Below, piece after piece: positions 1 through 64,000 of a stretch of 64,000 bases of DNA. The notes below the pieces were generated by a model. That model did not search any database and had not been told where the DNA came from. It was given only the letters and a program-made list of their open reading frames with translations. Source of the DNA: Actinomycetota bacterium (GTDB lineage: Bacteria; Actinomycetota; Actinomycetes; Mycobacteriales; Mycobacteriaceae); NCBI GenBank assembly GCA_018268465.1, contig JAFDWN010000010.1:354849-418848 (forward strand), read 5' to 3'. Both the position numbers and the translations under genes were made by a program. Position 1 is the first letter of the stretch; each line of letters opens with the position of its first letter.

Positions 1-278
1 ACCCTGCCGACGCCGTGGCCCGGAAGACGCTGCATGCCAAGGCCGCGACGGTGAAACTCGCGGCATCCGAGGCCTCCAACCGGGTGGTCGACCGTGCCGT
101 GCAGATCTTCGGCGGCCGCGGCTACATCCGCGACTATCCGGTCGAGCGGCTGTGGCGCGAGCTGCGGGTCGACCGGATCTGGGAGGGTACATCGGAGATC
201 CAGCGGCTGGTCATCGCCAACGAGACCGACAAACGCGGTTTGGACAAGCTGTTGTCGTTCCCCGTCGGCGTCCGGTAG
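1..278 (+). CDS. Acyl-CoA dehydrogenase, C-terminal end (partial)
   Basis: This is the last ~91 codons of an acyl-CoA dehydrogenase whose 5' part lies outside the window; the reading frame is open from base 3. The visible part is the C-terminal helical domain, with the FAD/dimer-contact motif QIFGGRGYIRDYPVERL followed by WEGTSEIQRLVIANE. The Glu of the WEGTSEIQ motif is the position of the catalytic base in short/medium-chain family members. The enzyme would perform FAD-dependent alpha,beta-dehydrogenation of an acyl-CoA in the cytoplasm. Chain-length or branched-chain specificity cannot be read from this fragment. Confidence 0.9.
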   Translation, partial: PADAVARKTLHAKAATVKLAASEASNRVVDRAVQIFGGRGYIRDYPVERLWRELRVDRIWEGTSEIQRLVIANETDKRGLDKLLSFPVGVR

Positions 279-312
279 TGGCGTGCCGGTCGGGGCCCCG
301 CCCCGGCCGGCA

Positions 313-1104
313 CTACGCGGGCGCGAGCAGGATCGCGGACAGCCGCGTGGTGGTCTCCACGCCCTCGTCATAGCCGCCCTGATCCCCCAATGAGTTCATG
401 ATCGCCAGCGTGTAGCGCTGCCCGGGGCCGGCGAAGCCCACGGTGTTGACCACCCAGCCGCCCTGCTCCAGAGACCACCCGTTCTTGTTGCCCGGCGTCA
501 TCGACGGTCCCGCGCCCCACACTCCCCACTGCTGGTTGCTGTCGGGATGTTGCATCTCGGCGACCACCGCCGCGGCATCGGATGCGGGCAGGCCGCTCAG
601 GGTGAAGTTCATCAACCGGTCCAGGTCGTCGGTGGACGATTTCTGGAATCCCCAGTACGGAAAGGTGTCGCCGAACCCGCGCTGGGGTTGCAGACCGGTC
701 ATCCCGTACCGGGGGAAGTTGCGGTTGAACGCCATATTGTCCGGCCCGCCGTACCGTTTCCACAGGGTGTCGGCGGCACCGTTGTCCGACGCGTGCAGCA
801 TCTGGACCATGAGCTGGCGGTCGGCGGCCGACAGCGCGATCTGACCCGCACGCTCGCGCGCCAGCAGGTCGACGACCATCGCGAGTTTGATCGTCGAAGC
901 CGTCCACACCAGGGCACCGGCCGAGCCGTTGCGGTACGACGCACCCGTCGCGCGGTCACGGATGACGTAGCCGACGGTGCCGGGGCGAGTGGCGACGTAT
1001 GCGTCGGCCGCGGTGATACGTTGCCGCAGATCGGCACGTGCATGGGGTGCCGGCACGACCAACACCGCCAGCACTGCCGCCAGCGCCGCGGCCAACCACT
1101 TCAT
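313..1104 (-). CDS. Secreted beta-lactamase-fold serine hydrolase
   Basis: A 263-residue exported serine hydrolase of the class A beta-lactamase/DD-peptidase fold. Residues 1-24 form a Sec signal peptide (MKWLAAALAAVLAVLVV, then ARA-D). The nucleophile motif STIK is at about 70-73 and SDN at 106-108. The third motif is KNG (in NKNGW) where beta-lactamases have KTG, so activity on penicillins is uncertain; a cell-wall or esterase role is possible. I chose the ATG at 1104 because it begins the signal peptide and has AAGGTGG upstream; the longer frame adds 22 charged residues before it. It converges on the acyl-CoA dehydrogenase with a 34-bp gap. Confidence 0.82.
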   Translation of the reverse strand: MKWLAAALAAVLAVLVVPAPHARADLRQRITAADAYVATRPGTVGYVIRDRATGASYRNGSAGALVWTASTIKLAMVVDLLARERAGQIALSAADRQLMVQMLHASDNGAADTLWKRYGGPDNMAFNRNFPRYGMTGLQPQRGFGDTFPYWGFQKSSTDDLDRLMNFTLSGLPASDAAAVVAEMQHPDSNQQWGVWGAGPSMTPGNKNGWSLEQGGWVVNTVGFAGPGQRYTLAIMNSLGDQGGYDEGVETTTRLSAILLAPA

Positions 1105-1235
1105 CTGCCCACCTTGACATCTCCGCTCACGATCGTGGCGCAGGCCCGCGGCATGTCCGAAGGTCCGCACGCCCGGATCGATCTACTACCCTACTGCGTA
1201 GATTGTTCCCCACGGCGCCGCGGCGGGCCGGGGCG

Positions 1236-2060
1236 TCAGTCGGTCTCGAACCGCACGACCGCGTCGATCACCCGCGGGTCGGTCAGTACCGAGTAGTGGT
1301 CGGCATCGACGTCCACCACCTGTGCATCCGCCGCCTCGGCGGCGAAACGCCGGGCGTCGTCCGCGCCGACGACCAGGCCGCTGCCCGGCGCCATCGGCCT
1401 GGTGGCCCGCACCACCAGCACGGGGCAGCGCAGGCGGGGCCAGACCGCGTAGATGTCGCATGTGGTCGCGTACGTCGCGTCCTCGCTGACCGCCCCCAGG
1501 TCCGTGCGGATCCGGACACCATCCGCGACGGATTCGAACTCCCATTCGAAGTAGTTGTCCCAGAACCCATCCCAGGCGATGACGCCGCCCGATTTCACGT
1601 ATTCCAGTGCCGCGTGCACCGAGGGATAGGTCTGGCCCAGCCGGCTGACCGACCGGGCGATCGGGACGAGTGCGGTGGGCTCCGGAACGCCGAGGGCGTC
1701 GAGCGACACCAGCTTGCGGCAGCGTCGCGGGTGCTCCGCGGCCAGCGTCATACCGATGAATCCGCCCATGGAATGTCCGATCACGTCGAACGTGTCGGCC
1801 TCGTATCGGTCGGCGAGCTCCAGCAGATCGCGCACGTGGCTGTCCCACCCGTAGGTCCCCGGCGGGGTGGTGTCGCTGTGCCCGCGGCCCCGCAGGTCCA
1901 TCGTCACCACATGGTGGCCGGCCGTGGCGAGCGCCGGCACCAGACGATCGAACGAGCGGCAGTTGGCGGACAGGCCGTGCACGCACAGGATCAGTCGTCC
2001 GTGCGGATCGCCGTGGGATTCGGTGTGCAGGTCCCCGGATGTCAATCGGGCGCGGCTCAT
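1236..2060 (-). CDS. Alpha/beta hydrolase
   Basis: A 274-residue soluble alpha/beta hydrolase. The oxyanion-hole motif VHGLSANCRSFD is at about 27-38, the MDLRGRGHSD strand-turn follows, and the nucleophile elbow is GHSMGG with Ser97. A late DADHYSVL segment supplies the likely catalytic His. ATG at 2060 is preferred over the upstream start, which adds 19 residues of unlike composition. It is divergent from the next hydrolase (start 2170), so the 109 bp between them should hold both promoters. The substrate is unknown; the family includes ester hydrolases, epoxide hydrolases and C-C hydrolases. Confidence 0.82.
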   Translation of the reverse strand: MSRARLTSGDLHTESHGDPHGRLILCVHGLSANCRSFDRLVPALATAGHHVVTMDLRGRGHSDTTPPGTYGWDSHVRDLLELADRYEADTFDVIGHSMGGFIGMTLAAEHPRRCRKLVSLDALGVPEPTALVPIARSVSRLGQTYPSVHAALEYVKSGGVIAWDGFWDNYFEWEFESVADGVRIRTDLGAVSEDATYATTCDIYAVWPRLRCPVLVVRATRPMAPGSGLVVGADDARRFAAEAADAQVVDVDADHYSVLTDPRVIDAVVRFETD

Positions 2061-2169
2061 CGCCCCACAGTACGGGTGAGGTGTTGCGGCCAAGTGCGCG
2101 TCCTCACCGCCCACCACCCACTAGGATCGGGGCTGCACAATTCCAACGTCCATCGGACAGGGCGGCACA

Positions 2170-3033
2170 GTGGGGTTCCGGTCGGTCACAGCCAGTGACG
2201 GCACCCGCCTACGCGCCTGGGACAACGCCGGGTTCGGCGTGCCCGTGGTGATCTCCAACGGCCTGGGCACACCCCATGACGCGTGGCCGTCGATCAATCA
2301 GCAGACGGACCGCTACCGCGTGATGACCTGGGACCATCGTGGTCTCGGCGGGTCGGATCGCCCCGCCGACGAGTCGCATATCACCGTCGCCGACCACACC
2401 GACGACTTCTTCGCCGTGCTCGACGCGTACGGCGTCCACCGGGCCATCGTCATCGGCTGGTCGCTGGGCGTGAACGTCGCGTTCGAGGCCGCCTTGCGGG
2501 CTCCGGAGCGCATCGCCGGCGTCCTGGCCGTCGCCGGCGTCCCCGGCGGCACCTTCGAGGCGCTCCTGCACCCCCTGCCCCGGTTCCTGCGGCCCAGGGC
2601 CGGGCGGGTCGGCGCGCATCTGATGCGCTATCTCGGACCCGTGCTCAACCGCGTCGGCGACGGTATCCCCGGGACACCCGAACGCGGATTCGATCCCCGC
2701 GGGCTGAGCACCATCGGCCTGGATCTCGTGCACGGCGACACGCTGATCCGCGTGCTGCGCCGGTTCGCCAACCACGACTGGCCCTGGTATTCACGGCTGG
2801 CGCGCGCGGTGGGGGATCACCCGCCCATGGACCTCAGCACGATCGACATGCCGGTCACCTACATCGCGGGCCAGTGGGATTCGATCACGTCGGCCGACGG
2901 GATGCGCACGGCCAGCGAGCACACCCCGCGCAGCCGTTACGTCGAACTGCCGGCCACCCACTTCGTCCCGCTGCAGTTTCCCAACCGGATGTCAACGGAG
3001 CTCGACAGCCTGATCGAGCGCAGTTCGCTCTGA
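2170..3033 (+). CDS. Alpha/beta hydrolase
   Basis: A 287-residue alpha/beta hydrolase starting at GTG. Visible elements are the oxyanion region SNGLGTPHDAWP, the WDHRGLGGSD turn, the nucleophile elbow GWSLG, a late acid in GQWDSI and the probable catalytic His in PATHFVPLQ. The cap (about residues 125-215) is Pro/Arg-rich and lacks a recognisable substrate signature. It overlaps the convergent PhaZ-like gene by 42 bp at the 3' end. The specific reaction is unknown. Confidence 0.8.
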   Translation: MGFRSVTASDGTRLRAWDNAGFGVPVVISNGLGTPHDAWPSINQQTDRYRVMTWDHRGLGGSDRPADESHITVADHTDDFFAVLDAYGVHRAIVIGWSLGVNVAFEAALRAPERIAGVLAVAGVPGGTFEALLHPLPRFLRPRAGRVGAHLMRYLGPVLNRVGDGIPGTPERGFDPRGLSTIGLDLVHGDTLIRVLRRFANHDWPWYSRLARAVGDHPPMDLSTIDMPVTYIAGQWDSITSADGMRTASEHTPRSRYVELPATHFVPLQFPNRMSTELDSLIERSSL

Positions 3034-3813
3034 GGCGCGCAGGAAGTCGGCGATCACCGGGCCGACTTCGGCCACCCGGTCCAGCAGGCACAGATGCCCG
3101 CCGCCGCGGACGCGGTGCAACCGCGCATCGGGTATGCGGGAGGCCAGAATCCCCGCGTTCTCCGCCGGCACGAGCGCGTCGGCCGTCCCGGCGATCACCA
3201 GCGTGGGCTGCGCCAACGCCGGGAGCCACGGCAGGCTGGACCACATGGACGCGGCGGCGAACTGCTGCCCGACACCGTCGATCCACAGCCCGCGTTCCCA
3301 GCTGGCGCCGAACTCCCTGCGCAGGGTGACACCCCACTGGCGGGTCAGCCACAGCGGTCCGAGCAGCGGCGAGGACTCCCATGCGTCCTCCAGTAGCGCA
3401 TTCCACCAGCTCATCGGGTTGCTCGGAACCGCGCCGAGCCCGCACGAGGTGGACACCAGGACCAGCCGGCGGACCCGCTCGGGCGCGTCGAACGCCAGCT
3501 GCTGGGCGACCATCCCGCCGAACGACAGGCCGAGCACGTCGGCGCGTTCGATGCCGAGCCGATCGAGAAGGTCGAGGGTCATCGATGAGAAACCGCGCAT
3601 CGTCACCAACGGCTGCGCGCCGCCGCTGTCCATCAAACCGGGCATCGTCACCCGGATGCACTCGAATCCGTCGAGATGCTCGACCAGCGGCTCCCAGGTG
3701 GACAGCCGCATGAGGACGCCGTTGAGGAGCACGACTGCGGGCCCGCATCCGTTGCGGCGCACCTTCACCCGGCGCCCGCCGATGCGAACGACTTCGTCCA
3801 CGCCGACTCCCAT
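2992..3813 (-). CDS. Alpha/beta hydrolase, poly(3-hydroxyalkanoate) depolymerase-like
   Basis: A 273-residue alpha/beta hydrolase. The motifs LLNGVLMRLSTWEPL, TMPGLMDSGG and the nucleophile elbow GLSFGGMVAQQLA are followed by LVLVSTSCGLGAVPSNP, a segment resembling intracellular medium-chain PHA depolymerases (PhaZ). The probable acid is in GTADALVP and the His in GGGHLCLLD. The ATG at 3813 (MGVGVDEVVRIGG) starts just before the first beta strand; the longer frame to 3894 adds 27 charged residues. The reaction would be hydrolysis of a stored polyester or a related acyl ester in the cytoplasm. No phaC synthase or phasin is nearby, so the PHA assignment is only by resemblance. Confidence 0.72.
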   Translation of the reverse strand: MGVGVDEVVRIGGRRVKVRRNGCGPAVVLLNGVLMRLSTWEPLVEHLDGFECIRVTMPGLMDSGGAQPLVTMRGFSSMTLDLLDRLGIERADVLGLSFGGMVAQQLAFDAPERVRRLVLVSTSCGLGAVPSNPMSWWNALLEDAWESSPLLGPLWLTRQWGVTLRREFGASWERGLWIDGVGQQFAAASMWSSLPWLPALAQPTLVIAGTADALVPAENAGILASRIPDARLHRVRGGGHLCLLDRVAEVGPVIADFLRASERTALDQAVELR

Positions 3814-3948
3814 CCCCGCGCCGTCGTGCCGTCCGTCCGGACGGCAGCGCACACGAGACCGGTCGTCCATCGTATTGCACCCGAAATCAAACATCCGGCG
3901 GGGCGCGGCATGTCGCGCACGACTCGGCGGGCGCGGGGGCGCGTCGGG

Positions 3949-4479
3949 TCAGCAGATGGTGTATCCGCCGTCGACGAGCAGGTCGGCCCCGTTGATCATG
4001 GCGGCGGCATCCGAGGCGAGAAACACTGCTGCCGCGGCGATCTCGTCGGGGTAGGCGAAACGTCCCGTCGGGATCTGGGCCTTGAGCCGGTCACCCTTCT
4101 CGTTCTCCCATGCCGCACGGCCGAGATCGGTCAGCACGACGGTGGGACTGATGGTGTTCGCGGTGACCCCCGAAGCGGCCCATTCCAGGGCGAGCACCTT
4201 CGTCAGCCCGACCAGTCCGAACTTCGACGCACAGTACGCCGCGTGCTCGGCGATCGCGACGGTGGCGGCCTGCGAGGCGATGTTGATCACCCTGCCGCGG
4301 CCCTGGGCGCGCATGATGGCGCCCACTTTCTGGCTCATCAGGAAGGCGCCGGTCAGGTTGATCGCGAGGGTGGCGTTCCAGGCGTCGAGCCCGAGTTCGT
4401 CGGCGGGCGCGAGCAGCGCGACGCCTGCGGAGTTGACCAGGACGTCGATGCCGCCGAACCGCTCGTGCACACGCTGCAC
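3949..4479 (-). pseudogene. Truncated SDR, D-threitol/D-arabitol dehydrogenase (DthD/GolD)-like
   Basis: This frame encodes the C-terminal two-thirds of a short-chain dehydrogenase. It begins inside the central strand (FGGIDVLVNSAGVALLAPA) and keeps the catalytic Ser (NIASQAATVA), Tyr and Lys (YCASKFG) and the C-terminal ADLLVDGGYTI. The text matches the polyol dehydrogenase group of GolD/DthD. The Rossmann start (TGxxxGxG and about 75 residues) is absent: read upstream of the GTG at 4479, the frame stays open but gives Pro/Arg/Ser-rich sequence with no glycine motif. Family length is about 250; here it is 176. Without the cofactor-binding half it should be inactive. The break lies just beside the end of the small membrane protein gene (4529). 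Confidence 0.75.
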
Positions 4480-4528
4480 GGTGTCGACCCCTGACCCGTG
4501 CGGTCGCCGCGGGACGAGTGGGTGGGGT

Positions 4529-4894
4529 TTACCCTCCGACAGCCCGCTCGTATCCGATGCCGCCGAGGAAGAGTACGAGCGCGCACAGCACCAGGGTGGC
4601 GATCGCGAACGGCCACGCGGGTTTCCGGCGGACGAGCGCGATGACGGTGACCGTCAGACCGACGACGACCACCAGGGCGGCGATGGCGACGGCGGTCATC
4701 ACGGCGGTGACGGCGCCCTCGACACTGCAGGTCTCGGGCGGGCAATGGTCGAGGAACGCAAGCAGGAACAGACCCATGAACGCGCCCGCGCCGCCGACCA
4801 GGACGGCCAGAATCAGCGTGACGATGGAGACCACCAGGTCGCCGACGGACACCGGCGGTTTGGGCGGCGCATAGGGCCACGGACCCGGGTTCAT
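4529..4894 (-). CDS. Small three-helix membrane protein
   Basis: A 121-residue protein with a short Pro-rich head (MNPGPWPYAPPKPPVS) and three hydrophobic segments at about 17-45, 55-80 and 90-115, with two Cys residues in the loop after the first helix (DHCPPETCS). I recognise no family. The ATG at 4894 overlaps the stop of the MarR gene as ATGA, so the two are likely co-transcribed and translationally coupled. Its role may relate to whatever the MarR regulator senses. Confidence 0.72.
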   Translation of the reverse strand: MNPGPWPYAPPKPPVSVGDLVVSIVTLILAVLVGGAGAFMGLFLLAFLDHCPPETCSVEGAVTAVMTAVAIAALVVVVGLTVTVIALVRRKPAWPFAIATLVLCALVLFLGGIGYERAVGG

Positions 4895-5439
4895 GGCGCA
4901 CCCGGTGTCTGGTGGCTCGGCCCGGCGGGATGTCCGCCGCTTACTTGCGGTTCGTGGCACGGGATCGATGGTGTGGAGCAGGACGCCGCAGTCACCCGCC
5001 CGGGTGACGCCGTCGCGCGCTGCAGCAGTCTGTACAGGTTGGCCTGCTCGTTCGGGGTCAGCGCGGACAGCACCCGCTGTTCGACGCCGGCGAGCATGCG
5101 TTCGATTTCGGCGAGCCGGCGCTTGCCGGCACGGGTCAGGGACACGGTGTGACGGCGGCGGTCCTGGGGCAGCCGGCGCCGTTCGACCAGACCGTCGGCC
5201 TCGAGCTCGTTGAGCAGCGCCACCACATTCGTCGGGTCGAGGCCCAGCGTCGCGGTCAGATCGGACTGACCGATCTCGCCGAGATCGCGCAGCAGGGTCA
5301 GGGCCACGACATGGCGTGCGCGCTGGCCGGACGGGGCGAGCGCGGATTCGCCTTCCGCCTGCATCCGGCGCGCCAGACGCAGCAGCAACGGGGCGGACAG
5401 ATGCTCGCCCGGCGACACGATCGGAAGCTGCTCCTCCAC
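4891..5439 (-). CDS. MarR-family transcriptional regulator
   Basis: A winged-helix MarR regulator of 182 residues from the GTG at 5439. Helix-turn-helix: IGQSDLTATLGLDPTNVVALLN; wing: ERRRLPQDRRRHTVSLT. MarR proteins act as dimers on palindromes and are usually released by phenolic or oxidising ligands. The gene is divergent from the azoreductase gene, and a 31-bp inverted repeat lies between them (5480-5510), so autoregulation and control of the azoreductase are likely. The C-terminal tail after about 145 (SCSTPSIPCHEPQ) is Cys/Pro-rich and longer than usual. An upstream start at 5499 would lie inside the operator and is less likely. Confidence 0.85.
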   Translation of the reverse strand: MEEQLPIVSPGEHLSAPLLLRLARRMQAEGESALAPSGQRARHVVALTLLRDLGEIGQSDLTATLGLDPTNVVALLNELEADGLVERRRLPQDRRRHTVSLTRAGKRRLAEIERMLAGVEQRVLSALTPNEQANLYRLLQRATASPGRVTAASCSTPSIPCHEPQVSGGHPAGPSHQTPGAP

Positions 5440-5479
5440 GGTGGGCAGCCTACGGGAACAAACCGACGATCGACACTGT

Positions 5480-5510
5480 ATAAATGGTTTGCGATACACA
5501 AACTATTTAT
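5480..5510. promoter_or_regulatory. Probable MarR operator between marR and azoreductase genes
   Basis: Inverted repeat with 12-bp arms, ATAAATGGTTTG (5480-5491) and CAAACTATTTAT (5499-5510), one mismatch, 7-bp spacer. It is the AT-rich centre of the divergent intergenic region. The right arm ends next to the GGAG Shine-Dalgarno (5511-5514) of the azoreductase gene. Arm length and placement fit a MarR dimer site. Confidence 0.78.
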
Positions 5511-5522
5511 GGAGCGTGAGCC

Positions 5523-6170
5523 ATGCCAGAGTTGTTGCATATCGACTCGTCCATCCAGGGGGACCGGTCGGTGAGCCGCCGACTGACCGCCAGGGCCGCC
5601 GAACGGTGGCGCTCGGCACATCCCGGCGGTGTCGTCACCTACCGCGATCTCGCGGTCGACCCGATCCCGCATCTCGACGCCGCCACCGGCCTGGCCAGCG
5701 CCGTACCCGCCGAACTGCGCACACCGGCACAGCAGGAATCCTTCACTCTCAGCGTGGAACTCGTCGACGAGATCAAACGCGCCGATGCCATCGTGCTCGG
5801 CGTGGCGCTGTACAACTTCGGTGCGCCGAGCACCGTGAAGGCCTGGGTGGACCACATCGTCGCACCGGGGCTGTCGATCGACCTCGGGTCCGGCGACGGC
5901 CTGCTCGGCGACACCGAATTCGTGGTGCTCGAAGCCCGGGGCGGCGGGTACGGACCGGGCACACCCCGCGAAGGCTGGGATCATGCGCTGAGCTGGCTGC
6001 CCCACGCCGTCTCGCTGACCGGCCTGCGGCCCCGGTTCATCACCGCCGAACTGACCATGGCCGCGACCAATCCGGCCATGGCCGAGCTGGTTCCGCTCGC
6101 CGAGCAGAGCCTCGATCGGGCGTTCGGCGCGATCGACGAACTGTGGGACGCCCGCCGCAACGCCGCCTGA
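5523..6170 (+). CDS. azoR: FMN-dependent NADH azoreductase / quinone reductase
   Basis: A 215-residue flavodoxin-like reductase of the AzoR group. The N-terminal phosphate-binding region is LLHIDSSIQGDRSVSRRLT, and the FMN/dimer motif is LYNFGAPSTVKAWVDHI at about 98-114, followed by VVLEARGGGYGPGTP near the active site. The family transfers two electrons from NAD(P)H through FMN to quinones, azo dyes or nitroaromatics in the cytoplasm. ATG 5523 has GGAG 8 nt upstream. The divergent MarR regulator and shared operator suggest induction by a quinone or similar electrophile. The gene is followed 3 bp after its stop by a 61-bp palindromic repeat. Confidence 0.87.
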   Translation: MPELLHIDSSIQGDRSVSRRLTARAAERWRSAHPGGVVTYRDLAVDPIPHLDAATGLASAVPAELRTPAQQESFTLSVELVDEIKRADAIVLGVALYNFGAPSTVKAWVDHIVAPGLSIDLGSGDGLLGDTEFVVLEARGGGYGPGTPREGWDHALSWLPHAVSLTGLRPRFITAELTMAATNPAMAELVPLAEQSLDRAFGAIDELWDARRNAA

Positions 6171-6173
6171 ACC

Positions 6174-6234
6174 GCCGAGATCAGGCTTATGGCACGCCGA
6201 TCGCCGTCCTGGCGTACCCGGGCCTTATCTCGGC
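6174..6234. repeat. 61-bp palindromic repeat, copy 1 (possible bidirectional terminator)
   Basis: Outer arms GCCGAGATCAGG (6174-6185) and CCTTATCTCGGC (6223-6234) pair with one mismatch. Copy 2 at 7581-7641 has exactly the same length and nearly the same first 27 bases. Copy 1 sits between the converging stops of the azoreductase and amine oxidase genes, where a hairpin could end transcription from both sides. There is no coding capacity. Confidence 0.75.
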
Positions 6235-6243
6235 CAGCGGGGA

Positions 6244-7557
6244 TCAGCGGGCGAGGATCGCACCGGCCGCGGCGCGGCCCGTGCGCACCGCACCTTCCAT
6301 GTATCCGGCGACCCAGTAGTCCGAACCGGCCACGAAGAACCGGCCCTCCGGCGCGGCATGGGTCGGCCCGATGGCGGTGAGATCGCCCGGCGCGTAATGG
6401 GCCATATAACCCAGGGTGTAGGGCTCGGCCGACCATTCCCGGGTGAACAGCGCCTGCGGGTGGCCGCCCTGCGGCCCGTACATCCGGCTCAGCGCGGCGC
6501 GCGCGTCCCGGTCGCGCGCCGACTGATCGCCCGCGACGTGGAACGAGTACTGCGCGGGTGACACCAGGGCCGAGATGACACCCGGGCCCTGCACCCACGT
6601 CGAGCCGAACAGCCCGTCGCTGTACGCCGAGCCGTTCTTGCCGAGCCCGCGCCAGAACGACGAGTCATATGCCGCAACTACTTTCGCGGTGAGCGCATTG
6701 CGGATCCGGCGCAGCGCGGCCAGCCGCGCACCGCTCAGGCCGGTGATCCGCACCTGCCGCAGCGGGGCGACGGGGATGGCGCAGACGACGGTGGCCGCGG
6801 TGACCACCTCACCGGTGCCCAGGACGACCTCGACGCGATCGGCATGGACGGCGATCTCCTCGACCACGCAGGACAGCCGGATGTCGCCGGCGAGTTCGTC
6901 GGCCATCCGCAGCGCGACGGTAGCGCTGCCCTCGGCGACCGTGGACCGCGTCCACTGGTCGATGTCGTAGTAGCCGGTGAGACCGTCGGTGACGACGGCG
7001 GCCTTGCGCAGCTCACCCAACAGCGAGGTGCGCCGCAGGCTGTCGGCGGCGAGCCCGGATTTGGCCAGCTCGAACATCTTCACCACCGCGTCACCCGCCC
7101 CGACGCCACGCAGCCATTGGTGAAACGAGGTGGCGTCGAGGGCGGCGGCATCGGGGTGCGCCCACGGATCGTCGGGGTCGACGCCCTTGGCCAGGTCCAC
7201 GAACAGGGCGACGACCCGGTCGTAGTCGTCGCGATCCTGGTCGCTCATCCACGGGGCGGGGTCACCGACGAGCACCGAATCGTCGATATCCCAGACGGTT
7301 TCACCGGGTTCGGCGATGTAGCTGTCGCGCAGTGTCAAGCCGAGTTCGCCGGCCAGACCGCGATAGGCGGTGTGCGCCGATCCGATCAGCTCCCCGCCGA
7401 GCTGGACCACGCGGCCGTCGTCCAGGGTGGTCTGCAGCACCCGCCCGCCGACCCGGTCCCTGGCCTCCAGCACGGCCACCTCGCCGCCCGCCCGCTTCAG
7501 GTCGCGGGCCGCGGACAAGCCGGCCAGTCCCGCACCGAGCACCACAACGTCAAGCAT
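6244..7557 (-). CDS. FAD-dependent amine oxidase
   Basis: A 437-residue flavin amine oxidase. The dinucleotide-binding motif VVVLGAGLAGLSAARDL is at the N-terminus, followed by the ALEARDRVGGR-like motif (VLEARDRVGGRV). C-terminal elements are GRFFVAGSDYWVAGYMEGAVRTG. The family oxidises primary or secondary amines to imines with release of H2O2. No signal peptide is seen, so it is cytoplasmic. I chose ATG 7557 because AAAGGA lies 8 nt upstream; the GTG at 7563 is too close to that site. It may follow the large catabolic operon in transcription but is separated from it by 102 bp holding copy 2 of the repeat. The substrate is unknown. Confidence 0.85.
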   Translation of the reverse strand: MLDVVVLGAGLAGLSAARDLKRAGGEVAVLEARDRVGGRVLQTTLDDGRVVQLGGELIGSAHTAYRGLAGELGLTLRDSYIAEPGETVWDIDDSVLVGDPAPWMSDQDRDDYDRVVALFVDLAKGVDPDDPWAHPDAAALDATSFHQWLRGVGAGDAVVKMFELAKSGLAADSLRRTSLLGELRKAAVVTDGLTGYYDIDQWTRSTVAEGSATVALRMADELAGDIRLSCVVEEIAVHADRVEVVLGTGEVVTAATVVCAIPVAPLRQVRITGLSGARLAALRRIRNALTAKVVAAYDSSFWRGLGKNGSAYSDGLFGSTWVQGPGVISALVSPAQYSFHVAGDQSARDRDARAALSRMYGPQGGHPQALFTREWSAEPYTLGYMAHYAPGDLTAIGPTHAAPEGRFFVAGSDYWVAGYMEGAVRTGRAAAGAILAR

Positions 7558-7580
7558 CACCACTGTCCTTTCCTAGAGCC

Positions 7581-7641
7581 GCCGAGATCAGGGTTATGGC
7601 ACGCCGACCCGCCGTCGAACGTGCCGGAACCTTATTTCGGC
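7581..7641. repeat. 61-bp palindromic repeat, copy 2
   Basis: Outer arms GCCGAGATCAGG (7581-7592) and CCTTATTTCGGC (7630-7641) pair with two mismatches. The first 27 bases differ from copy 1 at one position; the centre has diverged, but inner bases GGCACG and CGTGCC still pair. It lies between the end of the 3-hydroxyacyl-CoA dehydrogenase gene and the start of the amine oxidase gene. The two copies are direct repeats flanking the amine oxidase gene. Confidence 0.75.
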
Positions 7642-7659
7642 ACATGAGTCGGCGGCCGC

Positions 7660-8508
7660 TCAGTACCGGTAGAACCCTCGTCCGGACTTACGCCCGGTAT
7701 GGCCTTGCGCGACCAGATCCCGCAGGATCGCGGGCGGTTCGAATCGGGGGCCGAGTGTGTCCGCGAGGTGGCGGGCGATGTCGAGGCGGACGTCCAGCCC
7801 GACGATGTCGGTCAGGGCCAGCGGTCCGACCGGGTGCTTGTAACCCAGTTTCATCGCCTCATCGATGTCCTGCGCCGAGGCGACACCCTCTTCGAGCATG
7901 CGCATCGCCTCCAACGCGATGGCCACCCCCAGGCGCGAGGTGGCGAACCCCGGTGCATCGCGCACGGTAACCGATCGCTTACCCAGGGTGCTGACCCATT
8001 GCGCGGCACGGGAACTCAGTGTCGCATCGGTGCTCTCGGCCACGACGATCTCGACGAGGCCGCTGGTGGGCACCGGGTTGAAGAAGTGCAGGCCCAGGAA
8101 ACGGCCGGGGTTCCGCAGGGACCCCGCCAGCGTGCCGATCGACAGGGCGGACGTGTTCGTGGCGAGCGCGCAGTCGCCGTCGACGACGCCCTCCACCGCG
8201 GCGAGCACCGCGGCCTTGAGTTCGAGGCTCTCGGGAACGGCCTCCACGACCAGACGGCAGCCCGCCAGTTCGCCGAATCCGGTGACGACGCGCAGCCTCG
8301 CCGACACGGTGTCCCAGTCCTCGGCGATGCTGCCGCGCTGACGGGCGGTGCCGATCGACTTCTCGATGCGGGTCGCCGCGGCGCGGGCGCCTGCGGGATC
8401 GGCTTCCCGGACCACGACCGCGCAGCCCGCCGCCAGGAACGCATGGGCGATACCCGCCCCCATGCGGCCCCCGCCGACCACACCGACCGGATCAGGAAGC
8501 GTGGTCAC
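7660..8508 (-). CDS. 3-Hydroxyacyl-CoA dehydrogenase (3-hydroxybutyryl-CoA dehydrogenase type)
   Basis: A 282-residue stand-alone 3-hydroxyacyl-CoA dehydrogenase. The NAD site GVVGGGRMGAGIAHAF is at about 9-24, the catalytic His is in LHFFNPVP (about 140), and the C-terminal domain includes GYKHPVGPLALTDIVGLD, typical of the 3-hydroxybutyryl-CoA dehydrogenase group. It oxidises 3-hydroxyacyl-CoA to 3-ketoacyl-CoA with NAD+. It starts at GTG 8508, 17 bp inside the enoyl-CoA hydratase gene, and is the last gene of the 14-gene operon. A 3-ketoacyl-CoA thiolase is not present in the operon. Confidence 0.92.
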   Translation of the reverse strand: MTTLPDPVGVVGGGRMGAGIAHAFLAAGCAVVVREADPAGARAAATRIEKSIGTARQRGSIAEDWDTVSARLRVVTGFGELAGCRLVVEAVPESLELKAAVLAAVEGVVDGDCALATNTSALSIGTLAGSLRNPGRFLGLHFFNPVPTSGLVEIVVAESTDATLSSRAAQWVSTLGKRSVTVRDAPGFATSRLGVAIALEAMRMLEEGVASAQDIDEAMKLGYKHPVGPLALTDIVGLDVRLDIARHLADTLGPRFEPPAILRDLVAQGHTGRKSGRGFYRY

Positions 8509-9256
8509 GGCGTCGCTCCAGGAATTCGGCCATGCGTCGCTCCTTGTCGTCGCTTTCGAACAGCACCGCCTGCGCGATGTCGTCGATGACGGGATGCGCC
8601 GCGCCGGGTGCAGCCAACAGTGCCTTGGTCAGCCGCACCGCGGTGGGTGCGCCCTTGGCGATCCGCCCCGCCAGGCGGAATGCGGCCGGCAGCAGATCCT
8701 CGGGTGCCACTACCTCGGTGACCAGCCGGTGCGACAGCGCGGCGGCCGCGTCCAGGACCATGCCGGCAAGCAGGATGTGTTTGGCGATCGGCTCCCCCAC
8801 CAGCTCCGCGAGCCGCCAGCTGCCCCCTGCCGCGGCCGCGATACCCAGACCCACCTCGGGGTTGCCGAACCTGGCGGCGGTGCTGGCGATCCGGAAGTCG
8901 GCGGCGTAGGCCAACTCCGCGCCACCACCCAGGGCCCAGCCGTCGACCGCGGCGATGACGGGCATGGGCAGGTGCTGGACCCTGCGGAACAGCGACGAGT
9001 TGATACCCGCGAGCGCGTCGCGGGTGCGGCGCAGCCGCATCTCCGCGATATCGGCGCCCGCGGCGAACACTCCCCCGGCGCCACTGATCACCAGCGTCCG
9101 CGGTTCGGCTTCCAGCCGCGCACACACCTCGTGCAGTTCGGCGGCCATCGCCGCGTTGATTGCGTTCTTCTTGCCGGGGCGGCACAGTTCCACGTGGACG
9201 ACACCGTCGTACTCGGCGACGCGCAGGGTGGCGTCCACAACGTCGCGCGCCGTCAT
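8492..9256 (-). CDS. Enoyl-CoA hydratase/isomerase
   Basis: A 254-residue crotonase-fold protein. Motifs: CRPGKKNAINAAM, the oxyanion loops SGAGGVFAAGADIAEM and AAVDGWALGGGAELAYAADF, and FGNPEVGLGIAAAAGG. The usual second glutamate (GNPE) is present, while the first catalytic acid position of classical hydratases is less clear, so isomerase or hydrolase activity on an acyl-CoA is possible. The ATG overlaps the CocE stop as ATGA, and its own 3' end overlaps the next gene by 17 bp. Confidence 0.9.
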   Translation of the reverse strand: MTARDVVDATLRVAEYDGVVHVELCRPGKKNAINAAMAAELHEVCARLEAEPRTLVISGAGGVFAAGADIAEMRLRRTRDALAGINSSLFRRVQHLPMPVIAAVDGWALGGGAELAYAADFRIASTAARFGNPEVGLGIAAAAGGSWRLAELVGEPIAKHILLAGMVLDAAAALSHRLVTEVVAPEDLLPAAFRLAGRIAKGAPTAVRLTKALLAAPGAAHPVIDDIAQAVLFESDDKERRMAEFLERRRDHAS

Positions 9257-11214
9257 GCCAGATCCCTCGAAACCCGGTGATGCCAGTGCTTTTCGGCGAA
9301 CGGCTCGTCGTTCTCGAACGCTTCGACGTGCACGTCGATGTCGATGTGCGTCGCGGTGGTCAGTACCGTCAGCCGCGAGCGGGTCAATGTGCGCCCCTCG
9401 GGAAACTCCACCCTCAGATCGGCGTCGGCGTCGGCGCGCTGGTCGAAGGTGCGGGTGTCGATGTCGACCCTTCCCGTGTAGTGCGCACCGCAGGCGAACC
9501 CGCGTGCACTGGTCCAGTCCTCACCGTAGGAGGTCCGGCAGGACGTCTTGCGACCCAGCACATCCCGCTCGACCGTCCAGGTCACGCCGGTGCCGTCGGA
9601 CAGTTCGGCGGGGACCACATGCGCCAGCTCGGGCACGGCCGGGCCGTCCAGATCCGCCAGTACCGGGACGTAGAGCAGTGAGGCGTCCCGATCGATCTCG
9701 AGGGTGACGGGCTGCGGCGGTGCCGTCACGTTGGGCCAGTCGGTGCCCGCGACGGCCAGCCGCAGCCGGTTGCCGTCGTCGAGACTCCAGGCGGTGGCCT
9801 CCAGTTCGATCTCGACATCGATCCACTCGCCGGGCACCAGGGCCACCGGGTCGGCGTCGTATCCGTTGCGGTGAGTGAGGTTGAGCAGACCCCGGGTGAT
9901 CAGCGCCGACGTACCGTCGGGGAAGACGTCGCACAGTTTCGCCGACACGAAGGCCACCGGCCGGTCGGCGCGCACCCGCAGCCGCAGCACCGGATGTCCG
10001 TACACGTGCACTCCGTCGCCGGGGAAGTCCCAGGTGACCGATCCGGCATTGTCGTAACGCTGGTCGGTGGGCTGCCCCCAGGGCAGCGACCCGGCACAGC
10101 TGTTCCAGGCCGCCGTCCCGACGTCGGCGATCATCGCGTAGGTCAGTCGCCCCGTGCCCAGACCCAGTTCCAGGGTTTTGGTGTCGGCCAACGGAAGTCC
10201 CGGATGAGCCCGCCACACCCCGCGCACCTCGGCCAGATCGGGTTCCGGGCGCGTGCTGCGCCGGTGGAAGACGGTGGTCCGCGGCTCGCCGTCCACACCG
10301 TTGGCGTCGCCGCGCAGCCAGTGTCCGAACCAGCGGGCCATCTCTGCGGTCAGGTCGATCCACGGCCCCGGCAGCGACCTCTCGGTGCCCATATGGCTCC
10401 ACGGTCCGATCAGCAGCTTCCACGGCGTACCCGCCGCCTCCAGGGCCTCGACGGTTCGAAAGGTGTTGTTGCGGTAGCCATCCGCCCACCCGGCCACGAT
10501 CATCGTGGGGCAGGTGACGCGGGCGTAGTCGGGCCGCAGGGAACCGTGCCGCCAGTAGGGCAGGCGGCGCTGCTCGGTGCGCCAACGGAACAGCCACGGC
10601 TCGTTCGTCTCGATGCGGTGGCGCCATTCGGCGCGCCAGTCGCCGTTCCACATCGCGGGTACCGGCGGCATGGCGTTCATCGCGATCATGTACGACGGGT
10701 AGTCGACCAGGTCGAGCAGACGCATCGCGCCGCCCATGTAGTGGACGTCGTCGTTGAAGCGGTCGTCGGACGAGTACACCGGGACGATCGCCTTCAGCGC
10801 CGCGGGCCGCGCGGCGGCAACCTGCAGCGAGTTGAATCCGCTGTAGGACCAGCCGAACATGCCGACCGAGCCGTTGGACCAGTCCTGGGCGGCGAGCCAG
10901 TCGATCACCGTGGTCAGGTCGTCGATTTCGGATGCCGGATACTCGTCGGTGGCCGCGCCGCCCGAAGAGCCCGTGCCGCGCAGATCGACCCGGCACACGG
11001 CGAGACCGTATTCGGTCGCGAATCGCTCGTACTCGGTGCGCTCGAGAAGATCGTCCTTTCGATAGGGCAGGGCCTCCAGGACGACGGGCACCGGTTCGCC
11101 GGTGACCGGCCGGTACACCGTGAGCGCCAGCGGGACACCGTCGCTCATCGGCAGGGTGACATCGGCGGTGGTGAGCGCGAACCGGGTGGGACTCGTGGAC
11201 ATCGGGCGGGTCAT
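9253..11214 (-). CDS. CocE/NonD-type hydrolase (X-Pro dipeptidyl-peptidase S15 fold)
   Basis: A 653-residue S15-family hydrolase. The N-terminal alpha/beta domain has DLRGTGSSGG and the nucleophile motif GWSYSG (Ser123); WADGYRNN and GPWSHMG supply the usual acid and His regions. The C-terminal half (about 400-650) is the jelly-roll domain of cocaine esterase and glutaryl-7-ACA acylase. Such enzymes cleave esters or amides of bulky acyl groups. No signal peptide is visible, so it should act after import. ATG 11214 is set by an ATGA overlap with the ATPase gene; the longer frame adds 81 Arg/His-rich residues and is a shadow. Its place right after a dipeptide-type importer suggests it hydrolyses the imported compound. 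Confidence 0.88.
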   Translation of the reverse strand: MTRPMSTSPTRFALTTADVTLPMSDGVPLALTVYRPVTGEPVPVVLEALPYRKDDLLERTEYERFATEYGLAVCRVDLRGTGSSGGAATDEYPASEIDDLTTVIDWLAAQDWSNGSVGMFGWSYSGFNSLQVAAARPAALKAIVPVYSSDDRFNDDVHYMGGAMRLLDLVDYPSYMIAMNAMPPVPAMWNGDWRAEWRHRIETNEPWLFRWRTEQRRLPYWRHGSLRPDYARVTCPTMIVAGWADGYRNNTFRTVEALEAAGTPWKLLIGPWSHMGTERSLPGPWIDLTAEMARWFGHWLRGDANGVDGEPRTTVFHRRSTRPEPDLAEVRGVWRAHPGLPLADTKTLELGLGTGRLTYAMIADVGTAAWNSCAGSLPWGQPTDQRYDNAGSVTWDFPGDGVHVYGHPVLRLRVRADRPVAFVSAKLCDVFPDGTSALITRGLLNLTHRNGYDADPVALVPGEWIDVEIELEATAWSLDDGNRLRLAVAGTDWPNVTAPPQPVTLEIDRDASLLYVPVLADLDGPAVPELAHVVPAELSDGTGVTWTVERDVLGRKTSCRTSYGEDWTSARGFACGAHYTGRVDIDTRTFDQRADADADLRVEFPEGRTLTRSRLTVLTTATHIDIDVHVEAFENDEPFAEKHWHHRVSRDLA

Positions 11215-12029
11215 CCTCTCGAGGACGGGGCAGCCTTGCGCTCCTGCGCAAGGGGGCCGGACAGTTTCCTGGTGTGCGGGGACGACCCGAGAACGGCAGA
11301 CAGCAGCTTCTGCGTGTAGGGGTCGCGGGGGTTGGTGGTGACGTCGGCGACGGCGCCGGCCTCGACGATGCGGCCGCGGTGCATCACCGCCACCTGATCG
11401 CTGATGCGCCGCACGATGTCGATGTCGTGGGTGATGAACAGGTACGCCAGCCCGCATTCGCGCTGCAGACGCAGCAGCAGGTTGAGGATCTGGGCCTGCA
11501 CCGACACGTCGAGCGCGGAGGTCGGTTCGTCACACACGATCAGTTCCGGGTCGGTGGCCAGCGCCCGGGCGATCGCGATCCGCTGGCGTTGGCCGCCCGA
11601 GAACCCCGTCACGCGCGCCGCCAGGTCGACGTCGGTCATACCGCACAGGTCCAGCAGTTCGCGCACGCGTTCCCTGCCGCCGCGGCGGTAGCGGCCCTGG
11701 GCGCGCAGCGGTTCGGCGACCACCTCGCCGACGGTGAAACGCGAGTCCAGCGAATCGTAGGGGTCCTGGAGCACCACACCGATGCGGCGGCGGATGGCAC
11801 GGGCCGCCCTTCCCCGGCGCGGGCGCGGCTCACCGTCGAACAGGACGGTTCCGCCGTCGGCGCTTTCCAGGCCGGTGACGATGCGGGCCAGCGTCGACTT
11901 ACCCGAGCCCGATTCACCGACCAGGCTGGTGGTGCGTCCCCGCTCCACCGTCAGGGACACGTCGTGCAGAACCGTGATGGAGCCGAATTTCTTGGTCAGC
12001 GAATTGATTTCGACGATCGGCGTGGTCAC
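11211..12029 (-). CDS. ABC transporter ATPase, OppF/DppF type
   Basis: A 272-residue ABC ATPase. Walker [11 protein letters not shown]-loop LQDPYDSLDSRFTV, signature FSGGQRQRIAIARAL, Walker B LIVCDEPTSALD and the H-loop FITHD are all intact. The C-terminal NPRDPYTQKLLSAV is typical of oligopeptide-type ATPases. GTG 12029 overlaps the preceding stop as GTGA and has GGAGG 4 nt upstream. It pairs with the ATPase encoded immediately before it to drive the importer made by the two permeases and the lipoprotein of this operon. Confidence 0.92.
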   Translation of the reverse strand: MTTPIVEINSLTKKFGSITVLHDVSLTVERGRTTSLVGESGSGKSTLARIVTGLESADGGTVLFDGEPRPRRGRAARAIRRRIGVVLQDPYDSLDSRFTVGEVVAEPLRAQGRYRRGGRERVRELLDLCGMTDVDLAARVTGFSGGQRQRIAIARALATDPELIVCDEPTSALDVSVQAQILNLLLRLQRECGLAYLFITHDIDIVRRISDQVAVMHRGRIVEAGAVADVTTNPRDPYTQKLLSAVLGSSPHTRKLSGPLAQERKAAPSSRG

Positions 12030-13099
12030 TTCGCCTCCAGGACCTCGAGCGGATGGTGGCATGCGGCCCAGTGCCCCGCCACCAGCTCCCGTGCCGCGGG
12101 GGTATCGCTGCGGCACATGTCGTCCGCGCGGTCGCAGCGTGGGGAGAACGGGCAGCCGCTGCGGGCGGCCCGGGCCGACGGGCTGCCCGGTATCGAGCTG
12201 AACGGCTCCTTGTGCCCGGCGGACCGGCCGCTTTCGAAACACTCCAGCAGCTTCCCGGTGTACGGATTGCGGGGATTGTCGAAAACGGAGTACACGTCAC
12301 TGTTCTCGAGCATCTGACCGCCGTAGAGCACCGCGACGGAGTCGGCCATTTCGGCCACCACCGACATATCGTGGGTGATCCACAGACACGTCAGGCCGTT
12401 GCGCTCCTGCAGATCGACGATGAGTTGGAGGATGTCGGCCTGCACGGTGACGTCCAGCGCCGTGGTGGGTTCGTCGGCGATCAGCAGCTCGGGTTCGAAT
12501 GCCAGCGCCATCGCGATCATCACCCGCTGGCGCATGCCCCCGGACAGCTGATGCGGGTACATCCGCGCGACCCGCGCGGGATCGTGGATGTTGACCTGCT
12601 CCAGCGCCGCGACGGCCCGGTCGTCGGCCACCCGCTTCGTCTCGCCGCCGCGCACGGAGTAGATCTCGCTGACCTGTCGGCCGATCCGCACGACCGGGTT
12701 GAGCGCGGCGAGCGCATCCTGAGCGAGGTAGGCGACCTTCTGGCCGCGCATCTGCCGCAACGGCGAACCTTCGAGGGCCAGCACGTCGACACCCCCGACA
12801 GTGATCGAGCCCGAACCGATGCTGGCGTCGCGGGTGAGCAGCCTGCTGCAGGCCAGCGCGATCGTGGACTTCCCCGAGCCCGACTCGCCGACGAGCGCCA
12901 GGGTGGTGCCCGCCTCGATGTCGAAGCTGACGTTGCGCACCGCGTGGTAGTCGCCGTAGGACACCGACAGGTTGCGCACCGTGACGTGCGACCCCACCGC
13001 CCGGGCGGGTGCCGCCGATGCCGCCCCGGGCGCCGGCCCGCCCGCGTTGTCCGAGGGCGTACCCGATGCGGCCGTCGCCGCACTCACCGCCGAACTCAC
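12026..13099 (-). CDS. ABC transporter ATPase, OppD/DppD type
   Basis: A 357-residue ABC ATPase with an Ala/Gly-rich N-terminal extension (about 1-38). Walker [11 protein letters not shown]-loop [11 protein letters not shown], signature [15 protein letters not shown], Walker [14 protein letters not shown]-loop WITHD. The C-terminal oligopeptide-transporter domain has the Cys motif [15 protein letters not shown], which in several OppD/DppD proteins binds a [4Fe-4S] cluster. GTG 13099 overlaps the permease stop as GTGA. The 545-residue frame to 13663 runs across the permease gene and is not real. Confidence 0.92.
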
Positions 13100-14016
13100 A
13101 CTGCACCCACCTTCGTACGGGGATCGACGAACGCGCGGACGACGTCCGCGGTGAGGTTGCCGAGCACCACGACCACCGCGGCCACGATGACGGTGCCCAT
13201 CAGCACCGGCCGGTCGACGTCGGCGAAGGCCTGCGTCTGCAGCGCCCCGATACCGGGCCAGCCGAAGATCGCCTCCACGAACACCACACCCGAGAACATG
13301 ATCGCGGTGTCCATGCCGATCATCGTGATCGACGGGGGCAACGCGTTGCGCAGCACATGCCTGCTGATCACGTAGCGCTTCGGGAGTCCGCGCGACACAG
13401 CGGTTCTCGTGTACGAGGCGGCCAGCGCATCCTTCATGCCGTCGCGGATCAGGTTGGTGTAGTACGGCGCCCCGAGCACGCCGAGGGTCACCGCGGGAAG
13501 TGCCAGATGCGACCATCCGCCGCCGCCGTCCACCGGGAAGATCGGTATCACGTAGCCGAAGGCGAGCAGCAGCAGAAATCCGAGAGCAAAAGCGGGAATC
13601 GACAGTAACGCGACGTTGACCGCGGCGAGTGCCCAACTGCGGGTGGGCCGCAGCGCTTCCCACAGTCCCAGGCTGGCGCCCAGGATGACCTCGATCATCA
13701 GGGCGGTGGTCGCGAGCAGGGCCGTCGCGGGCAGCCGCTCGAGGATCAGGTCGAGCACCGGCCGGTTCCTGGTGTAGGACTCGCCGAGATCGCCGTGCAG
13801 GACATCGGTGAAGTAGTGCCAGAACTGCACGGCAAGCGGGTCGTTCAGGCGCAGCCTGGCCCGGATGTCGGCGAGGAGTTCGGGAGTCGCCTTGGGGCCC
13901 GCGATCGACCGGGCCGGGTCGCCGGGCATCAGGTACTGGATCACGAACGTCAGGAGGATGACCAGCGCGACGGTGAGGATGCCGTAGAGCACCCGCTTGG
14001 TCAGATATCGAGCCAT
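13096..14016 (-). CDS. ABC transporter permease, DppB type
   Basis: A 306-residue permease with six predicted membrane helices, the first being VLYGILTVALVILLTFVIQYL, and the DppB signature MPGDPAR after it. The EAA-like coupling loop is RTAVSRGLPKRYVISRHVLRNALPPSI. ATG 14016 is 16 bp inside the upstream permease gene. It forms the membrane channel with the DppC-type partner. Confidence 0.92.
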   Translation of the reverse strand: MARYLTKRVLYGILTVALVILLTFVIQYLMPGDPARSIAGPKATPELLADIRARLRLNDPLAVQFWHYFTDVLHGDLGESYTRNRPVLDLILERLPATALLATTALMIEVILGASLGLWEALRPTRSWALAAVNVALLSIPAFALGFLLLLAFGYVIPIFPVDGGGGWSHLALPAVTLGVLGAPYYTNLIRDGMKDALAASYTRTAVSRGLPKRYVISRHVLRNALPPSITMIGMDTAIMFSGVVFVEAIFGWPGIGALQTQAFADVDRPVLMGTVIVAAVVVVLGNLTADVVRAFVDPRTKVGAV

Positions 14017-14903
14017 GAGTGACGCTCCGAGAGTGAGTTGCGGCGGTTGACGCCTTCGGCGATGAGCACGAAGGACAGTACGGTCAGCACGGTGAGGGTC
14101 AGCGGGACCAGGAGCATGTGCGGGGCGTAGTCGATTGCCGCGGAGCCGCTTTGGAGGAGGTTGCCGAGCTCGGGTTGGGGCGGCTGGATGCCGGCACCGA
14201 GGTAGGACAGGCCGGCGCCGATCACCACGACGGCGGCTCCGTTGAGTGCCGCGATGTTGATGAGCACCGTCGAGATGTGCGGAAAGATGTGCCGGTTGAG
14301 GATGGTGAGCCTGCCGACGCCGTGCACGGCGGCCGCCTCGACGAATCCCCTGCCTCGCAGCCGCAGCACCTCGCCGTAGACCAGGCGGGCCGTCCACGCC
14401 CAGTACAGCGCGGTGACCACCACGATGATGCCCCACACGCCCTGCCCGACGATGCTGGCCAGGGCGAGGCCGGACAGCACCACCGGGATGGACAGGAACA
14501 CGTCGACGATACGCATGAGCGTCTGCTCCACGAACGTCCCGAAGAATCCGGCGAGCAGTCCCACGACGATACCCAGCGCCATCGATGTCACGTTCGCCAC
14601 GATGGCGATGAACAGCGTGGCACGCAGACCGGTCACGCTGCGCGCCAACATATCCCGGCCCAGCGCGTCGGTGCCGAGGAAGTGCCCCGGCGTGAAGGGT
14701 CCCATCGGGGTGCCCAGATCGCTCAAACCGTCCTTGTACATCACGTAGGGCGACCCGAACAGCGGGGCGGCCAGCGCGAGCAGGATCAGCAGGCCGAGCA
14801 GTGCACAGCCGACATAGAGCACCCGGCTCTTTCGTGCAGCCTTGCGGGGTTTGCGCGTGACGTCGAGTTCCTCACGCACCGCCGCCGCGACCATCGTCGT
14901 CAT
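14001..14903 (-). CDS. ABC transporter permease, DppC type
   Basis: A 300-residue permease. It has a cytoplasmic basic head (RKPRKAARKS), a first helix VLYVGCALLGLLILLALAAP, the DppC-family segment HFLGTDALGRDMLARSVTG, and a coupling loop around EAAAVHGVGRLTILNRHIFP. The ATG at 14903 is one base after the stop of the lipoprotein gene (TGA-C-ATG). It acts with the DppB-type permease to import the solute delivered by the lipoprotein. Confidence 0.92.
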   Translation of the reverse strand: MTTMVAAAVREELDVTRKPRKAARKSRVLYVGCALLGLLILLALAAPLFGSPYVMYKDGLSDLGTPMGPFTPGHFLGTDALGRDMLARSVTGLRATLFIAIVANVTSMALGIVVGLLAGFFGTFVEQTLMRIVDVFLSIPVVLSGLALASIVGQGVWGIIVVVTALYWAWTARLVYGEVLRLRGRGFVEAAAVHGVGRLTILNRHIFPHISTVLINIAALNGAAVVVIGAGLSYLGAGIQPPQPELGNLLQSGSAAIDYAPHMLLVPLTLTVLTVLSFVLIAEGVNRRNSLSERHSWLDI

Positions 14904-14904
14904 G

Positions 14905-16572
14905 TCACACCCACATCCGGTCGTAGTAACTGCCTGTCTCACAACGCAAGTGGTAGTTCTGCACGCGCGGCGCGCGCATGGCGATGAACCGCAGGCTGCC
15001 GGTGTACACCCCCGGTGCATCGTCGACGATGAGGGCTTCGGCGCCCGCCAGGTGGCGGTTGCTCTCCTCGACGGTCAGGCTGGCCCGCGCGTCGGCGGCC
15101 AGCTCGTCCACTGCGGGGTTGGAATAGCTCTGGTAGTTCGACGACGCGCCGGTGGTGAAGTTGTCGGAGATCAGGTCCAGACCGGTCGGCTGCACCTGGT
15201 AGTAGCTGCGCCCGGAGACGTCGGCCTCGCCGTTCTCCAGGGCGGTCCAGTAGGCGGCGTTGCTCACGGTGTTCACCTTGAGGTCAACCCCGATCGCGGC
15301 CCACTGCTGCTGGAGGACCTGGCTGGCGTTGAGCCAATAATCGTCTTCGTTGCAGAGGAATTCGAGGCGGAGCCGCTCCACGCCGGCCGACCGCATCAGC
15401 GCCCCGGCCCGGTCGGGATCGTAACCGTAGGGCGCCGCGGTTCTGGTGTAGTGCGGTTCGTCGCCCGGGATGACGGCACCCCACGGGGTGTTCAGTCCGC
15501 GCGCGTACTTGGCGAGTTGGTCGCGGTCGGTCGCCCAGTTCAGCGCCTGCCGGATCCTCGGATCGGTGACCTTGGCCGTGTTGATGGCCACCCACGACGC
15601 ACCGAGGGTGGGGATCGCGACGGTGAAGGTGTCGCGGATATCCGAGTTGCCCTGGACGCGCGCGGCGATGCTGGGTGTCAGGCCCTCCCCGAGGATGTCG
15701 ACGTCGCCGTTGCGTAGTTGCAGATACTGCAGTGCCGGTTCCAGACCCCAGCGGTAGACCACCTGGTCGAGGAAGGGCAGCCCCGGGTACGGGTAGTGGG
15801 GATTGCGCACGAATGTGGAGCGCTGGTTCTTGGTGTCGTAGGACGTGATCATGAAGGGACCGTTGCCGACTGGTGTGCGGCCGAACTGCTCACCGAGCCG
15901 TTCGACCTCCTCTTCGGGTAGCGCCGCCGAATAGGGCTGGGACAGTTGACCGATGAACGAGATATCCGGTCTCTCGAGTTCGACGAGCAAGGTGTGGGTG
16001 TCCAGAGCCGACACCCCGGGCAGGTCGGTGGAGGTGCCCGCGGCGACGTCGGCGGCACCCTTGATGAGCGTGAAGTACTGCTGCGCCCAGGATTCCGTGG
16101 CGGGGTCGAGGACACGCCGCCAGGCGTAGATGTAGTCGTCGGCCACGATGGGCCTGCCGTTGTGGAATTTCGCGTCGGGACGCAGCCGGATGACGTATCG
16201 GGTGCCGTCGGCGGAGATGTCGGGCATCGCCGCGGCAGCGGCGGGCGCCGAGGCGCCGTTCTGGCCCTGGAACTGGTACAGGGGCTGGTAGAGCAGGCTG
16301 GTGATGGCTTCCCACGAATGCAGGTCATAGCCCAGCGCGGCGTCGTAGGAGTTGCCCTCGGCGGTCCATGCGGTGATGACCGCACCCCCGCGCCGGCCCC
16401 TGGTGACGCTGCCGGGTCCCGGCGCGGCGACGGCCACCCCGGACGGTGGCCCCTCGATCTGGCCGCCCGCCACCCCGGTTCCGCGGCCACATCCCGAAAG
16501 GGCCAACGCCAGGGTTCCCGCACCGCCCAGCGCGAGGAAGCTCCGGCGATTCAGCGGGGACAGACCGGTCAT
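14905..16572 (-). CDS. ABC transporter substrate-binding lipoprotein, family 5 (peptide/nickel type)
   Basis: A 555-residue family-5 solute-binding protein. The N-terminus has a twin-arginine signal NRRSFLALGG and a lipobox ALSGC with Cys28, so it should be exported folded and lipid-anchored outside the membrane. Family features include TRYVIRLRPDAKFHNGRPIVADDYIYAWRRVL-type sequence at about 160-190 and the VNTVSNAAYWTALENGEADV region. Family 5 binds peptides, but also opines, nickel chelates and other organic ligands; the bound ligand cannot be read. The ATG overlaps the aldehyde dehydrogenase stop as ATGA, which ties import to oxidation genes in one operon. Confidence 0.9.
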   Translation of the reverse strand: MTGLSPLNRRSFLALGGAGTLALALSGCGRGTGVAGGQIEGPPSGVAVAAPGPGSVTRGRRGGAVITAWTAEGNSYDAALGYDLHSWEAITSLLYQPLYQFQGQNGASAPAAAAAMPDISADGTRYVIRLRPDAKFHNGRPIVADDYIYAWRRVLDPATESWAQQYFTLIKGAADVAAGTSTDLPGVSALDTHTLLVELERPDISFIGQLSQPYSAALPEEEVERLGEQFGRTPVGNGPFMITSYDTKNQRSTFVRNPHYPYPGLPFLDQVVYRWGLEPALQYLQLRNGDVDILGEGLTPSIAARVQGNSDIRDTFTVAIPTLGASWVAINTAKVTDPRIRQALNWATDRDQLAKYARGLNTPWGAVIPGDEPHYTRTAAPYGYDPDRAGALMRSAGVERLRLEFLCNEDDYWLNASQVLQQQWAAIGVDLKVNTVSNAAYWTALENGEADVSGRSYYQVQPTGLDLISDNFTTGASSNYQSYSNPAVDELAADARASLTVEESNRHLAGAEALIVDDAPGVYTGSLRFIAMRAPRVQNYHLRCETGSYYDRMWV

Positions 16573-18119
16573 GGCGTTACTCCTTCCCGACGCCGATCCG
16601 CGGAGTATCCGTGTCGGTCGGCTCCATGGGGGATGAGAAGTGTTTTGGTTTCCAGGAATTCGTGCAGCCCGGCCACTCCGAGTTCGCGGCCGTTGCCGGA
16701 TTGCTTGTACCCGCCCGTCGGCGCGTCGACGTCGAACGGCGCACCGTTGATCACCACCCGCCCGGTCTGCATCCGCCGCGCGATGTCGAGCACCCGGTCC
16801 AGGTCGGCACCCCACACCGCGCCGCTGAGGCCGTAGACGGAGTCGTTGGCGATCCGGACCGCGTCGTCGTCATCCTCGTAGGGGATCAGCATGGCCACCG
16901 GTCCGAAGATCTCCTCCCGCGCGATCGTCATGGCCGGTGCGACGTGGGAGAACAGCGTGGGCAACACCCAGTTGCCGCCGGCGAGTCCGTCGGGAATCTG
17001 CGCGGGCCCCGGTAGGCCGCCGAGCACCAGGCGTGCTCCCTCGGCCACACCGCGGTCGAGGTAGGACACGACGGTCTCGTACTGGGCGCGGGTCGCGATG
17101 GGACCGATGTGGTCACCCGGAAGCCGCGGGTCGCCGATGCGCCAGCGGCCGGTGATATCCGCGGCCATGTCCACGGCCGCGTCGTAACGCCCGCGCGGCA
17201 CGAGAATTCTGCTGCACGCGGTGCAGGTCTGGCCCGAGTTGTAGTAGACGCCGGCCAGGGCGCCGGACATCGCGGTGTCGTCGTCGAGCGCGTCGTCGAG
17301 CAGGACGGCCGCGGACTTGCCGCCGAGTTCCAGCCCGACCCGTTTGATCGTGTCCGCCGCCGCGACGGACACCAGGCGCCCCGCGGCCGTCGATCCGGTG
17401 AACGAAACCGCCGCCACCCCGGGGTGTCTGGCCAGCCGGTCGCCGACCACCGTGCCGCGTCCCGTCACCAGATTGACGATGCCCGCGGGTGCGCCCATAT
17501 CGCGGGCGACGTCGGTGATCGTCTCGACGAGCAGGTAGGCGTCGAGCGGGGCCTCCAGGCTGGGCTTGAGGACCACGGTGCACCCCGCGGCGAGCGCGGC
17601 CGCGACCTTGATCGAGGCGAGGTAGAGCGGATAGTTCCACGGCGTGATCGCGGCGACGACACCGATCGGTTCGTAGCGCACCACGCTGGCGCCTGCGACG
17701 TCCTCCCAGCTGTGCTCGCGCGCGATGCGGGCGTAGGACCGGAACACGTCGACGCCGAGCTGGGCCTGCACAGCACGGGCGTTGTCGACCGGCGCCCCCA
17801 TCTCGGCGGTGATCCGCGCGGCGAACTCGTCGAGCCGCGCGGAGACACGCGTGGCGACCTCGTCGAGCAGTGCGGCGCGGAACTCGGGATCGGTTGCCGC
17901 CCAACGCGTGAGCGCATCGGCGGCGGCGTCGACGCCGCGGTCGGCGTCGGCTCCCCCGGCGACGGGGACGTGGGCGATCACCCGCCCCGTCGCCGGGTCG
18001 ACCACCGGCGCGGGCGGCGCCGGGTCGAGCGGCGCGCGCCACCGCCCGCCGATGATCAGCCCGTCGACGTGCAGCGGTGCGGGGACGTGGCGCACCGTCC
18101 CCGCGGTGGTGGCCGTCAC
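16569..18119 (-). CDS. NAD(P)-dependent aldehyde dehydrogenase
   Basis: A 516-residue aldehyde dehydrogenase. The cofactor loop ITPWNYPLYLASIK, the FTGSTAAGR motif, the general-base Glu in LELGGKSAAVL and the catalytic Cys in NSGQTCTACSRI are present, with EIFGPVAMLIPY and a C-terminal NGRELGVAGLHEFLETK. It would oxidise an aldehyde to an acid. The GTG at 18119 overlaps the Rieske oxygenase stop as GTGA, so the aldehyde may be the product of that oxygenase (for example an O- or N-dealkylation product). This link is an inference. Confidence 0.92.
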   Translation of the reverse strand: MTATTAGTVRHVPAPLHVDGLIIGGRWRAPLDPAPPAPVVDPATGRVIAHVPVAGGADADRGVDAAADALTRWAATDPEFRAALLDEVATRVSARLDEFAARITAEMGAPVDNARAVQAQLGVDVFRSYARIAREHSWEDVAGASVVRYEPIGVVAAITPWNYPLYLASIKVAAALAAGCTVVLKPSLEAPLDAYLLVETITDVARDMGAPAGIVNLVTGRGTVVGDRLARHPGVAAVSFTGSTAAGRLVSVAAADTIKRVGLELGGKSAAVLLDDALDDDTAMSGALAGVYYNSGQTCTACSRILVPRGRYDAAVDMAADITGRWRIGDPRLPGDHIGPIATRAQYETVVSYLDRGVAEGARLVLGGLPGPAQIPDGLAGGNWVLPTLFSHVAPAMTIAREEIFGPVAMLIPYEDDDDAVRIANDSVYGLSGAVWGADLDRVLDIARRMQTGRVVINGAPFDVDAPTGGYKQSGNGRELGVAGLHEFLETKTLLIPHGADRHGYSADRRREGVTP

Positions 18120-19255
18120 GCGTCCGTGCCGGCGAGTCTGCCCAGCACCCAGTGCTGGTAGCCCGCGATCAGCTTCTCCGACTCCAGCATGATCCGGCCC
18201 TGCCGCAGCGCGCCGGATCGGATGCCCTGTTGCACGGATTCGACGAGGACGGTGTCCTCCGCGCCGACCTCGTTGTCGAACACGATCATGTCGTCGATCC
18301 ACTCCTGGGACACGCCGGGACCGAAGTAGTAGTCGAGGAAGCCGCGACTGGTGTCCGGTCCGGTGGGGAGCACCGGCCCGATCGACAGGTTCGGCAGTCC
18401 CGGGTTGATGTTGACCTTCATATTCGGGAACGCCGCGAAGTAGCGGCCCTCCGGGATCACGCCGTCGCGTCCGGTGTAGCCGCCGTCCGGCGCCGCACCC
18501 GGACCCAGTGGCCGCAGCGGCCCGTTCTGCCAGGCCATCGTCGGCTCCAGCACGAGTTGATACGCCGCCATATCGGTGTCGAGGACGTGACTGAAGCCGG
18601 GGTGGGCGGTCGGGCAGTGGTAGCACTCCAGGTAGTTCTCGATCGCGACCTTCCAGTTGCACTTCAGGTCGTAGGAGACCCGGAAGTGGAACGTCAGGTC
18701 GTCGACGTCGATGCCGGCGCCCGCGGTCAGTGCGGGGATGTCGGCGAGCTGGGCGTCCAGCGGTTCGGGTGCCGCATCGAGATTGGCGAACAGGAACGGG
18801 CCCCACGTCTGGGCCGACGCCTTGCGCAGGCCCAGTTCGGATTGCGGGAAATCCGCCTCGGCCCGGGCTCGTGGCGCGCCCTTGAGGCTGCCGTCCAGGC
18901 CGTAGGTCCAGGCGTGGTAGTGGCACTGCAGGGTGCGGCGCTGCCCGCACTCCTCCAGCACCACCTTGGCGGCGCGGTGCCTGCACACGTTGTGGAAGGC
19001 GTTGAGCGAACCGTCCCGGTCGCGCACCACCACGATCGGGTTTCCCGCGATGTCGGCGGTGACGAACTGTCCGGGTTGTGCGACGTCCGCGGCCCGGCCG
19101 ATGTACTGCCAGGTCCTGGCGAAGATCGCCGAGGTCTCGGCGGCCAGGACGGCGGGGTCGGTGTACCAGCTCAACGGCAGCGTCTTGCCCTGTTCCAGAT
19201 CGTGCGCGATGCGGGCGGCTTCGGCGGCGTCGACGACGAATGGTCCTTGGTTCAC
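18116..19255 (-). CDS. Rieske non-heme iron oxygenase, catalytic (alpha) subunit
   Basis: A 379-residue Rieske oxygenase. The [2Fe-2S] ligands are C-R-H (in NVCRHRAAK) and C-H-Y-H (in LQCHYHAWTYG). The mononuclear iron site is seen in ENYLECYHCPTAHPGF (bridging acid and two His), with the third ligand acid likely in IVFDNEVGAED. The CNWKVAIENYLECYH text is closest in style to choline, betaine and carnitine monooxygenases and O/N-demethylases rather than classical arene dioxygenases; no beta subunit gene is present, consistent with an alpha-only enzyme. Electrons likely come from the reductase encoded at 23462-24400. ATG 19255 overlaps the SDR stop as ATGA. Confidence 0.92.
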   Translation of the reverse strand: MNQGPFVVDAAEAARIAHDLEQGKTLPLSWYTDPAVLAAETSAIFARTWQYIGRAADVAQPGQFVTADIAGNPIVVVRDRDGSLNAFHNVCRHRAAKVVLEECGQRRTLQCHYHAWTYGLDGSLKGAPRARAEADFPQSELGLRKASAQTWGPFLFANLDAAPEPLDAQLADIPALTAGAGIDVDDLTFHFRVSYDLKCNWKVAIENYLECYHCPTAHPGFSHVLDTDMAAYQLVLEPTMAWQNGPLRPLGPGAAPDGGYTGRDGVIPEGRYFAAFPNMKVNINPGLPNLSIGPVLPTGPDTSRGFLDYYFGPGVSQEWIDDMIVFDNEVGAEDTVLVESVQQGIRSGALRQGRIMLESEKLIAGYQHWVLGRLAGTDA

Positions 19256-20085
19256 GATCGGGAATCCCTTCCGGCGGTTGAGGTGACGAGTTCTGCATGG
19301 TGGGCGCCCTGCGACGGGTTGGGCGTGCGGGTGGCGGCGTGCATCGGCACACCCAGCGACCTGCCGCCGTCGGCGGCGAAGACCGCTCCGGTGACGTAGC
19401 TCGACTGCTCACCGAGCAGGAAGGCGGCGACGTCGGCGATCTCGCCGGCGGTGCCGAACCGTCCCAGCGGGATCAGGTCGAGCATGCGCTCCTGGGCGCC
19501 CGGGTCGGAGAGTATGCCGGCCACCGCATTGTCGGTGGGGACGAATCCGGGCGCCAGCGCGTTCACCCGGATCCGGTCCGGTCCCCATTCCCTGGCCACC
19601 GATTTGGTGAAGGCGATCATGCCCGCCTTGGCGGCGGCCGAATGCGCGACGAGCGGAGCGCCCGTCCACGCGTAACTGGCGACGATGTTGAGGACGACTC
19701 CGGGCCTGCCCTCCCGGATGAGCCGGCGTGCCAGGGCCTGTGAGGCGTTGAACGTGCCGTACAGGGAGATCTCGACGACAGCGCGGAAGGCCCGGGAGCT
19801 CAGGTCGACCGTCCGCGCGGTGAAGTTGCCCGCCGCATTGTTCACCAGACCGTCGACGCCGGGCAGCCCGTCGATGACCGCCGCCACCGCGTCGTGATCG
19901 CGGACGTCGACGGCGTAGACGGATACGTTTCCGGGCTCGCCTGCCAGGCTTTCGGCGGCCGCCTCCAGCTTGGCGGGGGTCCTGGAGATCAGCACCACGT
20001 CGTCGCCGTCGCGGACCAGCCGCTGCGCGATGGCGTACCCGATTCCGGTCGCACCCCCGGTGACGACGATCGTGCGCGCGCTCAC
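19252..20085 (-). CDS. SDR oxidoreductase, 2,4-dienoyl-CoA-reductase-like
   Basis: A 277-residue short-chain dehydrogenase with the NADP(H) motif TGGATGIGYAIA, NNAAGNF in the central strand and GxP-type PGFVPTDN. The catalytic position reads AHSAAAKAG: the Lys is kept but the usual YxxxK Tyr is replaced, with Ser four residues before the Lys. This pattern is typical of SDR-type 2,4-dienoyl-CoA reductases and related enoyl reductases. NNAAGNF is also common in that group. The C-terminal tail of about 25 residues is an extension. GTG 20085 overlaps the FadE stop as GTGA. The role is probably reduction of a dienoyl-CoA intermediate. Confidence 0.85.
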   Translation of the reverse strand: MSARTIVVTGGATGIGYAIAQRLVRDGDDVVLISRTPAKLEAAAESLAGEPGNVSVYAVDVRDHDAVAAVIDGLPGVDGLVNNAAGNFTARTVDLSSRAFRAVVEISLYGTFNASQALARRLIREGRPGVVLNIVASYAWTGAPLVAHSAAAKAGMIAFTKSVAREWGPDRIRVNALAPGFVPTDNAVAGILSDPGAQERMLDLIPLGRFGTAGEIADVAAFLLGEQSSYVTGAVFAADGGRSLGVPMHAATRTPNPSQGAHHAELVTSTAGRDSRS

Positions 20086-20930
20086 CGGTGTGCCTTCGCG
20101 GCGGTCACCGCCGCCACCAGCGGCGGCGTCCAGGACCGCAGCGCTTCGGCGCGGCGGGAGTACCGCTGCAGCGGGTACTCCAGGGTGAATCCGAGCCCGC
20201 CCAGAATCTGGTGGCAGTCCTTGACCACTCGGTAGGCCGCCACCCCGGCCTGGCGCAGCACGGATCCACCCGGCCGGCGCGCCGCCGCCATCTGCAGCCC
20301 CTCGCTTGCCGTGGCGCAGTCCGCGATCTTCTTGGCCACCGCGTCGAGGTGGGTCAGCGGCTTGCCGAATGCGATGCGCTCGGCGGCATATCCCGTCGCC
20401 AGGTCCAGCGCGCCCGCCGAGAGCCCGGCGAGGTAGCCGGTCATCGCCGTGATCCAGGCGTCGACGGCCGCGGGCGACACCACCGCCGGACCTGCGGGTG
20501 CGGTGCCGACGATGGCCACCGCCTGCGCGTCGACGTAGGCGATCGGCGCGGCGTCGGTGATCTCGACGAGTGCGGCGCCGTCAGTGCCGCACAGCCAGGC
20601 GGTGTCGCCCGGACCGAGGTAGCGGGCGAGGGCGATGTCGCCGGCGTCCAGGGCCACGCCGTGGCCGAGCAGGTCGTCGACGATGTCGAGCGGGGCCAGC
20701 GCGCGGCCCAGCTCGACCGCGGCAGGTCCGAGGAAATCGGGGCCGACGGATTCGTCCGCGACGTCGAACCATCCGGCCCCGACGAGGCGCTCACGCAAGG
20801 ACGGGGTGCGGTCGTCGGACGGTGCGGTGGGTGACCAGTCCGCCGGAGCCGTCGCGGTCTCGCAGATCCTGCGGACGGTGGCGGTGAAATCACGGATATC
20901 GGCGTCGAGGGCGGCGGTGTCGGTGGTCAT
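20082..20930 (-). CDS. Short acyl-CoA dehydrogenase-like subunit (FadE, non-catalytic type)
   Basis: A 282-residue member of the acyl-CoA dehydrogenase family, about 100 residues shorter than a full subunit. The C-terminal helical domain is clear (RIAFGKPLTHLDAVAKKIAD, then HQILGGLGFTLEYPLQRYSRR). The middle beta-domain is degenerate and the C-terminal WEGTSEIQ-type Glu motif is absent. This matches the partner subunit in mycobacterial alpha2beta2 FadE complexes (ChsE type), where one chain lacks catalytic residues. The likely partner is the 391-residue FadE of the same operon. ATG 20930 overlaps the CoA transferase stop as ATGA. Confidence 0.85.
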   Translation of the reverse strand: MTTDTAALDADIRDFTATVRRICETATAPADWSPTAPSDDRTPSLRERLVGAGWFDVADESVGPDFLGPAAVELGRALAPLDIVDDLLGHGVALDAGDIALARYLGPGDTAWLCGTDGAALVEITDAAPIAYVDAQAVAIVGTAPAGPAVVSPAAVDAWITAMTGYLAGLSAGALDLATGYAAERIAFGKPLTHLDAVAKKIADCATASEGLQMAAARRPGGSVLRQAGVAAYRVVKDCHQILGGLGFTLEYPLQRYSRRAEALRSWTPPLVAAVTAAKAHR

Positions 20931-22159
20931 CGGGGTGTGCTTCCTTCGGGTGTGTGCAGTTGGCTGAGCTGCTCGCGCAGGGCCTCGGTGTGCTCGCCGA
21001 GGCGCGGTGCGCTGTGTGCGTCCGGGGTGGCGCCCCCGTCGATCTTGAAGAGGGTGCCGAGGACGCTGACGTCGCCGACGCCGGGCTGGTCGATGTGCTG
21101 GACGAGGCCGTTGGCCCTGACCTGCTCGGCGCGGTGGGCGTGGGAGATCTCGCGGACCGGGCCGGCGGGTATGCCGGATTCGGCGAAGGTGGCGATCCAC
21201 TGTTGGACCGTTCGTGTCGAGATCACCTCGGCGAACCGGTGTTTGAGCGCGCTGCGAGCTGCGTGCTCCTGCGCGTCGGCGGGCCTGGCCTGTGGATTGG
21301 CCGCCCACGGGTCGTCGATGCCGAGCAGGTTCGCGACGGTGGTGCGCTGAGCCAGGTTGAGGCAGGCGAGCGCGATGTACCCGTCGGCGGCCTCATAGCA
21401 GCGGTAGTAGGGTTCGAGTTCGTCGGAATCGCGGACCTCGCCGGCGATCTGGCCCAGCCGGGTGCGGTCGCAGAACGGCGGGGTGGCGTCGCGCTCCGCT
21501 CCGATCGCGACGAAACGCTGCACCTGCACGGCCAGTGCGGCGCCGAGCAGCGACACCTCGATACCTTTGGCGGTTCCGTCGCCGCCGCGGCGGAACCGGT
21601 CGGCCAGACCCAGCAGCGCCGCGGAGAATGTCAGCAGCCCGGCGGTGAGGTCGGCCATCGCGATACCCCCCGACCGACGTGGCACCCGGTCACCGGGGCG
21701 GGCGTCGGCAAGCAGCAGCCCCGAGGCGGCTTGGGCGATGAGGTCGTACCCCAGTGTCGGCGCTTCGGGTCCGTCGGTGCCGAACGCCGACACGCAGCAC
21801 CAGACCGCCTGTGGGTTCACCGCTTCGACGGACTGCCGGTCAAGCCCGAACTCGCGGGCCCGGGCGGGCGGCATATTGTGGATGACGACATCGGCGCTGC
21901 GCAGGAGCGCACGGCTGAACTGTTGTCCTTCTTCGGTTTTCAAATCGGCGACGACGGACTTCTTGTTGCGGTTCAGCGAGATGAACCACCGTCCCCCGTC
22001 GGCGGTGATGGGCTCGTAGTGCCGCCACGCGTCACCGCGCGGTGGTTCGACCTTGATGACCTCGGCACCCAGGTCGGCCAGCAGCATCGCCGCGAAGGGT
22101 CCGGCGACATACTGGGCGTAGTCCAGTACCCGTAGCCCGGCGAGCGGCCCGGTGGTCAT
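20927..22159 (-). CDS. CaiB/BaiF-type family III CoA transferase
   Basis: A 410-residue family III CoA transferase. The N-terminal LAGLRVLDYAQYVAGPFAAMLLADLGAEVIKVEPP-type opening is characteristic, as are the NRNKKSVVADLKTEEG motif and AFGTDGPEAPTLGYDLIAQA; the catalytic Asp is expected in the MADLTAG region. It moves CoA between an acyl-CoA donor and a carboxylate, so it can activate the acid in this pathway without an ATP-dependent ligase. ATG 22159 overlaps the FadE stop as ATGA. Residues before it in the longer frame belong to the antisense of the FadE gene. Confidence 0.9.
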   Translation of the reverse strand: MTTGPLAGLRVLDYAQYVAGPFAAMLLADLGAEVIKVEPPRGDAWRHYEPITADGGRWFISLNRNKKSVVADLKTEEGQQFSRALLRSADVVIHNMPPARAREFGLDRQSVEAVNPQAVWCCVSAFGTDGPEAPTLGYDLIAQAASGLLLADARPGDRVPRRSGGIAMADLTAGLLTFSAALLGLADRFRRGGDGTAKGIEVSLLGAALAVQVQRFVAIGAERDATPPFCDRTRLGQIAGEVRDSDELEPYYRCYEAADGYIALACLNLAQRTTVANLLGIDDPWAANPQARPADAQEHAARSALKHRFAEVISTRTVQQWIATFAESGIPAGPVREISHAHRAEQVRANGLVQHIDQPGVGDVSVLGTLFKIDGGATPDAHSAPRLGEHTEALREQLSQLHTPEGSTPR

Positions 22160-23331
22160 GCGCCCGCACCGATGCGGCGCCGGGAGATGTTCTTGCGCTG
22201 GATGTCCGAAACCCCACCGGCGATGGTGGTGGCGACGGCGGCCCGCGCGAAGGCCGCCAGCTTGCCGTCCAGGACCGCACCCGGGCCGTGTTCGACCAAG
22301 GCGCGCGGCCCGACCAGGTCGACCGCGACGGTGGCGAGTTCCTGCATCAGCACCGCGATCGAGAGCTTGGCCATCGACGACTCCGCACTCGCGTCCGCTC
22401 CTGCGGCCAACCGCATGGTGGCGCGGCGCCCGTGCTCGCGGGCGATGTGCACGTCGCCGCGCAGGCGGTTCAGCGTGTCGCGGCCCGGGCGGTCGGTGAC
22501 CACCGCCTCCAGCCCGTCCAGCAGGCGCAGCATGACGCCGACCTTCTCGCTGGTGACGCGCTCGTAGTCGAGTGTGCCCATGAGGATCTGCCAACCGGCG
22601 TTCTCCGCGCCGACCAGCTGGTCGGCCGGCACCGCGACGTCCGTCAGCGTGAGTTCGCCCAGCGTGCCCCCGCCCAGGGTGCGGTGCACGTCAACGACGA
22701 TGCCGGGGGTGGTGATGTCGACGAGGAAGACCGACAGCCCGCGGTGGCGGGAATCCGGGGTGCCGGTCCGGGCGGCCAGGTAGACCCAGTCGGACACTTC
22801 GGCGCTGGAGGTCCAGATCTTGCGGCCGTTGACGATGTAGCGGTCGCCGTCGCGGCGCGCCACCGTGCGCAGCGACCCGAGGTCGCTGCCCGCCTCGGGT
22901 TCGGAGAAGCCCTGGCAGAAGATCAGGTCGCCGGATGCGATGCCGGGGATGAAGCGAGCACACATGTCGTCGCTCGCGTACTGCAGCAGGGCGTTGCCGA
23001 TCGTCTTGACCGACAGCAGGTAGCTCGACATCGGCAGCCAGTGGTAACCCATCTGCTCCTCGACGGCGAAGGTCACCAGCGGGTCGAGTCCGCGGCCGCC
23101 GAATCGCACGGGCCAGTGCATCCCGATCAGCCCGGCCCTGCCGTATGCGGCGTACGCCGCCCGTGAGTCGGCGTCCGACGGCGACCCTTGCGTCGGCAAC
23201 ACACCGCAGCCGCGGACACCGAATTCTTCTGCCAGTCTTGCGAGTTCGACGTTGGTGTCGGCGATCACCGCGTCGGCGTCAGCTGCGATGTCCGGTCCGG
23301 TGATGGTTGTCGTCCCGATTGCGGTGGTCAT
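22156..23331 (-). CDS. Acyl-CoA dehydrogenase (FadE, catalytic type)
   Basis: A 391-residue acyl-CoA dehydrogenase. Features are FGGRGLDPLVTFAVEEQMG, the FAD-contact FSEPEAGSDLGSL, WTSSAEVSDWVYLAART, and a C-terminal AGGVSDIQRKNISRRRIG where ordinary enzymes carry the EGTSEIQ Glu. A Glu at about 257 in TLDYERV occupies the alternative catalytic position used by isovaleryl-CoA dehydrogenase and the ChsE-type mycobacterial enzymes. It is the first gene of the 14-gene operon; its leader has two palindromes (23370-23384 and 23449-23466). It probably forms a heteromer with the short FadE at 20082-20930. Confidence 0.9.
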   Translation of the reverse strand: MTTAIGTTTITGPDIAADADAVIADTNVELARLAEEFGVRGCGVLPTQGSPSDADSRAAYAAYGRAGLIGMHWPVRFGGRGLDPLVTFAVEEQMGYHWLPMSSYLLSVKTIGNALLQYASDDMCARFIPGIASGDLIFCQGFSEPEAGSDLGSLRTVARRDGDRYIVNGRKIWTSSAEVSDWVYLAARTGTPDSRHRGLSVFLVDITTPGIVVDVHRTLGGGTLGELTLTDVAVPADQLVGAENAGWQILMGTLDYERVTSEKVGVMLRLLDGLEAVVTDRPGRDTLNRLRGDVHIAREHGRRATMRLAAGADASAESSMAKLSIAVLMQELATVAVDLVGPRALVEHGPGAVLDGKLAAFARAAVATTIAGGVSDIQRKNISRRRIGAGA

Positions 23332-23369
23332 GGGTGTGTCTCAGCTCCGATTACTGCTCGACCGATGAT

Positions 23370-23384
23370 TTTCATTGGATGAAA
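23370..23384. promoter_or_regulatory. Palindrome in the leader of the 14-gene operon
   Basis: TTTCATTGGATGAAA, perfect 6-bp arms with a 3-bp spacer, 39 bp before the FadE start. Just upstream on the minus strand is an AT-rich CTATATAG stretch (23391-23398) that could be a -10 element. It is a plausible repressor site or transcript hairpin and differs in sequence from the ACTGA-N8-TCAG sites nearby. Confidence 0.5.
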
Positions 23385-23448
23385 GTAACTTCTATATAGT
23401 GAATGTTAGGTGGCGTCCGCGTTCCGTGTCAACGGTGCCGGCCGTTTT

Positions 23449-23466
23449 ACTGACTCTCGACTCAGA
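23449..23466. promoter_or_regulatory. ACTGA-N8-TCAG operator, site 1 (before the 14-gene operon)
   Basis: ACTGACTCTCGACTCAGA, 118 bp upstream of the FadE start and overlapping the stop codon of the reductase gene. It shares the 12-mer TTTACTGACTCT with site 2 (24485-24496). Same spacing as the other four sites of this family. Confidence 0.6.
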
Positions 23467-24400
23467 TATCCAGCACGAGCTTGCGCGACCGCGACCGCCC
23501 GACGCAGATCATCATCACGTTGTTGGCCTGCCGCTCCGCCTCGCTGAGCACTTCGTCGGCATGCTCGGGTTCACCTGAGAGCACCGCGGTTTCACAGCTG
23601 CCGCAGAAACCCTCCCGGCAGGCCCATGGGTGGTCCGCGACGGCTTCGAGCACCTTGTCGAGGATGGTCGAGCCGGGATCGACGCTCACCGTCACGCCCG
23701 TCCTGGCGAGTTCCACCTCGAAGACGCCGCCCGCCACGGGCATCCGCGCTTCGCCCGCGCCGCCGAACCGTTCGAAATGGACCGCGCCGACCCGCCGCTC
23801 GGCGCCACACACCGCCCGGACCGCGCTCAACAACGGTTCGGGGCCACAGCAGTACACCTGCGTCCCCTCGGGGCGACCGGCCACTTCACCGGCGATGTCG
23901 ATCCGGCCCGCCACATCCTCCGGAACCAGGCATGCCGCGTCGCCGAACCCGCTGACTTCGTCGGCGAACGCCATCGACGCACGCGTTCTTCCGCCGTACA
24001 CGACACGAAAATCCTTGCCGGACTTGGCGACCGCACGAATCATCGGAAGAATCGGCGTGATTCCGATGCCACCGGCGATGAACAGGTAGGCCTCGGCATC
24101 GCCGAGGGGAAAATGGTTGCGCGGCCCCCGGGCGGCGACCTCCGCGCCCACCACCACCTTGTGGAACTCACGTGAGCCCCCTCTGCCGTCGGGTTGCTCG
24201 AGGACGGCCACGGTGTAACCGGTCCGATCCTCGGGATCGCCGCACAGGGAGTAGTGCCGCACCAACCCGGACGGCAGGGTGAACTCCAGGTGCGCCCCGG
24301 GCTCCCAGGGTTCCAGTGCGCCGCCGTCGGGGTGTTCGAAGCGGAACGACCGGACGCCCACGGCTTCCTGGCACACATTGCGGGCCACGAGGACGGTCAT
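23462..24400 (-). CDS. Rieske oxygenase reductase (phthalate dioxygenase reductase/VanB type)
   Basis: A 312-residue flavin and [2Fe-2S] reductase. Domains in order: flavin-binding barrel with RHYSLCG (about 55-61), NAD domain with FIAGGIGITPIL and the CCGPEPL motif, then a C-terminal plant-type ferredoxin with C-x4-C-x2-C (ACREGFCGSCE) and the fourth Cys in MMICVGRS. It passes electrons from NAD(P)H to a Rieske oxygenase in the cytoplasm. ATG 24400 (MTVLVARNV) begins the barrel; the frame upstream is shadow. It stands 130 bp before the 14-gene operon on the same strand, and operator sites lie on both sides, so it is almost certainly the partner of the oxygenase at 18116-19255. Confidence 0.9.
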   Translation of the reverse strand: MTVLVARNVCQEAVGVRSFRFEHPDGGALEPWEPGAHLEFTLPSGLVRHYSLCGDPEDRTGYTVAVLEQPDGRGGSREFHKVVVGAEVAARGPRNHFPLGDAEAYLFIAGGIGITPILPMIRAVAKSGKDFRVVYGGRTRASMAFADEVSGFGDAACLVPEDVAGRIDIAGEVAGRPEGTQVYCCGPEPLLSAVRAVCGAERRVGAVHFERFGGAGEARMPVAGGVFEVELARTGVTVSVDPGSTILDKVLEAVADHPWACREGFCGSCETAVLSGEPEHADEVLSEAERQANNVMMICVGRSRSRKLVLDI

Positions 24401-24442
24401 CGACCGCGTCCTGGATTTTCGAACCGCGAAAGGAGCTTCCGC

Positions 24443-24499
24443 ATGACGGCAACTGTACGACCGCGCACCTCGGCGCGTCAATACTTTACTGACTCTTGA
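24443..24499 (+). CDS. Possible 18-residue peptide opposite the reductase promoter
   Basis: On the plus strand AAAGGAG (24429-24435) stands 7 nt before ATG 24443, opening an 18-codon frame (MTATVRPRTSARQYFTDS) whose stop lies inside operator site 2. The ribosome-binding site is better than that of many real genes here. It could be a leader peptide, the stump of a lost divergent gene, or chance. I recognise no motif. Confidence 0.25.
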   Translation: MTATVRPRTSARQYFTDS

Positions 24500-24505
24500 A
24501 TCAGT
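24488..24505. promoter_or_regulatory. ACTGA-N8-TCAG operator, site 2 (before the reductase gene)
   Basis: ACTGACTCTTGAATCAGT. The symmetry extends to 11-bp arms (24485-24495 and 24498-24508) with a single mismatch, making it the strongest site of the family. It is about 88 bp upstream of the reductase start and downstream of the IclR gene. Confidence 0.68.
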
Positions 24506-24510
24506 AAATA

Positions 24511-24528
24511 ACTGATTACGCGATCAGT
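24511..24528. promoter_or_regulatory. ACTGA-N8-TCAG operator, site 3 (before the reductase gene)
   Basis: ACTGATTACGCGATCAGT, six-base perfect arms. Its centre is 23 bp from that of site 2, about two helical turns, so two dimers could bind side by side. Confidence 0.62.
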
Positions 24529-24537
24529 ACAAACCGT

Positions 24538-25311
24538 TCAGCAGTCGGCAATTTCACTGGCGATGCGTTGCAGCAAGTCGATGGCGGCCGCGCGAAACTC
24601 GGCCGTCGCCCGCGTGACAGGCAGCGACACGTTGATGGCGCGCAACGACCCGTCATCCTGGGCGGGCAGGGCCACCGCCAACGACGTGAGGCCGACCTCG
24701 AATTCCTCGTCGGACACCGAGACACCGGAATCGCGCACGACATCCAGGCGCTTCTTGAGATCGGGCCAGTCCACCGCACTGTGCTCGGTGGCCTGCGGGT
24801 AGGGCCCCTCGCCGAGCAACGCGACAACCTCGTCATCGTCGAGTTGGGCCAGCAGCGCCTTTCCCAATGCGGTGTTGTACGCGGTGACCCGCGCCCCCAC
24901 GGTGGACTGCGGCGTCAACATCCGCGCCCCGGTGACACCGTCGAGGTACACCACCGAGGGCCCGAGAAGCGTTGCAAAATTGGTGGTTTCGCCGGTGATG
25001 CGGGAAAGCTCCTGGAGTTTTCGCCGGATGGCCGCGGCAGGATCGCGGCGCGCGATCAGCGGTCCGGCCAGCCGCAGGATCGTCGGGCCGATCCGATAGT
25101 TGCGCCCGCCCGCCACCGCCTCCAGGAATTGGTGGGCCACAAGGGTTCTGACCAGACGGTGCACCGTCGGCATCGGCAGCCCGCAGCGCGCCGCGATGTC
25201 ACTCTGACTCAGCTCCTGGTCCTCCCCCGCGAAGAGTTCGAGGATCTCCAGGCCGCGACCGAGCGTCTTGACCGCACTGGCCGCCCCGTCCGACGGCTCC
25301 GCGTTGACCAT
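24538..25311 (-). CDS. IclR-family transcriptional regulator
   Basis: A 257-residue IclR regulator. The N-terminal winged helix includes LGRGLEILELFAG, LSQSDIAARCGLPMPTVHRLVRTL and the wing GGRNYRIGP; the C-terminal effector domain shows VTAYNTALGKALLAQL and SVSDEEFEVGLTSLAVALPA. These proteins bind small carboxylic or aromatic acids and control nearby catabolic genes. The ATG at 25311 is 10 bp after the TetR stop, so the two are likely co-transcribed and lead toward the reductase gene. Residues before 25311 in the longer frame are shadow of the TetR gene. Confidence 0.9.
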   Translation of the reverse strand: MVNAEPSDGAASAVKTLGRGLEILELFAGEDQELSQSDIAARCGLPMPTVHRLVRTLVAHQFLEAVAGGRNYRIGPTILRLAGPLIARRDPAAAIRRKLQELSRITGETTNFATLLGPSVVYLDGVTGARMLTPQSTVGARVTAYNTALGKALLAQLDDDEVVALLGEGPYPQATEHSAVDWPDLKKRLDVVRDSGVSVSDEEFEVGLTSLAVALPAQDDGSLRAINVSLPVTRATAEFRAAAIDLLQRIASEIADC

Positions 25312-25321
25312 GCGCCCGTCC

Positions 25322-25909
25322 CTACTCGGTGCCGAGCTCGAAGTCGAGGACGTCGGCAATCCACCGTTTGCGCTGCGCGGGCGCCGGGCCTGCGCCCCGC
25401 ACGACGGACTGCACGGCCAGACCGTCGAGCAGCGCGGTGATCCGTGCCGCGGAGACGTCCGGCTCCTTGCAGTCGAATTCGCCTGCCGCATTGCCCTCGA
25501 CGATGAGATCGCGGACCGCGGTGCGCCACTGGGTGTCGATGTCCTTCATCACCTCGGCGAGACCTTCGTCGCGCAGCGCCGCGGCCCAGCCGTCGATCCA
25601 CAGTCGCCACCCCGGCGCGCCGGAGGCCGGGTAGTAGAGCTTGATCACCGCCCGCAGCCGGGCGCGGGCAGTCGATTTCCGTGCCACGATCGTGGCCAGA
25701 TCCTCCAGGTCGTGCTGCATCGCGCGCGGGAATGCCGCGGCGAGCAGCGCCTCCTTGGTATCGAAGTGATAGAAGATCAGGCCGGTACTGACGCCCAATG
25801 CCGACGCCACGTCGGCGACGCGCGTGGCCGCGATACCCCGGATCGCGATCTGCTCGACCATCGCGTCGATGATCTCGTCCCGTCGCAGAAGTACGTTCTT
25901 TCGCGCCAT
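25322..25909 (-). CDS. TetR-family transcriptional regulator
   Basis: A 195-residue TetR regulator. The DNA-binding domain has RRDEIIDAMVEQIAIRGIAATRVADVASALGVSTGLIFYHF-type sequence at about 9-49 (recognition helix STGLIFYHFDTKEAL). The C-terminal domain (YYPASGAPGWRLWIDGWAAALRDE) resembles BetI-like members. Operator site 4 is 67 bp upstream, which suggests autoregulation. As the only TetR gene in this block it is the best candidate to bind the ACTGA-N8-TCAG sites, although the IclR protein cannot be excluded. Confidence 0.9.
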   Translation of the reverse strand: MARKNVLLRRDEIIDAMVEQIAIRGIAATRVADVASALGVSTGLIFYHFDTKEALLAAAFPRAMQHDLEDLATIVARKSTARARLRAVIKLYYPASGAPGWRLWIDGWAAALRDEGLAEVMKDIDTQWRTAVRDLIVEGNAAGEFDCKEPDVSAARITALLDGLAVQSVVRGAGPAPAQRKRWIADVLDFELGTE

Positions 25910-25975
25910 GGCCGCAACAGTAATGCCCCGCTCCGGGCGTTCGGGCCGGATACCGCCTGCGCGCCTGAATGATGC

Positions 25976-25993
25976 ACTGACCTCCGGATCAGC
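25976..25993. promoter_or_regulatory. ACTGA-N8-TCAG operator, site 4 (before the TetR gene)
   Basis: ACTGACCTCCGGATCAGC, between the TetR start and the end of the FAD/4Fe-4S dehydrogenase gene. The half-sites and spacing match sites 1-3 and 5; the inner bases are more GC-rich. Confidence 0.5.
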
Positions 25994-25999
25994 AGCCGG

Positions 26000-28840
26000 T
26001 TACAGGGCGCCGTCCCAGGGCTGCGGATCGAGCCGCTCGGCCAACAGCTGGGCCAAGTGGACTCCGCGGCGGTCGGTGAGGTCGCCGAGCTGGGTCCGGC
26101 AGGAGTACCCATCGGCCAGGATCGTCGACGACGTCCCGCCGGCGCGGACCGCGGGCAGCAGTTGCTGCTCGGCCACCGCCACCGAGACGTCGTAGTGGCC
26201 CTTCTCCACGCCGAAGTTCCCGGCCAGCCCGCAGCATCCCCCGACCCGGGTGACGTCGGCGCCGGCATCCGCGAGCAGCCGGGCGTCCGGGCTCCACCCC
26301 ATCACCGCGTGATGGTGACAGTGCGGCTGGGCCACGATCCGCCGGCCGCCCAGCGAGGGCGGCTGCCAGCCGCGTTCGGTGAGCAGCTCGGCGAGGGTGC
26401 GTGTCGCGGCGGCCACCGCGTCGGCGTCGGCAGTGCCGAGGAGTTCGGCGGCGTCGGACCGCAGAACCGCGGTGCAGGACGGTTCCATCCCCACGATCGG
26501 GACACCCCGCGCGGCCGCCGGTACCAGCGCAGCGACGGATCGACCGAGGATCCGGCGGGCGGCGTCGAGCTGACCCGTGGAGATCCAGGTCAGCCCGCAG
26601 CACTGCTGCCGGGCGGTGAGCGTCGGACGGTAGCCGGCGGCCTGGAGCACCCGGACGGTCGCGATCCCGACCTCGGGCGCGAAGTGGTTGGTGAAACTGT
26701 CGACGAAGAGCACGACCTCGTCGCCGGTGGCGCCGGGCGGGACGTGCTCGGCGAACCACGAGCGGAAGGTCCTGGGCGCGAAGGCGGGGATGCGGCGCCG
26801 GTGGTCCACTCCCGCCGCCGCCAGCGCCGCCCGACCGACCAGGGGGAGGCGCAGCGACGCGTTCATCAGGCGAGGTGCGGCACCGGCCAGCCTGGCCCAG
26901 CGGGGCAACCAGCCCAGCGAGTAGTGCGACGCCGGCCGCAGCCGCCTGCGGTAGCTCTGATGCAGCACTTCGGCCTTGTAGGCGGCCATGTCGACGCCGG
27001 TGGGACAGTCCACCGCGCAGCCCTTGCAGGACAGGCACAGGTCGAGTGCCTCGTGCACCTCCGCCGAGCGCCAGCCGCCCGTCACCGCGGAACCGTTGAG
27101 CATCTCCTGCAGGACCCGGGCGCGTCCTCGCGTGGAGTCCTTCTCCTCACGGGTGGCCTGGTACGACGGGCACATCACTCCGGTCCCCGTCGTGTCCGCG
27201 CGGCATTTGCCCACCCCGGTGCAGCGGTGCACCGCGCGGGTGAAGTCACCGTCGTCGTGCCGGTAGGCCAGCGCCAGATTCGCCCGCAGCGGCGGTGCGG
27301 CCGGTACCCGCAGATCCGCGTCGAGCGGCCGGGGGTCGACGAGCACGCCGGGGTTGAGCAGGTCGTCCGGATCGAAGGCGTGTTTTACCGCGGCGAACAG
27401 GCGCAGCGCGTCGGCGGAGTACATCAGCGGCAGCAGTTCGCTGCGGGCCCGCCCGTCGCCGTGTTCACCGGACAGCGAACCGCCGTACCCGGCCACCAGA
27501 GCGCCCGCGGCGAAGAGGAACTCGCGGAACACCTGGGTGCCGCCGGGCCGGTCCAGCGGCAGGTCGATGCGGACGTGCATGCAGCCGTCGCCGAAATGCC
27601 CGTAAAGCAGTCCGGTGACGCCGAAATCGGCCATCAGATCGTCGAAGTCGCGCAGGTAGGCGCCGAGCCGCTGCGGGGGCACCGCGGCGTCCTCCCAGCC
27701 CGCGTGGGCGGGCCGCCCCGCCGGGCTGCGGCCGGCCAGCCCGGCCCCGTCGGCGCGGATCTGCCAGAGTGCCGCCGCCCGTCGTGCGTCGCCGACCACG
27801 AGGTAGTCCATCGCGCCGCTGTCCTGTCCGACGCGTTCGGCGGTCAGCGCGGCCTCCTCGGCGGTGGCGCCGACGACCTCGACGAACAGCCACGCACCGC
27901 CCGTGGGCAGCGGCGGCACGGCCGAATCGCCCCGCCGTCGGCGCACCACGTCGACGATGCGGGAGTCCAGCCCCTCGCACGCCGTCGGAGAGTGCCGCAG
28001 CACCGCGGGGGTGGCGTCGCCCGCGGCCGCCATGTCGGGATAGCCGAGCACCACCAGGATGCGCTGCTCCGGTTCGGTGACCAGCCGTACCGTCGCCTCG
28101 GTGCAGACGGCCAGCGTGCCCTCGCTGCCGACGAGCAGACGTGTCACGTCGAAGCGGTTCTCCGGCAGCAGGTGCTCCAGCGAGTAGCCCGACACCTGAC
28201 GGCCGAACCGGCCGAATTCGGTGCGGATCGTCGCCAGGCCGGCGCGGGTCACCGCCTCCAGCGCGCGCAGCGCCGGCGACACCGCAGGCCCGGAACCCGG
28301 TGCGGCCGTGTCCAGACGCAGATCCTCACCGGCGGCGGTGAGGATCCGCAGTGCCGTCACGTTGTCCGATGTGCGGCCGTAGCCGAGGCTGCGGGAACCG
28401 CACGCGTTGTTACCGATCATCCCGCCGATGGTGCAACGGGTGTGGGTCGAAGGGTCGGGGCCGAACCGGAGTCCGTGTGGGGCCGCGGCGGCCTGCAGCC
28501 TGGCCTGGACGACACCGGGCTGGACGACCGCGGTGCGCGCCGCCGCGTCCACCGACAGCACCCGGTTCATGTACCTGCTGAAGTCCAGCACCACGCCGGT
28601 GCCGACGGCGTTGCCCGCCACCGAGGTACCCGCACCCCGCGCAGTGATCGGCACGCCGAGTTGCCGGCATACCTCGATGGTCGCCGCGACCTCGTCGTGG
28701 TCGGCCGGGAACACCACCGCGCTCGGCACGACACGGTAGAGCGAGGCGTCCGAGGAGTAGGCGGCGCGACTGGTGCCGTCCACGCGGACGTCGCCAATGT
28801 CCCTGGCGCGCAGGGCCTCTCCGAGGGACTCGACCGCCAT
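26000..28840 (-). CDS. FAD/[4Fe-4S] D-2-hydroxyacid dehydrogenase (GlcD-GlcF fusion, YdiJ-like)
   Basis: A 946-residue fused flavoprotein. An N-terminal FAD-binding domain of the VAO/GlcD type (RGAGTSVAGNAVG; GPDPSTHTRCTIGGMIGNNA) is followed by the FAD-oxidase C-domain (about 200-500, including YGHFGDGCMHVRI and SGEHGDG). Then come a ferredoxin-like region with CTGVGKC and CLSCKGCAVDCP, and two cysteine-rich modules (QQCCGLTW; GGCCGLAGNFG). The layout is that of E. coli YdiJ, a D-2-hydroxyglutarate dehydrogenase, and of respiratory D-lactate dehydrogenases. It oxidises a D-2-hydroxyacid and passes electrons to the respiratory chain. Given the HglS-type gene 3 kb away, D-2-hydroxyglutarate is an attractive substrate. 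ATG 28840 is chosen; ATG 28852 would sit within the GntR operator. Confidence 0.88.
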   Translation of the reverse strand: MAVESLGEALRARDIGDVRVDGTSRAAYSSDASLYRVVPSAVVFPADHDEVAATIEVCRQLGVPITARGAGTSVAGNAVGTGVVLDFSRYMNRVLSVDAAARTAVVQPGVVQARLQAAAAPHGLRFGPDPSTHTRCTIGGMIGNNACGSRSLGYGRTSDNVTALRILTAAGEDLRLDTAAPGSGPAVSPALRALEAVTRAGLATIRTEFGRFGRQVSGYSLEHLLPENRFDVTRLLVGSEGTLAVCTEATVRLVTEPEQRILVVLGYPDMAAAGDATPAVLRHSPTACEGLDSRIVDVVRRRRGDSAVPPLPTGGAWLFVEVVGATAEEAALTAERVGQDSGAMDYLVVGDARRAAALWQIRADGAGLAGRSPAGRPAHAGWEDAAVPPQRLGAYLRDFDDLMADFGVTGLLYGHFGDGCMHVRIDLPLDRPGGTQVFREFLFAAGALVAGYGGSLSGEHGDGRARSELLPLMYSADALRLFAAVKHAFDPDDLLNPGVLVDPRPLDADLRVPAAPPLRANLALAYRHDDGDFTRAVHRCTGVGKCRADTTGTGVMCPSYQATREEKDSTRGRARVLQEMLNGSAVTGGWRSAEVHEALDLCLSCKGCAVDCPTGVDMAAYKAEVLHQSYRRRLRPASHYSLGWLPRWARLAGAAPRLMNASLRLPLVGRAALAAAGVDHRRRIPAFAPRTFRSWFAEHVPPGATGDEVVLFVDSFTNHFAPEVGIATVRVLQAAGYRPTLTARQQCCGLTWISTGQLDAARRILGRSVAALVPAAARGVPIVGMEPSCTAVLRSDAAELLGTADADAVAAATRTLAELLTERGWQPPSLGGRRIVAQPHCHHHAVMGWSPDARLLADAGADVTRVGGCCGLAGNFGVEKGHYDVSVAVAEQQLLPAVRAGGTSSTILADGYSCRTQLGDLTDRRGVHLAQLLAERLDPQPWDGAL

Positions 28841-28845
28841 CACTC

Positions 28846-28876
28846 GTAGCATGCTACACGCCCGGTGGCATGCTAC
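28846..28876. promoter_or_regulatory. Tandem palindromic GntR operator
   Basis: GTAGCATGCTAC (28846-28857, perfect) and GTGGCATGCTAC (28865-28876, one mismatch) stand 19 bp apart centre to centre in the divergent region between the flavoprotein and GntR genes. Short palindromes of this kind are typical FCD-type GntR sites, so joint repression of both genes is likely. Confidence 0.75.
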
Positions 28877-28905
28877 GGACCCCTTCGGCTTGTTAGAGTG
28901 CGCAC

Positions 28906-29649
28906 GTGTCCGACTCCGCGCCGACGCTGCCGCCGCTGCCCGCCTCGGGCGGCAGGCGCGCGGAACAGGTCATGGAAGCGGTGCGGGCGGCGCTGGACTC
29001 CGGGGCGATGCGGGCGGGCGTCAAGTACTCCGTCTACCAGCTCTCCGAAGCGCTCGGGGTCTCACGGACCCCGGTCCGCGACGCCCTTCTGCGGCTGGAG
29101 GAAGTCGGGCTGATCCGGTTCGAGGCACGTCAGGGCTTTCGCATCCTGCTGCCCGACGCCCGTGAGATCGCCGATATCTTCGCCGTCCGGCTCGCGCTGG
29201 AGGTCCCCGCCGCCGCCCGCGCCGCCGCGGTATGCGACGCCGCGCTGGCGGCCCGGCTGCACGATCGGCTCGCCGCCATGGACGCGGCTGCGGCCGCCGG
29301 CGACGAACGCGACTTCGTCGCTCACGATCAACTGCTGCACGACCACATCCTCGAGGCCTCGGGCAATATGCGGGCCAGGGCCATCGTCCGGTCGCTGCGG
29401 GAGTCGACCCGCCTGCTCGGTGCCACGACCGCCGACCGCAGCCGCACGCTGGGCGACATCGACGCCGAACACGTGCCGGTCGTGGCCGCGATCGTGGCCG
29501 GCGATGCGCCCTCGGCGGCGGCGGCGATGCGCCGCCACCTCACCTCGACCGGGCGTCTGCTGGTCGCGCAGGCGGTCCGCGACCAGGACTCCGGCCTCGA
29601 CGGTGCGGCGGTCTGGGCGGCTGCCGTCCGCGTCGAGCAGGTCGAGTGA
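28906..29649 (+). CDS. GntR-family (FCD domain) transcriptional regulator
   Basis: A 247-residue GntR/FadR-type regulator starting at GTG. The winged helix contains YQLSEALGVSRTPVRDALLRLEEVGLI and the wing FEARQGFRILLP. The C-terminal all-helical FCD domain has the metal/ligand residues in EVPAAARAA, HDQLLHDHILEASGN and EHVPVVAAI (the conserved His/Asp set). FCD regulators often sense hydroxy- or dicarboxylic acids such as lactate, glycolate or glutarate. It is divergent from the D-2-hydroxyacid dehydrogenase gene with a tandem operator between, so it likely senses that enzyme's substrate. Confidence 0.9.
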   Translation: MSDSAPTLPPLPASGGRRAEQVMEAVRAALDSGAMRAGVKYSVYQLSEALGVSRTPVRDALLRLEEVGLIRFEARQGFRILLPDAREIADIFAVRLALEVPAAARAAAVCDAALAARLHDRLAAMDAAAAAGDERDFVAHDQLLHDHILEASGNMRARAIVRSLRESTRLLGATTADRSRTLGDIDAEHVPVVAAIVAGDAPSAAAAMRRHLTSTGRLLVAQAVRDQDSGLDGAAVWAAAVRVEQVE

Positions 29650-29717
29650 TCCTTGGCCTGAGCATTACCGATTCGCGCGCTCGCTGGCTTCTCACCGCGG
29701 CGCGCATCGTGCAGACT

Positions 29718-29735
29718 ACTGACTAGAGAGTCAGC
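29718..29735. promoter_or_regulatory. ACTGA-N8-TCAG palindrome, site 5
   Basis: ACTGACTAGAGAGTCAGC, with perfect CTGACT/AGTCAG arms, overlapping the stop codon of the LysR gene in a convergent region. The location is not an obvious promoter, so it may be an accessory site, a hairpin at the 3' ends, or chance. Confidence 0.35.
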
Positions 29736-30654
29736 ATGCGGTGGTGATGTAGCGGCCCCAGCCGGTGGTCAGCACGGTGTGTTGGAACGATTCGACCACC
29801 AGCGGGATCAACGGATCGGCCGCGCCGTGCCGGTGCACGACAGAGACCGATCGGCGGGCCCATTGCGATTGCACGGGAAGAACATTCACACGCTCATGCG
29901 AGACGATGCCCAACGCCGGGACGATGGCGACGCCGAGGCCCGCCGCGACGAACTCGGTCACCAGGTCATAGTGGCCGGTGCGCAGGGTGATGTCGGGCAC
30001 GAATCCCAGCTCGGCGCAGATCCGGTACGTGGTGAGCTCACCGGCTGTGCCGGCGCCGCTGGAGATCCACTCCGAGCCGGCGGAAGCCGCCCCGATCTCC
30101 GCGGTGTCGCCCACCGGCATGCCGGGCGGGCTCAGGAAGACCAGTTGTTCGGTGAGCAGCTCCGTCTGGGTGATGCCGCCCGGCCCCGTTCCGGCGTGGG
30201 CGGCGTATTCGAAGACGAACGCCATGTCGAGTTCGCCGGACTCCACCATCGCGGTCGTCTCGGCGGGCTCGGCGATGCGCAGCGTGACGTCGACACAGGG
30301 ATGGGTGTGTTTGAGCGCCGACAGTGCCGTGGGCAGGATGCGCACCCCGGCCGTCGGAAAGCAGCCGACCTTCACCCGCCCGGTCCGGCCCGCCGCGATG
30401 GAGCGCACATCCGCGTCGAGATCCTGCAGCGTCGTCAGCACGACACGGGCCCGGTCGGCGAGCACGCGGGCGGTGGCGGTCACCTGGACGCCGCGCGCGC
30501 CGCGTTCGAACAGCGTCAGGCCGGTCGCCCGTTCGAGCGCATCCATCTGCTGCGACACGGCCGAGGCGGTGTAGCCGAGTTCACGCGCGGCGGAGGCGAA
30601 CGAGCCCGTCTCCACCACCACCTCGAGGGTCTGCAGGTGTACCGGACTGAGCAT
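29731..30654 (-). CDS. LysR-family transcriptional regulator
   Basis: A 307-residue LysR regulator. The helix-turn-helix spans LQTLEVVVETGSFASAARELGYTASAVSQQMDALER-type sequence (about 7-42) and a standard effector-binding domain follows (VKVGCFPTAGVRILPTAL). ATG 30654 is preferred; the longer frame lacks domain sequence. It is divergent from the amino-acid dehydrogenase operon with 80 bp between, the usual arrangement for a LysR activator of that operon. Its ligand is likely a lysine-pathway intermediate, by inference. I did not find a convincing T-N11-A box by eye in the 80 bp. Confidence 0.9.
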   Translation of the reverse strand: MLSPVHLQTLEVVVETGSFASAARELGYTASAVSQQMDALERATGLTLFERGARGVQVTATARVLADRARVVLTTLQDLDADVRSIAAGRTGRVKVGCFPTAGVRILPTALSALKHTHPCVDVTLRIAEPAETTAMVESGELDMAFVFEYAAHAGTGPGGITQTELLTEQLVFLSPPGMPVGDTAEIGAASAGSEWISSGAGTAGELTTYRICAELGFVPDITLRTGHYDLVTEFVAAGLGVAIVPALGIVSHERVNVLPVQSQWARRSVSVVHRHGAADPLIPLVVESFQHTVLTTGWGRYITTAC

Positions 30655-30734
30655 GGTGTCCCTCCCGATTCGGACCCGACCATTCAACACCCCACGACCA
30701 GGAACACAGCCATGCGATCCGGGAGCACACAACC

Positions 30735-31910
30735 ATGACCGACCTGCTTGAGCACATCGACGACTGGGGACCCGAGAAAGTCGTCGTCGTCGCCGACGCG
30801 CGCTCGGGGATGAAGGGCGTCCTGGTGATCGACAACACCGCTCGCGGAATGGGTAAGGGCGGGACCAGGATGGGCCCGGGCGTGACGGTCGCGGAGATCG
30901 CCCGGCTGGCGCGGGTGATGACGTGGAAATGGGCCGCGGTGGACATGTTCTACGGCGGCGCCAAGGCGGGCATCGTCGGGGATCCCCACGCGCGCAACAA
31001 GGAAGAGATCCTGCGCGCCTTCGCCAGGAAGCTGTCCAACGAGGTGCCGCGCGAGTACGTGCTCGGCCTCGACATGGGACTGACCGAATACGACGCCGCG
31101 ATTCTGCAGGACGAACTCGGTGACCGGGGCGCGGCGGTGGGCAGCCCGCACGAACTCGGTGGGGTGCCCTACGACCAGCTCGGCGTCACGGGATTCGGGG
31201 TGGCCGAATCGGCCGATGTCGCGGCGGCCCGACTGGGACTTGATCTGGCCGGGGCCACCGTGTCGATCCAGGGCTTCGGCGCCGTCGGCAAGGCGGCAGC
31301 ACGCCGTTTCACCGAGTTCGGCGCCATCGTCGTCGCGGTGGCGACGTCGGCGGGCGCGCTGCACGACCCGCGCGGCCTCGACGTCCACGAACTGGCCGCG
31401 CTGGCCGCCGAGTGGGGCGACGACGCCGTGCATCACTACCGGGGGCATCGGGTGCTGCCGCTCGGCTCCGAGCTGACCGTGGCCTGCGACGTACTGCTGC
31501 CCGCGGCGCGCCAGGACGTGATCGACGCGCGCACCGCAGGCGTGATCGACGCCAAACTGATTGTGGAGGGCGCGAATCTGCCCGCCGACGACGCGGCCCT
31601 GCGAATCCTCGCGGAGCGCAAGATCCTCGTGGTGCCCGATTTCATCGCCAACGCCGGCGGCATCGTCGCCGCGGGGGTGGCGATGCAGGCGCGGTATTCG
31701 CCGTTCCGGCCCGACAGTGAGGGCATCCTGCCGCTGGTGGCCGACCGGGTCCGCGCCACCACCGCCGCCGTCCTCGAGGAGGCCGACGCGGCGGCCGTCT
31801 CGCCGCACGACGCCGCCCGGCGCATCGCCCAGTCCCGGGTGCGCGCCGCCATGGTGGCCCGCGGGCGGATCCCACGACCGCACACCATCACGAATCCGAT
31901 TGGGGCATAA
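30735..31910 (+). CDS. Glu/Leu/Phe/Val-type amino acid dehydrogenase
   Basis: A 391-residue oxidative deaminase of the glutamate/leucine dehydrogenase family. The N-terminal catalytic domain has the substrate-binding lysine region TWKWAAVDMFYGGAKAGIV (Lys65 and Lys77); typical glutamate dehydrogenases read P-x-GGGKGG there, so GGAKAGI is a variant. The NAD domain has VSIQGFGAVGKAAARRF. Family members interconvert an L-amino acid and its 2-oxo acid. It is first in an operon with HglS-, antiquitin- and pipecolate-oxidase-like enzymes, which suggests it deaminates L-2-aminoadipate to 2-oxoadipate. That substrate is inferred from context only. Confidence 0.85.
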   Translation: MTDLLEHIDDWGPEKVVVVADARSGMKGVLVIDNTARGMGKGGTRMGPGVTVAEIARLARVMTWKWAAVDMFYGGAKAGIVGDPHARNKEEILRAFARKLSNEVPREYVLGLDMGLTEYDAAILQDELGDRGAAVGSPHELGGVPYDQLGVTGFGVAESADVAAARLGLDLAGATVSIQGFGAVGKAAARRFTEFGAIVVAVATSAGALHDPRGLDVHELAALAAEWGDDAVHHYRGHRVLPLGSELTVACDVLLPAARQDVIDARTAGVIDAKLIVEGANLPADDAALRILAERKILVVPDFIANAGGIVAAGVAMQARYSPFRPDSEGILPLVADRVRATTAAVLEEADAAAVSPHDAARRIAQSRVRAAMVARGRIPRPHTITNPIGA

Positions 31911-31913
31911 GAG

Positions 31914-33350
31914 ATGACGTTCGCAAAAACCTTCCAGCCCACCGCCACCCTGCGGGCCCGCTTCGCCGCCGCGCTGTCGACGATGTACGGCCGCGAGGTG
32001 CCCGCCTACACGACGCTGGTCGACGTGGCCACCGAGGTGAACACCGAGGCGGCGGGTTCGGCTCGCCTGGGCGGGATCGACCGGGTGACCGCCGAACGAC
32101 ACGGGGCGATCCGAGTGGGCACCCCGGCGGAACTCGCCCAGGTTGCGCGGATCTTCCGCGGATTCGGCATGTACCCCGTCGGCTTCTACGACCTGCGCGA
32201 CACCGGGACGGTGGCGGTTCCCGTCGTGTCGACGGCGTTTCGGCCCATCGACGAGGACGAGTTGGAGCGTAATCCCTTCCGGGTGTTCACCTCGATGCTG
32301 ACCGTCGACGACGACCGATTCTTCTCCGCGGACCTGCGCGAACGCCTGGAGCAGTTCCTCGGGGCGCGTACGCTTTTCGACGACGAGCTGTTGGCCCTGG
32401 CCGAGCGCGCCGCCGACGATGCCGGCCTGCCCGGCGAGGATGCCGACCGCTTCGTCACTCTCGCCGCCGCGGCGTTCGAACTGTCCGCCGAACCCACCGA
32501 CCGCGCATGGCACGACGAACTGGCCCTGATCTCGGCTGTCGCCGCCGACATCGGCGGGGTCGCCAGCACCCACATCAACCACCTCACCCCGCGGGTGCTC
32601 GACATCGACGCCCTCTACACCCGGCTGCAGGAGCGCGGGCTGCGGATGATCGACAAGATCCAGGGCCCGCCGCGGTGGCGCGGTCCCGATGTCCTGTTGC
32701 GGCAGACGTCGTTTCGCGCCCTCGACGAACCCCGCCTGTTCGTCGGGCACGACGGCGAGATCTCGCCTGGCACGACCCGGGTCCGGTTCGGCGAGGTGGA
32801 GCAGCGCGGTATCGCGCTGACCCCGGCCGGGCGGGAGCGCTACGACGAGCTGATGGCGGCCACCGACCGGGCGGCCCGCACCGGCATGTCCTGGCAGGAG
32901 GCGGGGTGCGCGGTGTGGGAGGCCTCGGACTTCCCCACCGACGAGGCGGGTCTGCGCCGGTGCGGCCTGGCCTATTTCCGTTACCGGGTGGCCGATCCGG
33001 CCCGCCTGCCCGCGGGCCGGGCAAGCCTGGACGCCCTGATCGACGCCGGCGTGCTCGAGGCCGTCCCGATCGTCTACGAGGACTTCCTGCCCCGCAGCGC
33101 GGCGGGCATTTTCCAGTCCAATCTGACCGGCGGCGGCTCCGTGACCGCCGACCGCGACGGGTCCTCCTACGACATCGCCTGGTTGGCAGCGACTCTCGGC
33201 TGCGCCGTACACGTGCCGGAAGATCTCTACGCCGCCCAGAGTGATCGTTCACTGCGCGCATGCTGTCGCGAGTTGGGCATCGACCCCGCCTCGATCACGT
33301 CCGACCACCGACCCACCGAACTGGATCTGGAGACCGCCCGTGCTCACTGA
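31914..33350 (+). CDS. hglS: 2-Oxoadipate dioxygenase/decarboxylase (HglS/YdcJ, DUF1338)
   Basis: A 478-residue DUF1338 protein. The family enzyme HglS is an Fe(II) VOC-fold hydroxyglutarate synthase that converts 2-oxoadipate and O2 to D-2-hydroxyglutarate. Visible ligand candidates are His63 and the nearby Arg67 (ERHGAIRVG, same His-x3-Arg spacing as the substrate-binding pair), His220/His223 (STHINHLTPR) and Glu294 (FGEVEQRG). Other family text is GMYPVGFYDL, NPFRVFTSML and IVYEDFLPRSAAGIFQSNL. It starts 4 nt after the amino-acid dehydrogenase stop. This gene is the strongest marker that the operon degrades lysine. Confidence 0.87.
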   Translation: MTFAKTFQPTATLRARFAAALSTMYGREVPAYTTLVDVATEVNTEAAGSARLGGIDRVTAERHGAIRVGTPAELAQVARIFRGFGMYPVGFYDLRDTGTVAVPVVSTAFRPIDEDELERNPFRVFTSMLTVDDDRFFSADLRERLEQFLGARTLFDDELLALAERAADDAGLPGEDADRFVTLAAAAFELSAEPTDRAWHDELALISAVAADIGGVASTHINHLTPRVLDIDALYTRLQERGLRMIDKIQGPPRWRGPDVLLRQTSFRALDEPRLFVGHDGEISPGTTRVRFGEVEQRGIALTPAGRERYDELMAATDRAARTGMSWQEAGCAVWEASDFPTDEAGLRRCGLAYFRYRVADPARLPAGRASLDALIDAGVLEAVPIVYEDFLPRSAAGIFQSNLTGGGSVTADRDGSSYDIAWLAATLGCAVHVPEDLYAAQSDRSLRACCRELGIDPASITSDHRPTELDLETARAH

Positions 33351-34881
33351 CACGATCCCCGCGCCCGGCCGCCTCACCGAGCAGGCCGCGGCCGTCCTTG
33401 CCGAACTCGGCGCCGAACCCGACTACGCGAGTGGCGGATCCGGTGTTGTGCTGTCCCGCAGCCCGATCAACGGCGACACCCTGGGCCGGCTGCGTCCGAG
33501 CCGCGTCGTCGAGATCGACGCCGCCGTCGGCGCTGCCGCCGAGGAATTCCTCGACTGGCGCCTGGTGCCCGCGCCGCGCCGCGGGGATCTCGTGCGCCGC
33601 CTCGGCGAGTTGCTGACCGAGCACAAGGCCGCGCTGGCGCGGCTGGTGACGCTGGAGGCCGGCAAGATCGAGTCGGAGGCGCTCGGTGAGGTCCAGGAGA
33701 TGATCGACATCTGCGACTTCGCCGTCGGCCTGTCCCGTCAGCTCTACGGGCGAACCATGCCGTCCGAGCGGCCCTTGCACCGGCTGAGCGAAACCTGGCA
33801 CCCGCTCGGTGTGGTCGCCGTCGTCACCGCGTTCAACTTTCCGGTGGCCGTGTGGGCGTGGAACACCGCGATCGCCTTGGTCGCCGGCGACACCGTGGTG
33901 TGGAAGCCCTCCGAGATCACACCGCTGACCGCGGTGGCCTGTACCGCACTGCTGGATCGGGCGGCCCGCGAGCTGGGCATCTCCCCCCGCATCCACCACC
34001 AGGTGCACGGCGGACGCGAAGTGGGCGAGCGTCTCGTCGACGACCACCGGATCGCACTGGTCAGCGCGACGGGTTCGGTGCGCATGGGTCGCGAGATCGG
34101 TCCCCGGGTCGCCGCGCGTTTCGGGCGCAGCCTGCTCGAACTGGGCGGCAACAATGCCGCGATCGTGACTGCGTCCGCCGACCTGGAGCTGGCCGTGCGT
34201 GCCATCGTGTTCTCGGCGGCGGGCACCGCGGGTCAGCGCTGCACCACGCTGCGGCGGCTCATCGTGCACACCTCGGTGGCCGACGCGCTGGTGGCCCGGA
34301 TCGCCGACGCGTACCGCCAGTTGCCGATCGGAAGTCCGCTGGACCCCACGACGCTAGTCGGTCCGCTCATCCACGAATCTGCTTTCCAGGCGTACCTGCT
34401 GGCCCTGGACAAGGCTCAGGCCGACGGCGGCACGCTGGCCGCCGGTGGCGGGCGTGTGCTCGCCGGCCCCGCACCGGATGCGTTCTACGTCGAGCCCGCG
34501 ATCGTCAGGATGCCCCATCAGAGTTCGGTGGTGCACGACGAGACGTTCGCGCCGATCCTCTACGTGCTCGCCTACGACAGCCTCGACGAGGCCATCGAGT
34601 TGAACAATGCTGTTCCCCAGGGACTTTCATCGGCGATCTTCACCACCGACCAGCGCGAAGCCGAATTGTTCCTGTCGCCGCGCGGGTCGGACTGCGGGAT
34701 CGCCAACGTCAATCTCGGCACCTCGGGTGCGGAGATCGGCGGCGCGTTCGGCGGCGAGAAACACACCGGCGGCGGCCGGGAGTCGGGTTCGGACTCCTGG
34801 AAGTCCTACATGCGGCGGGCGACCAACACCGTCAACTATTCGTCCGAACTACCGCTGTCCCAGGGCGTGAACTTCCTCTGA
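33340..34881 (+). CDS. L-Aminoadipate-semialdehyde dehydrogenase (ALDH7/antiquitin, AmaB type)
   Basis: A 513-residue aldehyde dehydrogenase of the ALDH7 group. The catalytic Cys is in GTAGQRCTTLRRL, the Glu in LELGGNNAAIV, and the diagnostic antiquitin C-terminus reads GGEKHTGGGRESGSDSWK, RRATNTVNYS and LSQGVNF. Enzymes of this group oxidise alpha-aminoadipate semialdehyde (in equilibrium with piperideine-6-carboxylate) to L-2-aminoadipate. The GTG at 33340 overlaps the HglS gene by 11 bp; earlier residues in the frame are shadow. Confidence 0.92.
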   Translation: MLTDTIPAPGRLTEQAAAVLAELGAEPDYASGGSGVVLSRSPINGDTLGRLRPSRVVEIDAAVGAAAEEFLDWRLVPAPRRGDLVRRLGELLTEHKAALARLVTLEAGKIESEALGEVQEMIDICDFAVGLSRQLYGRTMPSERPLHRLSETWHPLGVVAVVTAFNFPVAVWAWNTAIALVAGDTVVWKPSEITPLTAVACTALLDRAARELGISPRIHHQVHGGREVGERLVDDHRIALVSATGSVRMGREIGPRVAARFGRSLLELGGNNAAIVTASADLELAVRAIVFSAAGTAGQRCTTLRRLIVHTSVADALVARIADAYRQLPIGSPLDPTTLVGPLIHESAFQAYLLALDKAQADGGTLAAGGGRVLAGPAPDAFYVEPAIVRMPHQSSVVHDETFAPILYVLAYDSLDEAIELNNAVPQGLSSAIFTTDQREAELFLSPRGSDCGIANVNLGTSGAEIGGAFGGEKHTGGGRESGSDSWKSYMRRATNTVNYSSELPLSQGVNFL

Positions 34882-34906
34882 CACAGCACAACCCAAGGAG
34901 GCCGTG

Positions 34907-36091
34907 ATGGTCATCGCCACAACGAGCGGTGCGGACACCCGGGCGGCATGGGACGACGACCCCGTCGTGGCGTCCTGGCAGGGGCTGCCCAGGGTCGAGT
35001 CCGATCTCACCGCCGACGTCTGCGTGGTGGGCCTGGGCGGATCGGGGCTGGCGGCCGTCGCGGAGCTGGTCGGCCGCGGTCTGCGCGTCGTCGGTGTCGA
35101 CGCGGGCCGGGTCGGCGCGGGTGCCGCGGGCCGCAACGGGGGTTTCCTGCTCGGCGGCCCCGCCTCCTTTCTGCACCGCTCGATGCGGGTGTGGGGAGAC
35201 TCGTCGCTCACCCTCTACCGCGACACGCTCGCCGAGATCGACCGCCTCGCCACGCTGCTGGGTCCCGACGTGATCCGCAGGACGGGCTCGATCCGGCTCG
35301 CGGGGCTGCCCGGCGACCCGGTGGACGCGGCGGAGAACCACGATCGGGCCGCCGATGCGGCCGACTGCGCCGAGCTGGCGAACACGTTGCGCGACAACGG
35401 TATCGCGGTGGAGGACTACGACGGCGAACTCGGCCGCGGTCTGTATCTGCCCGACGACGCCGCGATGAATCCCGCCCGGCGATCGCTGGGCCTGGCCGCG
35501 ATGCTGCGGACACGCGCCGGGCTGTACGAACATTCACCCGCGCTGCGCGTCGACGGCAACACGGTGTACACACCGTCGGGCACCATCAGCGCGGCGACGG
35601 TGCTGGTGGCGATCGACGGCAAGCTCGAGGTGGCGCTGCCCGAACTGCGCGGCCGGGTCCGCACCGCCCGCCTGCAGATGCTGAGCACCGACGCCGGCCT
35701 GCCGCGGCGCCTGCCGTGCCCGGTGTACGGCCGCTGGGGCTACGACTACGCCCAGCAGGATGCGGCGGGCCGGATGTTCGTCGGCGGTGGACGGGACCGA
35801 TTCGTGGACTCCGAATGGACCACCGACACCACCCCGACGGCGCCGGTCCAGACCTACATCGAAGGTGTCGCGCGGCGTATGGCCGGCGGTCCCGTGGCGG
35901 TCCGCAGGCGCTGGGCGGCCTCCGTCGCGTTCACCGGCGACGGCCGCCCGCTGTGCGCCGCGCTGGCGCCCGGGTTGGTCGCGTTCGGCGGCTACAACGG
36001 CACCGGCAATCTCGTCGGTCCGCTGGCCGCGCGGGCCGCGGTCGCGCTGGCACTCGACGGCACGGCGGTGCCGGGGTACTTCTGCGGCTGA
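34907..36091 (+). CDS. FAD-dependent oxidoreductase, L-pipecolate-oxidase (AmaA)/DadA-like
   Basis: A 394-residue flavoprotein with the dinucleotide motif CVVGLGGSGLAAVAEL, VGVDAGRVGAGAAGRNGGF (the usual DAO-family GxSGRN position) and a C-terminal GLVAFGGYNGTGN. The family oxidises amino acids or cyclic imino acids. In pseudomonads the AmaA flavoenzyme oxidises L-pipecolate and is encoded beside AmaB; the same pairing here suggests pipecolate oxidation feeding the antiquitin-type enzyme. ATG 34907 has AAGGAGG 5 nt upstream, better placed than for GTG 34904. It is the last gene of the operon and converges on the PHP gene 4 bp away. Confidence 0.82.
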   Translation: MVIATTSGADTRAAWDDDPVVASWQGLPRVESDLTADVCVVGLGGSGLAAVAELVGRGLRVVGVDAGRVGAGAAGRNGGFLLGGPASFLHRSMRVWGDSSLTLYRDTLAEIDRLATLLGPDVIRRTGSIRLAGLPGDPVDAAENHDRAADAADCAELANTLRDNGIAVEDYDGELGRGLYLPDDAAMNPARRSLGLAAMLRTRAGLYEHSPALRVDGNTVYTPSGTISAATVLVAIDGKLEVALPELRGRVRTARLQMLSTDAGLPRRLPCPVYGRWGYDYAQQDAAGRMFVGGGRDRFVDSEWTTDTTPTAPVQTYIEGVARRMAGGPVAVRRRWAASVAFTGDGRPLCAALAPGLVAFGGYNGTGNLVGPLAARAAVALALDGTAVPGYFCG

Positions 36092-36095
36092 GCGG

Positions 36096-36950
36096 TCAGC
36101 GCCGCCAGAAGTCGTACTCGTCGCGGCCCCGGCGGAACCCCGCGGCGGTCACGACGTCCACCGCCACGTCGAACAGGGCACCGACCCGCGGCGGGATATG
36201 GGCGTCGCTGCCGAAGGACACCGCGGCGCCGCCTTCCTCGTACCACCACCGCATCAACGTCGCCGACGCCAGCGGACTGGACGTGTTGAGCTCCAGGACC
36301 CGCCCGGAGGTCGCCAGCGCGCGGAACACGGCGCGGTACTCCTCCTCGTAGTCGGCCTCGCGGTACTCCCCTGCCGCGGTCGGCCAGTACCGGCGCGGGT
36401 AGTCGCAGTGCGCGAGCACTTCGAAGACGTCCGACCCTTCGACCAACCGCACCAGTTCGGCGAAGTAGTCGCGCACCACCGCATCGGCCGGGCGCTCGGC
36501 GAACACCCGGTTGACGTAGAGCAGGTCGCCGTCGTGCACGATCGAATGCAGCGAGCCGAGCACCCGGTCGAACGGGCCCGACGCCAGCACGGCGGCGACG
36601 CTGCCCGCGAAATGATGTGGCTCGCCGGCTTCGATCCCCGACAGGATGCGCAGCTCGGGAAACCGCTCGCGGCACTGCTCGATGCTCGCGAAATAGCCCT
36701 CGACGTCCAAGGGCCGCACCCGGCGCCTGCGGTTGATCGCCGCGGGCCCGTGCTGGAACTCCCCGTCGACCACCCGGCCGTCGGCGGGCGGCCGGTCGAG
36801 TGCGTCCCAGGAGGTGAAGTCGACGTGCTCGGTGAACGCCACGGCGGGTAGGCCCAGGTCGACGGCGCGGCGACAGGTCTGCGCCATCGACGCATCCGGC
36901 CCGGTATCCCACGAGAACTGGGAATGCACGTGGTCGTCGGCGGGAAGCAT
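36096..36950 (-). CDS. PHP-domain phosphoesterase (histidinol-phosphatase-like)
   Basis: A 284-residue PHP protein. The metal-binding motifs are DDHVHSQFS at the start, FTEHVDF, GIEAGEPHH, LGSLHSIV, LAHCDYPRRY and FGSDAHIPPRV, which matches the full ligand set of trinuclear PHP phosphatases. It likely hydrolyses a small phosphate monoester such as histidinol phosphate. ATG 36950 begins three residues before the first motif; the long upstream frame (to 37835) is Arg-rich shadow. Confidence 0.87.
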   Translation of the reverse strand: MLPADDHVHSQFSWDTGPDASMAQTCRRAVDLGLPAVAFTEHVDFTSWDALDRPPADGRVVDGEFQHGPAAINRRRRVRPLDVEGYFASIEQCRERFPELRILSGIEAGEPHHFAGSVAAVLASGPFDRVLGSLHSIVHDGDLLYVNRVFAERPADAVVRDYFAELVRLVEGSDVFEVLAHCDYPRRYWPTAAGEYREADYEEEYRAVFRALATSGRVLELNTSSPLASATLMRWWYEEGGAAVSFGSDAHIPPRVGALFDVAVDVVTAAGFRRGRDEYDFWRR

Positions 36951-37130
36951 CCCGGAGATCGTCGCACATCCGGACCCGCGCGTCGGGCTGAGCACAATGC
37001 GCACAAGAGCGGAAACAACCATTGCGCGGCTTATGCGGGCAAACACGACCCGGCCGCCGTACCGCCCTACCGTCGTATCCAGATCATCCGTCGCCCCTTC
37101 CCCGGGGCCATCTCGAAAGGACCGGCCATC

Positions 37131-37292
37131 ATGGCAAACAACAAGAGCTTCGCCCGGACCGCACGACGGGCGGGCCAGGCCTGCCGCTCCGGACTGCAAC
37201 GCTTCAGCAATGATCCGCGGTACTCGCGGCACCTCGGCGGCGCCGCGGACGAAGCCTGGCGCAAACCCCTGATGCGACGGGACTGCGCGTGA
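37131..37292 (+). CDS. Small basic protein (53 residues), unknown
   Basis: AAAGGA (37116-37121) stands 9 nt before ATG 37131, opening a 53-codon frame beginning MANNKSFARTARRAGQACRS and ending LMRRDCA. It is rich in Arg, Ala and Gly with two Cys. There is no membrane segment or known motif. It lies alone between the divergent PHP and the HDAC-like gene. The ribosome-binding site and lack of an overlapping alternative make it a credible gene. Confidence 0.5.
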   Translation: MANNKSFARTARRAGQACRSGLQRFSNDPRYSRHLGGAADEAWRKPLMRRDCA

Positions 37293-37468
37293 CGCCGGGT
37301 CGGTTCCCGCGCCGCGCACCGCGACGCGGGGCACCGGGGTCTGGACGAACCCCGGCGCGGGCTTCACTCTGGAACCGCACCCGCGGTCTGGGTTACCGTG
37401 GAGATCTGCATACAGTATTCGCTGGCGGACTGGGCCTGGCGGATACCTGACCGAAAGAGGCTCCTCCC

Positions 37469-38398
37469 GTGGCCACTCTGCTCCTGCACCATCCGAGCTT
37501 CGCCAACCACAAGACCTCGGCGGGCCACCCCGAGCGCCCCGACCGCTACCGCGTCGTCCAGCGGGTGCTCGACCAGCCGCAGTTCGACTCGCTGGTCCGC
37601 GAAGAGGCCGAGATCGCCGACCTCGCCACCACGCGGTACGTCCACAGCAACCGCTACGTCGACGCGCTCGAGGACGCGCGGCCCGACCAGGGCTACGTCT
37701 ACCTCGACGGCGGCGACACCATGATGGAACCGTCCACGTGGGAGGTCGTGCTGCGTGGCGTCGGCGGCACCCTGCAGGCCGTCGACAAGGTTCTCGACGG
37801 CGAGGTGCAGAACGCTTTCGTCGCCTGCCGGCCACCCGGCCACCACGCCGAAACCGAGCGGGCGATGGGGTTCTGCCTGTTCAACAACATCAGCATCGGC
37901 GCCAGGTACGCGCAGAAGAAGTACGGCCTCGAACGGGTCGCCATCGTCGATTTCGACGTCCATCACGGCAACGGCACGCAGGAGATCTTCTACACCGACC
38001 CGAGTGTGCTTTACGCGTCGACGCATCAGATGCCGCTGTTCCCCGGCACCGGGGCGACGAGCGAGACCGGGGTGGGCAACATCTTCAACTCGCCGCTGGC
38101 CGCCGGCGACGGCGGTTCGGAACTCCGTGAGGCGTTCGAGGACAGGATCCTGCCCGCGGTCGCCGACTTCCGGCCCGAACTGATCATCGTGTCGGCAGGT
38201 TTCGACGCTCACGAACGCGACCCGCTCGGCTCGCTGCAGATGACCGCCGACGACTTCTCCTGGGTTACAAGGGAATTGATGAACACGGCAGAGAAGAACT
38301 GCCAGGGCCGGCTCGTCGCGGTGCTCGAAGGCGGGTACGACCTGCAGGGTCTGGCCGAGTCGGTCGGCGCGCACGTCGGCGAACTCATGAAGGGCTGA
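37469..38398 (+). CDS. Histone-deacetylase-family hydrolase (acetylpolyamine amidohydrolase-like)
   Basis: A 309-residue arginase/deacetylase-fold enzyme starting at GTG. Motifs are AGHPERPDRYRVV, the active-site His pair in RPPGHHAE, the zinc ligands in DFDVHHGNGTQ and the third in SAGFDAHERDPLG, and the GGYD loop (LEGGYDLQGLAESV). Bacterial homologues remove acetyl groups from acetylpolyamines or other small acetylamines. The gene starts a plus-strand run that continues with an amine oxidase gene 41 bp later, which favours a polyamine-type substrate. Confidence 0.88.
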   Translation: MATLLLHHPSFANHKTSAGHPERPDRYRVVQRVLDQPQFDSLVREEAEIADLATTRYVHSNRYVDALEDARPDQGYVYLDGGDTMMEPSTWEVVLRGVGGTLQAVDKVLDGEVQNAFVACRPPGHHAETERAMGFCLFNNISIGARYAQKKYGLERVAIVDFDVHHGNGTQEIFYTDPSVLYASTHQMPLFPGTGATSETGVGNIFNSPLAAGDGGSELREAFEDRILPAVADFRPELIIVSAGFDAHERDPLGSLQMTADDFSWVTRELMNTAEKNCQGRLVAVLEGGYDLQGLAESVGAHVGELMKG

Positions 38399-38439
38399 AG
38401 TCCGCCGCCCCGCGGCGTGCCCTGTGATACGAACAGCCC

Positions 38440-39792
38440 GTGCCGTTCGACGTGCTGTCCGGCCGGCCGGTGACCACACCGACCCGGCGCGCATTCGCGC
38501 TGGGTCTGGGAGTCGCGGCGGCGGCACCGCTGCTGGCCGGCTGCGGCGACGCCCGCCGGCCGGACGGCGAGCACGTGCTGGTGGTCGGGGCGGGTATGGC
38601 GGGGCTGGCCGCGGCCCGGCGACTGACCGATGCCGGGGTCACCGTCACCGTCCTGGAGGCCCGCGGCCGGATCGGCGGGCGAACCTGGACGGATACGTCA
38701 CTGGGAGTGCCGATCGACCTCGGCGCGGCCTGGTTGCACGGCACCGAGGACAACCCACTGGCCGTACTCGCCGACGACGCCGGCGCGCGGACCGTCGAAA
38801 CCGATTTCGAGAACGTCGTGGTGCTCGCCGACGGGACCCCGCTGGATCCCGCCGCTGTCGAGGCGGCGTTGGGCGGCTGGCCCCGGATCATGGACGCGAT
38901 CTACGGGTCGGCCGGGACCGCCGGGCCCGGCGAGACCGTCGCCGATGCGCTGGCCCCGCGGGTGGATATGACCGATCCGCTGGTGCAGTGGTGCGTCGCA
39001 TCCACCATCGGCGCCGAATACGCGGCCGACCCCGGGCAACTCTCGCTGAGGTGGTTCGGCCACGAGGGCCAACTCGGTGGGCCCGACGTCCTGCTGCCCG
39101 GCGGCTACGGTCTACTCGTCGACCACCTCGCCACCGGACTGGACGTCACGCTGAACGCCGAGGTCACACGCATCGCGCACAGCGGCTCGGGAGTGCGGGT
39201 GACAACGTCGCAGGGGACCGTCGAGGGTGACCGGGTGATCGTCACCGTGCCGCTCGGCGTCCTCAAGGCCGGCGTGATCGACTTCGACCCTGCGCTGCCC
39301 CCGGCCAAACGCGACGCCGTCGCACGGCTGGGATTCGGCGTGCTGGACAAAGTCGTGCTGCGGTTCGACGCGCCGTTCTGGGCCGCCGACGCCGACATGA
39401 TCGGCATCGCCGGGCGCGATCAGCCGGTGTCGGATCTGGTCAACGGGCTGCGGTTCGCCGGCGCACCGCTGCTGGTGGGACTGCGGGGTGGTGCGAACGC
39501 CGTTGCCCGCGAACAGCATTCCGACACACAGACCGTCGGCGACGTCGTCGCCGCGTTAGGGGCGCCGGCACCGGCCGGCGCAGTCGTGACCCGCTGGGGC
39601 GCCGACCCCTATGCCCGCGGCTCCTACAGCTTCCTCGCCGTCGGCTCGGGTCCGCACGATCAGCGGGCACTGGCCGAGCCGGTGGGTGACCGGTTGGCCT
39701 TTGCCGGTGAGGCGACGCACGAGGAGTTCTTCGCCACCGCGCACGGTGCGTACCTCAGTGGTCTGCGCGAGGCCGACCGGATCCTCGGCTAG
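38440..39792 (+). CDS. Exported flavin amine (polyamine-type) oxidase
   Basis: A 450-residue flavin amine oxidase starting at GTG. The N-terminus has a twin-arginine signal (TRRAFALGLGVAAAAPLL) and a lipobox-like LLAGC, so it is probably a Tat-exported lipoprotein. The FAD motif is VVGAGMAGLAAARRL with LEARGRIGGRTWT, the substrate region includes GAAWLHGTEDNP, and the C-terminus has FAGEATHEEFFATAHGAYLSG, the form seen in polyamine oxidases and LSD1-like enzymes. It releases H2O2 outside the membrane. It lies between the deacetylase-like and P450 genes on the same strand. Confidence 0.87.
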   Translation: MPFDVLSGRPVTTPTRRAFALGLGVAAAAPLLAGCGDARRPDGEHVLVVGAGMAGLAAARRLTDAGVTVTVLEARGRIGGRTWTDTSLGVPIDLGAAWLHGTEDNPLAVLADDAGARTVETDFENVVVLADGTPLDPAAVEAALGGWPRIMDAIYGSAGTAGPGETVADALAPRVDMTDPLVQWCVASTIGAEYAADPGQLSLRWFGHEGQLGGPDVLLPGGYGLLVDHLATGLDVTLNAEVTRIAHSGSGVRVTTSQGTVEGDRVIVTVPLGVLKAGVIDFDPALPPAKRDAVARLGFGVLDKVVLRFDAPFWAADADMIGIAGRDQPVSDLVNGLRFAGAPLLVGLRGGANAVAREQHSDTQTVGDVVAALGAPAPAGAVVTRWGADPYARGSYSFLAVGSGPHDQRALAEPVGDRLAFAGEATHEEFFATAHGAYLSGLREADRILG

Positions 39793-39826
39793 GCTCGCAC
39801 CGTGGCCGCGTCTGCGGGGAGGTGAG

Positions 39827-41191
39827 ATGGTCGGATCCGTCGAGCAGGACGTCTCGTCCCTGCCGCTGGTGCCGCGAAATCCGCTGTCGTTCAAGGCTCG
39901 GCTGGATGCCGTCCGCCAGACGCACACCGGACAGGAGATCCTGCGGGAGGCCGGCGGTCAGGTCACCCGGGTGCCCCTCGGCCCCAAGTGGCTCAGCCCG
40001 CCAATCGTCTGGGTGATGTCGCCGAGCGGAGCGCACGAAGTCCTGGCGCTGCGCAACGACTCCTGCGACAGGACCGTCGTACACCGCGAGTTGCGCTATC
40101 TGATGGGCGACAACCTGGCCGACCTGCCCAACGAACCGTGGCGCGCACGCAAACGCACCCTGCAGCCGGTGTTCACCAAACAGTACGTGCGCGCATTCGG
40201 CGGCCATATGTCACAGGCCGCGGAGATGGTGGCCGGCAGCTGGCAGGACGGGGAGCGGATCGACCTCGACGCCCAGGCCCGCCGGTTGACCATGCGAGCG
40301 CTGGGCCGGTCGGTCCTCGGCATGGACCTCGACGAACACGGGCACGCCATCGCCGAGCCGCTCAACGTCGCCCTGTCCTACGCCGCCGACCGCGGCCTGC
40401 GCCCGGTGCGCGCGCCGCGGTGGCTTCCCACCCCGGCACGCCGCCGGGCCCGCGCCGCATACGGCTCGATGTTCCGGTTGGCCGATGCGGTTCTGCAGGA
40501 CTGCCGCACCGACCCGACCCGCGACGCACCCCTGGTGCACGCCCTCATCGGAGCGACCGATCCGGCCACCGGACAGACACTTTCGGATCAGGACATCTGC
40601 AACGACCTGATCGCGTTCATGGCGGCGGGCCACGACACCACCGCGACGACACTCGCGTACGCGCTCTGGGCGCTGGGCCGCCATCCGCACGTGCAGGACA
40701 AGGTCGCCGCCGAGGCGGCCGCGGTCGGCGATCGGGAGCTGACACCCGACGACGTGCCCCGGCTGGGCTACACCGTCCAGGTGCTCCACGAGGCGTTGCG
40801 CCTGTGCCCCCCGGTGTCCGTGGCCGGGCGGACCGCGATGAAGGACATCGAGGTCGACGGTCACCGGATCGAGGCGGGCAGCATGGTGCTGGTCGGGATC
40901 TACGGGATGCAACGGGACCCCGCGCTGTGGGAAGACCCGCTGGTGTTCGATCCGGACCGGTTCAGCCCGGCCAGCGCCGGCGCCCGCGACCGCTGGCAGT
41001 TCATCCCGTTCGGCGCGGGCCCGCGCTCCTGCATCGGCGACCACTTCGCCATGCTGGAATCGACACTGGCGTTGGGCACCATCGTCCGGAGGATGGAAAT
41101 CGAGTCCCTCGCAGACGATTTCCCACTCGCCGTACCCTTCACAACGGTCGCGGCGGGACCGATTCCCGCCCGCGTACGCAGTCGCCCCTGA
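39827..41191 (+). CDS. Cytochrome P450
   Basis: A 454-residue P450. The oxygen-activation helix AAGHDTTATT, the ExxR motif in EALRLCPP, the PERF-like segment FDPDRFSP and the heme-ligand loop FGAGPRSCIGDHFA (Cys402) are intact. No membrane anchor is seen. ATG 39827 has GGGGAGG shortly upstream; the frame extends back into the amine oxidase gene but that part is shadow. No ferredoxin gene is adjacent. It is 34 bp from the amine oxidase gene and 4 bp from the next gene, so it belongs to the same transcript. The substrate is unknown. Confidence 0.92.
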   Translation: MVGSVEQDVSSLPLVPRNPLSFKARLDAVRQTHTGQEILREAGGQVTRVPLGPKWLSPPIVWVMSPSGAHEVLALRNDSCDRTVVHRELRYLMGDNLADLPNEPWRARKRTLQPVFTKQYVRAFGGHMSQAAEMVAGSWQDGERIDLDAQARRLTMRALGRSVLGMDLDEHGHAIAEPLNVALSYAADRGLRPVRAPRWLPTPARRRARAAYGSMFRLADAVLQDCRTDPTRDAPLVHALIGATDPATGQTLSDQDICNDLIAFMAAGHDTTATTLAYALWALGRHPHVQDKVAAEAAAVGDRELTPDDVPRLGYTVQVLHEALRLCPPVSVAGRTAMKDIEVDGHRIEAGSMVLVGIYGMQRDPALWEDPLVFDPDRFSPASAGARDRWQFIPFGAGPRSCIGDHFAMLESTLALGTIVRRMEIESLADDFPLAVPFTTVAAGPIPARVRSRP

Positions 41192-41195
41192 CGGC

Positions 41196-42407
41196 ATGAC
41201 GACGAGCGGCCGCCCCGACAAACACGACCCCGCCACCCTGGGATTCCTGTCCCAGTCCGTGCATGCCGGCAACACCGTGGACGCCGGTTCCGGCGCGATC
41301 AGGACACCGATCGTGATGGCGAACTCCTATGCGCTGCCCGACGATCCATCCGAGATCAGCTGGTCGGCCACCGACATCCCGCTCTACACCCGCAATTCCG
41401 GGGTGAACCAGCTGGGGTTGCAGCGCAAACTCGCGGCGCTGGACCGCGGCGAGGATGCGGTGGTGCTCGCCTCCGGGGTCGCCGCGCTGCATGCCGTGTT
41501 CTTCACCCACCTGCGGACCGGCGACCACGTCGTCATCACCGATGTGAGCTACGAGGCGTCCTGGCGGTTGTTCACCGAACTGCTGCCCGCCAAATACGGC
41601 ATCGAGGCGACGTTCGTCGACGCCTCCGACCCTGCGGCGGTGGCCGGGGCCCTGCGCGACACCACCCGACTGGTGCACGTGGAGTGCATCGCCAACCCGA
41701 CGACCCGGGTGGTGGACGTGGCCGCCGTCGCCCGGCTGGCCCATTCGGCGGGCGCACTGCTCGTGGTCGACTCCACCTTCACCCCGCCCCCGCTGTACCG
41801 GCCGCTCGAGGACGGCGCCGACCTGGTGGTGCATTCGCTCACCAAGTACATCAACGGCCACGGCGACGCGATGGGCGGCGCGGTCATCGGTGATCGGGAA
41901 CTCATCGCCCCGATCGCGTCACAGGCGATGGTCGACGTCGGTGGGGTGATCTCGCCGTTCAACGCGTGGCTGATCATGCGGGGTTCGGTGACGTTGCCGC
42001 TGCGCCTGCGCCAGCAGATGGATTCGGCGCACCGCGTCGCCGAATTCCTGGCCTCCGACCCGCGGGTCGCCTTCGTGGCCTACCCGGGATTGCCCGCCCA
42101 CCCCAATCACGCGCTGGCGGTCCGGCAGTTCGGCGGCCGCGGCTTCGGCGCGATGCTCGCGTTCGCGGTCGACGGCGATTCCGCCGCCCAGAACCGGTTC
42201 GTGGCCAACCTGCAGATGATCACCTCGGCGGTGTCGCTGGGCCATGACGAGTCGCTCATCGTGCATGTCGGCACCGACGGCCCCCGGGTGCGGGCCTATC
42301 CGCCCGGGTTCCGCCGCTTCGGGCATCTGCGGTTCTCGGTCGGGCTGGAGGATGCCGACGACCTGATCTCCGATCTCGCCGCGGCCCTCGACGCGACCAT
42401 GGGCTGA
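41196..42407 (+). CDS. Cys/Met-metabolism PLP-dependent enzyme
   Basis: A 403-residue fold-type I PLP enzyme of the cystathionine gamma-synthase/lyase family. Conserved parts are QSVHAGNTVD, PLYTRNSGVNQLGLQRKLAAL, the PLP phosphate site LASGVAALHA, DSTFTPPPLYRPLEDGADLVVHSLTKYI with the Schiff-base Lys217, and LRFSVGLEDADDLISDL. The family carries out gamma-replacement or elimination on sulfur amino acids. The KYINGHGDAMGG stretch is typical. Its coupling to a P450 and amine oxidase is unusual for housekeeping sulfur metabolism, so a specialised role is possible. Confidence 0.88.
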   Translation: MTTSGRPDKHDPATLGFLSQSVHAGNTVDAGSGAIRTPIVMANSYALPDDPSEISWSATDIPLYTRNSGVNQLGLQRKLAALDRGEDAVVLASGVAALHAVFFTHLRTGDHVVITDVSYEASWRLFTELLPAKYGIEATFVDASDPAAVAGALRDTTRLVHVECIANPTTRVVDVAAVARLAHSAGALLVVDSTFTPPPLYRPLEDGADLVVHSLTKYINGHGDAMGGAVIGDRELIAPIASQAMVDVGGVISPFNAWLIMRGSVTLPLRLRQQMDSAHRVAEFLASDPRVAFVAYPGLPAHPNHALAVRQFGGRGFGAMLAFAVDGDSAAQNRFVANLQMITSAVSLGHDESLIVHVGTDGPRVRAYPPGFRRFGHLRFSVGLEDADDLISDLAAALDATMG

Positions 42408-42412
42408 CCCGG

Positions 42413-44044
42413 TCACCGGGGTGCCGGGGCGCACCGCACACCCGCAAGGTAGGTCGCGTGCACCGCGATGCCGGGGATCTCCCCGGCGGGCACGGCCCGC
42501 GGATCGCGGTCCAGCCAGACCAGATCGGCGCAGGCTCCCGGAACGATGGCCCCCCACGGTGTTCCGGTTTCGGCCGCGAAGGCCTGACGGGCCACCGCCG
42601 ACGTGTAGGCGCTCAGTGCCTGCTCGGCGGTCAGCACCTCACCGGGCTCCCACACCGCACCGCGCTCGGCCCGGGCGGGCCGGGACAGGGCGATCGCGAT
42701 CCCGTCCAGCGGGGCGCCCGAGGACACCGGCCAGTCCGAACCGAATGACAGGTCGGCCCCGCTGCGTAACAGGCTGCCCATCCGGTACATCCGCGTGATT
42801 CGTTCGTCGCCCAGCCGGGGCAGCATGACCGTGGTCATCAGGTCGTCCAGCTGGGCCCACAGCGGTTGCATGGCGGCGACGACACCCAGTTCGGCGAACC
42901 GGGCCAGGTCGGCGTCGTCGATCAGTTCGGCGTGCGCGATGACGGGGCGCCGATCGCGCGGACCGTTGGCCGCGGCGGTGAACTCGACGGCATCCAGCGC
43001 CTGCCGGATCGCGGCGTCGCCGATCGCGTGCACATGGAGCTGGAACCCGCGCTCGTCGACGGCCCGGGCGGCCTGGGCCAGGGAATCACCCGGCCATACC
43101 CGCATCCCGTGGCTGTGCATCGCCGAACAGTAGGGGCGCAGCAGGCCGGCGGTCTCGTTCCCGACCACCCCGTCGGCGAAGAACTTCACCGTGTGAGCGG
43201 TCAGCAGCGGCGATCGCAGCGCGCTCACCCGCTGCCGCGCCTCCACGAAACCGTCGAGCTGGTCCGCGTAGCGCAGCGGATCGGCGTAGAAGGCGAGGTT
43301 CACCCGCAATCCCAGCCGCCCCTGACGTACCGCGGCGACGTAGGTGTCCACGTCGTCGGGAGTGATCCAGGCGTCCTGCACCCAGGTCACCCCGTGCGCC
43401 AGGTAGTACGCGGCGGCGGTCTCCAGCGCGGTGATCCCCACCTCGATGTCCCGCGGCGGCATCACGGCCGCCACCAGTTCGGCCGCACCCCATTCGCGCA
43501 GTGTGCCCAGCACCGACCCGTCCGGGCGCCGCGGGATCTCCCCCAGCGCAGGATCGGCGATGCCGGCGTGGATACCGCAGCGGCGCAACGCCTCCGAGTT
43601 GCACCACAGGGTGTGATAGTCGGCGGCGCGCAACACCACCGGGCGCTCGGCAACGGCTTCGTCGAGCCATCGGGCGTCGAACAGGCCACCGGGTGCCAGG
43701 GTGCGGTCGTAGGACCCGCCGACGATCCAGTCGTCTCCGGGATGCTCCTCGGCGTACCGGCGCACCGCGTCGACGATCGCCGCGACAGACGCGGCGTCCT
43801 TGACCTGCGGACCCGACGCCTCCAGACCACCGAACAGGGGGTGGGCGTGACCGTCGGCGAACGACGGCATCAGAAAGCCGCCCTGCAGGTCGACGGCGAG
43901 CGGCCGCGCCGCGGATGCGCGACGGTGCGCGTCCGCCCCCAGTGCCGCGATGTGACCGTCGCTGACCAGCAGGGCGCCGGTGTCCATACCCGTTCCGGTC
44001 CAGATGGTCCCGCCGTGAAAGAGCAGCGCGGCCGGCGGTTTCAC
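42413..44044 (-). CDS. Amidohydrolase (YtcJ-like)
   Basis: A 543-residue metal-dependent hydrolase of the amidohydrolase-3 (YtcJ) group. The first metal motif is FADGHAHPLFGG, later motifs are HTVKFFADGVVGNETAG (the Lys position), HVHAIGDAAIRQALDAVE, VIAHAELIDDADL and GSDWPVSSGAPLDGI. The C-terminal beta-sandwich reads GACADLVWLDRDPRAVPAGEI. Substrates in this group are poorly known (N-acyl amines, formamides). GTG 44044 overlaps the TetR stop as GTGA, so the regulator and enzyme are coupled. Confidence 0.88.
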   Translation of the reverse strand: MKPPAALLFHGGTIWTGTGMDTGALLVSDGHIAALGADAHRRASAARPLAVDLQGGFLMPSFADGHAHPLFGGLEASGPQVKDAASVAAIVDAVRRYAEEHPGDDWIVGGSYDRTLAPGGLFDARWLDEAVAERPVVLRAADYHTLWCNSEALRRCGIHAGIADPALGEIPRRPDGSVLGTLREWGAAELVAAVMPPRDIEVGITALETAAAYYLAHGVTWVQDAWITPDDVDTYVAAVRQGRLGLRVNLAFYADPLRYADQLDGFVEARQRVSALRSPLLTAHTVKFFADGVVGNETAGLLRPYCSAMHSHGMRVWPGDSLAQAARAVDERGFQLHVHAIGDAAIRQALDAVEFTAAANGPRDRRPVIAHAELIDDADLARFAELGVVAAMQPLWAQLDDLMTTVMLPRLGDERITRMYRMGSLLRSGADLSFGSDWPVSSGAPLDGIAIALSRPARAERGAVWEPGEVLTAEQALSAYTSAVARQAFAAETGTPWGAIVPGACADLVWLDRDPRAVPAGEIPGIAVHATYLAGVRCAPAPR

Positions 44045-44685
44045 CGCTGGGTGGGGTCCGCGGCCGGCAGCAGCTGACCTCGGCGGATCATCGCACTGAC
44101 CGCCTCTTCCCAGCGCAGCAACTGTGTCGCGGTGGTGAACGGTTCGGGGAGCTGCCGGTCGATGTGGGGGCTCAGCAGCAAGGCCGCGAGCGTCAGGATG
44201 ATGGGGTTGAGCGACGCCCAGGTGAGGTCGAGGTCGGCCCGCGCCAGCCCGCTGCCGACGAGGTTCTCCCAGCGCGTCAGCCCCCGCCGCGCGAGGTTGT
44301 CGAACACCAGCGACCCGATCTCCGAACCCTCGATCAGCGCCCGGCCCAGGTAGTTCATCACCGCGGGGTGCTCGATGATCAACGCGACGACGTGCTGGCC
44401 GAAGTCACCCACCGGATCGGCGGGCAGTTGTGTCGCGGGGTCGGGCAGACTCGCCCGCATGACGGACAGGACATGCCCGTCGACGGCCTGGACCAGGCGC
44501 GCCTTTGTTCGGTAATGGTGCTGGACCCGGCCCAGCGACACACCGGCGGCCGCCGCGACGGCGCGCAGCGACGTTCCGGATACGCCGTGGGCGGCAAACT
44601 GGTTGAGCGCGGCGTCGCGGATGTGCTCAGCACTGGATCGCCCGGTGCTGCCGGATGGTTCCGGCAGTGGCCCGGTGCTGGTCAC
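44041..44685 (-). CDS. TetR-family transcriptional regulator
   Basis: A 214-residue TetR regulator. The DNA-binding domain covers HIRDAALNQFAAHGVSGTSL and RAVAAAAGVSLGRVQHHY at about 20-60. The GTG at 44685 has GAGGAGG upstream and is preferred to the longer frame, which adds 30 residues of shadow. It is first in a two-gene unit with the amidohydrolase. A 16-bp perfect palindrome lies 141 bp upstream (44826-44841) and may be its operator. Confidence 0.87.
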   Translation of the reverse strand: MTSTGPLPEPSGSTGRSSAEHIRDAALNQFAAHGVSGTSLRAVAAAAGVSLGRVQHHYRTKARLVQAVDGHVLSVMRASLPDPATQLPADPVGDFGQHVVALIIEHPAVMNYLGRALIEGSEIGSLVFDNLARRGLTRWENLVGSGLARADLDLTWASLNPIILTLAALLLSPHIDRQLPEPFTTATQLLRWEEAVSAMIRRGQLLPAADPTQR

Positions 44686-45084
44686 GTAATCCTCCTCGGT
44701 CGGGCCGCGGCGGAATGCACGGTGCGGTGGGGCACCGCTCGGCACAACCGCCGCCCCACCGGGTACGCCGAACACACCTGACCCACGTTAGACACCATCC
44801 AATCGCTACGCAGACGAGCCGACTCCGATACAGTTGTATCGTCGCCGGCGCCTGGCGGCGGGGTTTTTGGTGGTGCCCGCGTACTCTGACGTGACCTTGC
44901 GAGGGGTGGTCAGTTTCAGGTCGGGGGACGCGGCGCATGGTCAGCGCCGGCGACATCGGGCGCAGCGTGCTGCCACGCGCCATGGCGCAGTGCGGCTCGC
45001 GGCGCCCGATCCCCACGCCAGCGGCGAGTCAGGCCGTCCAGCCGGTGTCCCCGGGTCGTCCGACGCCGGGGCTGCCGGTCGCGC
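44686..45084. other. 399-bp intergenic region upstream of the TetR gene
   Basis: No convincing gene on either strand; the open frames here have no family motif and poor ribosome-binding sites. The only structured element seen is the palindrome at 44826-44841. The part from about 44860 to 45080 is GC-rich with nothing recognised. Confidence 0.5.
44826..44841. promoter_or_regulatory. Perfect 16-bp palindrome, likely TetR operator
   Basis: CGATACAGTTGTATCG: two 7-bp arms around GT. It lies in the region upstream of the TetR-amidohydrolase unit and has the size of a TetR dimer site. Confidence 0.6.
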
Positions 45085-45966
45085 TCAGTCGGCGGTGTCC
45101 GGGGGAAAGTCGACGGGATAGGGTTCGGCGAAGTCGGCGGACCGGCCGACGGCAGCCCATCTGCGATCCCCGGCGAGCAGAGTTTCGTCGAGCCGTATCG
45201 AGCCTTCCACCGCGTTCACCCCGAGTGGCAAGTGATACGGGATGTCGTTGCGCCGGGAGAGCCGGACAAGGATCTCAGCGGCGCGGGCCGGGTCGCCCGC
45301 GGTGACTGCCGCGCTCTCGCGTATCGCACTCATCCTGCCGACGGTGTCTGCGTAGTCGTCGGGAATGCCGGCGACCTCCATCGAGGCGCCCGCCCAGTCG
45401 GTGGCGAACCCGCTGGGTTCCACGACGACGACCTTCACCCCGAACGGCGCGGTCTCGGCCAGCAACACCCGCGAGAAACCGTCGATGGCGAATTTGGCGG
45501 CCTGGTACGAGGCGATGCCCGCCGATCCGCCGACCCGGCCACCCATCGACGAGAACTGCACGATCAGCCCGCCGCCCTGTGCGCGCAGCACCGGAATCGC
45601 GGCCTTCGACACGTGGTAGACGCCCCAGAAATTGGTCTCGAACTGCGCCCGGAAATCGGCGTCGTCGGCGGTCTCGATCGGTGACACGTTGGCGTATCCG
45701 GCGTTGTTGACGACGACGTCGATCCGGCCGAACCGGTCCCGCGCGGCCGTGATCGCCGCCGCCGCGGCGGCGGCGTCGGTGACGTCGAGTGCCAATGGCA
45801 GGATGCGGTCGCCGTGGTGCTCGGCCAGGTCGGCGAGTTGTTCGGGCCGGCGTGCGGTGGCCGCGACCGCGTCGCCGGCGGTCAGGGCGGCCGTCACCAA
45901 TGCCCTGCCGAACCCGCGCGAGGAACCCGTCACGAACCAGATGCGTGGCACCGCCGCTGTGCTCAT
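45085..45966 (-). CDS. SDR oxidoreductase
   Basis: A 293-residue short-chain dehydrogenase. NADP(H) motif WFVTGSSRGFGRALV, LDVTD, VVNNAGYANVSPIE, catalytic Ser in QFSSMGGRVGG and Tyr/Lys in ASYQAAKFAIDG. This is the classical SDR subgroup with a longer C-terminal region (about 190-290) often annotated as oxidoreductase of unknown substrate. ATG 45966 has GGAG 7 nt upstream; ATG 45972 is too close to it. It follows the bicupin gene by about 26 bp on the same strand. Confidence 0.87.
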   Translation of the reverse strand: MSTAAVPRIWFVTGSSRGFGRALVTAALTAGDAVAATARRPEQLADLAEHHGDRILPLALDVTDAAAAAAAITAARDRFGRIDVVVNNAGYANVSPIETADDADFRAQFETNFWGVYHVSKAAIPVLRAQGGGLIVQFSSMGGRVGGSAGIASYQAAKFAIDGFSRVLLAETAPFGVKVVVVEPSGFATDWAGASMEVAGIPDDYADTVGRMSAIRESAAVTAGDPARAAEILVRLSRRNDIPYHLPLGVNAVEGSIRLDETLLAGDRRWAAVGRSADFAEPYPVDFPPDTAD

Positions 45967-45992
45967 CGTCATGCTCCGTATCCGGTGAGCGG

Positions 45993-47057
45993 TCAGCGTT
46001 CGCCGACGCCGCGTGCGTCGACCGGGTTGTTCCGGGTGACGATGAGCGGATCCGCGGGCGTGAACGGGAAGTTCGGCAGATCGTCGATGTGGGTGTTGAA
46101 CGATGCGGCCAGCACCTCCCGTGAATACGCGCTGACCGAGGCGCGGTAACCGATGTCGGCGGGGAAGGACTGGTCGAAGAAGATCAGGAAATGCCAGCCG
46201 GGGGACTCGACGACCTCGATGTGATGGGGATAGGCCCGCGGGATGAAGTAGACATCACCCTTCGCCAGATACCAGGTGTCGATCGAACCGTCGGGACCCA
46301 TCACCGTCATCCGCGCCGAACCCTCTTGCACATAACCCATTTCGGCGGTCACCGGATGCCAATGGGGTTCGCGCATGCCGTCCTCGCGGATCCGCAGCGA
46401 GTACATCGACAGATCCTTCAGTGCGGGCCAGTACTGCACCCGGGCGAACCGGGCGGAGCCGACAGCGTAGTCCAGCGGCGGGGTCTGCGCCTCGATGCCG
46501 AATTTGTGCGGGTCGCCGAACCGTGCCGCGTCCGGCACCACCGCGTCGCCCCGTCGCGCGGCGAGTTTGTGGTCGACGGTGCTGCGCCGGACCGCCGCGA
46601 AATCCGATGCGGGCAGATCGTAGGTGTTGCCCAGCACGGCGTCGGTGAAGGCGCCGAACGTGGCGCCGAGACCGAAGTCCTCGGGCCGTTCGCTGCGGAA
46701 TGTGATGATGAACTCGGCGACGTCCTCGCCGATGTTCTCGATGTGATGCAGTGCGCCCGAATCGATATGGAACATCTCCCCGGCGGTGACGATGAATGTG
46801 GAGAACCGGCTGCCGTCGTCGAGGACGGACACCAGTGCGGTCCCGGACACGCAGTAGGTGAGTTCGTTGGCGTTGGCGTGCCAATGCGGGGTGCGCATCG
46901 CGCCGGGATTGAGCACGACCCGTTTGATCGACATCCCCCGCAGGATCGGAAGATTGTCGGCCGTGACACGCCGCATCGACCCCAGATCGGACTCCTCGAC
47001 CACCTCGCCATCCAGCAGTGACGTGGAGTGGCTGCTGTGGGTGGTTGCTGTCGTCAT
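45993..47057 (-). CDS. Bicupin, oxalate-decarboxylase-like
   Basis: A 354-residue protein with two cupin domains. The first metal site reads HWHANANELTYCVSG with the later HHIENIG (about 55-110); the second reads HWHPVTAEMGYVQEG with HHIEVVES (about 230-290). Each has the His-x-His, Glu and His ligands for Mn(II). This is the layout of oxalate decarboxylases, which split oxalate into formate and CO2. GGAGG lies 8 nt before the ATG. No export signal is seen. It is upstream of the SDR gene in a probable operon. Confidence 0.87.
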   Translation of the reverse strand: MTTATTHSSHSTSLLDGEVVEESDLGSMRRVTADNLPILRGMSIKRVVLNPGAMRTPHWHANANELTYCVSGTALVSVLDDGSRFSTFIVTAGEMFHIDSGALHHIENIGEDVAEFIITFRSERPEDFGLGATFGAFTDAVLGNTYDLPASDFAAVRRSTVDHKLAARRGDAVVPDAARFGDPHKFGIEAQTPPLDYAVGSARFARVQYWPALKDLSMYSLRIREDGMREPHWHPVTAEMGYVQEGSARMTVMGPDGSIDTWYLAKGDVYFIPRAYPHHIEVVESPGWHFLIFFDQSFPADIGYRASVSAYSREVLAASFNTHIDDLPNFPFTPADPLIVTRNNPVDARGVGER

Positions 47058-47284
47058 GAATGCGCCCTCCGTGAGTTTCGGTCCGCAGACCGCGGCCCGT
47101 CCGGTTCACAGTGTCCTCGTCGACGGGGTTTGTGTCGTCGGCGCTGGCAACCATCCGGCGCCGGGGGCTGACCCGACACCCGCGCTACCCGTTAGCCACC
47201 ATTTCCGCACGGTGACGCCGGCGCGCACGCCTTCGCCCACCGCCGGTTGACGCGACGAAAACCGCTCCGGAATACCGTGGGCCC

Positions 47285-47665
47285 ATGAACGACATCACCT
47301 CTTCGGCATCCGGCGACGCCCAGATCGTCACCGCCGTGATGGACCGCTGGCGTCAGGGCATCGACTCCGGCCGGCCCGACACCGTCAGCGCGCTGTTCAC
47401 CACCGACGCGTTGTTCCAGGGATTGCGCCCGCAGCCACTGCACGGACGCGACGGTGTCGCCGAGTATTACAGCGCGCAGCCACCCGGGCTGCGCGCGCGG
47501 TACACGATCGTCCAGACAAAACGTCCGGCCGACTCGGTCGTCGTCGCCTACCTGGACGCAGAGTTCGAATTCTCCGAGGGCACCGTGATTCCCGCGCACC
47601 TGACGGTCGTCATGGTCGCCGCCGGCGCCGAGTGGCTGATCACCCACTACCACGTGTCCCGCTGA
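47285..47665 (+). CDS. SnoaL/SgcJ-type NTF2-fold protein
   Basis: A 126-residue NTF2-like protein: VTAVMDRWRQGIDSGRPDTVSALFTTDALFQG at the start, LHGRDGVAEYYSA in the middle and VVMVAAGAEWLITHYHVS at the end. Such proteins form a cone-shaped pocket and act as small isomerases, hydrolases or binding proteins. It is divergent from the bicupin gene with 227 bp between, and nothing shows its substrate. Confidence 0.82.
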   Translation: MNDITSSASGDAQIVTAVMDRWRQGIDSGRPDTVSALFTTDALFQGLRPQPLHGRDGVAEYYSAQPPGLRARYTIVQTKRPADSVVVAYLDAEFEFSEGTVIPAHLTVVMVAAGAEWLITHYHVSR

Positions 47666-47722
47666 CGGGACGCACAGTCGTTTCCGCTCTCGCGTGCGCC
47701 GAGCGTCGGTCAGCGCGCCGAC

Positions 47723-48487
47723 CTAATGTCCGTGCGGGTCCGCGGCGTTGAGCGTGTCGACGACCTGGTCGTAGTCGCCGCGGGCTTCGCCGTAGCGCAA
47801 GAATTTCACCCGCTCGACCTGGATCTCCTTGGCGTCGGGCTGGGTATCGAGGATTCCGATGACTTCGGCGACGAAATCGTCGAGCGGCATGGCGAACGCA
47901 CTGTCGCGTTGTCCCGGCAGCAGATCGGTGGCCACCGAGGGCGGCTCCAGCTCCATCAACCGCACGCTGGTGTCGGCGAGCTGCAGACGTACCGATTCGG
48001 TGAGCATGTGGATGGCCGCCTTGGACGCGTTGTAGCTCGGCGTGGCCTTCAGCGGGGCGAAGGCCAGACCCGACGATACGGTGACGATGGTGGCGGCCGG
48101 CTGCCGTTGCAGGTGTTCGACGAATGCCGCGATGAGGCGGATCGGGCCGAGGACGTTCGTCGTGATGACGGCTTCGGCAGAGGCGAGGAATCCGTCGGGC
48201 CGGTGCCAGTCCTCGACCTTCATGATGCCTGCCATCGCGATGACGACGTTGAGATCCGGGTGGGCGGCGATGACCTGGGTCGCGGCGGTTCTGATGCTGT
48301 CCTCGTCGGTGGTGTCGATGAGCACGGTGTCGATGCCGGGATGGTCTGCCGCGATCGACTCGAGCAGTCCGGCGCGCCGGCCACCCACGATCACGGTGTT
48401 GCCTTTGGCCTGCAGAGCCAGGGCGAGCCCAAGACCGATACCGCTGGTGGATCCGGGAATGAAGATGGTGTTGCCGTGGATGTTCAT
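47723..48487 (-). CDS. SDR oxidoreductase (DltE-like)
   Basis: A 254-residue short-chain dehydrogenase. Cofactor motif IPGSTSGIGLGLALAL, then IDTTDED, IAMAGIMKVEDW (in place of NNAG), catalytic Ser in VSSGLAFAPLK and YNASKAAIHM. The PGSTSGIG and MAGI variants are typical of the DltE-like group. ATG 48487 is preferred; the longer frame lacks SDR sequence. It is divergent from the LysR gene, which probably controls it. Confidence 0.87.
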   Translation of the reverse strand: MNIHGNTIFIPGSTSGIGLGLALALQAKGNTVIVGGRRAGLLESIAADHPGIDTVLIDTTDEDSIRTAATQVIAAHPDLNVVIAMAGIMKVEDWHRPDGFLASAEAVITTNVLGPIRLIAAFVEHLQRQPAATIVTVSSGLAFAPLKATPSYNASKAAIHMLTESVRLQLADTSVRLMELEPPSVATDLLPGQRDSAFAMPLDDFVAEVIGILDTQPDAKEIQVERVKFLRYGEARGDYDQVVDTLNAADPHGH

Positions 48488-48626
48488 GGTTCTGGGTCGA
48501 TCCTTTCGTCGAGTCCCGACGGGGGTTGGGGATCGCAGGTCGTCGAGACCGATGCGGTGCAGCATCCCGTGATGACGGCGCGCTCCCTTCCCCGACAACC
48601 GTTCCAGCCCCGCCAGCATCTGTCAC

Positions 48627-48654
48627 ATGCATAGATAGGATCTATCAAATGCAT
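48627..48654. promoter_or_regulatory. Symmetric element at the LysR start
   Basis: ATGCAT (48627-48632) and ATGCAT (48649-48654) flank GATAG-GAT-CTATC (48634-48646), all nearly centred on one point. The right outer box contains the LysR start codon. It lies between the divergent SDR and LysR genes and may be the LysR binding site with negative autoregulation. Confidence 0.55.
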
Positions 48655-49581
48655 TTGACGCATATCGTGCGCACCGATCTCAACCTGATCCCGGCGCTGG
48701 CGGCACTGCTGGAGGAACGCCACGTCTCGAATGCGGCGGCGCGGATCGGGCTCAGCCAACCCGCCATGAGCCGCGCCCTGCAGCGGTTGCGCTCCGCGCT
48801 CGGCGATCCGCTGCTGATCCGCGAACCCGACGGATACCGCCTGACGGCGCGCGCGCTGACACTGCGCGACCAGTTGGAGGCGCTGCTGCCGCAATTGGAG
48901 GCGCTGGTGTCACCCGAAACGTTCGACCCGGGAGCCTCGAACCAGCCGATCGACCTTGCGGGCACCGATTTCGCCGTGCACACCTACGGCCCGGAGATCT
49001 GCCGGCAGGTGCTGAGTGCGTCTCCGGGGGCGATGGTGCGTTTCCACAGCTGGCGTTTCGACACGATGGCCGCGCAGATCCGCCGCGGCGATGTCGATCT
49101 GGGGCTCTACGGCGGCTTCGCACCCGCCGATCTGTCCGCCGCCGACCTGGTCACCGAACGGTTCGTCTGCGTCCTGGCCTCCGACCACCCGCTCGCCGCG
49201 CAGACCGCGTTGACGCTGGACGATTATCACCGGTTCGGGCACGTGGTCATCGATGTCGCCGAAGGCATCCAGCCCGACATCGACTACCGCCTCCGGGCGC
49301 TGGGTGCGGACCGGACACCGGTCGTCACCGTGCCCTATCACGTGGTCGTGCCCCCGCTGCTGGCCGGCACCGACCTGATCGCCACCGTCCCCGACACCCT
49401 GGCCCTGTCGTGGACCGACCACCACCCGGTCCGTGTCGTCGGCGCGCCGGCGGAGATCGCGACCATGCCGTATCGGATGGTCTGGCATCCCGCATTCGAC
49501 GACGACGGTCGGCACCGGTGGTTGCGGTCGGTGGTTCGAGCCGCGGTCAACCTCAGTCGCGGTGCAGCGTCAGCACCGTGA
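48649..49581 (+). CDS. LysR-family transcriptional regulator (NodD-like)
   Basis: A 310-residue LysR protein. The helix-turn-helix is ERHVSNAAARIGLSQPAMSRALQRLRSALGD-type sequence at about 23-55, starting MHLTHIVRTDLNLIPALAALL, which is the NodD/NahR-like subgroup form. The effector domain contains FHSWRFDTMAAQIRRGDVDLGLYGG. It is divergent from the SDR gene. Its 3' end overlaps the convergent metallophosphoesterase gene by 29 bp. Confidence 0.9.
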   Translation: MHLTHIVRTDLNLIPALAALLEERHVSNAAARIGLSQPAMSRALQRLRSALGDPLLIREPDGYRLTARALTLRDQLEALLPQLEALVSPETFDPGASNQPIDLAGTDFAVHTYGPEICRQVLSASPGAMVRFHSWRFDTMAAQIRRGDVDLGLYGGFAPADLSAADLVTERFVCVLASDHPLAAQTALTLDDYHRFGHVVIDVAEGIQPDIDYRLRALGADRTPVVTVPYHVVVPPLLAGTDLIATVPDTLALSWTDHHPVRVVGAPAEIATMPYRMVWHPAFDDDGRHRWLRSVVRAAVNLSRGAASAP

Positions 49582-50740
49582 TCTCACTCGGGGCGAACAC
49601 CCGGAAAGGCGGCCCCCAGAACCCGGTTCCGCGACTGGTGTAGAGCTGCGTCCGCTGCCCGTGCCTGCTCAATCCGTGCACGACCGGCTGGTCCAGGCGA
49701 ACCAGGAAGTTGAACGGCCATATCTGCCCGCCGTGGGTGTGGCCCGAGATCTGCAGGTCCACACCAGCAGTCGCCGCCTGCGCCACCTGTTTGGGCTGAT
49801 GCGCGAGGAGAAGCACCGGCAGCGCGGAATCGGTGTCTGCCAGCGCCTCGTCGAGGTTCTCGCCATGCCCGTCGACGCCGGACCCGTGTGCGGTCGCATC
49901 GTCGACACCCGCCACGATGAGGCTGTCCCCGCCGCGCTCGACCACGATGTGGCTGTTGTGCAGCGCATTCCACCCGATGCGCTCCATATAGTCGAGCCAG
50001 CCCTGCGCTTCGCTGAAGTACTCGTGGTTGCCGGTGACGTACACCCGGGCGAGCGTGGCGCGCACCGCGGCCAGCGGCTCGACCTGCCCGTGCCGCACCC
50101 GCACGGCGCCGTCCGCGAGATCGCCGACATGGCAGACGATATCGGCATCGACCGCGTTGACCCGGTCGGTCACCGCCGCCGACCACGCAGCCCGGTCGAT
50201 GGGCCCGAAGTGGGTGTCGGTGATCATGGCCACGCGCAGGCCGTCAAGCCCGGCACCGAGTCTGGGGATCGCGACGTCGACGCGTTTGATGCGGGGTACG
50301 CGCATCGCCTCGGCGTAACCCCAGACCAGCAGCCCGACGGCGACGGCGACGACCGCGCACGCCACCACACGCGCCCTGGTGGGGTCCTCCACCCCCGCCG
50401 CGAACAGCGCCAGACGCAACACCTGCGACAACACCGACCACACGAACAACACCCAGATCGCGCCGAGCAACGTATCGGCGGTCACCGCCGCCCAGTCCGG
50501 GCCGTGCCTGGCATGCCCCCATGTCATCAACACGGGCTGTCCGACCATCGCGGCCACGAATACCAGCGAGCCTACGATCACGACCGCTGCCGGCCATTGC
50601 GTGCCGGCGGCGAGCAACGTCCACCACGGCACCCCGAACAGCGCCAGCAGGATCGCGGAAACCAGGACCAGACGCCGCCACCGGCTGGGCCGTCGCCGTC
50701 GCCCGGCCGGTCTCGCCTGCGTCGTCTGGGATTCTGACAT
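49553..50740 (-). CDS. Membrane metallophosphoesterase (copy 1)
   Basis: A 395-residue protein with an Arg-rich head, four hydrophobic segments (about 25-45, 52-72, 90-115, 125-145) and a C-terminal calcineurin-type domain from about 165. Metal motifs in order: [35 protein letters not shown]. Family members (YkuE/YaeI-like) hydrolyse phosphate esters, including lipid pyrophosphates. It has the same architecture as the neighbour at 50953-52152. Confidence 0.87.
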   Translation of the reverse strand: [395 protein letters not shown]

Positions 50741-50952
50741 CGCGGAACGCCTCGATTTCTGTGGTAGGGCTTACCGACGAGGCTACCTGGGCACCGGCAG
50801 ACCTCGTCTCGACGCCGGGACCGGTGCACGGCGACAGGTACCGGTCCATCCGTTCCGGCTCGCCTGCCGGGCGATGCCCGATCTGCTGACCCTCGACCCA
50901 CCGATTCAATCGGTACCGCAACGGTTTTCACACCGGGTTTCGGGCCGGCGCA

Positions 50953-52152
50953 TCAGGGCCCGCTCTGCAGCGTCAGCACCGTGATATCCGGCGGCGCGCC
51001 GATCCGCACCGGTGGACCCCAGAACCCGGCTCCGCGTGTCACGTACAACTGGGTGTCCTGCACCCGGGACAGCCCGGCCAGTGCGGGTTGAGCGAGCCTG
51101 ACCAGGTAGTGGAACGGCCACATCTGACCACCGTGGGTGTGCCCGGACAGCTGCAGATCCACGCCGCGAGCCGCCGCCTCGTCCACGACGATCGGCTGGT
51201 GGGCGAGCAGGATGGTCGGCCGGGATGCGTCCACCCGGTCCAGTGCACGTTCGAAATCCGGTGCATCCGAGTGCATTTGACCGGCAATATCGTTGATTCC
51301 CGCCAGATCGAATGCCGCGGTGCCGCGCCGGATCGGCGTGTTCTCATTGCGTAACGACTGCACGCCAAGGCGCTCCAGTTCGCGTAGCCACGATGCGGTG
51401 TCCTCGACGAAGTATTCATGATTGCCGGTGACGAAGAACGTGCCGTCCACCGAGGCCAGGTCCCGCAGGGGCTCGGCGGCCGGACCGAGCTCCTCGACCG
51501 TGCCGTCCACCAGATCTCCGACGATCGCGACGAGATCCGGGGCGGCTTCGTTGATGGCGCCGACGATCCGCTGGGTGTGTGCCCGCCCCGACAGGGGCCC
51601 GAGATGGATATCCGACACCACGGCGATCCGGTACCCGTCGAATGCCTGATCGAGCCGTCGCAGTCGCACCGGCACCTGCAGCAGATCGGGCCGGCCGAGC
51701 GCGGTGCCGGCACCGACGCCCACGAGGCCCACCGATACCGCCCCCGCGGCGGCGGCACTCGCCCTCGCGATGAATACCCGTCGATTCAGCGCCTGCGTCG
51801 CGGCCGGATCGGGCGCGGTCCCCGAATGGTCCGCGCACCGGACTTCGGCCGTCGGTGCGCGACGGACCCAATAGCGCAATGCCATGCGGATCGGTTCCAG
51901 CACAAGAAGACTCAGGAACAAATACGCGGCCAAGCCGAACCAGATGTAGCCCGTCCAGACGATCCCGCTCAACTCGGTTACGCCGATCGTCCGCGGCAGT
52001 ACCAATGCGCCGGTCACCGAAGCCATCAGCACGACCAGGACCATCGTGAGGCTCCGCCGCGTCCGTCCCGGCTGGGTGGTGTCCTTGACCAGGCGTTTCC
52101 AGAGGTAGACGTGGATGACCAGGAGGATCGAGAGGAGAACGACGAAGAACAT
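50953..52152 (-). CDS. Membrane metallophosphoesterase (copy 2)
   Basis: A 399-residue paralogue of the previous gene. It has hydrophobic segments at about 1-18, 36-52, 60-85 and a fourth after RR ([20 protein letters not shown], about 123-150) that resembles a Tat signal, then the phosphatase domain with [29 protein letters not shown] and SGHTHGGQM. The C-terminal text ([27 protein letters not shown]) is nearly parallel to copy 1 ([27 protein letters not shown]). The 212 bp between the copies hold no gene. Confidence 0.87.
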   Translation of the reverse strand: [399 protein letters not shown]

Positions 52153-52272
52153 CTACGTCCGCTGCGTGTCGGCGGCCGCGTGGTGTGGACGGCTCATGAG
52201 CCACAGCCTAGTTGGCCGCCCCGGGGGCTCGGCCGCTCGACGACCGGGCTGCTGTGCGGGATGGGGGTCCCG

Positions 52273-53187
52273 TCAGCCCCGTCGGTGCGTCTTCCAGTCT
52301 CCCAAGGCCGTGACGACGGTGTCTCGAAGCCAGTCCACGCCCGGGTCCGGCAGCGTCCGCCGAAAGGTGTAGAGGCCCACGTGCAGTTCCGGTACGTCGA
52401 ACGGGAGCGGGAACATCTCGATGTCGGCCTGTGCGCACATCTCCGCCGATACGGTGCTGGGAATGACCGACAGATAGCTGGTCTGCGCCACCAGCCCGGG
52501 CAGCGCGGCGAAATGTGAGATGCGCAGCGCGATATCCCGCGCGTAGCCGCGGGAGCCGAGTGACTCGTCGACATTGGTGTGGCCGGCCGAGGCCTCGACG
52601 GCAATGTGGCGCTCGGCCAGGAAGTCGTCGAGCGTCGGCGTGCCACGGATCCTGGGATGCGCCGCCGACCGTATGCCGCAGTACACATCGTCGACCAGGA
52701 CGTGTCGCGCGATGTCTGCCGATGTGATCGGCGACGTGCCGATGACGGCGTCGGCGCTGCCTTGGCGCAGTGCGGTCGCGGCGGTCGCGATGTTCAGCGG
52801 AGCCACGTGGAGATCGACACCGGGGGCTGTCTGGGCGATGAGCGCAAGGACCGGCGGCAGCAGGCTGATCTCCCCGAGATCGGTGGCCTGCAGATGGAAC
52901 GTCCGGCGCGCCGTCGCGGGATCGAACCACGCCATCCCGCTGACAGTCGCCTCGACGGCCTCGATCGCCTGCCGCAGCATCGGGTACATCTGACGCGCCC
53001 GCTCGGTCGGCTCCAGCCCGCCCGCTGCACGGTTGAACAGGTTGTCGTTGAACTGTTTTCGCAGCCGGCGCAGCGCATGACTGACCGATGGCTGTGTCAC
53101 CGACAGCTGCTCGGCCGTGCGGGTGACGCTGCGCGTGTCGTACAGACGCAGGAACGTCCGCACGAGGTTGAGGTCGGTTTCCGCCAT
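52273..53187 (-). CDS. LysR-family transcriptional regulator
   Basis: A 304-residue LysR protein of the NodD-like type (ETDLNLVRTFLRLYDTRSVTRTAEQLSVTQPSVSHALRRLR-type opening, about 3-43). The effector domain includes FHLQATDLGEISLLPPVLALI. ATG 53187 is favoured, although no clear Shine-Dalgarno is seen and GTG 53193 is an alternative. It is divergent from the keto-acid decarboxylase gene with about 120 bp between, and a short palindrome (53190-53207) lies at its start. Confidence 0.9.
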   Translation of the reverse strand: MAETDLNLVRTFLRLYDTRSVTRTAEQLSVTQPSVSHALRRLRKQFNDNLFNRAAGGLEPTERARQMYPMLRQAIEAVEATVSGMAWFDPATARRTFHLQATDLGEISLLPPVLALIAQTAPGVDLHVAPLNIATAATALRQGSADAVIGTSPITSADIARHVLVDDVYCGIRSAAHPRIRGTPTLDDFLAERHIAVEASAGHTNVDESLGSRGYARDIALRISHFAALPGLVAQTSYLSVIPSTVSAEMCAQADIEMFPLPFDVPELHVGLYTFRRTLPDPGVDWLRDTVVTALGDWKTHRRG

Positions 53188-53189
53188 GC

Positions 53190-53207
53190 GCACAAATATA
53201 GATGTGC
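53190..53207. promoter_or_regulatory. Short palindrome at the LysR start
   Basis: GCACAAATATAGATGTGC: 5-bp arms GCACA/TGTGC around an AT-rich centre, directly before the LysR start in the divergent region. It is a candidate LysR box. Confidence 0.4.
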
Positions 53208-53309
53208 TTCATGTCAGTATTCAGAACATTCATTGGCTTTATCTGCGCTGGGCTCATAGCGTGAAGCTCAGTTCCTCCAACGACCCACATCCGAGCGCAG
53301 GGGATCGCC

Positions 53310-54965
53310 ATGACCACGACACCGACCGTCATCGACTACGTACTCAACCGGCTCCACGAGATCGGCATCACCGATATCTTCGGTGTGCCAGGCGATTTCG
53401 CGTTTCCGGTACAGGATGCGATCGTCGCCCACCCCGACATCAACTGGATCGGCAGCTGCAACGAACTCAACGCCGCCTACGCCGCCGACGGGTACGCGCG
53501 CATCCGGGGAGTGGGCGCGGTGAGCACCACTTACGGAGTGGGAGAACTCGGTGCGATCAGCGCCGTCGCCGGCTCCTACGCGGAGCATCTGCCGGTCTTC
53601 CACCTGACCGGAATGCCCAACCTTGCGACACAGGCCGACCGCGCGCTGGTCCACCACACACTGGGCAACGGGGAGTTCGGACTGTTCCGGTCGATGGCCG
53701 ACACCGTCACCGGCGCCAGTGCCATCATGACCCCGGCCAATGCCGTCTTCGAGACCGAACGGCTGATCGCCGAGGCGCTGTACAACCGGCGCCCGGTGTA
53801 CATGGCGTTCCCGGCCGATCTCGCCGACAAGCCGATCCTGGCCTCCTCGGCGCCGCTGCCCCTGCCCGCCAGCGATCCCACCGCGCTGATGGCCGCCGCG
53901 GACGCGATCGTCGCGAAGCTCGGTTCGGCATCGCAGGCATGTGTGCTGCCGGGCCTCCTGCTGGACCGGCTCGGACTCGGGGAGCTCGCACGCACCTTCA
54001 TCGAATCGGCCGGACTGCCGTTCGCCACCATGTTCGCCGACAAGTCGGTGCTCGATGAGGACCACCCGAACTACATCGGGATGTACGACGGCCAGCTCAT
54101 GGAGGAGGCCGTGCGCGATTTCGTCGAGTCGTGCGACGCCGTCGTCACGATCGGCACCATGCAGACCGATTTCAACACCGGGGCGTTCACCGCCCACCTC
54201 GACCCGCAGCGCACCATCGACATCGGCCTGCACCGCGCGGCGGTCGGCGCGACGGTCTACCAGAACGTCGAGATGGGCGATGTCCTGCGCGAACTCGCGG
54301 CCCGCGCGACACCAACGCGCGGTCTCCCGGCAATCCGGCCGGAGTCGCCGGCTCCGCGCACCGGCTCGGGCGCCGACGCGATCACCGCGGCGGCCCTCTA
54401 CCCGCGCTGGGCCGACTTCCTGCGCGCCGACGACATCGTCATCGCCGAAACCGGCACCTGCTCCATGGGTTTGGCATTCGCGACGCTGCCGCACGGCGCG
54501 CGATTCCACAATCAGACGCTCTGGGGTGCCATCGGTTGGGCCACGCCCGCGGCGTTCGGCGCCGCGGTGGCCGCACCCGATCGCCGTGTCATCCTGTTCA
54601 CGGGCGACGGCTCCCACCAGTTGACGGCGCAAGAGATCGGCCAGTTCCACCGGCATGGGCTGACGCCGATCATCTTCGTACTCAACAATTCCGGATATCT
54701 CATCGAGCGGATGCTGTGCAAGGAGCCTCAGATCGCCTACAACGACGTGGCGGCCTGGCATTACGCCGAATTGCCGCACGCCCTGGGCTGCCAGGACTGG
54801 TTCACCGTGCGCGTCAGCACCTGCGGCGAACTCGACGACGCCCTGGCAGCCGCGGCGACGGCCGAGCGCGCCGCCTACATCGAGGTCGTCACCGGCAGCG
54901 GTGAAGCACCCGAACTGGCGCAGCGGCTGCACGACAGCGTGGCGTCGCTGTACCACGTGTCGTGA
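53310..54965 (+). CDS. Thiamine-diphosphate 2-keto acid decarboxylase (indolepyruvate/phenylpyruvate type)
   Basis: A 551-residue ThDP enzyme with the pyruvate-decarboxylase layout. The catalytic Glu is in CNELNAAYAADGYAR (about 50), the HH pair in ALVHHTLGNG (about 112), and the ThDP/Mg motif runs from GDGSHQLTAQEIGQF to FVLNNSGYLIER. The His pair and Glu mark a decarboxylase rather than an acetolactate synthase or oxidase. It would turn a 2-keto acid into an aldehyde and CO2. The substrate could be indolepyruvate, phenylpyruvate or a branched-chain keto acid. The adjacent divergent LysR is the likely regulator. Confidence 0.9.
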   Translation: MTTTPTVIDYVLNRLHEIGITDIFGVPGDFAFPVQDAIVAHPDINWIGSCNELNAAYAADGYARIRGVGAVSTTYGVGELGAISAVAGSYAEHLPVFHLTGMPNLATQADRALVHHTLGNGEFGLFRSMADTVTGASAIMTPANAVFETERLIAEALYNRRPVYMAFPADLADKPILASSAPLPLPASDPTALMAAADAIVAKLGSASQACVLPGLLLDRLGLGELARTFIESAGLPFATMFADKSVLDEDHPNYIGMYDGQLMEEAVRDFVESCDAVVTIGTMQTDFNTGAFTAHLDPQRTIDIGLHRAAVGATVYQNVEMGDVLRELAARATPTRGLPAIRPESPAPRTGSGADAITAAALYPRWADFLRADDIVIAETGTCSMGLAFATLPHGARFHNQTLWGAIGWATPAAFGAAVAAPDRRVILFTGDGSHQLTAQEIGQFHRHGLTPIIFVLNNSGYLIERMLCKEPQIAYNDVAAWHYAELPHALGCQDWFTVRVSTCGELDDALAAAATAERAAYIEVVTGSGEAPELAQRLHDSVASLYHVS

Positions 54966-54978
54966 CACGCCGCCCGCG

Positions 54979-55689
54979 TTATCCGTCGGCGCGGGCGAGC
55001 CGGTCCAGGAGTTCGCGCAGCAGGGCGGTCTCACCCACCGACAGGTCGTTGCCGTTCTGTTCGAGCGCCGCCGCGAGCGCTATCGCCGCACCGCGTCTCG
55101 GGTGGCGCCGTACGGCGCGGTGCGCCGTCTCGTCCGACATCACCGCCGACAGCGCGGCCTCGCGCACGCGGTCCGACAGCGTCGAGTCGCGTTCGCCGTC
55201 GAGTTGGGCGATCAGGCTCAGGGTCACTCCCACATTGGCGGCGTGAACCTGGCGGGCGGCCTCTGCCGGAGCCACCCGGATCTGGCCGCGCCTGGCGGCT
55301 TCCTCGAACAATCCGCTCAGTGCCGCCACCGCCGGGGACGTGACGGCGCAGGGCTGTCCCGGCCGCACCGCACCGTACAGCCGCGCGTAGAACGCGGGAT
55401 GGGCCAGGCCGTAGGCGACGTGCTGATCCCAGCCGCGCCGGATGTCACCGATCGGATCGTGCGAAGGCTCCCCACTCGGCGCCGCCACGTACTGGCCGAA
55501 ACCGTGGCTGAGCACCGCGTCGATCAGCCCCTTTTTGTTGCCGAAGTGGTGGTAGAGCGTCGGGGCGGTGACCCCGGCACGTTCGCAGACCGCACGGGTC
55601 GAGAACGAGTCGTTGCCCGCGTCCAGCAGATCCGCGGCGGCCAGCAGCAGACGGTCCTTGGCGGATCCGCCGGGTGGTGCGTCAGCCAT
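54979..55689 (-). CDS. TetR-family transcriptional regulator
   Basis: A 236-residue TetR regulator. DNA-binding domain KDRLLLAAADLLDAGNDSFS, TRAVCERAGVTAPTLYHHFGNKKGL (about 10-55). ATG 55689 (MADAPPGG) is preferred over GTG 55710. It is divergent from the SDR-SnoaL pair and a perfect 19-bp palindrome lies in the 84 bp between the two starts. Confidence 0.89.
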   Translation of the reverse strand: MADAPPGGSAKDRLLLAAADLLDAGNDSFSTRAVCERAGVTAPTLYHHFGNKKGLIDAVLSHGFGQYVAAPSGEPSHDPIGDIRRGWDQHVAYGLAHPAFYARLYGAVRPGQPCAVTSPAVAALSGLFEEAARRGQIRVAPAEAARQVHAANVGVTLSLIAQLDGERDSTLSDRVREAALSAVMSDETAHRAVRRHPRRGAAIALAAALEQNGNDLSVGETALLRELLDRLARADG

Positions 55690-55710
55690 CACCAGCCGAT
55701 CATGCCTCAC

Positions 55711-55738
55711 TTGACTTCGTTATAAGTTCCACTATAGC
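55711..55738 (+). promoter_or_regulatory. Probable promoter of the SDR-SnoaL pair
   Basis: TTGACT (55711-55716) and TATAGC (55733-55738) with a 16-bp spacer form a recognisable sigma-70-type promoter reading toward the SDR gene. The -10 hexamer falls inside the left arm of the palindrome at 55731-55749, so a bound repressor would block it. Confidence 0.5.
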
Positions 55739-55749
55739 GTTGCTATAGT
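55731..55749. promoter_or_regulatory. Perfect 19-bp palindrome, likely TetR operator
   Basis: ACTATAGC (55731-55738) and GCTATAGT (55742-55749) around GTT. It overlaps the predicted -10 of the SDR promoter and lies 42 bp upstream of the TetR start. Confidence 0.75.
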
Positions 55750-55773
55750 CACATTGGCTTCCAGGGAGGCGGC

Positions 55774-56553
55774 ATGGTTCACGACGATTCACTGCGCGGG
55801 CAGCGTGCGCTGGTGACCGGGGGCAGCAGAGGTATCGGAGCGGCGGTTGCCACGCGGCTGGCCGCCGGGGGAGCCAGGGTCCTCGTGACAGCACGTACGC
55901 GGCCCGACGGCGTCGACCCGGAGATGTTCGTCGCCGCAGACCTGACCACCGCCGCGGGCGCGTCCACCGTCGTTTCAGAGGCGAGCGGGCGCCTAGGCGG
56001 CATCGACATCCTCGTTCACAACGTTGGCGGATCCGACTCTCCCGCAGGTGGTTTCGCGGCGCTGACCGACGAGCACTGGGCCCATGAGATTAACGCCAAC
56101 CTGATGGCCGCGGTACGGATCGACCGTGGTCTGCTGCCGGCGATGATCGCGGCCGGACGAGGCGCGATCGTCCACATCAGCTCGATCCAGCGGCTGATGC
56201 CCCTCTGGAACGGGACGCTGGCCTACGCGGCGGCCAAGGCGGCGCTGTCCACGTACAGCAAGGGACTATCCAATCAGCTTGCACCACACGGAATTCGGGT
56301 CAACTCGGTGGCACCGGGATTCGTCCAGACCGCCAGCGCCGACGCCCTGGTCGCCCGCATCGCCGACGAGGCGGGCATCACCGCCCGGGAGGCTCTCGGT
56401 CAGCTGATGGACTCGCTCGGGGGAATACCGCTGGGCCGGCCCAATCGGCCCGAGGAGGTCGCCGAACTCGTCGCCTTCCTGGCCTCCGACCGCGCGTCGG
56501 CGATCGTCGGGGCCGAACACGTCATCGACGGCGGAAACGTGCCCGTCGTCTGA
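55774..56553 (+). CDS. SDR oxidoreductase
   Basis: A 259-residue classical short-chain dehydrogenase. Cofactor motif [27 protein letters not shown] (SDR variant of NNAG), catalytic Ser in [12 protein letters not shown], Tyr/Lys in [10 protein letters not shown], and a C-terminal [11 protein letters not shown]. The VHNVGG and QRLMPL segments recall 3-oxoacyl-reductase-like SDRs that act on small ketones. GGGAGG lies upstream of ATG. It is followed 24 bp later by a SnoaL-like gene. Confidence 0.89.
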
Positions 56554-56577
56554 ACATCACCGCACCTGGAGCCCACC

Positions 56578-56916
56578 ATGCCGAAAGTTGACCTGCCCGA
56601 AGCGGTCGCCCGCTACCTGGATGCCCACCGTGTCCACGACACCGCCACTGCGCTCGCACAGTTCTGCCCCGACGCGACCGTCGTGGACGAGGGAATCACC
56701 TACTCCGGCGGCGCGGCCATCGCGGACTGGCTGAACCGCGCGGCGTCCGAATACACCTACACCATCGAACTCACCGCCAGTGAGCGGCTGGATGCCACCC
56801 ACGTCGTCGCCTTCCACCACCTCGAGGGCAACTTCCCCGGCGGCGTGGCGGATCTGCGCCACCAGTTCACGCTCGCCGACGGGGGGCGGATAGCGCGGCT
56901 CATCATCGAGCCGTGA
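56578..56916 (+). CDS. SnoaL/NTF2-like protein
   Basis: A 112-residue NTF2-fold protein: PEAVARYLDAHRVHDTATALAQF at the start, DEGITYSGGAAIADWLNRA and FHHLEGNFPGGVADLRHQFTL later. The pairing with an SDR gene under one promoter is frequent for enzymes acting on the same small molecule. No catalytic residue set is certain. Confidence 0.8.
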   Translation: MPKVDLPEAVARYLDAHRVHDTATALAQFCPDATVVDEGITYSGGAAIADWLNRAASEYTYTIELTASERLDATHVVAFHHLEGNFPGGVADLRHQFTLADGGRIARLIIEP

Positions 56917-56927
56917 CGGATGTGCGC

Positions 56928-57689
56928 CTACAGCACAGGCAGCAGTCGTCGCATGATCGCGGCTGATGACGCCGCCACCTCCTCGGCGAATGCCAGGAAG
57001 TCGAACCGGGATTCACGGCCGGCCAGGTCTGACAGGGCCCGGATCACCAGCCATGAGGCGCCGAACGCTTCGGCCACCTGCGCGACGGCACCACCCTCCA
57101 TCTCCACGGCCATGGCTCCGAACTCCTTGTGCAACTGCACTCTGGTGACCTCGCTGTGCACATACTGGTCCCCGGTCAGCACCGTGCCGACCGCGATCCG
57201 CGCGGGTTCACCGGCGCCTCCGGCGACACTCGACAGTGCCGGCAGGGCGAAACCGTCGAGTCTGCCGCCGACACGCTCCAGAAGGCCGTCATCCGGCGAA
57301 AAGCCCAGTCGATCAGTCGGATTGATGAAAGGAACATGCCCGGCCTGGTAGGTGTGCAAACCTTCGTCCTCGATCAGTCCGGCGTCATGCTGGATCACCC
57401 GGTCGGCGATCACGACGTCGCCCACCGCCAACGCCGGATCCAGCCCACCCGCGACGCCGGAGAAGACCATTGTGCCGCAGTCGAATCGGTCGGCCAGCAC
57501 GGTCGCTACGAGTGCGCTGTTCACCTTGCCCATCCCCGAACCGGCGACGACGACGTCGCGGCCGTCCAACGCTCCCGTGGCGAATTCGGTGTGGCCGACC
57601 CGGACGACGTCGACGCCGTCGAGCAGCGACAGCACGTGGTTGAGTTCCTGAGGTATGGCACAGATGAGTCCGACTGTCACCACACTCAC
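56928..57689 (-). CDS. mtnN: 5'-Methylthioadenosine/S-adenosylhomocysteine nucleosidase
   Basis: A 253-residue MTAN-type nucleosidase starting at GTG. Conserved parts: [13 protein letters not shown] at the start, [36 protein letters not shown], the ribose-binding Glu in [13 protein letters not shown] and the catalytic Asp in RALSDLAG. It cleaves adenine from methylthioadenosine and S-adenosylhomocysteine, supporting methionine salvage and methylation. It is convergent with the SnoaL gene (11 bp apart). Confidence 0.9.
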
Positions 57690-57738
57690 TATGCCCGCAC
57701 TGCCTGGTGGGCCGCACCCGGCAGACCGTCACCGGTCT

Positions 57739-58314
57739 CTAGGGGCGCGCGATCGCTCTCCAGACGAGCTCGGAGACCGTCCGGCAGTACTGGTCGTCGA
57801 CCGGCTGTCCGGTGAACAGGGCGCGCATGTTGATCGGCGCGAACACCAACTCCAGTACCGTCAACGCATCGACACCCTCGATCAGGTCGCCACGCTGTTC
57901 GGCGCGGTCGATGACGACACGCAACCGGCCGGAACGAGCTCGCCACGCGGTGCGCCGGACGTCGGTACTCGACAGATTGCGGTTTCCGATGAGATGGGTG
58001 GCCTGCAAACTGTGCCCACGCTCGGATTCGACGTAGCGGGCCATGGCGGTCGCCAGTGCCAGCAGGTCGGTACGCAGGGAGCCGGTGTCGGGGGTCGCGA
58101 CGTCCTCACCGGGCCAGCCCAGAAGCACTTCGAGGATGAGTTCTTCCGGGCTCTGCCAGTGCCGCAGAATCATCGCGTGGTCGAGTCCGTGCCGGTCAGC
58201 CAGCGCCACGACGCTGAAACGGTCGATTCCCCACCGCGCGAGTTCGTCGTAGGCCGCCGCGAGGACCTGCTCGCGGAGTTCCTCCGGTAGGGCGCTTTCG
58301 GACCCCTCTGACAT
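57739..58314 (-). CDS. TetR-family transcriptional regulator
   Basis: A 191-residue TetR protein. DNA-binding domain LREQVLAAAYDELARWGIDR, FSVVALADRHGLDHAMILRHWQSPEELI (about 13-60). The recognition helix DHAMILRHW differs from the usual xxxLYxHF form. The C-terminal domain is of the TetR_C type (MRALFTGQPVDDQ). It is upstream of the nucleosidase gene on the same strand with a 49-bp gap; whether it regulates it is unknown. Confidence 0.86.
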   Translation of the reverse strand: MSEGSESALPEELREQVLAAAYDELARWGIDRFSVVALADRHGLDHAMILRHWQSPEELILEVLLGWPGEDVATPDTGSLRTDLLALATAMARYVESERGHSLQATHLIGNRNLSSTDVRRTAWRARSGRLRVVIDRAEQRGDLIEGVDALTVLELVFAPINMRALFTGQPVDDQYCRTVSELVWRAIARP

Positions 58315-58554
58315 CCCCGCCCCCTGTGGACTCGGCGAAACCCTGCGGTGTCGATTGTCCGGTGCCGTCGGCCTCCCCGGCCCGGCATCCGGTCCTCCGA
58401 TCGTGCGGGCTCACCAGCAAACCCGGCGCGATGTTGCGGCAAGACTATCCGTCCCTTCCGGCATCCTTTCTACCGCGGCCCGGCGCCGCCGCTCACCACC
58501 GTGCGGCGAAACCTCACGCCCACACCCCCGGTCCGTCGTCTGCAACCAGCCGGG

Positions 58555-59385
58555 TCAGGCCCCGTGCGCGGACATCTCGACCGGGGCCGCCGGTGTCGGG
58601 GCGGCGTTGGCGACCAGATAGTAGAGCGGTGCGCCCCAGGCGTGCGGACCGTCGGCGGCGGGCGCGTAGGAGGTGTGGATCGCGATGCCTGCCGGCGACG
58701 CGGTGTCTGCGTCAGCGGTGTAGTCGCACACCGGATCGCCGACGTCGCAGACGCTGACGGTGCGCGCGCCGATCTGCGGGGGCAGCATCGCCGTGTTCGC
58801 GGAAGCCAGGAATGAATGCTCCTGGGCGACGCCCCTACCCACGCCGGGCGCCAGGGCGGTCGAGCCCATGTTGACGGTGGTGTCGACGGGCAACCGGTCC
58901 CCGTCGGCGATCAACAGCGCGGCCGCCACCTGCGGGTTATCGGCGAGGTCGTAGAGATTGCGGTGGATGACCATGGCGCCCTGCGAATAGCCGGCCAGCA
59001 CCACCTTGGTCGCCGGGCACTGCGCGGTGAACGCCGCGAACTGCTCGGCGGCCGCGTCGGTGCCGTCGCCGACACTGCTCATGAAGGTGATCCAACCGCC
59101 CAGGCCGCCGTCGAGCGGAACCGGTGCCGCGGGGTACCGAACGGCTTCGGCGGTAATGGTCTGCCCGTTGGCCAGCAGCTGGGCACGCAGCTGTTGGTAG
59201 GACTGGAAGACCACGTCGCCCATCCCGGCGTTGGCGTACAGACCCGCGCCGTCGCGCTGCCCGGATCCCGCGGCACCGATCCAGTGGTAGTCAGCGCACG
59301 CGGGCGCGGCGGCGGCGATGCCGGTGACCAGACCGGACAGCGCCACAGCGGCGGCGGCCACGACCAAACCCAGACGACGAATCAC
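58555..59385 (-). CDS. Secreted cutinase-like hydrolase (Culp type)
   Basis: A 276-residue exported protein. Signal peptide at 1-27 (IRRLGLVVAAAAVALSGLVTG, then AAA-A). The nucleophile motif is GYSQGAM, the probable Asp is in CDVGDPVCDY (also a disulfide), and the His in AIHTSYAP. It is longer than typical cutinases, with an insertion before the elbow. Mycobacterial Culp proteins act as lipases, esterases or phospholipases at the cell surface. GTG 59385 has AAGGGGA 7 nt upstream. Confidence 0.86.
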   Translation of the reverse strand: MIRRLGLVVAAAAVALSGLVTGIAAAAPACADYHWIGAAGSGQRDGAGLYANAGMGDVVFQSYQQLRAQLLANGQTITAEAVRYPAAPVPLDGGLGGWITFMSSVGDGTDAAAEQFAAFTAQCPATKVVLAGYSQGAMVIHRNLYDLADNPQVAAALLIADGDRLPVDTTVNMGSTALAPGVGRGVAQEHSFLASANTAMLPPQIGARTVSVCDVGDPVCDYTADADTASPAGIAIHTSYAPAADGPHAWGAPLYYLVANAAPTPAAPVEMSAHGA

Positions 59386-59614
59386 GACGAAATCCCCTTC
59401 GACCCTCGCGGCAGCAGTGTTCGGGTGGTGCTGCCGCGTCACCGGGATGATCGCTTCCGGGGCGGCGCGGCGTTACGGCCGTGCCGGAATCGCGGGGGTC
59501 GGCACGCTCGGGCGCCGCGGCCTATCGCGGGGCGTCCGACCGGTGTGAGCGGACAAATGGCAGGCTGGTCCTCACGATGACCCTGCCACTGCACACCCGG
59601 CGACTCCCCCACCG

Positions 59615-62182
59615 ATGACACCTCCACCGCCAGCCCCGGCCGCTGCCCTACTCGAGGACCCGAGCGACCTGTCCGGCCTGCGCGCGGCCGGTACCGACCC
59701 CGACGAGCTGTACGCCACCTTCGCCGCGTGGGCCGACGCCAACGGAACCACGCTCTACCCGGCGCAGGAGGAAGCACTGATCGAACTGGTCAGCGGAGCG
59801 AACGTCATCCTCGCGACGCCGACGGGCTCGGGCAAGTCGCTGGTGGCCACCGGGGCGCAGTACACCGCGCTGGCTCGATCTTCGGCAGGCCACGGGCGAA
59901 GCTATTACACCGCGCCGATCAAGGCGCTGGTCAGCGAGAAGTTCTTCGCCCTGTGCGACGTGTTCGGCGCGGTGAACGTCGGCATGCTCACCGGGGACGC
60001 CGCGGTCAATTCGGACGCGCCGATCATCGCGTGCACTGCGGAGGTGCTGGCCAACATCGCGTTGCGGGAGGGCGCCGGGGCCGATATCGCCCTGGTGGTG
60101 ATGGACGAGTTCCACTTCTACGGCGACCCCGACCGCGGCTGGGCGTGGCAGGTGCCGCTGCTGGAGCTGCCGCGGGCGCAGTTTCTGTTGTTGTCGGCGA
60201 CGCTGGGCGACGTCACGTTCCTGCGCGAGGACCTCACCCGCCGCACCGGCCGGCCGACGGCGCTGGTGGCCGGCGCCGAGCGGCCGGTCCCACTGTTCTA
60301 CTCGTATGCGACGACGCCGATGCACGAGACGATCGGCGACCTGCTGCAGACCAAACAGGCGCCGGTGTACGTCGTGCACTTCACCCAGGCCTCGGCACTG
60401 GAACGGGCGCAGGCACTGATGAGCGTCAACGTCAGCTCCAAGGACGAGAAAGCCGCAATCGCCGATCTCATCGGCGCGTTCCGATTCAGCTCGGCGTTCG
60501 GCTCGACGCTGTCGCGCCTGGTCCGCCACGGGATCGGGGTGCACCACGCCGGGATGCTGCCGAAGTACCGTCGCCTGGTCGAACAGCTCGCACAGGCCGG
60601 TCTGCTCAAGGTGATCTGCGGTACCGACACCCTCGGCGTCGGCATCAACGTGCCGATCCGCACCGTCGTCTTCTCGGCGCTGTCCAAGTACGACGGCACC
60701 CGCACCCGGCTGCTCAACGCGAGGGAGTTCCATCAGATCGCGGGGCGGGCGGGGCGCGCCGGCTATGACACCGTGGGCACCGTCGTGGTGCAGGCCCCCG
60801 ACCACGAGGTGGAGAACCTCAAACAGTTCGCCAAGGTCGCCGACGACCCGAAGAAGCGCCGGAAACTGGTGCGCCGCAAAGTCCCCGAAGGCATGGTGCC
60901 GTGGAGCGAGTCCACGATGAACCGGCTGATCGCGGCTCCCCCGGAACCGCTGACGAGCAATATGCGGGTGTCGACGGCGATGATCCTCGACGTCGTGGAC
61001 CGTCCCGGCGACCCGTTCGTGGCAATGCGCCGGCTTCTGACCGACAACCACGAACCGCGCAAACGCCAGCTTCGGCTCATCCGGGAAGCGGTCGGGATCG
61101 CCCGGTCACTGCTGCAGGCCGGCGTACTTGAGCGCGTCGACGAACCCGAAGCCGACGGCAGGAGATACCGGTTGACGGTGGACCTGCCACCGGATTTCGC
61201 GCTCAACCAGCCGCTGTCGACGTTTGCGCTGGCGGCGGTCGACGTGCTCGACCCGGCGTCGGAAACATATGCACTCGACGTGGTTTCGGTAATCGAGGCG
61301 ACGCTCGAGGATCCCCGCCAGATCCTCGCGGCACAGCTGAACAAGGCCAGGGGCGAGGCGGTGGCCGCGATGAAGGCCGAGGGCATCGAGTACGACGAGC
61401 GGATCGAACTGCTCGACGAGGTCACCTACCCCAAACCCCTCGACGAGCTGCTGGGGCACACCTTCGAGGTGTACCTGCGCAGCAACCCGTGGGCCGCCGA
61501 CGGGCGGCTGTCGCCGAAGTCGGTGGTGCGCGAGATGTGGGAGCGGGCATTCACGTTCCGCGAGTTCGTCAGCGTGTACGGGTTGACCCGCTCCGAGGGC
61601 GCGGTGCTGCGGTATCTGTCCGACGCGTTCAAGGCGCTGCGCTCCGGGGTGCCCGCCGCGGCGCGCACCGACGAGGTGACCGACATCGTCGAATGGCTCG
61701 GCGAGCTGGTGCGTCAAGTCGACTCCAGCCTGCTCGACGAATGGGAACAACTCACCAGCCCGGATCAGCCGCATGACGCTCCCGTGGCAGTGCCGGCGCG
61801 GCCCCGCCCGTTGACGGGCAATGAGCGGGCGTTCACCGCGATGGTCCGCAACGCACTGTTCCGGCGGGTCGAACTGTTCGCCAGGGAGCGCTGGGATGAG
61901 CTCGGCCAGCTCGACGCCGAGTCGGGGTGGACGTCGCAGCGCTGGGCTGAGGTGGGCCGCGCGTACTACGCCGAGCATGCGGACGTTGCGACCGGCGCCG
62001 ACGCCAGGGGCCCGGCGCTGCTGATCTTCGACCGGCGTCCCGGTCGGTGGCGGGTGCGGCAGATCCTCGACGACCCGGCCGGCGACCACGACTGGGGCTT
62101 GGAGGTCGAGGTGGATCTGGAGGCATCCGACGAGCAGGGTGTGGCGGTGCTGGGCCTGGTGGACGCCGGACGTCTGGACTGA
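59615..62182 (+). CDS. DEAD/DEAH-box helicase with DUF3516 C-terminus
   Basis: An 855-residue superfamily 2 helicase. Motif I ATPTGSGKS is at about 67-75, motif II MDEFHFY, motif III LLLSATLGD, then motifs V/VI CGTDTLGVGINVPIR and FHQIAGRAGRAGYD. The C-terminal part (about 400-855) is the DUF3516 region found in actinobacterial Ski2/HelY-like helicases. It probably unwinds RNA or DNA with ATP. The DEFH box in place of DEAD/DEVH is the form of this subgroup. It is flanked by the two cutinase-like genes without an evident operon link. Confidence 0.9.
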   Translation: MTPPPPAPAAALLEDPSDLSGLRAAGTDPDELYATFAAWADANGTTLYPAQEEALIELVSGANVILATPTGSGKSLVATGAQYTALARSSAGHGRSYYTAPIKALVSEKFFALCDVFGAVNVGMLTGDAAVNSDAPIIACTAEVLANIALREGAGADIALVVMDEFHFYGDPDRGWAWQVPLLELPRAQFLLLSATLGDVTFLREDLTRRTGRPTALVAGAERPVPLFYSYATTPMHETIGDLLQTKQAPVYVVHFTQASALERAQALMSVNVSSKDEKAAIADLIGAFRFSSAFGSTLSRLVRHGIGVHHAGMLPKYRRLVEQLAQAGLLKVICGTDTLGVGINVPIRTVVFSALSKYDGTRTRLLNAREFHQIAGRAGRAGYDTVGTVVVQAPDHEVENLKQFAKVADDPKKRRKLVRRKVPEGMVPWSESTMNRLIAAPPEPLTSNMRVSTAMILDVVDRPGDPFVAMRRLLTDNHEPRKRQLRLIREAVGIARSLLQAGVLERVDEPEADGRRYRLTVDLPPDFALNQPLSTFALAAVDVLDPASETYALDVVSVIEATLEDPRQILAAQLNKARGEAVAAMKAEGIEYDERIELLDEVTYPKPLDELLGHTFEVYLRSNPWAADGRLSPKSVVREMWERAFTFREFVSVYGLTRSEGAVLRYLSDAFKALRSGVPAAARTDEVTDIVEWLGELVRQVDSSLLDEWEQLTSPDQPHDAPVAVPARPRPLTGNERAFTAMVRNALFRRVELFARERWDELGQLDAESGWTSQRWAEVGRAYYAEHADVATGADARGPALLIFDRRPGRWRVRQILDDPAGDHDWGLEVEVDLEASDEQGVAVLGLVDAGRLD

Positions 62183-62261
62183 GGCAGGGCCGGATCCGCC
62201 GGCGCCCCGACTCTCCCCCGGTTCGGCGCACCCGTGCCGGCGAACCCTGTCACGATGAGGC

Positions 62262-62903
62262 GTGCTTCTCCGCCTCACCATGTCGATGGTCACCGCCGCA
62301 GCGCTCGCGTTCGCCGCACCGGCGACGGTGTCGGCGGCCCCGTGCCCCGATATCGACCTCGTCTTCGCTCGCGGCACCGCCGAACCCCCGGGGATGGGCC
62401 GGGTGGGTGATGCGCTTGCGGCCACCCTGCGGCCGCTGCTCGGCGCGCGGAGTCTGGGGACGTACGCGGTGGACTATCCGGCGAGCTACAACTTCCTGTC
62501 GACCCGTCACGGCGCGAACGACGCCGCCGACCACATCGCCTGGATGGCGAACGCCTGCCCGGGCACCCGGATCGTGTTGGGTGGCTTCTCGCAGGGGGCG
62601 TCGGTGACATCCATGCTCGCCGGGGTCGCACCCATCGGTGACCGCGTCGGCAGCATCGGTTCGGCGCCGCCGCTGGCGCCCGCGCTGGCGGGCAACGTCG
62701 CCGCGGTCGCGGTGTTCGGCAACCCCGGCGCTCGATTCGGCAATCCCCTGTCCACGACCGGGCAGTTCGCCGGCCGAGCCATCGATGTATGCAGTCCTGG
62801 TGATCCGATCTGCTCGGACGGACGCGACCGTTCGGCGCACAGCAATTACGAGCTACCGCCGTATCCGGCACAGGCGGCCAACTTCATCATCGGGCTGGTC
62901 TGA
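62262..62903 (+). CDS. Secreted cutinase-like hydrolase (Culp type)
   Basis: A 213-residue exported cutinase with a Sec signal (LLRLTMSMVTAAALAFAAPA, cleavage near VSA-A). The fold text is DIDLVFARGTAEPPGMGRVG, the nucleophile elbow GGFSQGASV and the disulfide/acid region DVCSPGDPICSDGRDRSAH with the His close behind. Length and motif order match classical Culp cutinases. The start may be GTG 62262 or ATG 62280; the first gives the better signal peptide. Confidence 0.88.
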   Translation: MLLRLTMSMVTAAALAFAAPATVSAAPCPDIDLVFARGTAEPPGMGRVGDALAATLRPLLGARSLGTYAVDYPASYNFLSTRHGANDAADHIAWMANACPGTRIVLGGFSQGASVTSMLAGVAPIGDRVGSIGSAPPLAPALAGNVAAVAVFGNPGARFGNPLSTTGQFAGRAIDVCSPGDPICSDGRDRSAHSNYELPPYPAQAANFIIGLV

Positions 62904-63033
62904 TCGGACAGTCCCGCGTCGAGGTCGACGGCAGGGTTGTGGACACGCGGCGATCACAGCCCCCAGTTCGGTCTCGATGATCGACATCATCGACGAGAAT
63001 CCCCGGGCAGGGGTGCAACCACTGGGAGTACGA

Positions 63034-63480
63034 ATGGCAAGTCGAACACTGCTCAACACCGCGGTCCCCGAGGCATACCAGACCTTGCTGACCCTCAACG
63101 ACCAGGTCGAGAAGGCCGCCGCCGAGGCCGGCATCGACGACCTGACCATGGAACTGTTGAAGATTCGCACATCGCAGATCAACGGATGCGCGTTCTGTCT
63201 GCGGATGCACACGCGCGACGCACTCGACAAGGGTGAGAGCACCGATCGCCTCGCCGTCCTGCCCGCCTGGCGGGAGTCGAAGTATTTCTCCGCCGCCGAG
63301 CAGGCGGCCCTGGCGATCGCCGAGGAGATCGCCTTGATCGGGAACCCAACCGCCGCGCGGGCGGCCGCAGATCCTGACCCGCTGACCTCCCAGCAGGCAG
63401 CGATTCTGCGCTGGGCCGCCATCGTGATCAACGCGTTCAATCGGATCGCGATCTCCAGCCACTACGTGGTCAAACCCTGA
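63034..63480 (+). CDS. Carboxymuconolactone decarboxylase / AhpD-like protein
   Basis: A 148-residue protein of the AhpD/CMD fold. The redox/catalytic motif is INGCAFCLRMHTRDALDKGE (C-x2-C then His), with ERLAVLP-like STDRLAVLPAWRES and a C-terminal RWAAIVINAFNRIAISSHY. Members act as peroxidases or in alkylhydroperoxide reduction. GGGAG precedes ATG 63034; an upstream in-frame ATG at 62977 would add 19 residues without domain sequence. Confidence 0.87.
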   Translation: MASRTLLNTAVPEAYQTLLTLNDQVEKAAAEAGIDDLTMELLKIRTSQINGCAFCLRMHTRDALDKGESTDRLAVLPAWRESKYFSAAEQAALAIAEEIALIGNPTAARAAADPDPLTSQQAAILRWAAIVINAFNRIAISSHYVVKP

Positions 63481-63717
63481 TCTGCGTGTGCCGGCCGCGG
63501 ATCCGCCGCGCGGGGGCCGGACTTCAGGCGCCGCATCGTGGCTGCCCTCCCGCAGGATCGGCCCTCCCGCACGATCGGCGCAAAACCCGGCTGAATGCGA
63601 TCCACCGGCGACTTCTCACAATTTTCACGGCTAACTCTGATACCGGCGCTCAGGTTCGCCGCGCATGCTCGACGTATTCACCGAGAACCAGTCGCGGACC
63701 ACGCGGGAGGGCACGCT
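63481..63717. other. 237-bp intergenic region, probable promoter
   Basis: GC-rich for the first half, then an AT-richer stretch (about 63612-63640) that could be the promoter of the small protein gene. No gene, repeat or strong hairpin recognised. Confidence 0.3.
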
Positions 63718-63891
63718 ATGAGCGCCAACGCCGGCACCAACGTTGTTTCCCTCGAATTGCATCGTGCCCAGTCGGCCCGGCGCCGTTCGCTGGAGATCCG
63801 CGAGGCCATGCGCCGGCACCCGTCTTTCCGGGGCGCACCGGAGTGCGACGACCGCCACGAGGCGTCGGTCCACCGCATCGGCGTGTCCTGA
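63718..63891 (+). CDS. Small protein (57 residues), unknown
   Basis: GGGAGG (63705-63710) stands 7 nt before ATG 63718, which opens a 57-codon frame starting MSANAGTNVVSLELHRAQSA and ending HRIGVS. It is Arg/His-rich with one Cys and no membrane helix. The strong ribosome-binding site supports translation. No family recognised. Confidence 0.6.
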   Translation: MSANAGTNVVSLELHRAQSARRRSLEIREAMRRHPSFRGAPECDDRHEASVHRIGVS

Positions 63892-63969
63892 CCGTTGGTG
63901 GCACACCCCGTAAGCGCCGGTATGCGCGAACGATGAGAAGCGCGGCCTACCACTAGTAGGAAAGCGGTC

Positions 63970-64000
63970 ATGGCGCGGCGGAAGTTTGCCGCCGGAGGAT
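63970..64000 (+). CDS. Start of a gene cut by the window end
   Basis: AGGAAAG about 5 nt upstream of ATG 63970, then MARRKFAAGG to the last base. Too short to identify; the basic start could be a DNA- or RNA-binding protein. Confidence 0.45.
   Translation, partial: MARRKFAAGG

Follow-up and report, generated by a model that had tools for sequence, protein, structure and literature searches.

Introduction

Carnitine monooxygenase CntA/CntB, a group V Rieske oxygenase with its reductase partner, is defined by the conversion of carnitine to trimethylamine and malic semialdehyde. Stc2 and GbcA, also of group V, act on N-methylated amino acids through the demethylation of stachydrine and glycine betaine, respectively, and sarcosine-oxidase-type enzymes come next in those pathways. 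The Pseudomonas putida pipecolate/D-lysine route includes a piperideine-6-carboxylate (P6C) dehydrogenase. Excerpts of PMC7948474 name few small substrates for group V enzymes (carnitine, choline, glycine betaine, stachydrine and benzalkonium) and, with excerpts of PMC10952381, describe a CntA-like bridging glutamate and a Cys-X-X-Cys motif near the iron in some group V members. According to the relevant portion of PMC11353897, the aldehyde product of CntA/CntB is oxidised further, and the corresponding portion of PMC7286885 places HglS and a D-2-hydroxyglutarate step in the P. putida route. The piperine cluster of Rhodococcus ruber No. 14 (PMC12753220) is another large actinobacterial cluster in which a nitrogen conjugate is hydrolysed and the acid part beta-oxidised; the word "Rieske" is absent from the main text of that paper.

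The locus described here lies in a 64,000-nucleotide stretch of DNA, hereafter called the window, from a soil mycobacterium (Actinomycetota). It resembles CntA/CntB in having a group V Rieske enzyme with the bridging glutamate, Cys pair and pi-cation tyrosine, next to a reductase, but differs in the low identity and altered pocket of the oxygenase, in a peptide-type importer, and in additional CocE, acyl-CoA and lysine modules. HglS and, probably, the D-2-hydroxyglutarate step are common to this locus and the P. putida route, the genes here being additional copies tied to a Rieske operon, with a different entry step. Unlike the R. ruber cluster, which uses a metal amidohydrolase and an ATP-dependent ligase, it has a CocE hydrolase and a CoA transferase. 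The enzyme kinds are thus known; their combination is new.

Results

Fourteen consecutive minus-strand genes occupy positions 7660-23331, where an earlier note on this DNA had placed them, and their 13 junctions are exactly as it described: ten 4-bp ATGA/GTGA overlaps, overlaps of 17 bp (ECH/HADH) and 16 bp (permease/permease), and a 1-bp gap between the lipoprotein and permease genes. Elsewhere in the window, with starts called mechanically, 1 of 15 same-strand neighbour pairs that lie beyond the cluster overlaps by 4 bp. The family assignments of all 14 products also hold, at family level; ALDH, ECH, HADH, SDR and CaiB each score under NCBIfam equivalog cut-offs. First in the operon is the acyl-CoA dehydrogenase FadE1 (22156..23331), whose best PDB matches, the cholesterol side-chain dehydrogenases 4x28 and Tcur3483, likewise have a short partner gene nearby, whereas no steroid genes are seen in this cluster. 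Its DYERV motif holds what we take to be the likely catalytic glutamate, and its short partner FadE2 (20082..20930) has only the C-terminal Pfam domain, so that the two may correspond to the Glu-bearing chain and the truncated partner of heteromeric acyl-CoA dehydrogenases of FadE26/27 type. Between them lies CaiB (20927..22159), a family III CoA transferase of the CaiB/succinate-glutarate type (PF02515, 313 bits; NF052585 on top, below cut-off), followed by an SDR (19252..20085; NF005811, 228 bits, cut-off 318) whose motifs NNAAGNF, SYAWTG and SAAAKAG presumably mark the 2,4-dienoyl-CoA-reductase type. After the Rieske oxygenase RO (18116..19255) come an aldehyde dehydrogenase, ALDH (16569..18119; matched, in each case below cut-off, by models of the Rv0768 type and of aminobutyraldehyde and betaine-aldehyde dehydrogenases), and a complete Dpp/Opp peptide importer set: a substrate-binding lipoprotein, SBP, with an LSGC lipobox (14905..16572; best PDB chain 8upi E, 1.2e-62), permeases 1 (14001..14903) and 2 (13096..14016), and ATPases 1 (12026..13099) and 2 (11211..12029), the last four assigned by family models. 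A literature search on 8upi found nothing, and the predicted SBP structure, at pLDDT 42, yielded no pocket model. The hydrolase CocE (9253..11214) belongs to the CocE/NonD (S15-type) serine hydrolases, with 215 bits against a TIGR00976 cut-off of 66, cocaine esterase as best PDB match and an aligned Ser/Asp/His triad (GWSYSG, GWADG, PWSH). The operon ends with an enoyl-CoA hydratase, ECH (8492..9256; short-chain models below cut-off, GGGAEL and FGNPE motifs), and a 3-hydroxyacyl-CoA dehydrogenase, HADH (7660..8508; 3-hydroxyacyl- and 3-hydroxybutyryl-CoA dehydrogenase models, 258-260 bits, below cut-offs).

The oxygenase has CntA as its best solved relative by sequence (about 31% identity), and 13 CntA chains rank first against its predicted fold. 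It carries Y208, E210, C211 and C214 and retains the equivalents of CntA Y203, E205, C206, C209, Y225 and N270. The bridging glutamate E210 and Cys pair C211/C214 place it in group V and are present in all 21 rows of an alignment of the window sequence with 20 of 30 RO loci; among the ten loci outside that alignment, the Cys pair is lacking in L054 and L056, L044 has a disruption at this place and the L057 sequence is incomplete. Y208 supplies the aromatic residue at CntA position 203 typical of group Va (19 of the 21 rows have Tyr or Phe there, the other two Gln and Thr). The carnitine pocket of CntA is not preserved, since beside the retained Y225 and N270 equivalents Y315 is replaced by Phe, and F258, Y295 and F319 by Gly, Leu and Val, which makes the pocket altered and probably roomier than that of CntA. 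Against the GbcA model NF058607 the score is far below the cut-off (161.7 versus 670 bits), and the alignment with Stc2 spans the Rieske half only, Stc2 having Asn where RO has the key Tyr. Aromatic ring hydroxylation was rejected, as ring-hydroxylating models score lower still than GbcA and CntA leads by both sequence and fold. Three of the six other Rieske genes in the genome likewise have ECYHC with an aromatic residue, and the motif therefore denotes a group and no single substrate. Together, the pi-cation Tyr and Cys pair favour a quaternary or N-methylated nitrogen. Of the imported ester or amide with an alkyl or N/O-methyl group that had been suggested, the ester or amide and the N-methyl group are the best fit, and alkyl and O-methyl groups are disfavoured.

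The 14 genes form a core and not the full extent of the unit, which is larger than first proposed: the wider cluster runs from 6244 to 36091, comprises about two dozen genes, and is rare and accessory. AmOx (6244..7563, minus strand), a flavin amine oxidase resembling putrescine oxidase, follows HADH after 96 bp. Just upstream of the core on the same strand, RedB (23462..24400), with Fer2 and NAD-binding domains and GbcB and PaaE models below cut-off, is the likely partner of RO; ATG 24400 is its preferred start, TTG at 24481 being the -35 of a promoter-like site. Beyond it on the minus strand are an IclR-family regulator (24538..25311; family models), a TetR regulator with a BetI-type C-terminal domain (25322..25909; PF13977, 79.5 bits; BetI equivalog below cut-off) and a YdiJ-like FAD/4Fe-4S dehydrogenase (26000..28840; below cut-off), by sequence a probable D-2-hydroxyglutarate dehydrogenase. 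Family models identify d1 as a GntR/FCD regulator (28906..29649, plus strand), d2 as a LysR regulator (29731..30732, minus strand) and d3 as a Glu/Leu/Phe/Val-type amino acid dehydrogenase (30735..31910, plus strand). The remaining plus-strand genes are d4 (31914..33350), d5 (33241..34881, true start probably near 33350) and d6 (34904..36091). The first encodes the 2-oxoadipate dioxygenase/decarboxylase HglS (NF050083, 665.8 bits, cut-off 600; best PDB 6w1g), with the His/His/Glu metal ligands and Arg, residues that PMC7286885 names, aligned to 6w1g in HGAIR, HINH and FGEVEQRG. The second is an L-piperidine(piperideine)-6-carboxylate dehydrogenase (NF050084, 795 bits, cut-off 730), and the third a DAO-family FAD amine oxidoreductase by family models, with a weak match to L-pipecolate oxidase AmaA (NF050086, 53 bits, cut-off 600); like the 26000-28840 gene, d6 is under NCBIfam equivalog cut-offs. 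In line with the earlier note, a look through the annotated genes in 6244-36091 turned up no thiolase; the ATP-dependent ligase that it also listed as missing is unnecessary, because the CaiB CoA transferase is present. Compared with that note, the CntA-type oxygenase, its reductase, two regulators with operator-like sites and a 2-aminoadipate module are new.

Conservation bears out the proposal of a single uptake-plus-oxidation unit. The order RedB-FadE1-CaiB-FadE2-SDR-RO-ALDH-importer-CocE is retained in Mycolicibacterium frederiksbergense, M. komossense, M. sp. CBMA 247, Mycobacterium sp. 852013-50091 and Rhodococcus jostii, and being shared by relatives in two genera it argues for a genuine unit. 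Nor is the importer separate in relatives, a finding that would have told against the unit: it lies beside RO and ALDH in all five with enough flank. A 4-bp overlap is possible in five of five relatives (L028, L029, L030, L032, L033) at six junctions (FadE1>CaiB, CaiB>FadE2, FadE2>SDR, RO>ALDH, permease>ATPase and ATPase>ATPase). Both Rhodococcus clusters have d5 and d6 directly after CocE on the same strand, and one of them (G329) has an additional SolA-type oxidase above its cut-off. The cluster ends vary between relatives, neither the 26000-28840 gene nor AmOx being a constant part. In G109 the first 432 residues of the 26000-28840 product are absent; the metagenome-assembled genome G041 has no copy of this gene between d2 and TetR, and the Rhodococcus stretches give no match to it. 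In G041, identity falls to 49% for the CocE that follows the importer. No match was obtained for AmOx at the G109 cluster, for d3 in the G119 cluster, or for ECH and HADH in the Rhodococcus clusters. The genes past d6 (37469-62182) and those below AmOx were dropped as members for want of conservation in the G119, G109, G329 and G380 stretches, where a flank comparison at E 1e-20 gave only low-identity u5 and d3 matches and a second d6-like gene of G329 (68%, some 30 kb distant). Searches for RO across the order and for SBP across the class, weak at about 4 and about 3 candidates per genome, returned only the source genome as carrier.

That d4-d6 serve plain lysine catabolism was rejected on two grounds. 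First, with at most 19 candidates scored in each genome, d6 at E 1e-80 was found in the source genome alone among 98 of the same genus and in none of the 97 others, yet it is present in the G119, G109, G329 and G380 clusters; G041, which carries RO, is counted among the genomes without d6, its 12-kb cluster contig ending inside d5. Second, d5 has one or two more copies elsewhere in the source genome, G119, G109, G329 and G380, and HglS further copies elsewhere in the latter four, which makes the copies inside the cluster look dedicated.

A promoter scan of 20 kb returned two sites, a number not above chance (1.3 expected), lying precisely at the operon (TTGACA-18-TAACAT, 23403..23432, minus strand) and at RedB (TTGACG-18-TACAGT, 24452..24481, minus strand). 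Operator-like box A occurs at the operon (23447..23468, 2 mismatches) and twice upstream of RedB (24486..24530, 0 and 2 mismatches), and box B downstream of the operon -10 (23368..23386, 1 mismatch). Box A has 4 matches in the window against 0.20 expected, a count reached in none of 100 shuffles; the match at 29716 was discounted as probably chance, lying between convergent genes. With up to 3 mismatches, box A is found at both promoters in all five same-genus relatives (L028, L029, L031, L032, L033), and scans with alternative spacers (6, 7, 10) gave stray matches in L023, L024, L030, L033 and L057. We infer that box A is the site of TetR and box B that of IclR, the two regulators together switching on RedB and the operon.

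Discussion

The cluster links a group V Rieske oxygenase to aminoadipate catabolism and acyl-CoA oxidation. Our preferred reading, to which we give an even chance, is that it serves the uptake and oxidation of an externally supplied N-methylated or quaternary-ammonium amine of the lysine/pipecolate type, probably as an ester or amide. In the sequence of reactions that we infer, the Dpp-type importer would bring the compound in and CocE would cleave the ester or amide bond. RO, with electrons from RedB, would hydroxylate the carbon adjoining the methylated nitrogen, the C-N bond would break, and ALDH would convert the resulting aldehyde to an acid. The acid part would be loaded with CoA by transfer through CaiB, dehydrogenated by a FadE1/FadE2 heteromer, then processed by the dienoyl-CoA reductase (SDR), ECH and HADH. 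The nitrogen part may be oxidised by AmOx and d6 to P6C, which d5 would convert to 2-aminoadipate, d3 or a transaminase to 2-oxoadipate, d4 to D-2-hydroxyglutarate and the 26000-28840 product, or another such enzyme, to 2-oxoglutarate. The acyl-CoA and lysine halves are joined by gene linkage only, and no single known compound accounts for every enzyme. Such a route would add to methylated nitrogen recycling by soil actinobacteria, and the shared operator-like sites make the substrate searchable by induction and assay.

Three more specific substrates are each distinctly unlikely. If it were trimethyllysine, free or in a peptide or acyl form, RO would cleave the epsilon C-N bond to give trimethylamine and 2-aminoadipate semialdehyde (P6C, the d5 substrate). 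This single step connects a CntA-type oxygenase with d5 and d4, and the retained pi-cation Tyr, smaller pocket residues and amino-acid/peptide-type importer agree with it, but CaiB, FadE1/2, SDR, ECH, HADH and ALDH are left without a role, and a literature search found no such pathway and hence no precedent. The broader proposition that a group Va enzyme yields P6C directly by cleaving a lysine derivative with a quaternary ammonium group (trimethyllysine or one of its conjugates, for example) is rather unlikely; if true, it would be a complete, previously unrecorded growth path on methylated lysine, with shared operators tying import to a dedicated 2-oxoadipate/HglS route. Homostachydrine or N-methylpipecolate, doubtful to the same degree as trimethyllysine, would be N-demethylated stepwise to pipecolate and then P6C, parallel to stachydrine and proline. 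The SolA-type oxidase for N-methyl amino acids in the Rhodococcus G329 cluster, the formaldehyde genes that accompany the importer in Streptomyces and the weak likeness of d6 to AmaA point this way, whereas RO has the Va Tyr and not the Asn that marks the demethylating clade Vb in PMC7948474, and the acyl-CoA half stays unexplained. The third, equally doubtful, is an ester of a lysine-derived cyclic (piperidine, indolizidine, quinolizidine) or N-methyl alkaloid: CocE would de-esterify it, RO open the ring at C-N, ALDH yield a side-chain acid and CaiB-FadE-SDR-ECH-HADH shorten the side chain, leaving pipecolate. Nearly all enzymes would then act in one chain, and the nearest matches of FadE1, 4x28 and Tcur3483, are what we take to be steroid-type heteromeric dehydrogenases for bulky rings. 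Rhodococcus piperine catabolism, amide hydrolysis then beta-oxidation, offers a precedent (PMC12753220), but its metal amidohydrolase and acyl-CoA synthetase differ, and the cluster has neither an alkaloid-specific gene nor a thiolase.

Degradation of choline or carnitine esters, with CocE freeing the alcohol, RO and ALDH oxidising it, the acyl part passing through CaiB-FadE and the lysine module unrelated, is quite improbable. It accords with the BetI-type domain of TetR, with an RO relative (39%) on Rhodococcus rhodochrous pNit beside BetT and semialdehyde dehydrogenases, and with the distant locus L034, where CocE, RO and an adjoining ALDH occur with importers and no FadE/CaiB or lysine genes in 21 kb; against it, Rhodococcus has d5-d6 attached to the operon, d6 tracks the cluster, and ALDH is below the betaine-aldehyde dehydrogenase cut-off. 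That two or three unrelated modules are neighbours by chance is very improbable: distant RO relatives have different neighbours, several flanking genes vary, and in R. jostii 165 bp with an operator-like site separate the importer half from the catabolic half, but the arrangement is conserved in two genera after rearrangement, with common operator-like sites and conserved overlaps.

The same importer and TetR type occur on two Streptomyces plasmids, in stretches where no Rieske match was found; the neighbours there are formaldehyde-detoxification or N-methyl-amino-acid-oxidase genes, and box-A-like sites (no shuffle control) lie beside S-(hydroxymethyl)mycothiol dehydrogenase or SolA. A third plasmid TetR match is from Nonomuraea.

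Discussion

The main finding of this analysis is that the cluster at 6244-36091, all parts of which belong to known families, is real, conserved and catabolic, with signs of common regulation. Translation and start location bear out the unit described in the earlier note, 14 minus-strand genes at 7660-23331 encoding FadE1, CaiB, FadE2, a short-chain dehydrogenase (SDR), a Rieske oxygenase (RO), an aldehyde dehydrogenase (ALDH), a substrate-binding lipoprotein (SBP), two permeases, two ATPases, CocE, ECH and HADH. Its reported packing also holds: of the 13 junctions, ten overlap by 4 bp, one by 16 bp and one by 17 bp, and the remaining one has a 1-bp gap. Elsewhere in the window, outside the cluster, a 4-bp overlap occurs in 1 of 15 same-strand neighbour pairs (mechanically assigned starts), and six of the operon's 4-bp overlaps can form in all five relatives checked. 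Missing from that 14-gene list is the reductase RedB (23462..24400, minus strand), which combines NAD-binding with 2Fe-2S domains and whose matches to GbcB- and PaaE-type reductases are below their cut-offs. The two promoter-like sites in 6000-25950 compare with 1.3 expected from shuffling, so their number is itself no evidence; both are placed before genes, one before FadE1 and the other before RedB. Because the first possible RedB start, a TTG (24481, the ORF-finder start), is the -35 hexamer of the gene's own promoter-like site, the ATG at 24400 is preferred; automatic annotation could misplace this start. Beyond RedB lie an IclR regulator, a TetR regulator whose C-terminal domain is of BetI type, and a large FAD/4Fe-4S dehydrogenase (26000..28840, minus strand) that comes nearest, below cut-off, to the D-2-hydroxyglutarate dehydrogenase YdiJ. 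The products of a divergent block are an amino acid dehydrogenase, HglS, a piperideine-6-carboxylate dehydrogenase and a DAO-family oxidoreductase. Past HADH, at a distance of 96 bp, lies AmOx (6244..7563, minus strand), an amine oxidase and relative of putrescine oxidase.

Two operator-like sequences recur in the cluster. Box A, a 22-bp palindrome (TTACTGA-N8-TCAGTAA), occurs at 23447, 24486 and 24509, with a weak site at 29716—four matches versus 0.20 expected, a number reached in none of 100 shuffles. Box B (ACTTTCA-N5-TGAAAGT), past the FadE1 -10, has two matches versus 0.13 expected, reached in 1 of 100 shuffles. With up to three mismatches, box A is found at the RedB and FadE1 promoters of five related loci (L028, L029, L031, L032 and L033), and in L033 also before TetR. 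Rhodococcus jostii has no box A at the same spacing and no TetR match in the 30 kb examined. The box B core past the FadE1 -10 is present (at most two mismatches) in L028-L033, R. jostii included, and R. jostii and a second Rhodococcus, G329, have a further, perfect core before the importer. This distribution pairs TetR with box A and IclR with box B, and we infer from these sequences that each regulator may act on its respective box.

The cluster is rare. An RO ortholog (at least 80%) was found in the source genome and three others among 148 same-genus genomes, the source included, a fifth having a 35% relative only; among 301 family genomes it was in the source and two genomes of another genus, and among 397 genomes of the order in the source alone (13, 6 and about 4 candidates scored per genome, respectively). 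Thirty loci emerged when named genomes were scanned, those above 70% being in M. frederiksbergense AC80 (L028), M. sp. CBMA 247 (L029, genome G119), R. jostii NBRC 16295 (L030, G380), an uncultured Mycolicibacterium MAG (L031 and L057, G041), Mycobacterium sp. 852013-50091 (L032, G109) and M. komossense (L033). The order RedB-FadE1-CaiB-FadE2-SDR-RO-ALDH-importer-CocE is common to L028, L029, L030, L032, L033 and G329, and in G119 the amino acid dehydrogenase is the only gene missing from the 6244-36091 set. Other parts vary. At the G109 cluster, AmOx has no match, and the FAD/4Fe-4S dehydrogenase gene lacks its first 432 residues and adjoins a fragment of a GntR/FCD regulator (L032 1570-3298), which looks as if produced by deletion. 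In the G041 MAG, both these genes are absent between the LysR regulator and TetR, and past the importer lie a flavin oxidoreductase and a CocE that shares only 49% identity with that of the window (L057 7195-10253); this oxidoreductase is of HpnE/CrtI type and not detectably an AmOx ortholog. The G329 and G380 stretches have no match for ECH, HADH, TetR or the FAD/4Fe-4S dehydrogenase; there, the piperideine-6-carboxylate dehydrogenase and DAO-family genes directly follow CocE, and AmOx is divergent, beyond IclR. G329 also has a SolA-type oxidase, above its cut-off, between HglS and the DAO-family gene, and a second DAO-family-like gene (68%) about 30 kb away. Among 98 same-genus genomes, the DAO-family gene was found in the source only—G041, one of the 98, carries RO, but on a contig that stops inside the piperideine-6-carboxylate dehydrogenase gene—and it is nevertheless present in the clusters of G119, G109, G329 and G380. 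Further copies of the piperideine-6-carboxylate dehydrogenase occur elsewhere in the source and in these four genomes, and further copies of HglS in the same four, HglS being single in the source. Given this distribution and the extra copies elsewhere, the cluster copies look dedicated to it.

By sequence, the best solved relative of RO is the carnitine monooxygenase CntA, with 338 residues aligned at E 7e-47, followed by stachydrine demethylase, whose match spans the Rieske half only; the predicted model is confident (pLDDT 92.5), and its fold matches are headed by 13 CntA chains, stachydrine demethylase coming next. RO retains CntA residues Y203, E205, C206, C209, Y225 and N270 (here Y208, E210, C211, C214, Y232 and N282), while Y315, F258, Y295 and F319 are changed to F326, G270, L307 and V330. 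According to two papers (PMC7948474, PMC10952381), group V Rieske oxygenases act on quaternary-ammonium substrates, some members have the Cys pair, and clade Va is defined by an aromatic residue at CntA position 203. Our RO alignment has 21 rows (the window plus 20 of the 30 loci), and 19 of them show the aromatic residue; among the ten loci outside it, the Cys pair is missing in L054 and L056, the L044 sequence is disrupted at that point, and L057 is a partial sequence. Since three of the six other Rieske genes of the source genome also have ECYHC plus the aromatic residue, the motif marks a group, not a single substrate.

Distant relatives add clues. The importer permease and SBP were found in plasmid records of two Streptomyces, which also carry TetR (49-51%); a third, unannotated plasmid TetR match is in Nonomuraea. 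In S. cadmiisoli (L098, 6436-15500), SBP is divergent from an S-(hydroxymethyl)mycothiol dehydrogenase gene, with two box-A-like sites between them (three mismatches each, no shuffle control); this importer type and TetR lie alongside formaldehyde-detoxification genes. In Streptomyces HUAS 31, the importer and TetR are about 15 kb from SBP. Past SBP come genes for an Xaa-Pro-dipeptidase-like enzyme, an amino acid dehydrogenase, SolA, an SDR and an acyl-CoA dehydrogenase, and box-A-like sites with two to three mismatches are again present (no shuffle control). R. rhodochrous pNit (L100 9424-20558) has a 39% RO relative alongside BetT and semialdehyde dehydrogenases, probably a quaternary-ammonium catabolic cluster; this set also includes a reductase, an aminobutyraldehyde dehydrogenase and an OYE-type flavoenzyme, and a similar one is in Gordonia hydrophobica (L045). 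Together, the Streptomyces and pNit neighbourhoods point to a substrate carrying an N-methylated nitrogen. Among distant relatives, a Micromonosporaceae MAG (L034, 52%) is the most informative: CocE and RO-ALDH are divergent there and enclose a box-A-like site (three mismatches), Dpp-type genes are present, and the acyl-CoA and lysine modules are absent from the 21 kb read.

Among the remaining enzymes, FadE1 is nearest to 4x28 and Tcur3483, which we take to be steroid side-chain heteromers, and FadE2 has the C-terminal Pfam domain only. The SDR contains NNAAGNF and SYAWTG, presumably motifs of 2,4-dienoyl-CoA reductases, its top model being NF005811, below cut-off. CocE is above its family cut-off with the triad kept. 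HglS agrees with 6w1g at its key residues, according to the HHE/Arg rule given in PMC7286885. Our reading, at class level, is an N-methylated or quaternary lysine- or pipecolate-type compound, probably conjugated, which would account for the oxygenase type, ALDH, the amine oxidases, HglS and the two enzymes encoded after it, and the operators. For the acyl-CoA half, the best reading is oxidation of an acid part that CocE would free or ALDH would make. Titles and abstract openings of the open-access literature revealed no such pathway for Rieske oxygenases with trimethyllysine, pipecolate or betaine in these genera, nor for growth with trimethyllysine, and within this literature the combination of parts appears undescribed. 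Piperine catabolism in Rhodococcus (PMC12753220) shares the logic of the window cluster, but the enzymes differ.

Two neighbouring gene groups may be mentioned. A plus-strand row at 37469-42407, which did not turn up next to the cluster in relatives, encodes a histone-deacetylase-like hydrolase, a second flavin amine oxidase, a cytochrome P450 and a methionine-gamma-lyase-like enzyme. On the same contig, about 6-14 kb below the window start (L019 6455-7726 and 12682-13527), a second locus contains an amine oxidase with 51% identity to AmOx and a Rieske oxygenase with 34% identity to RO.
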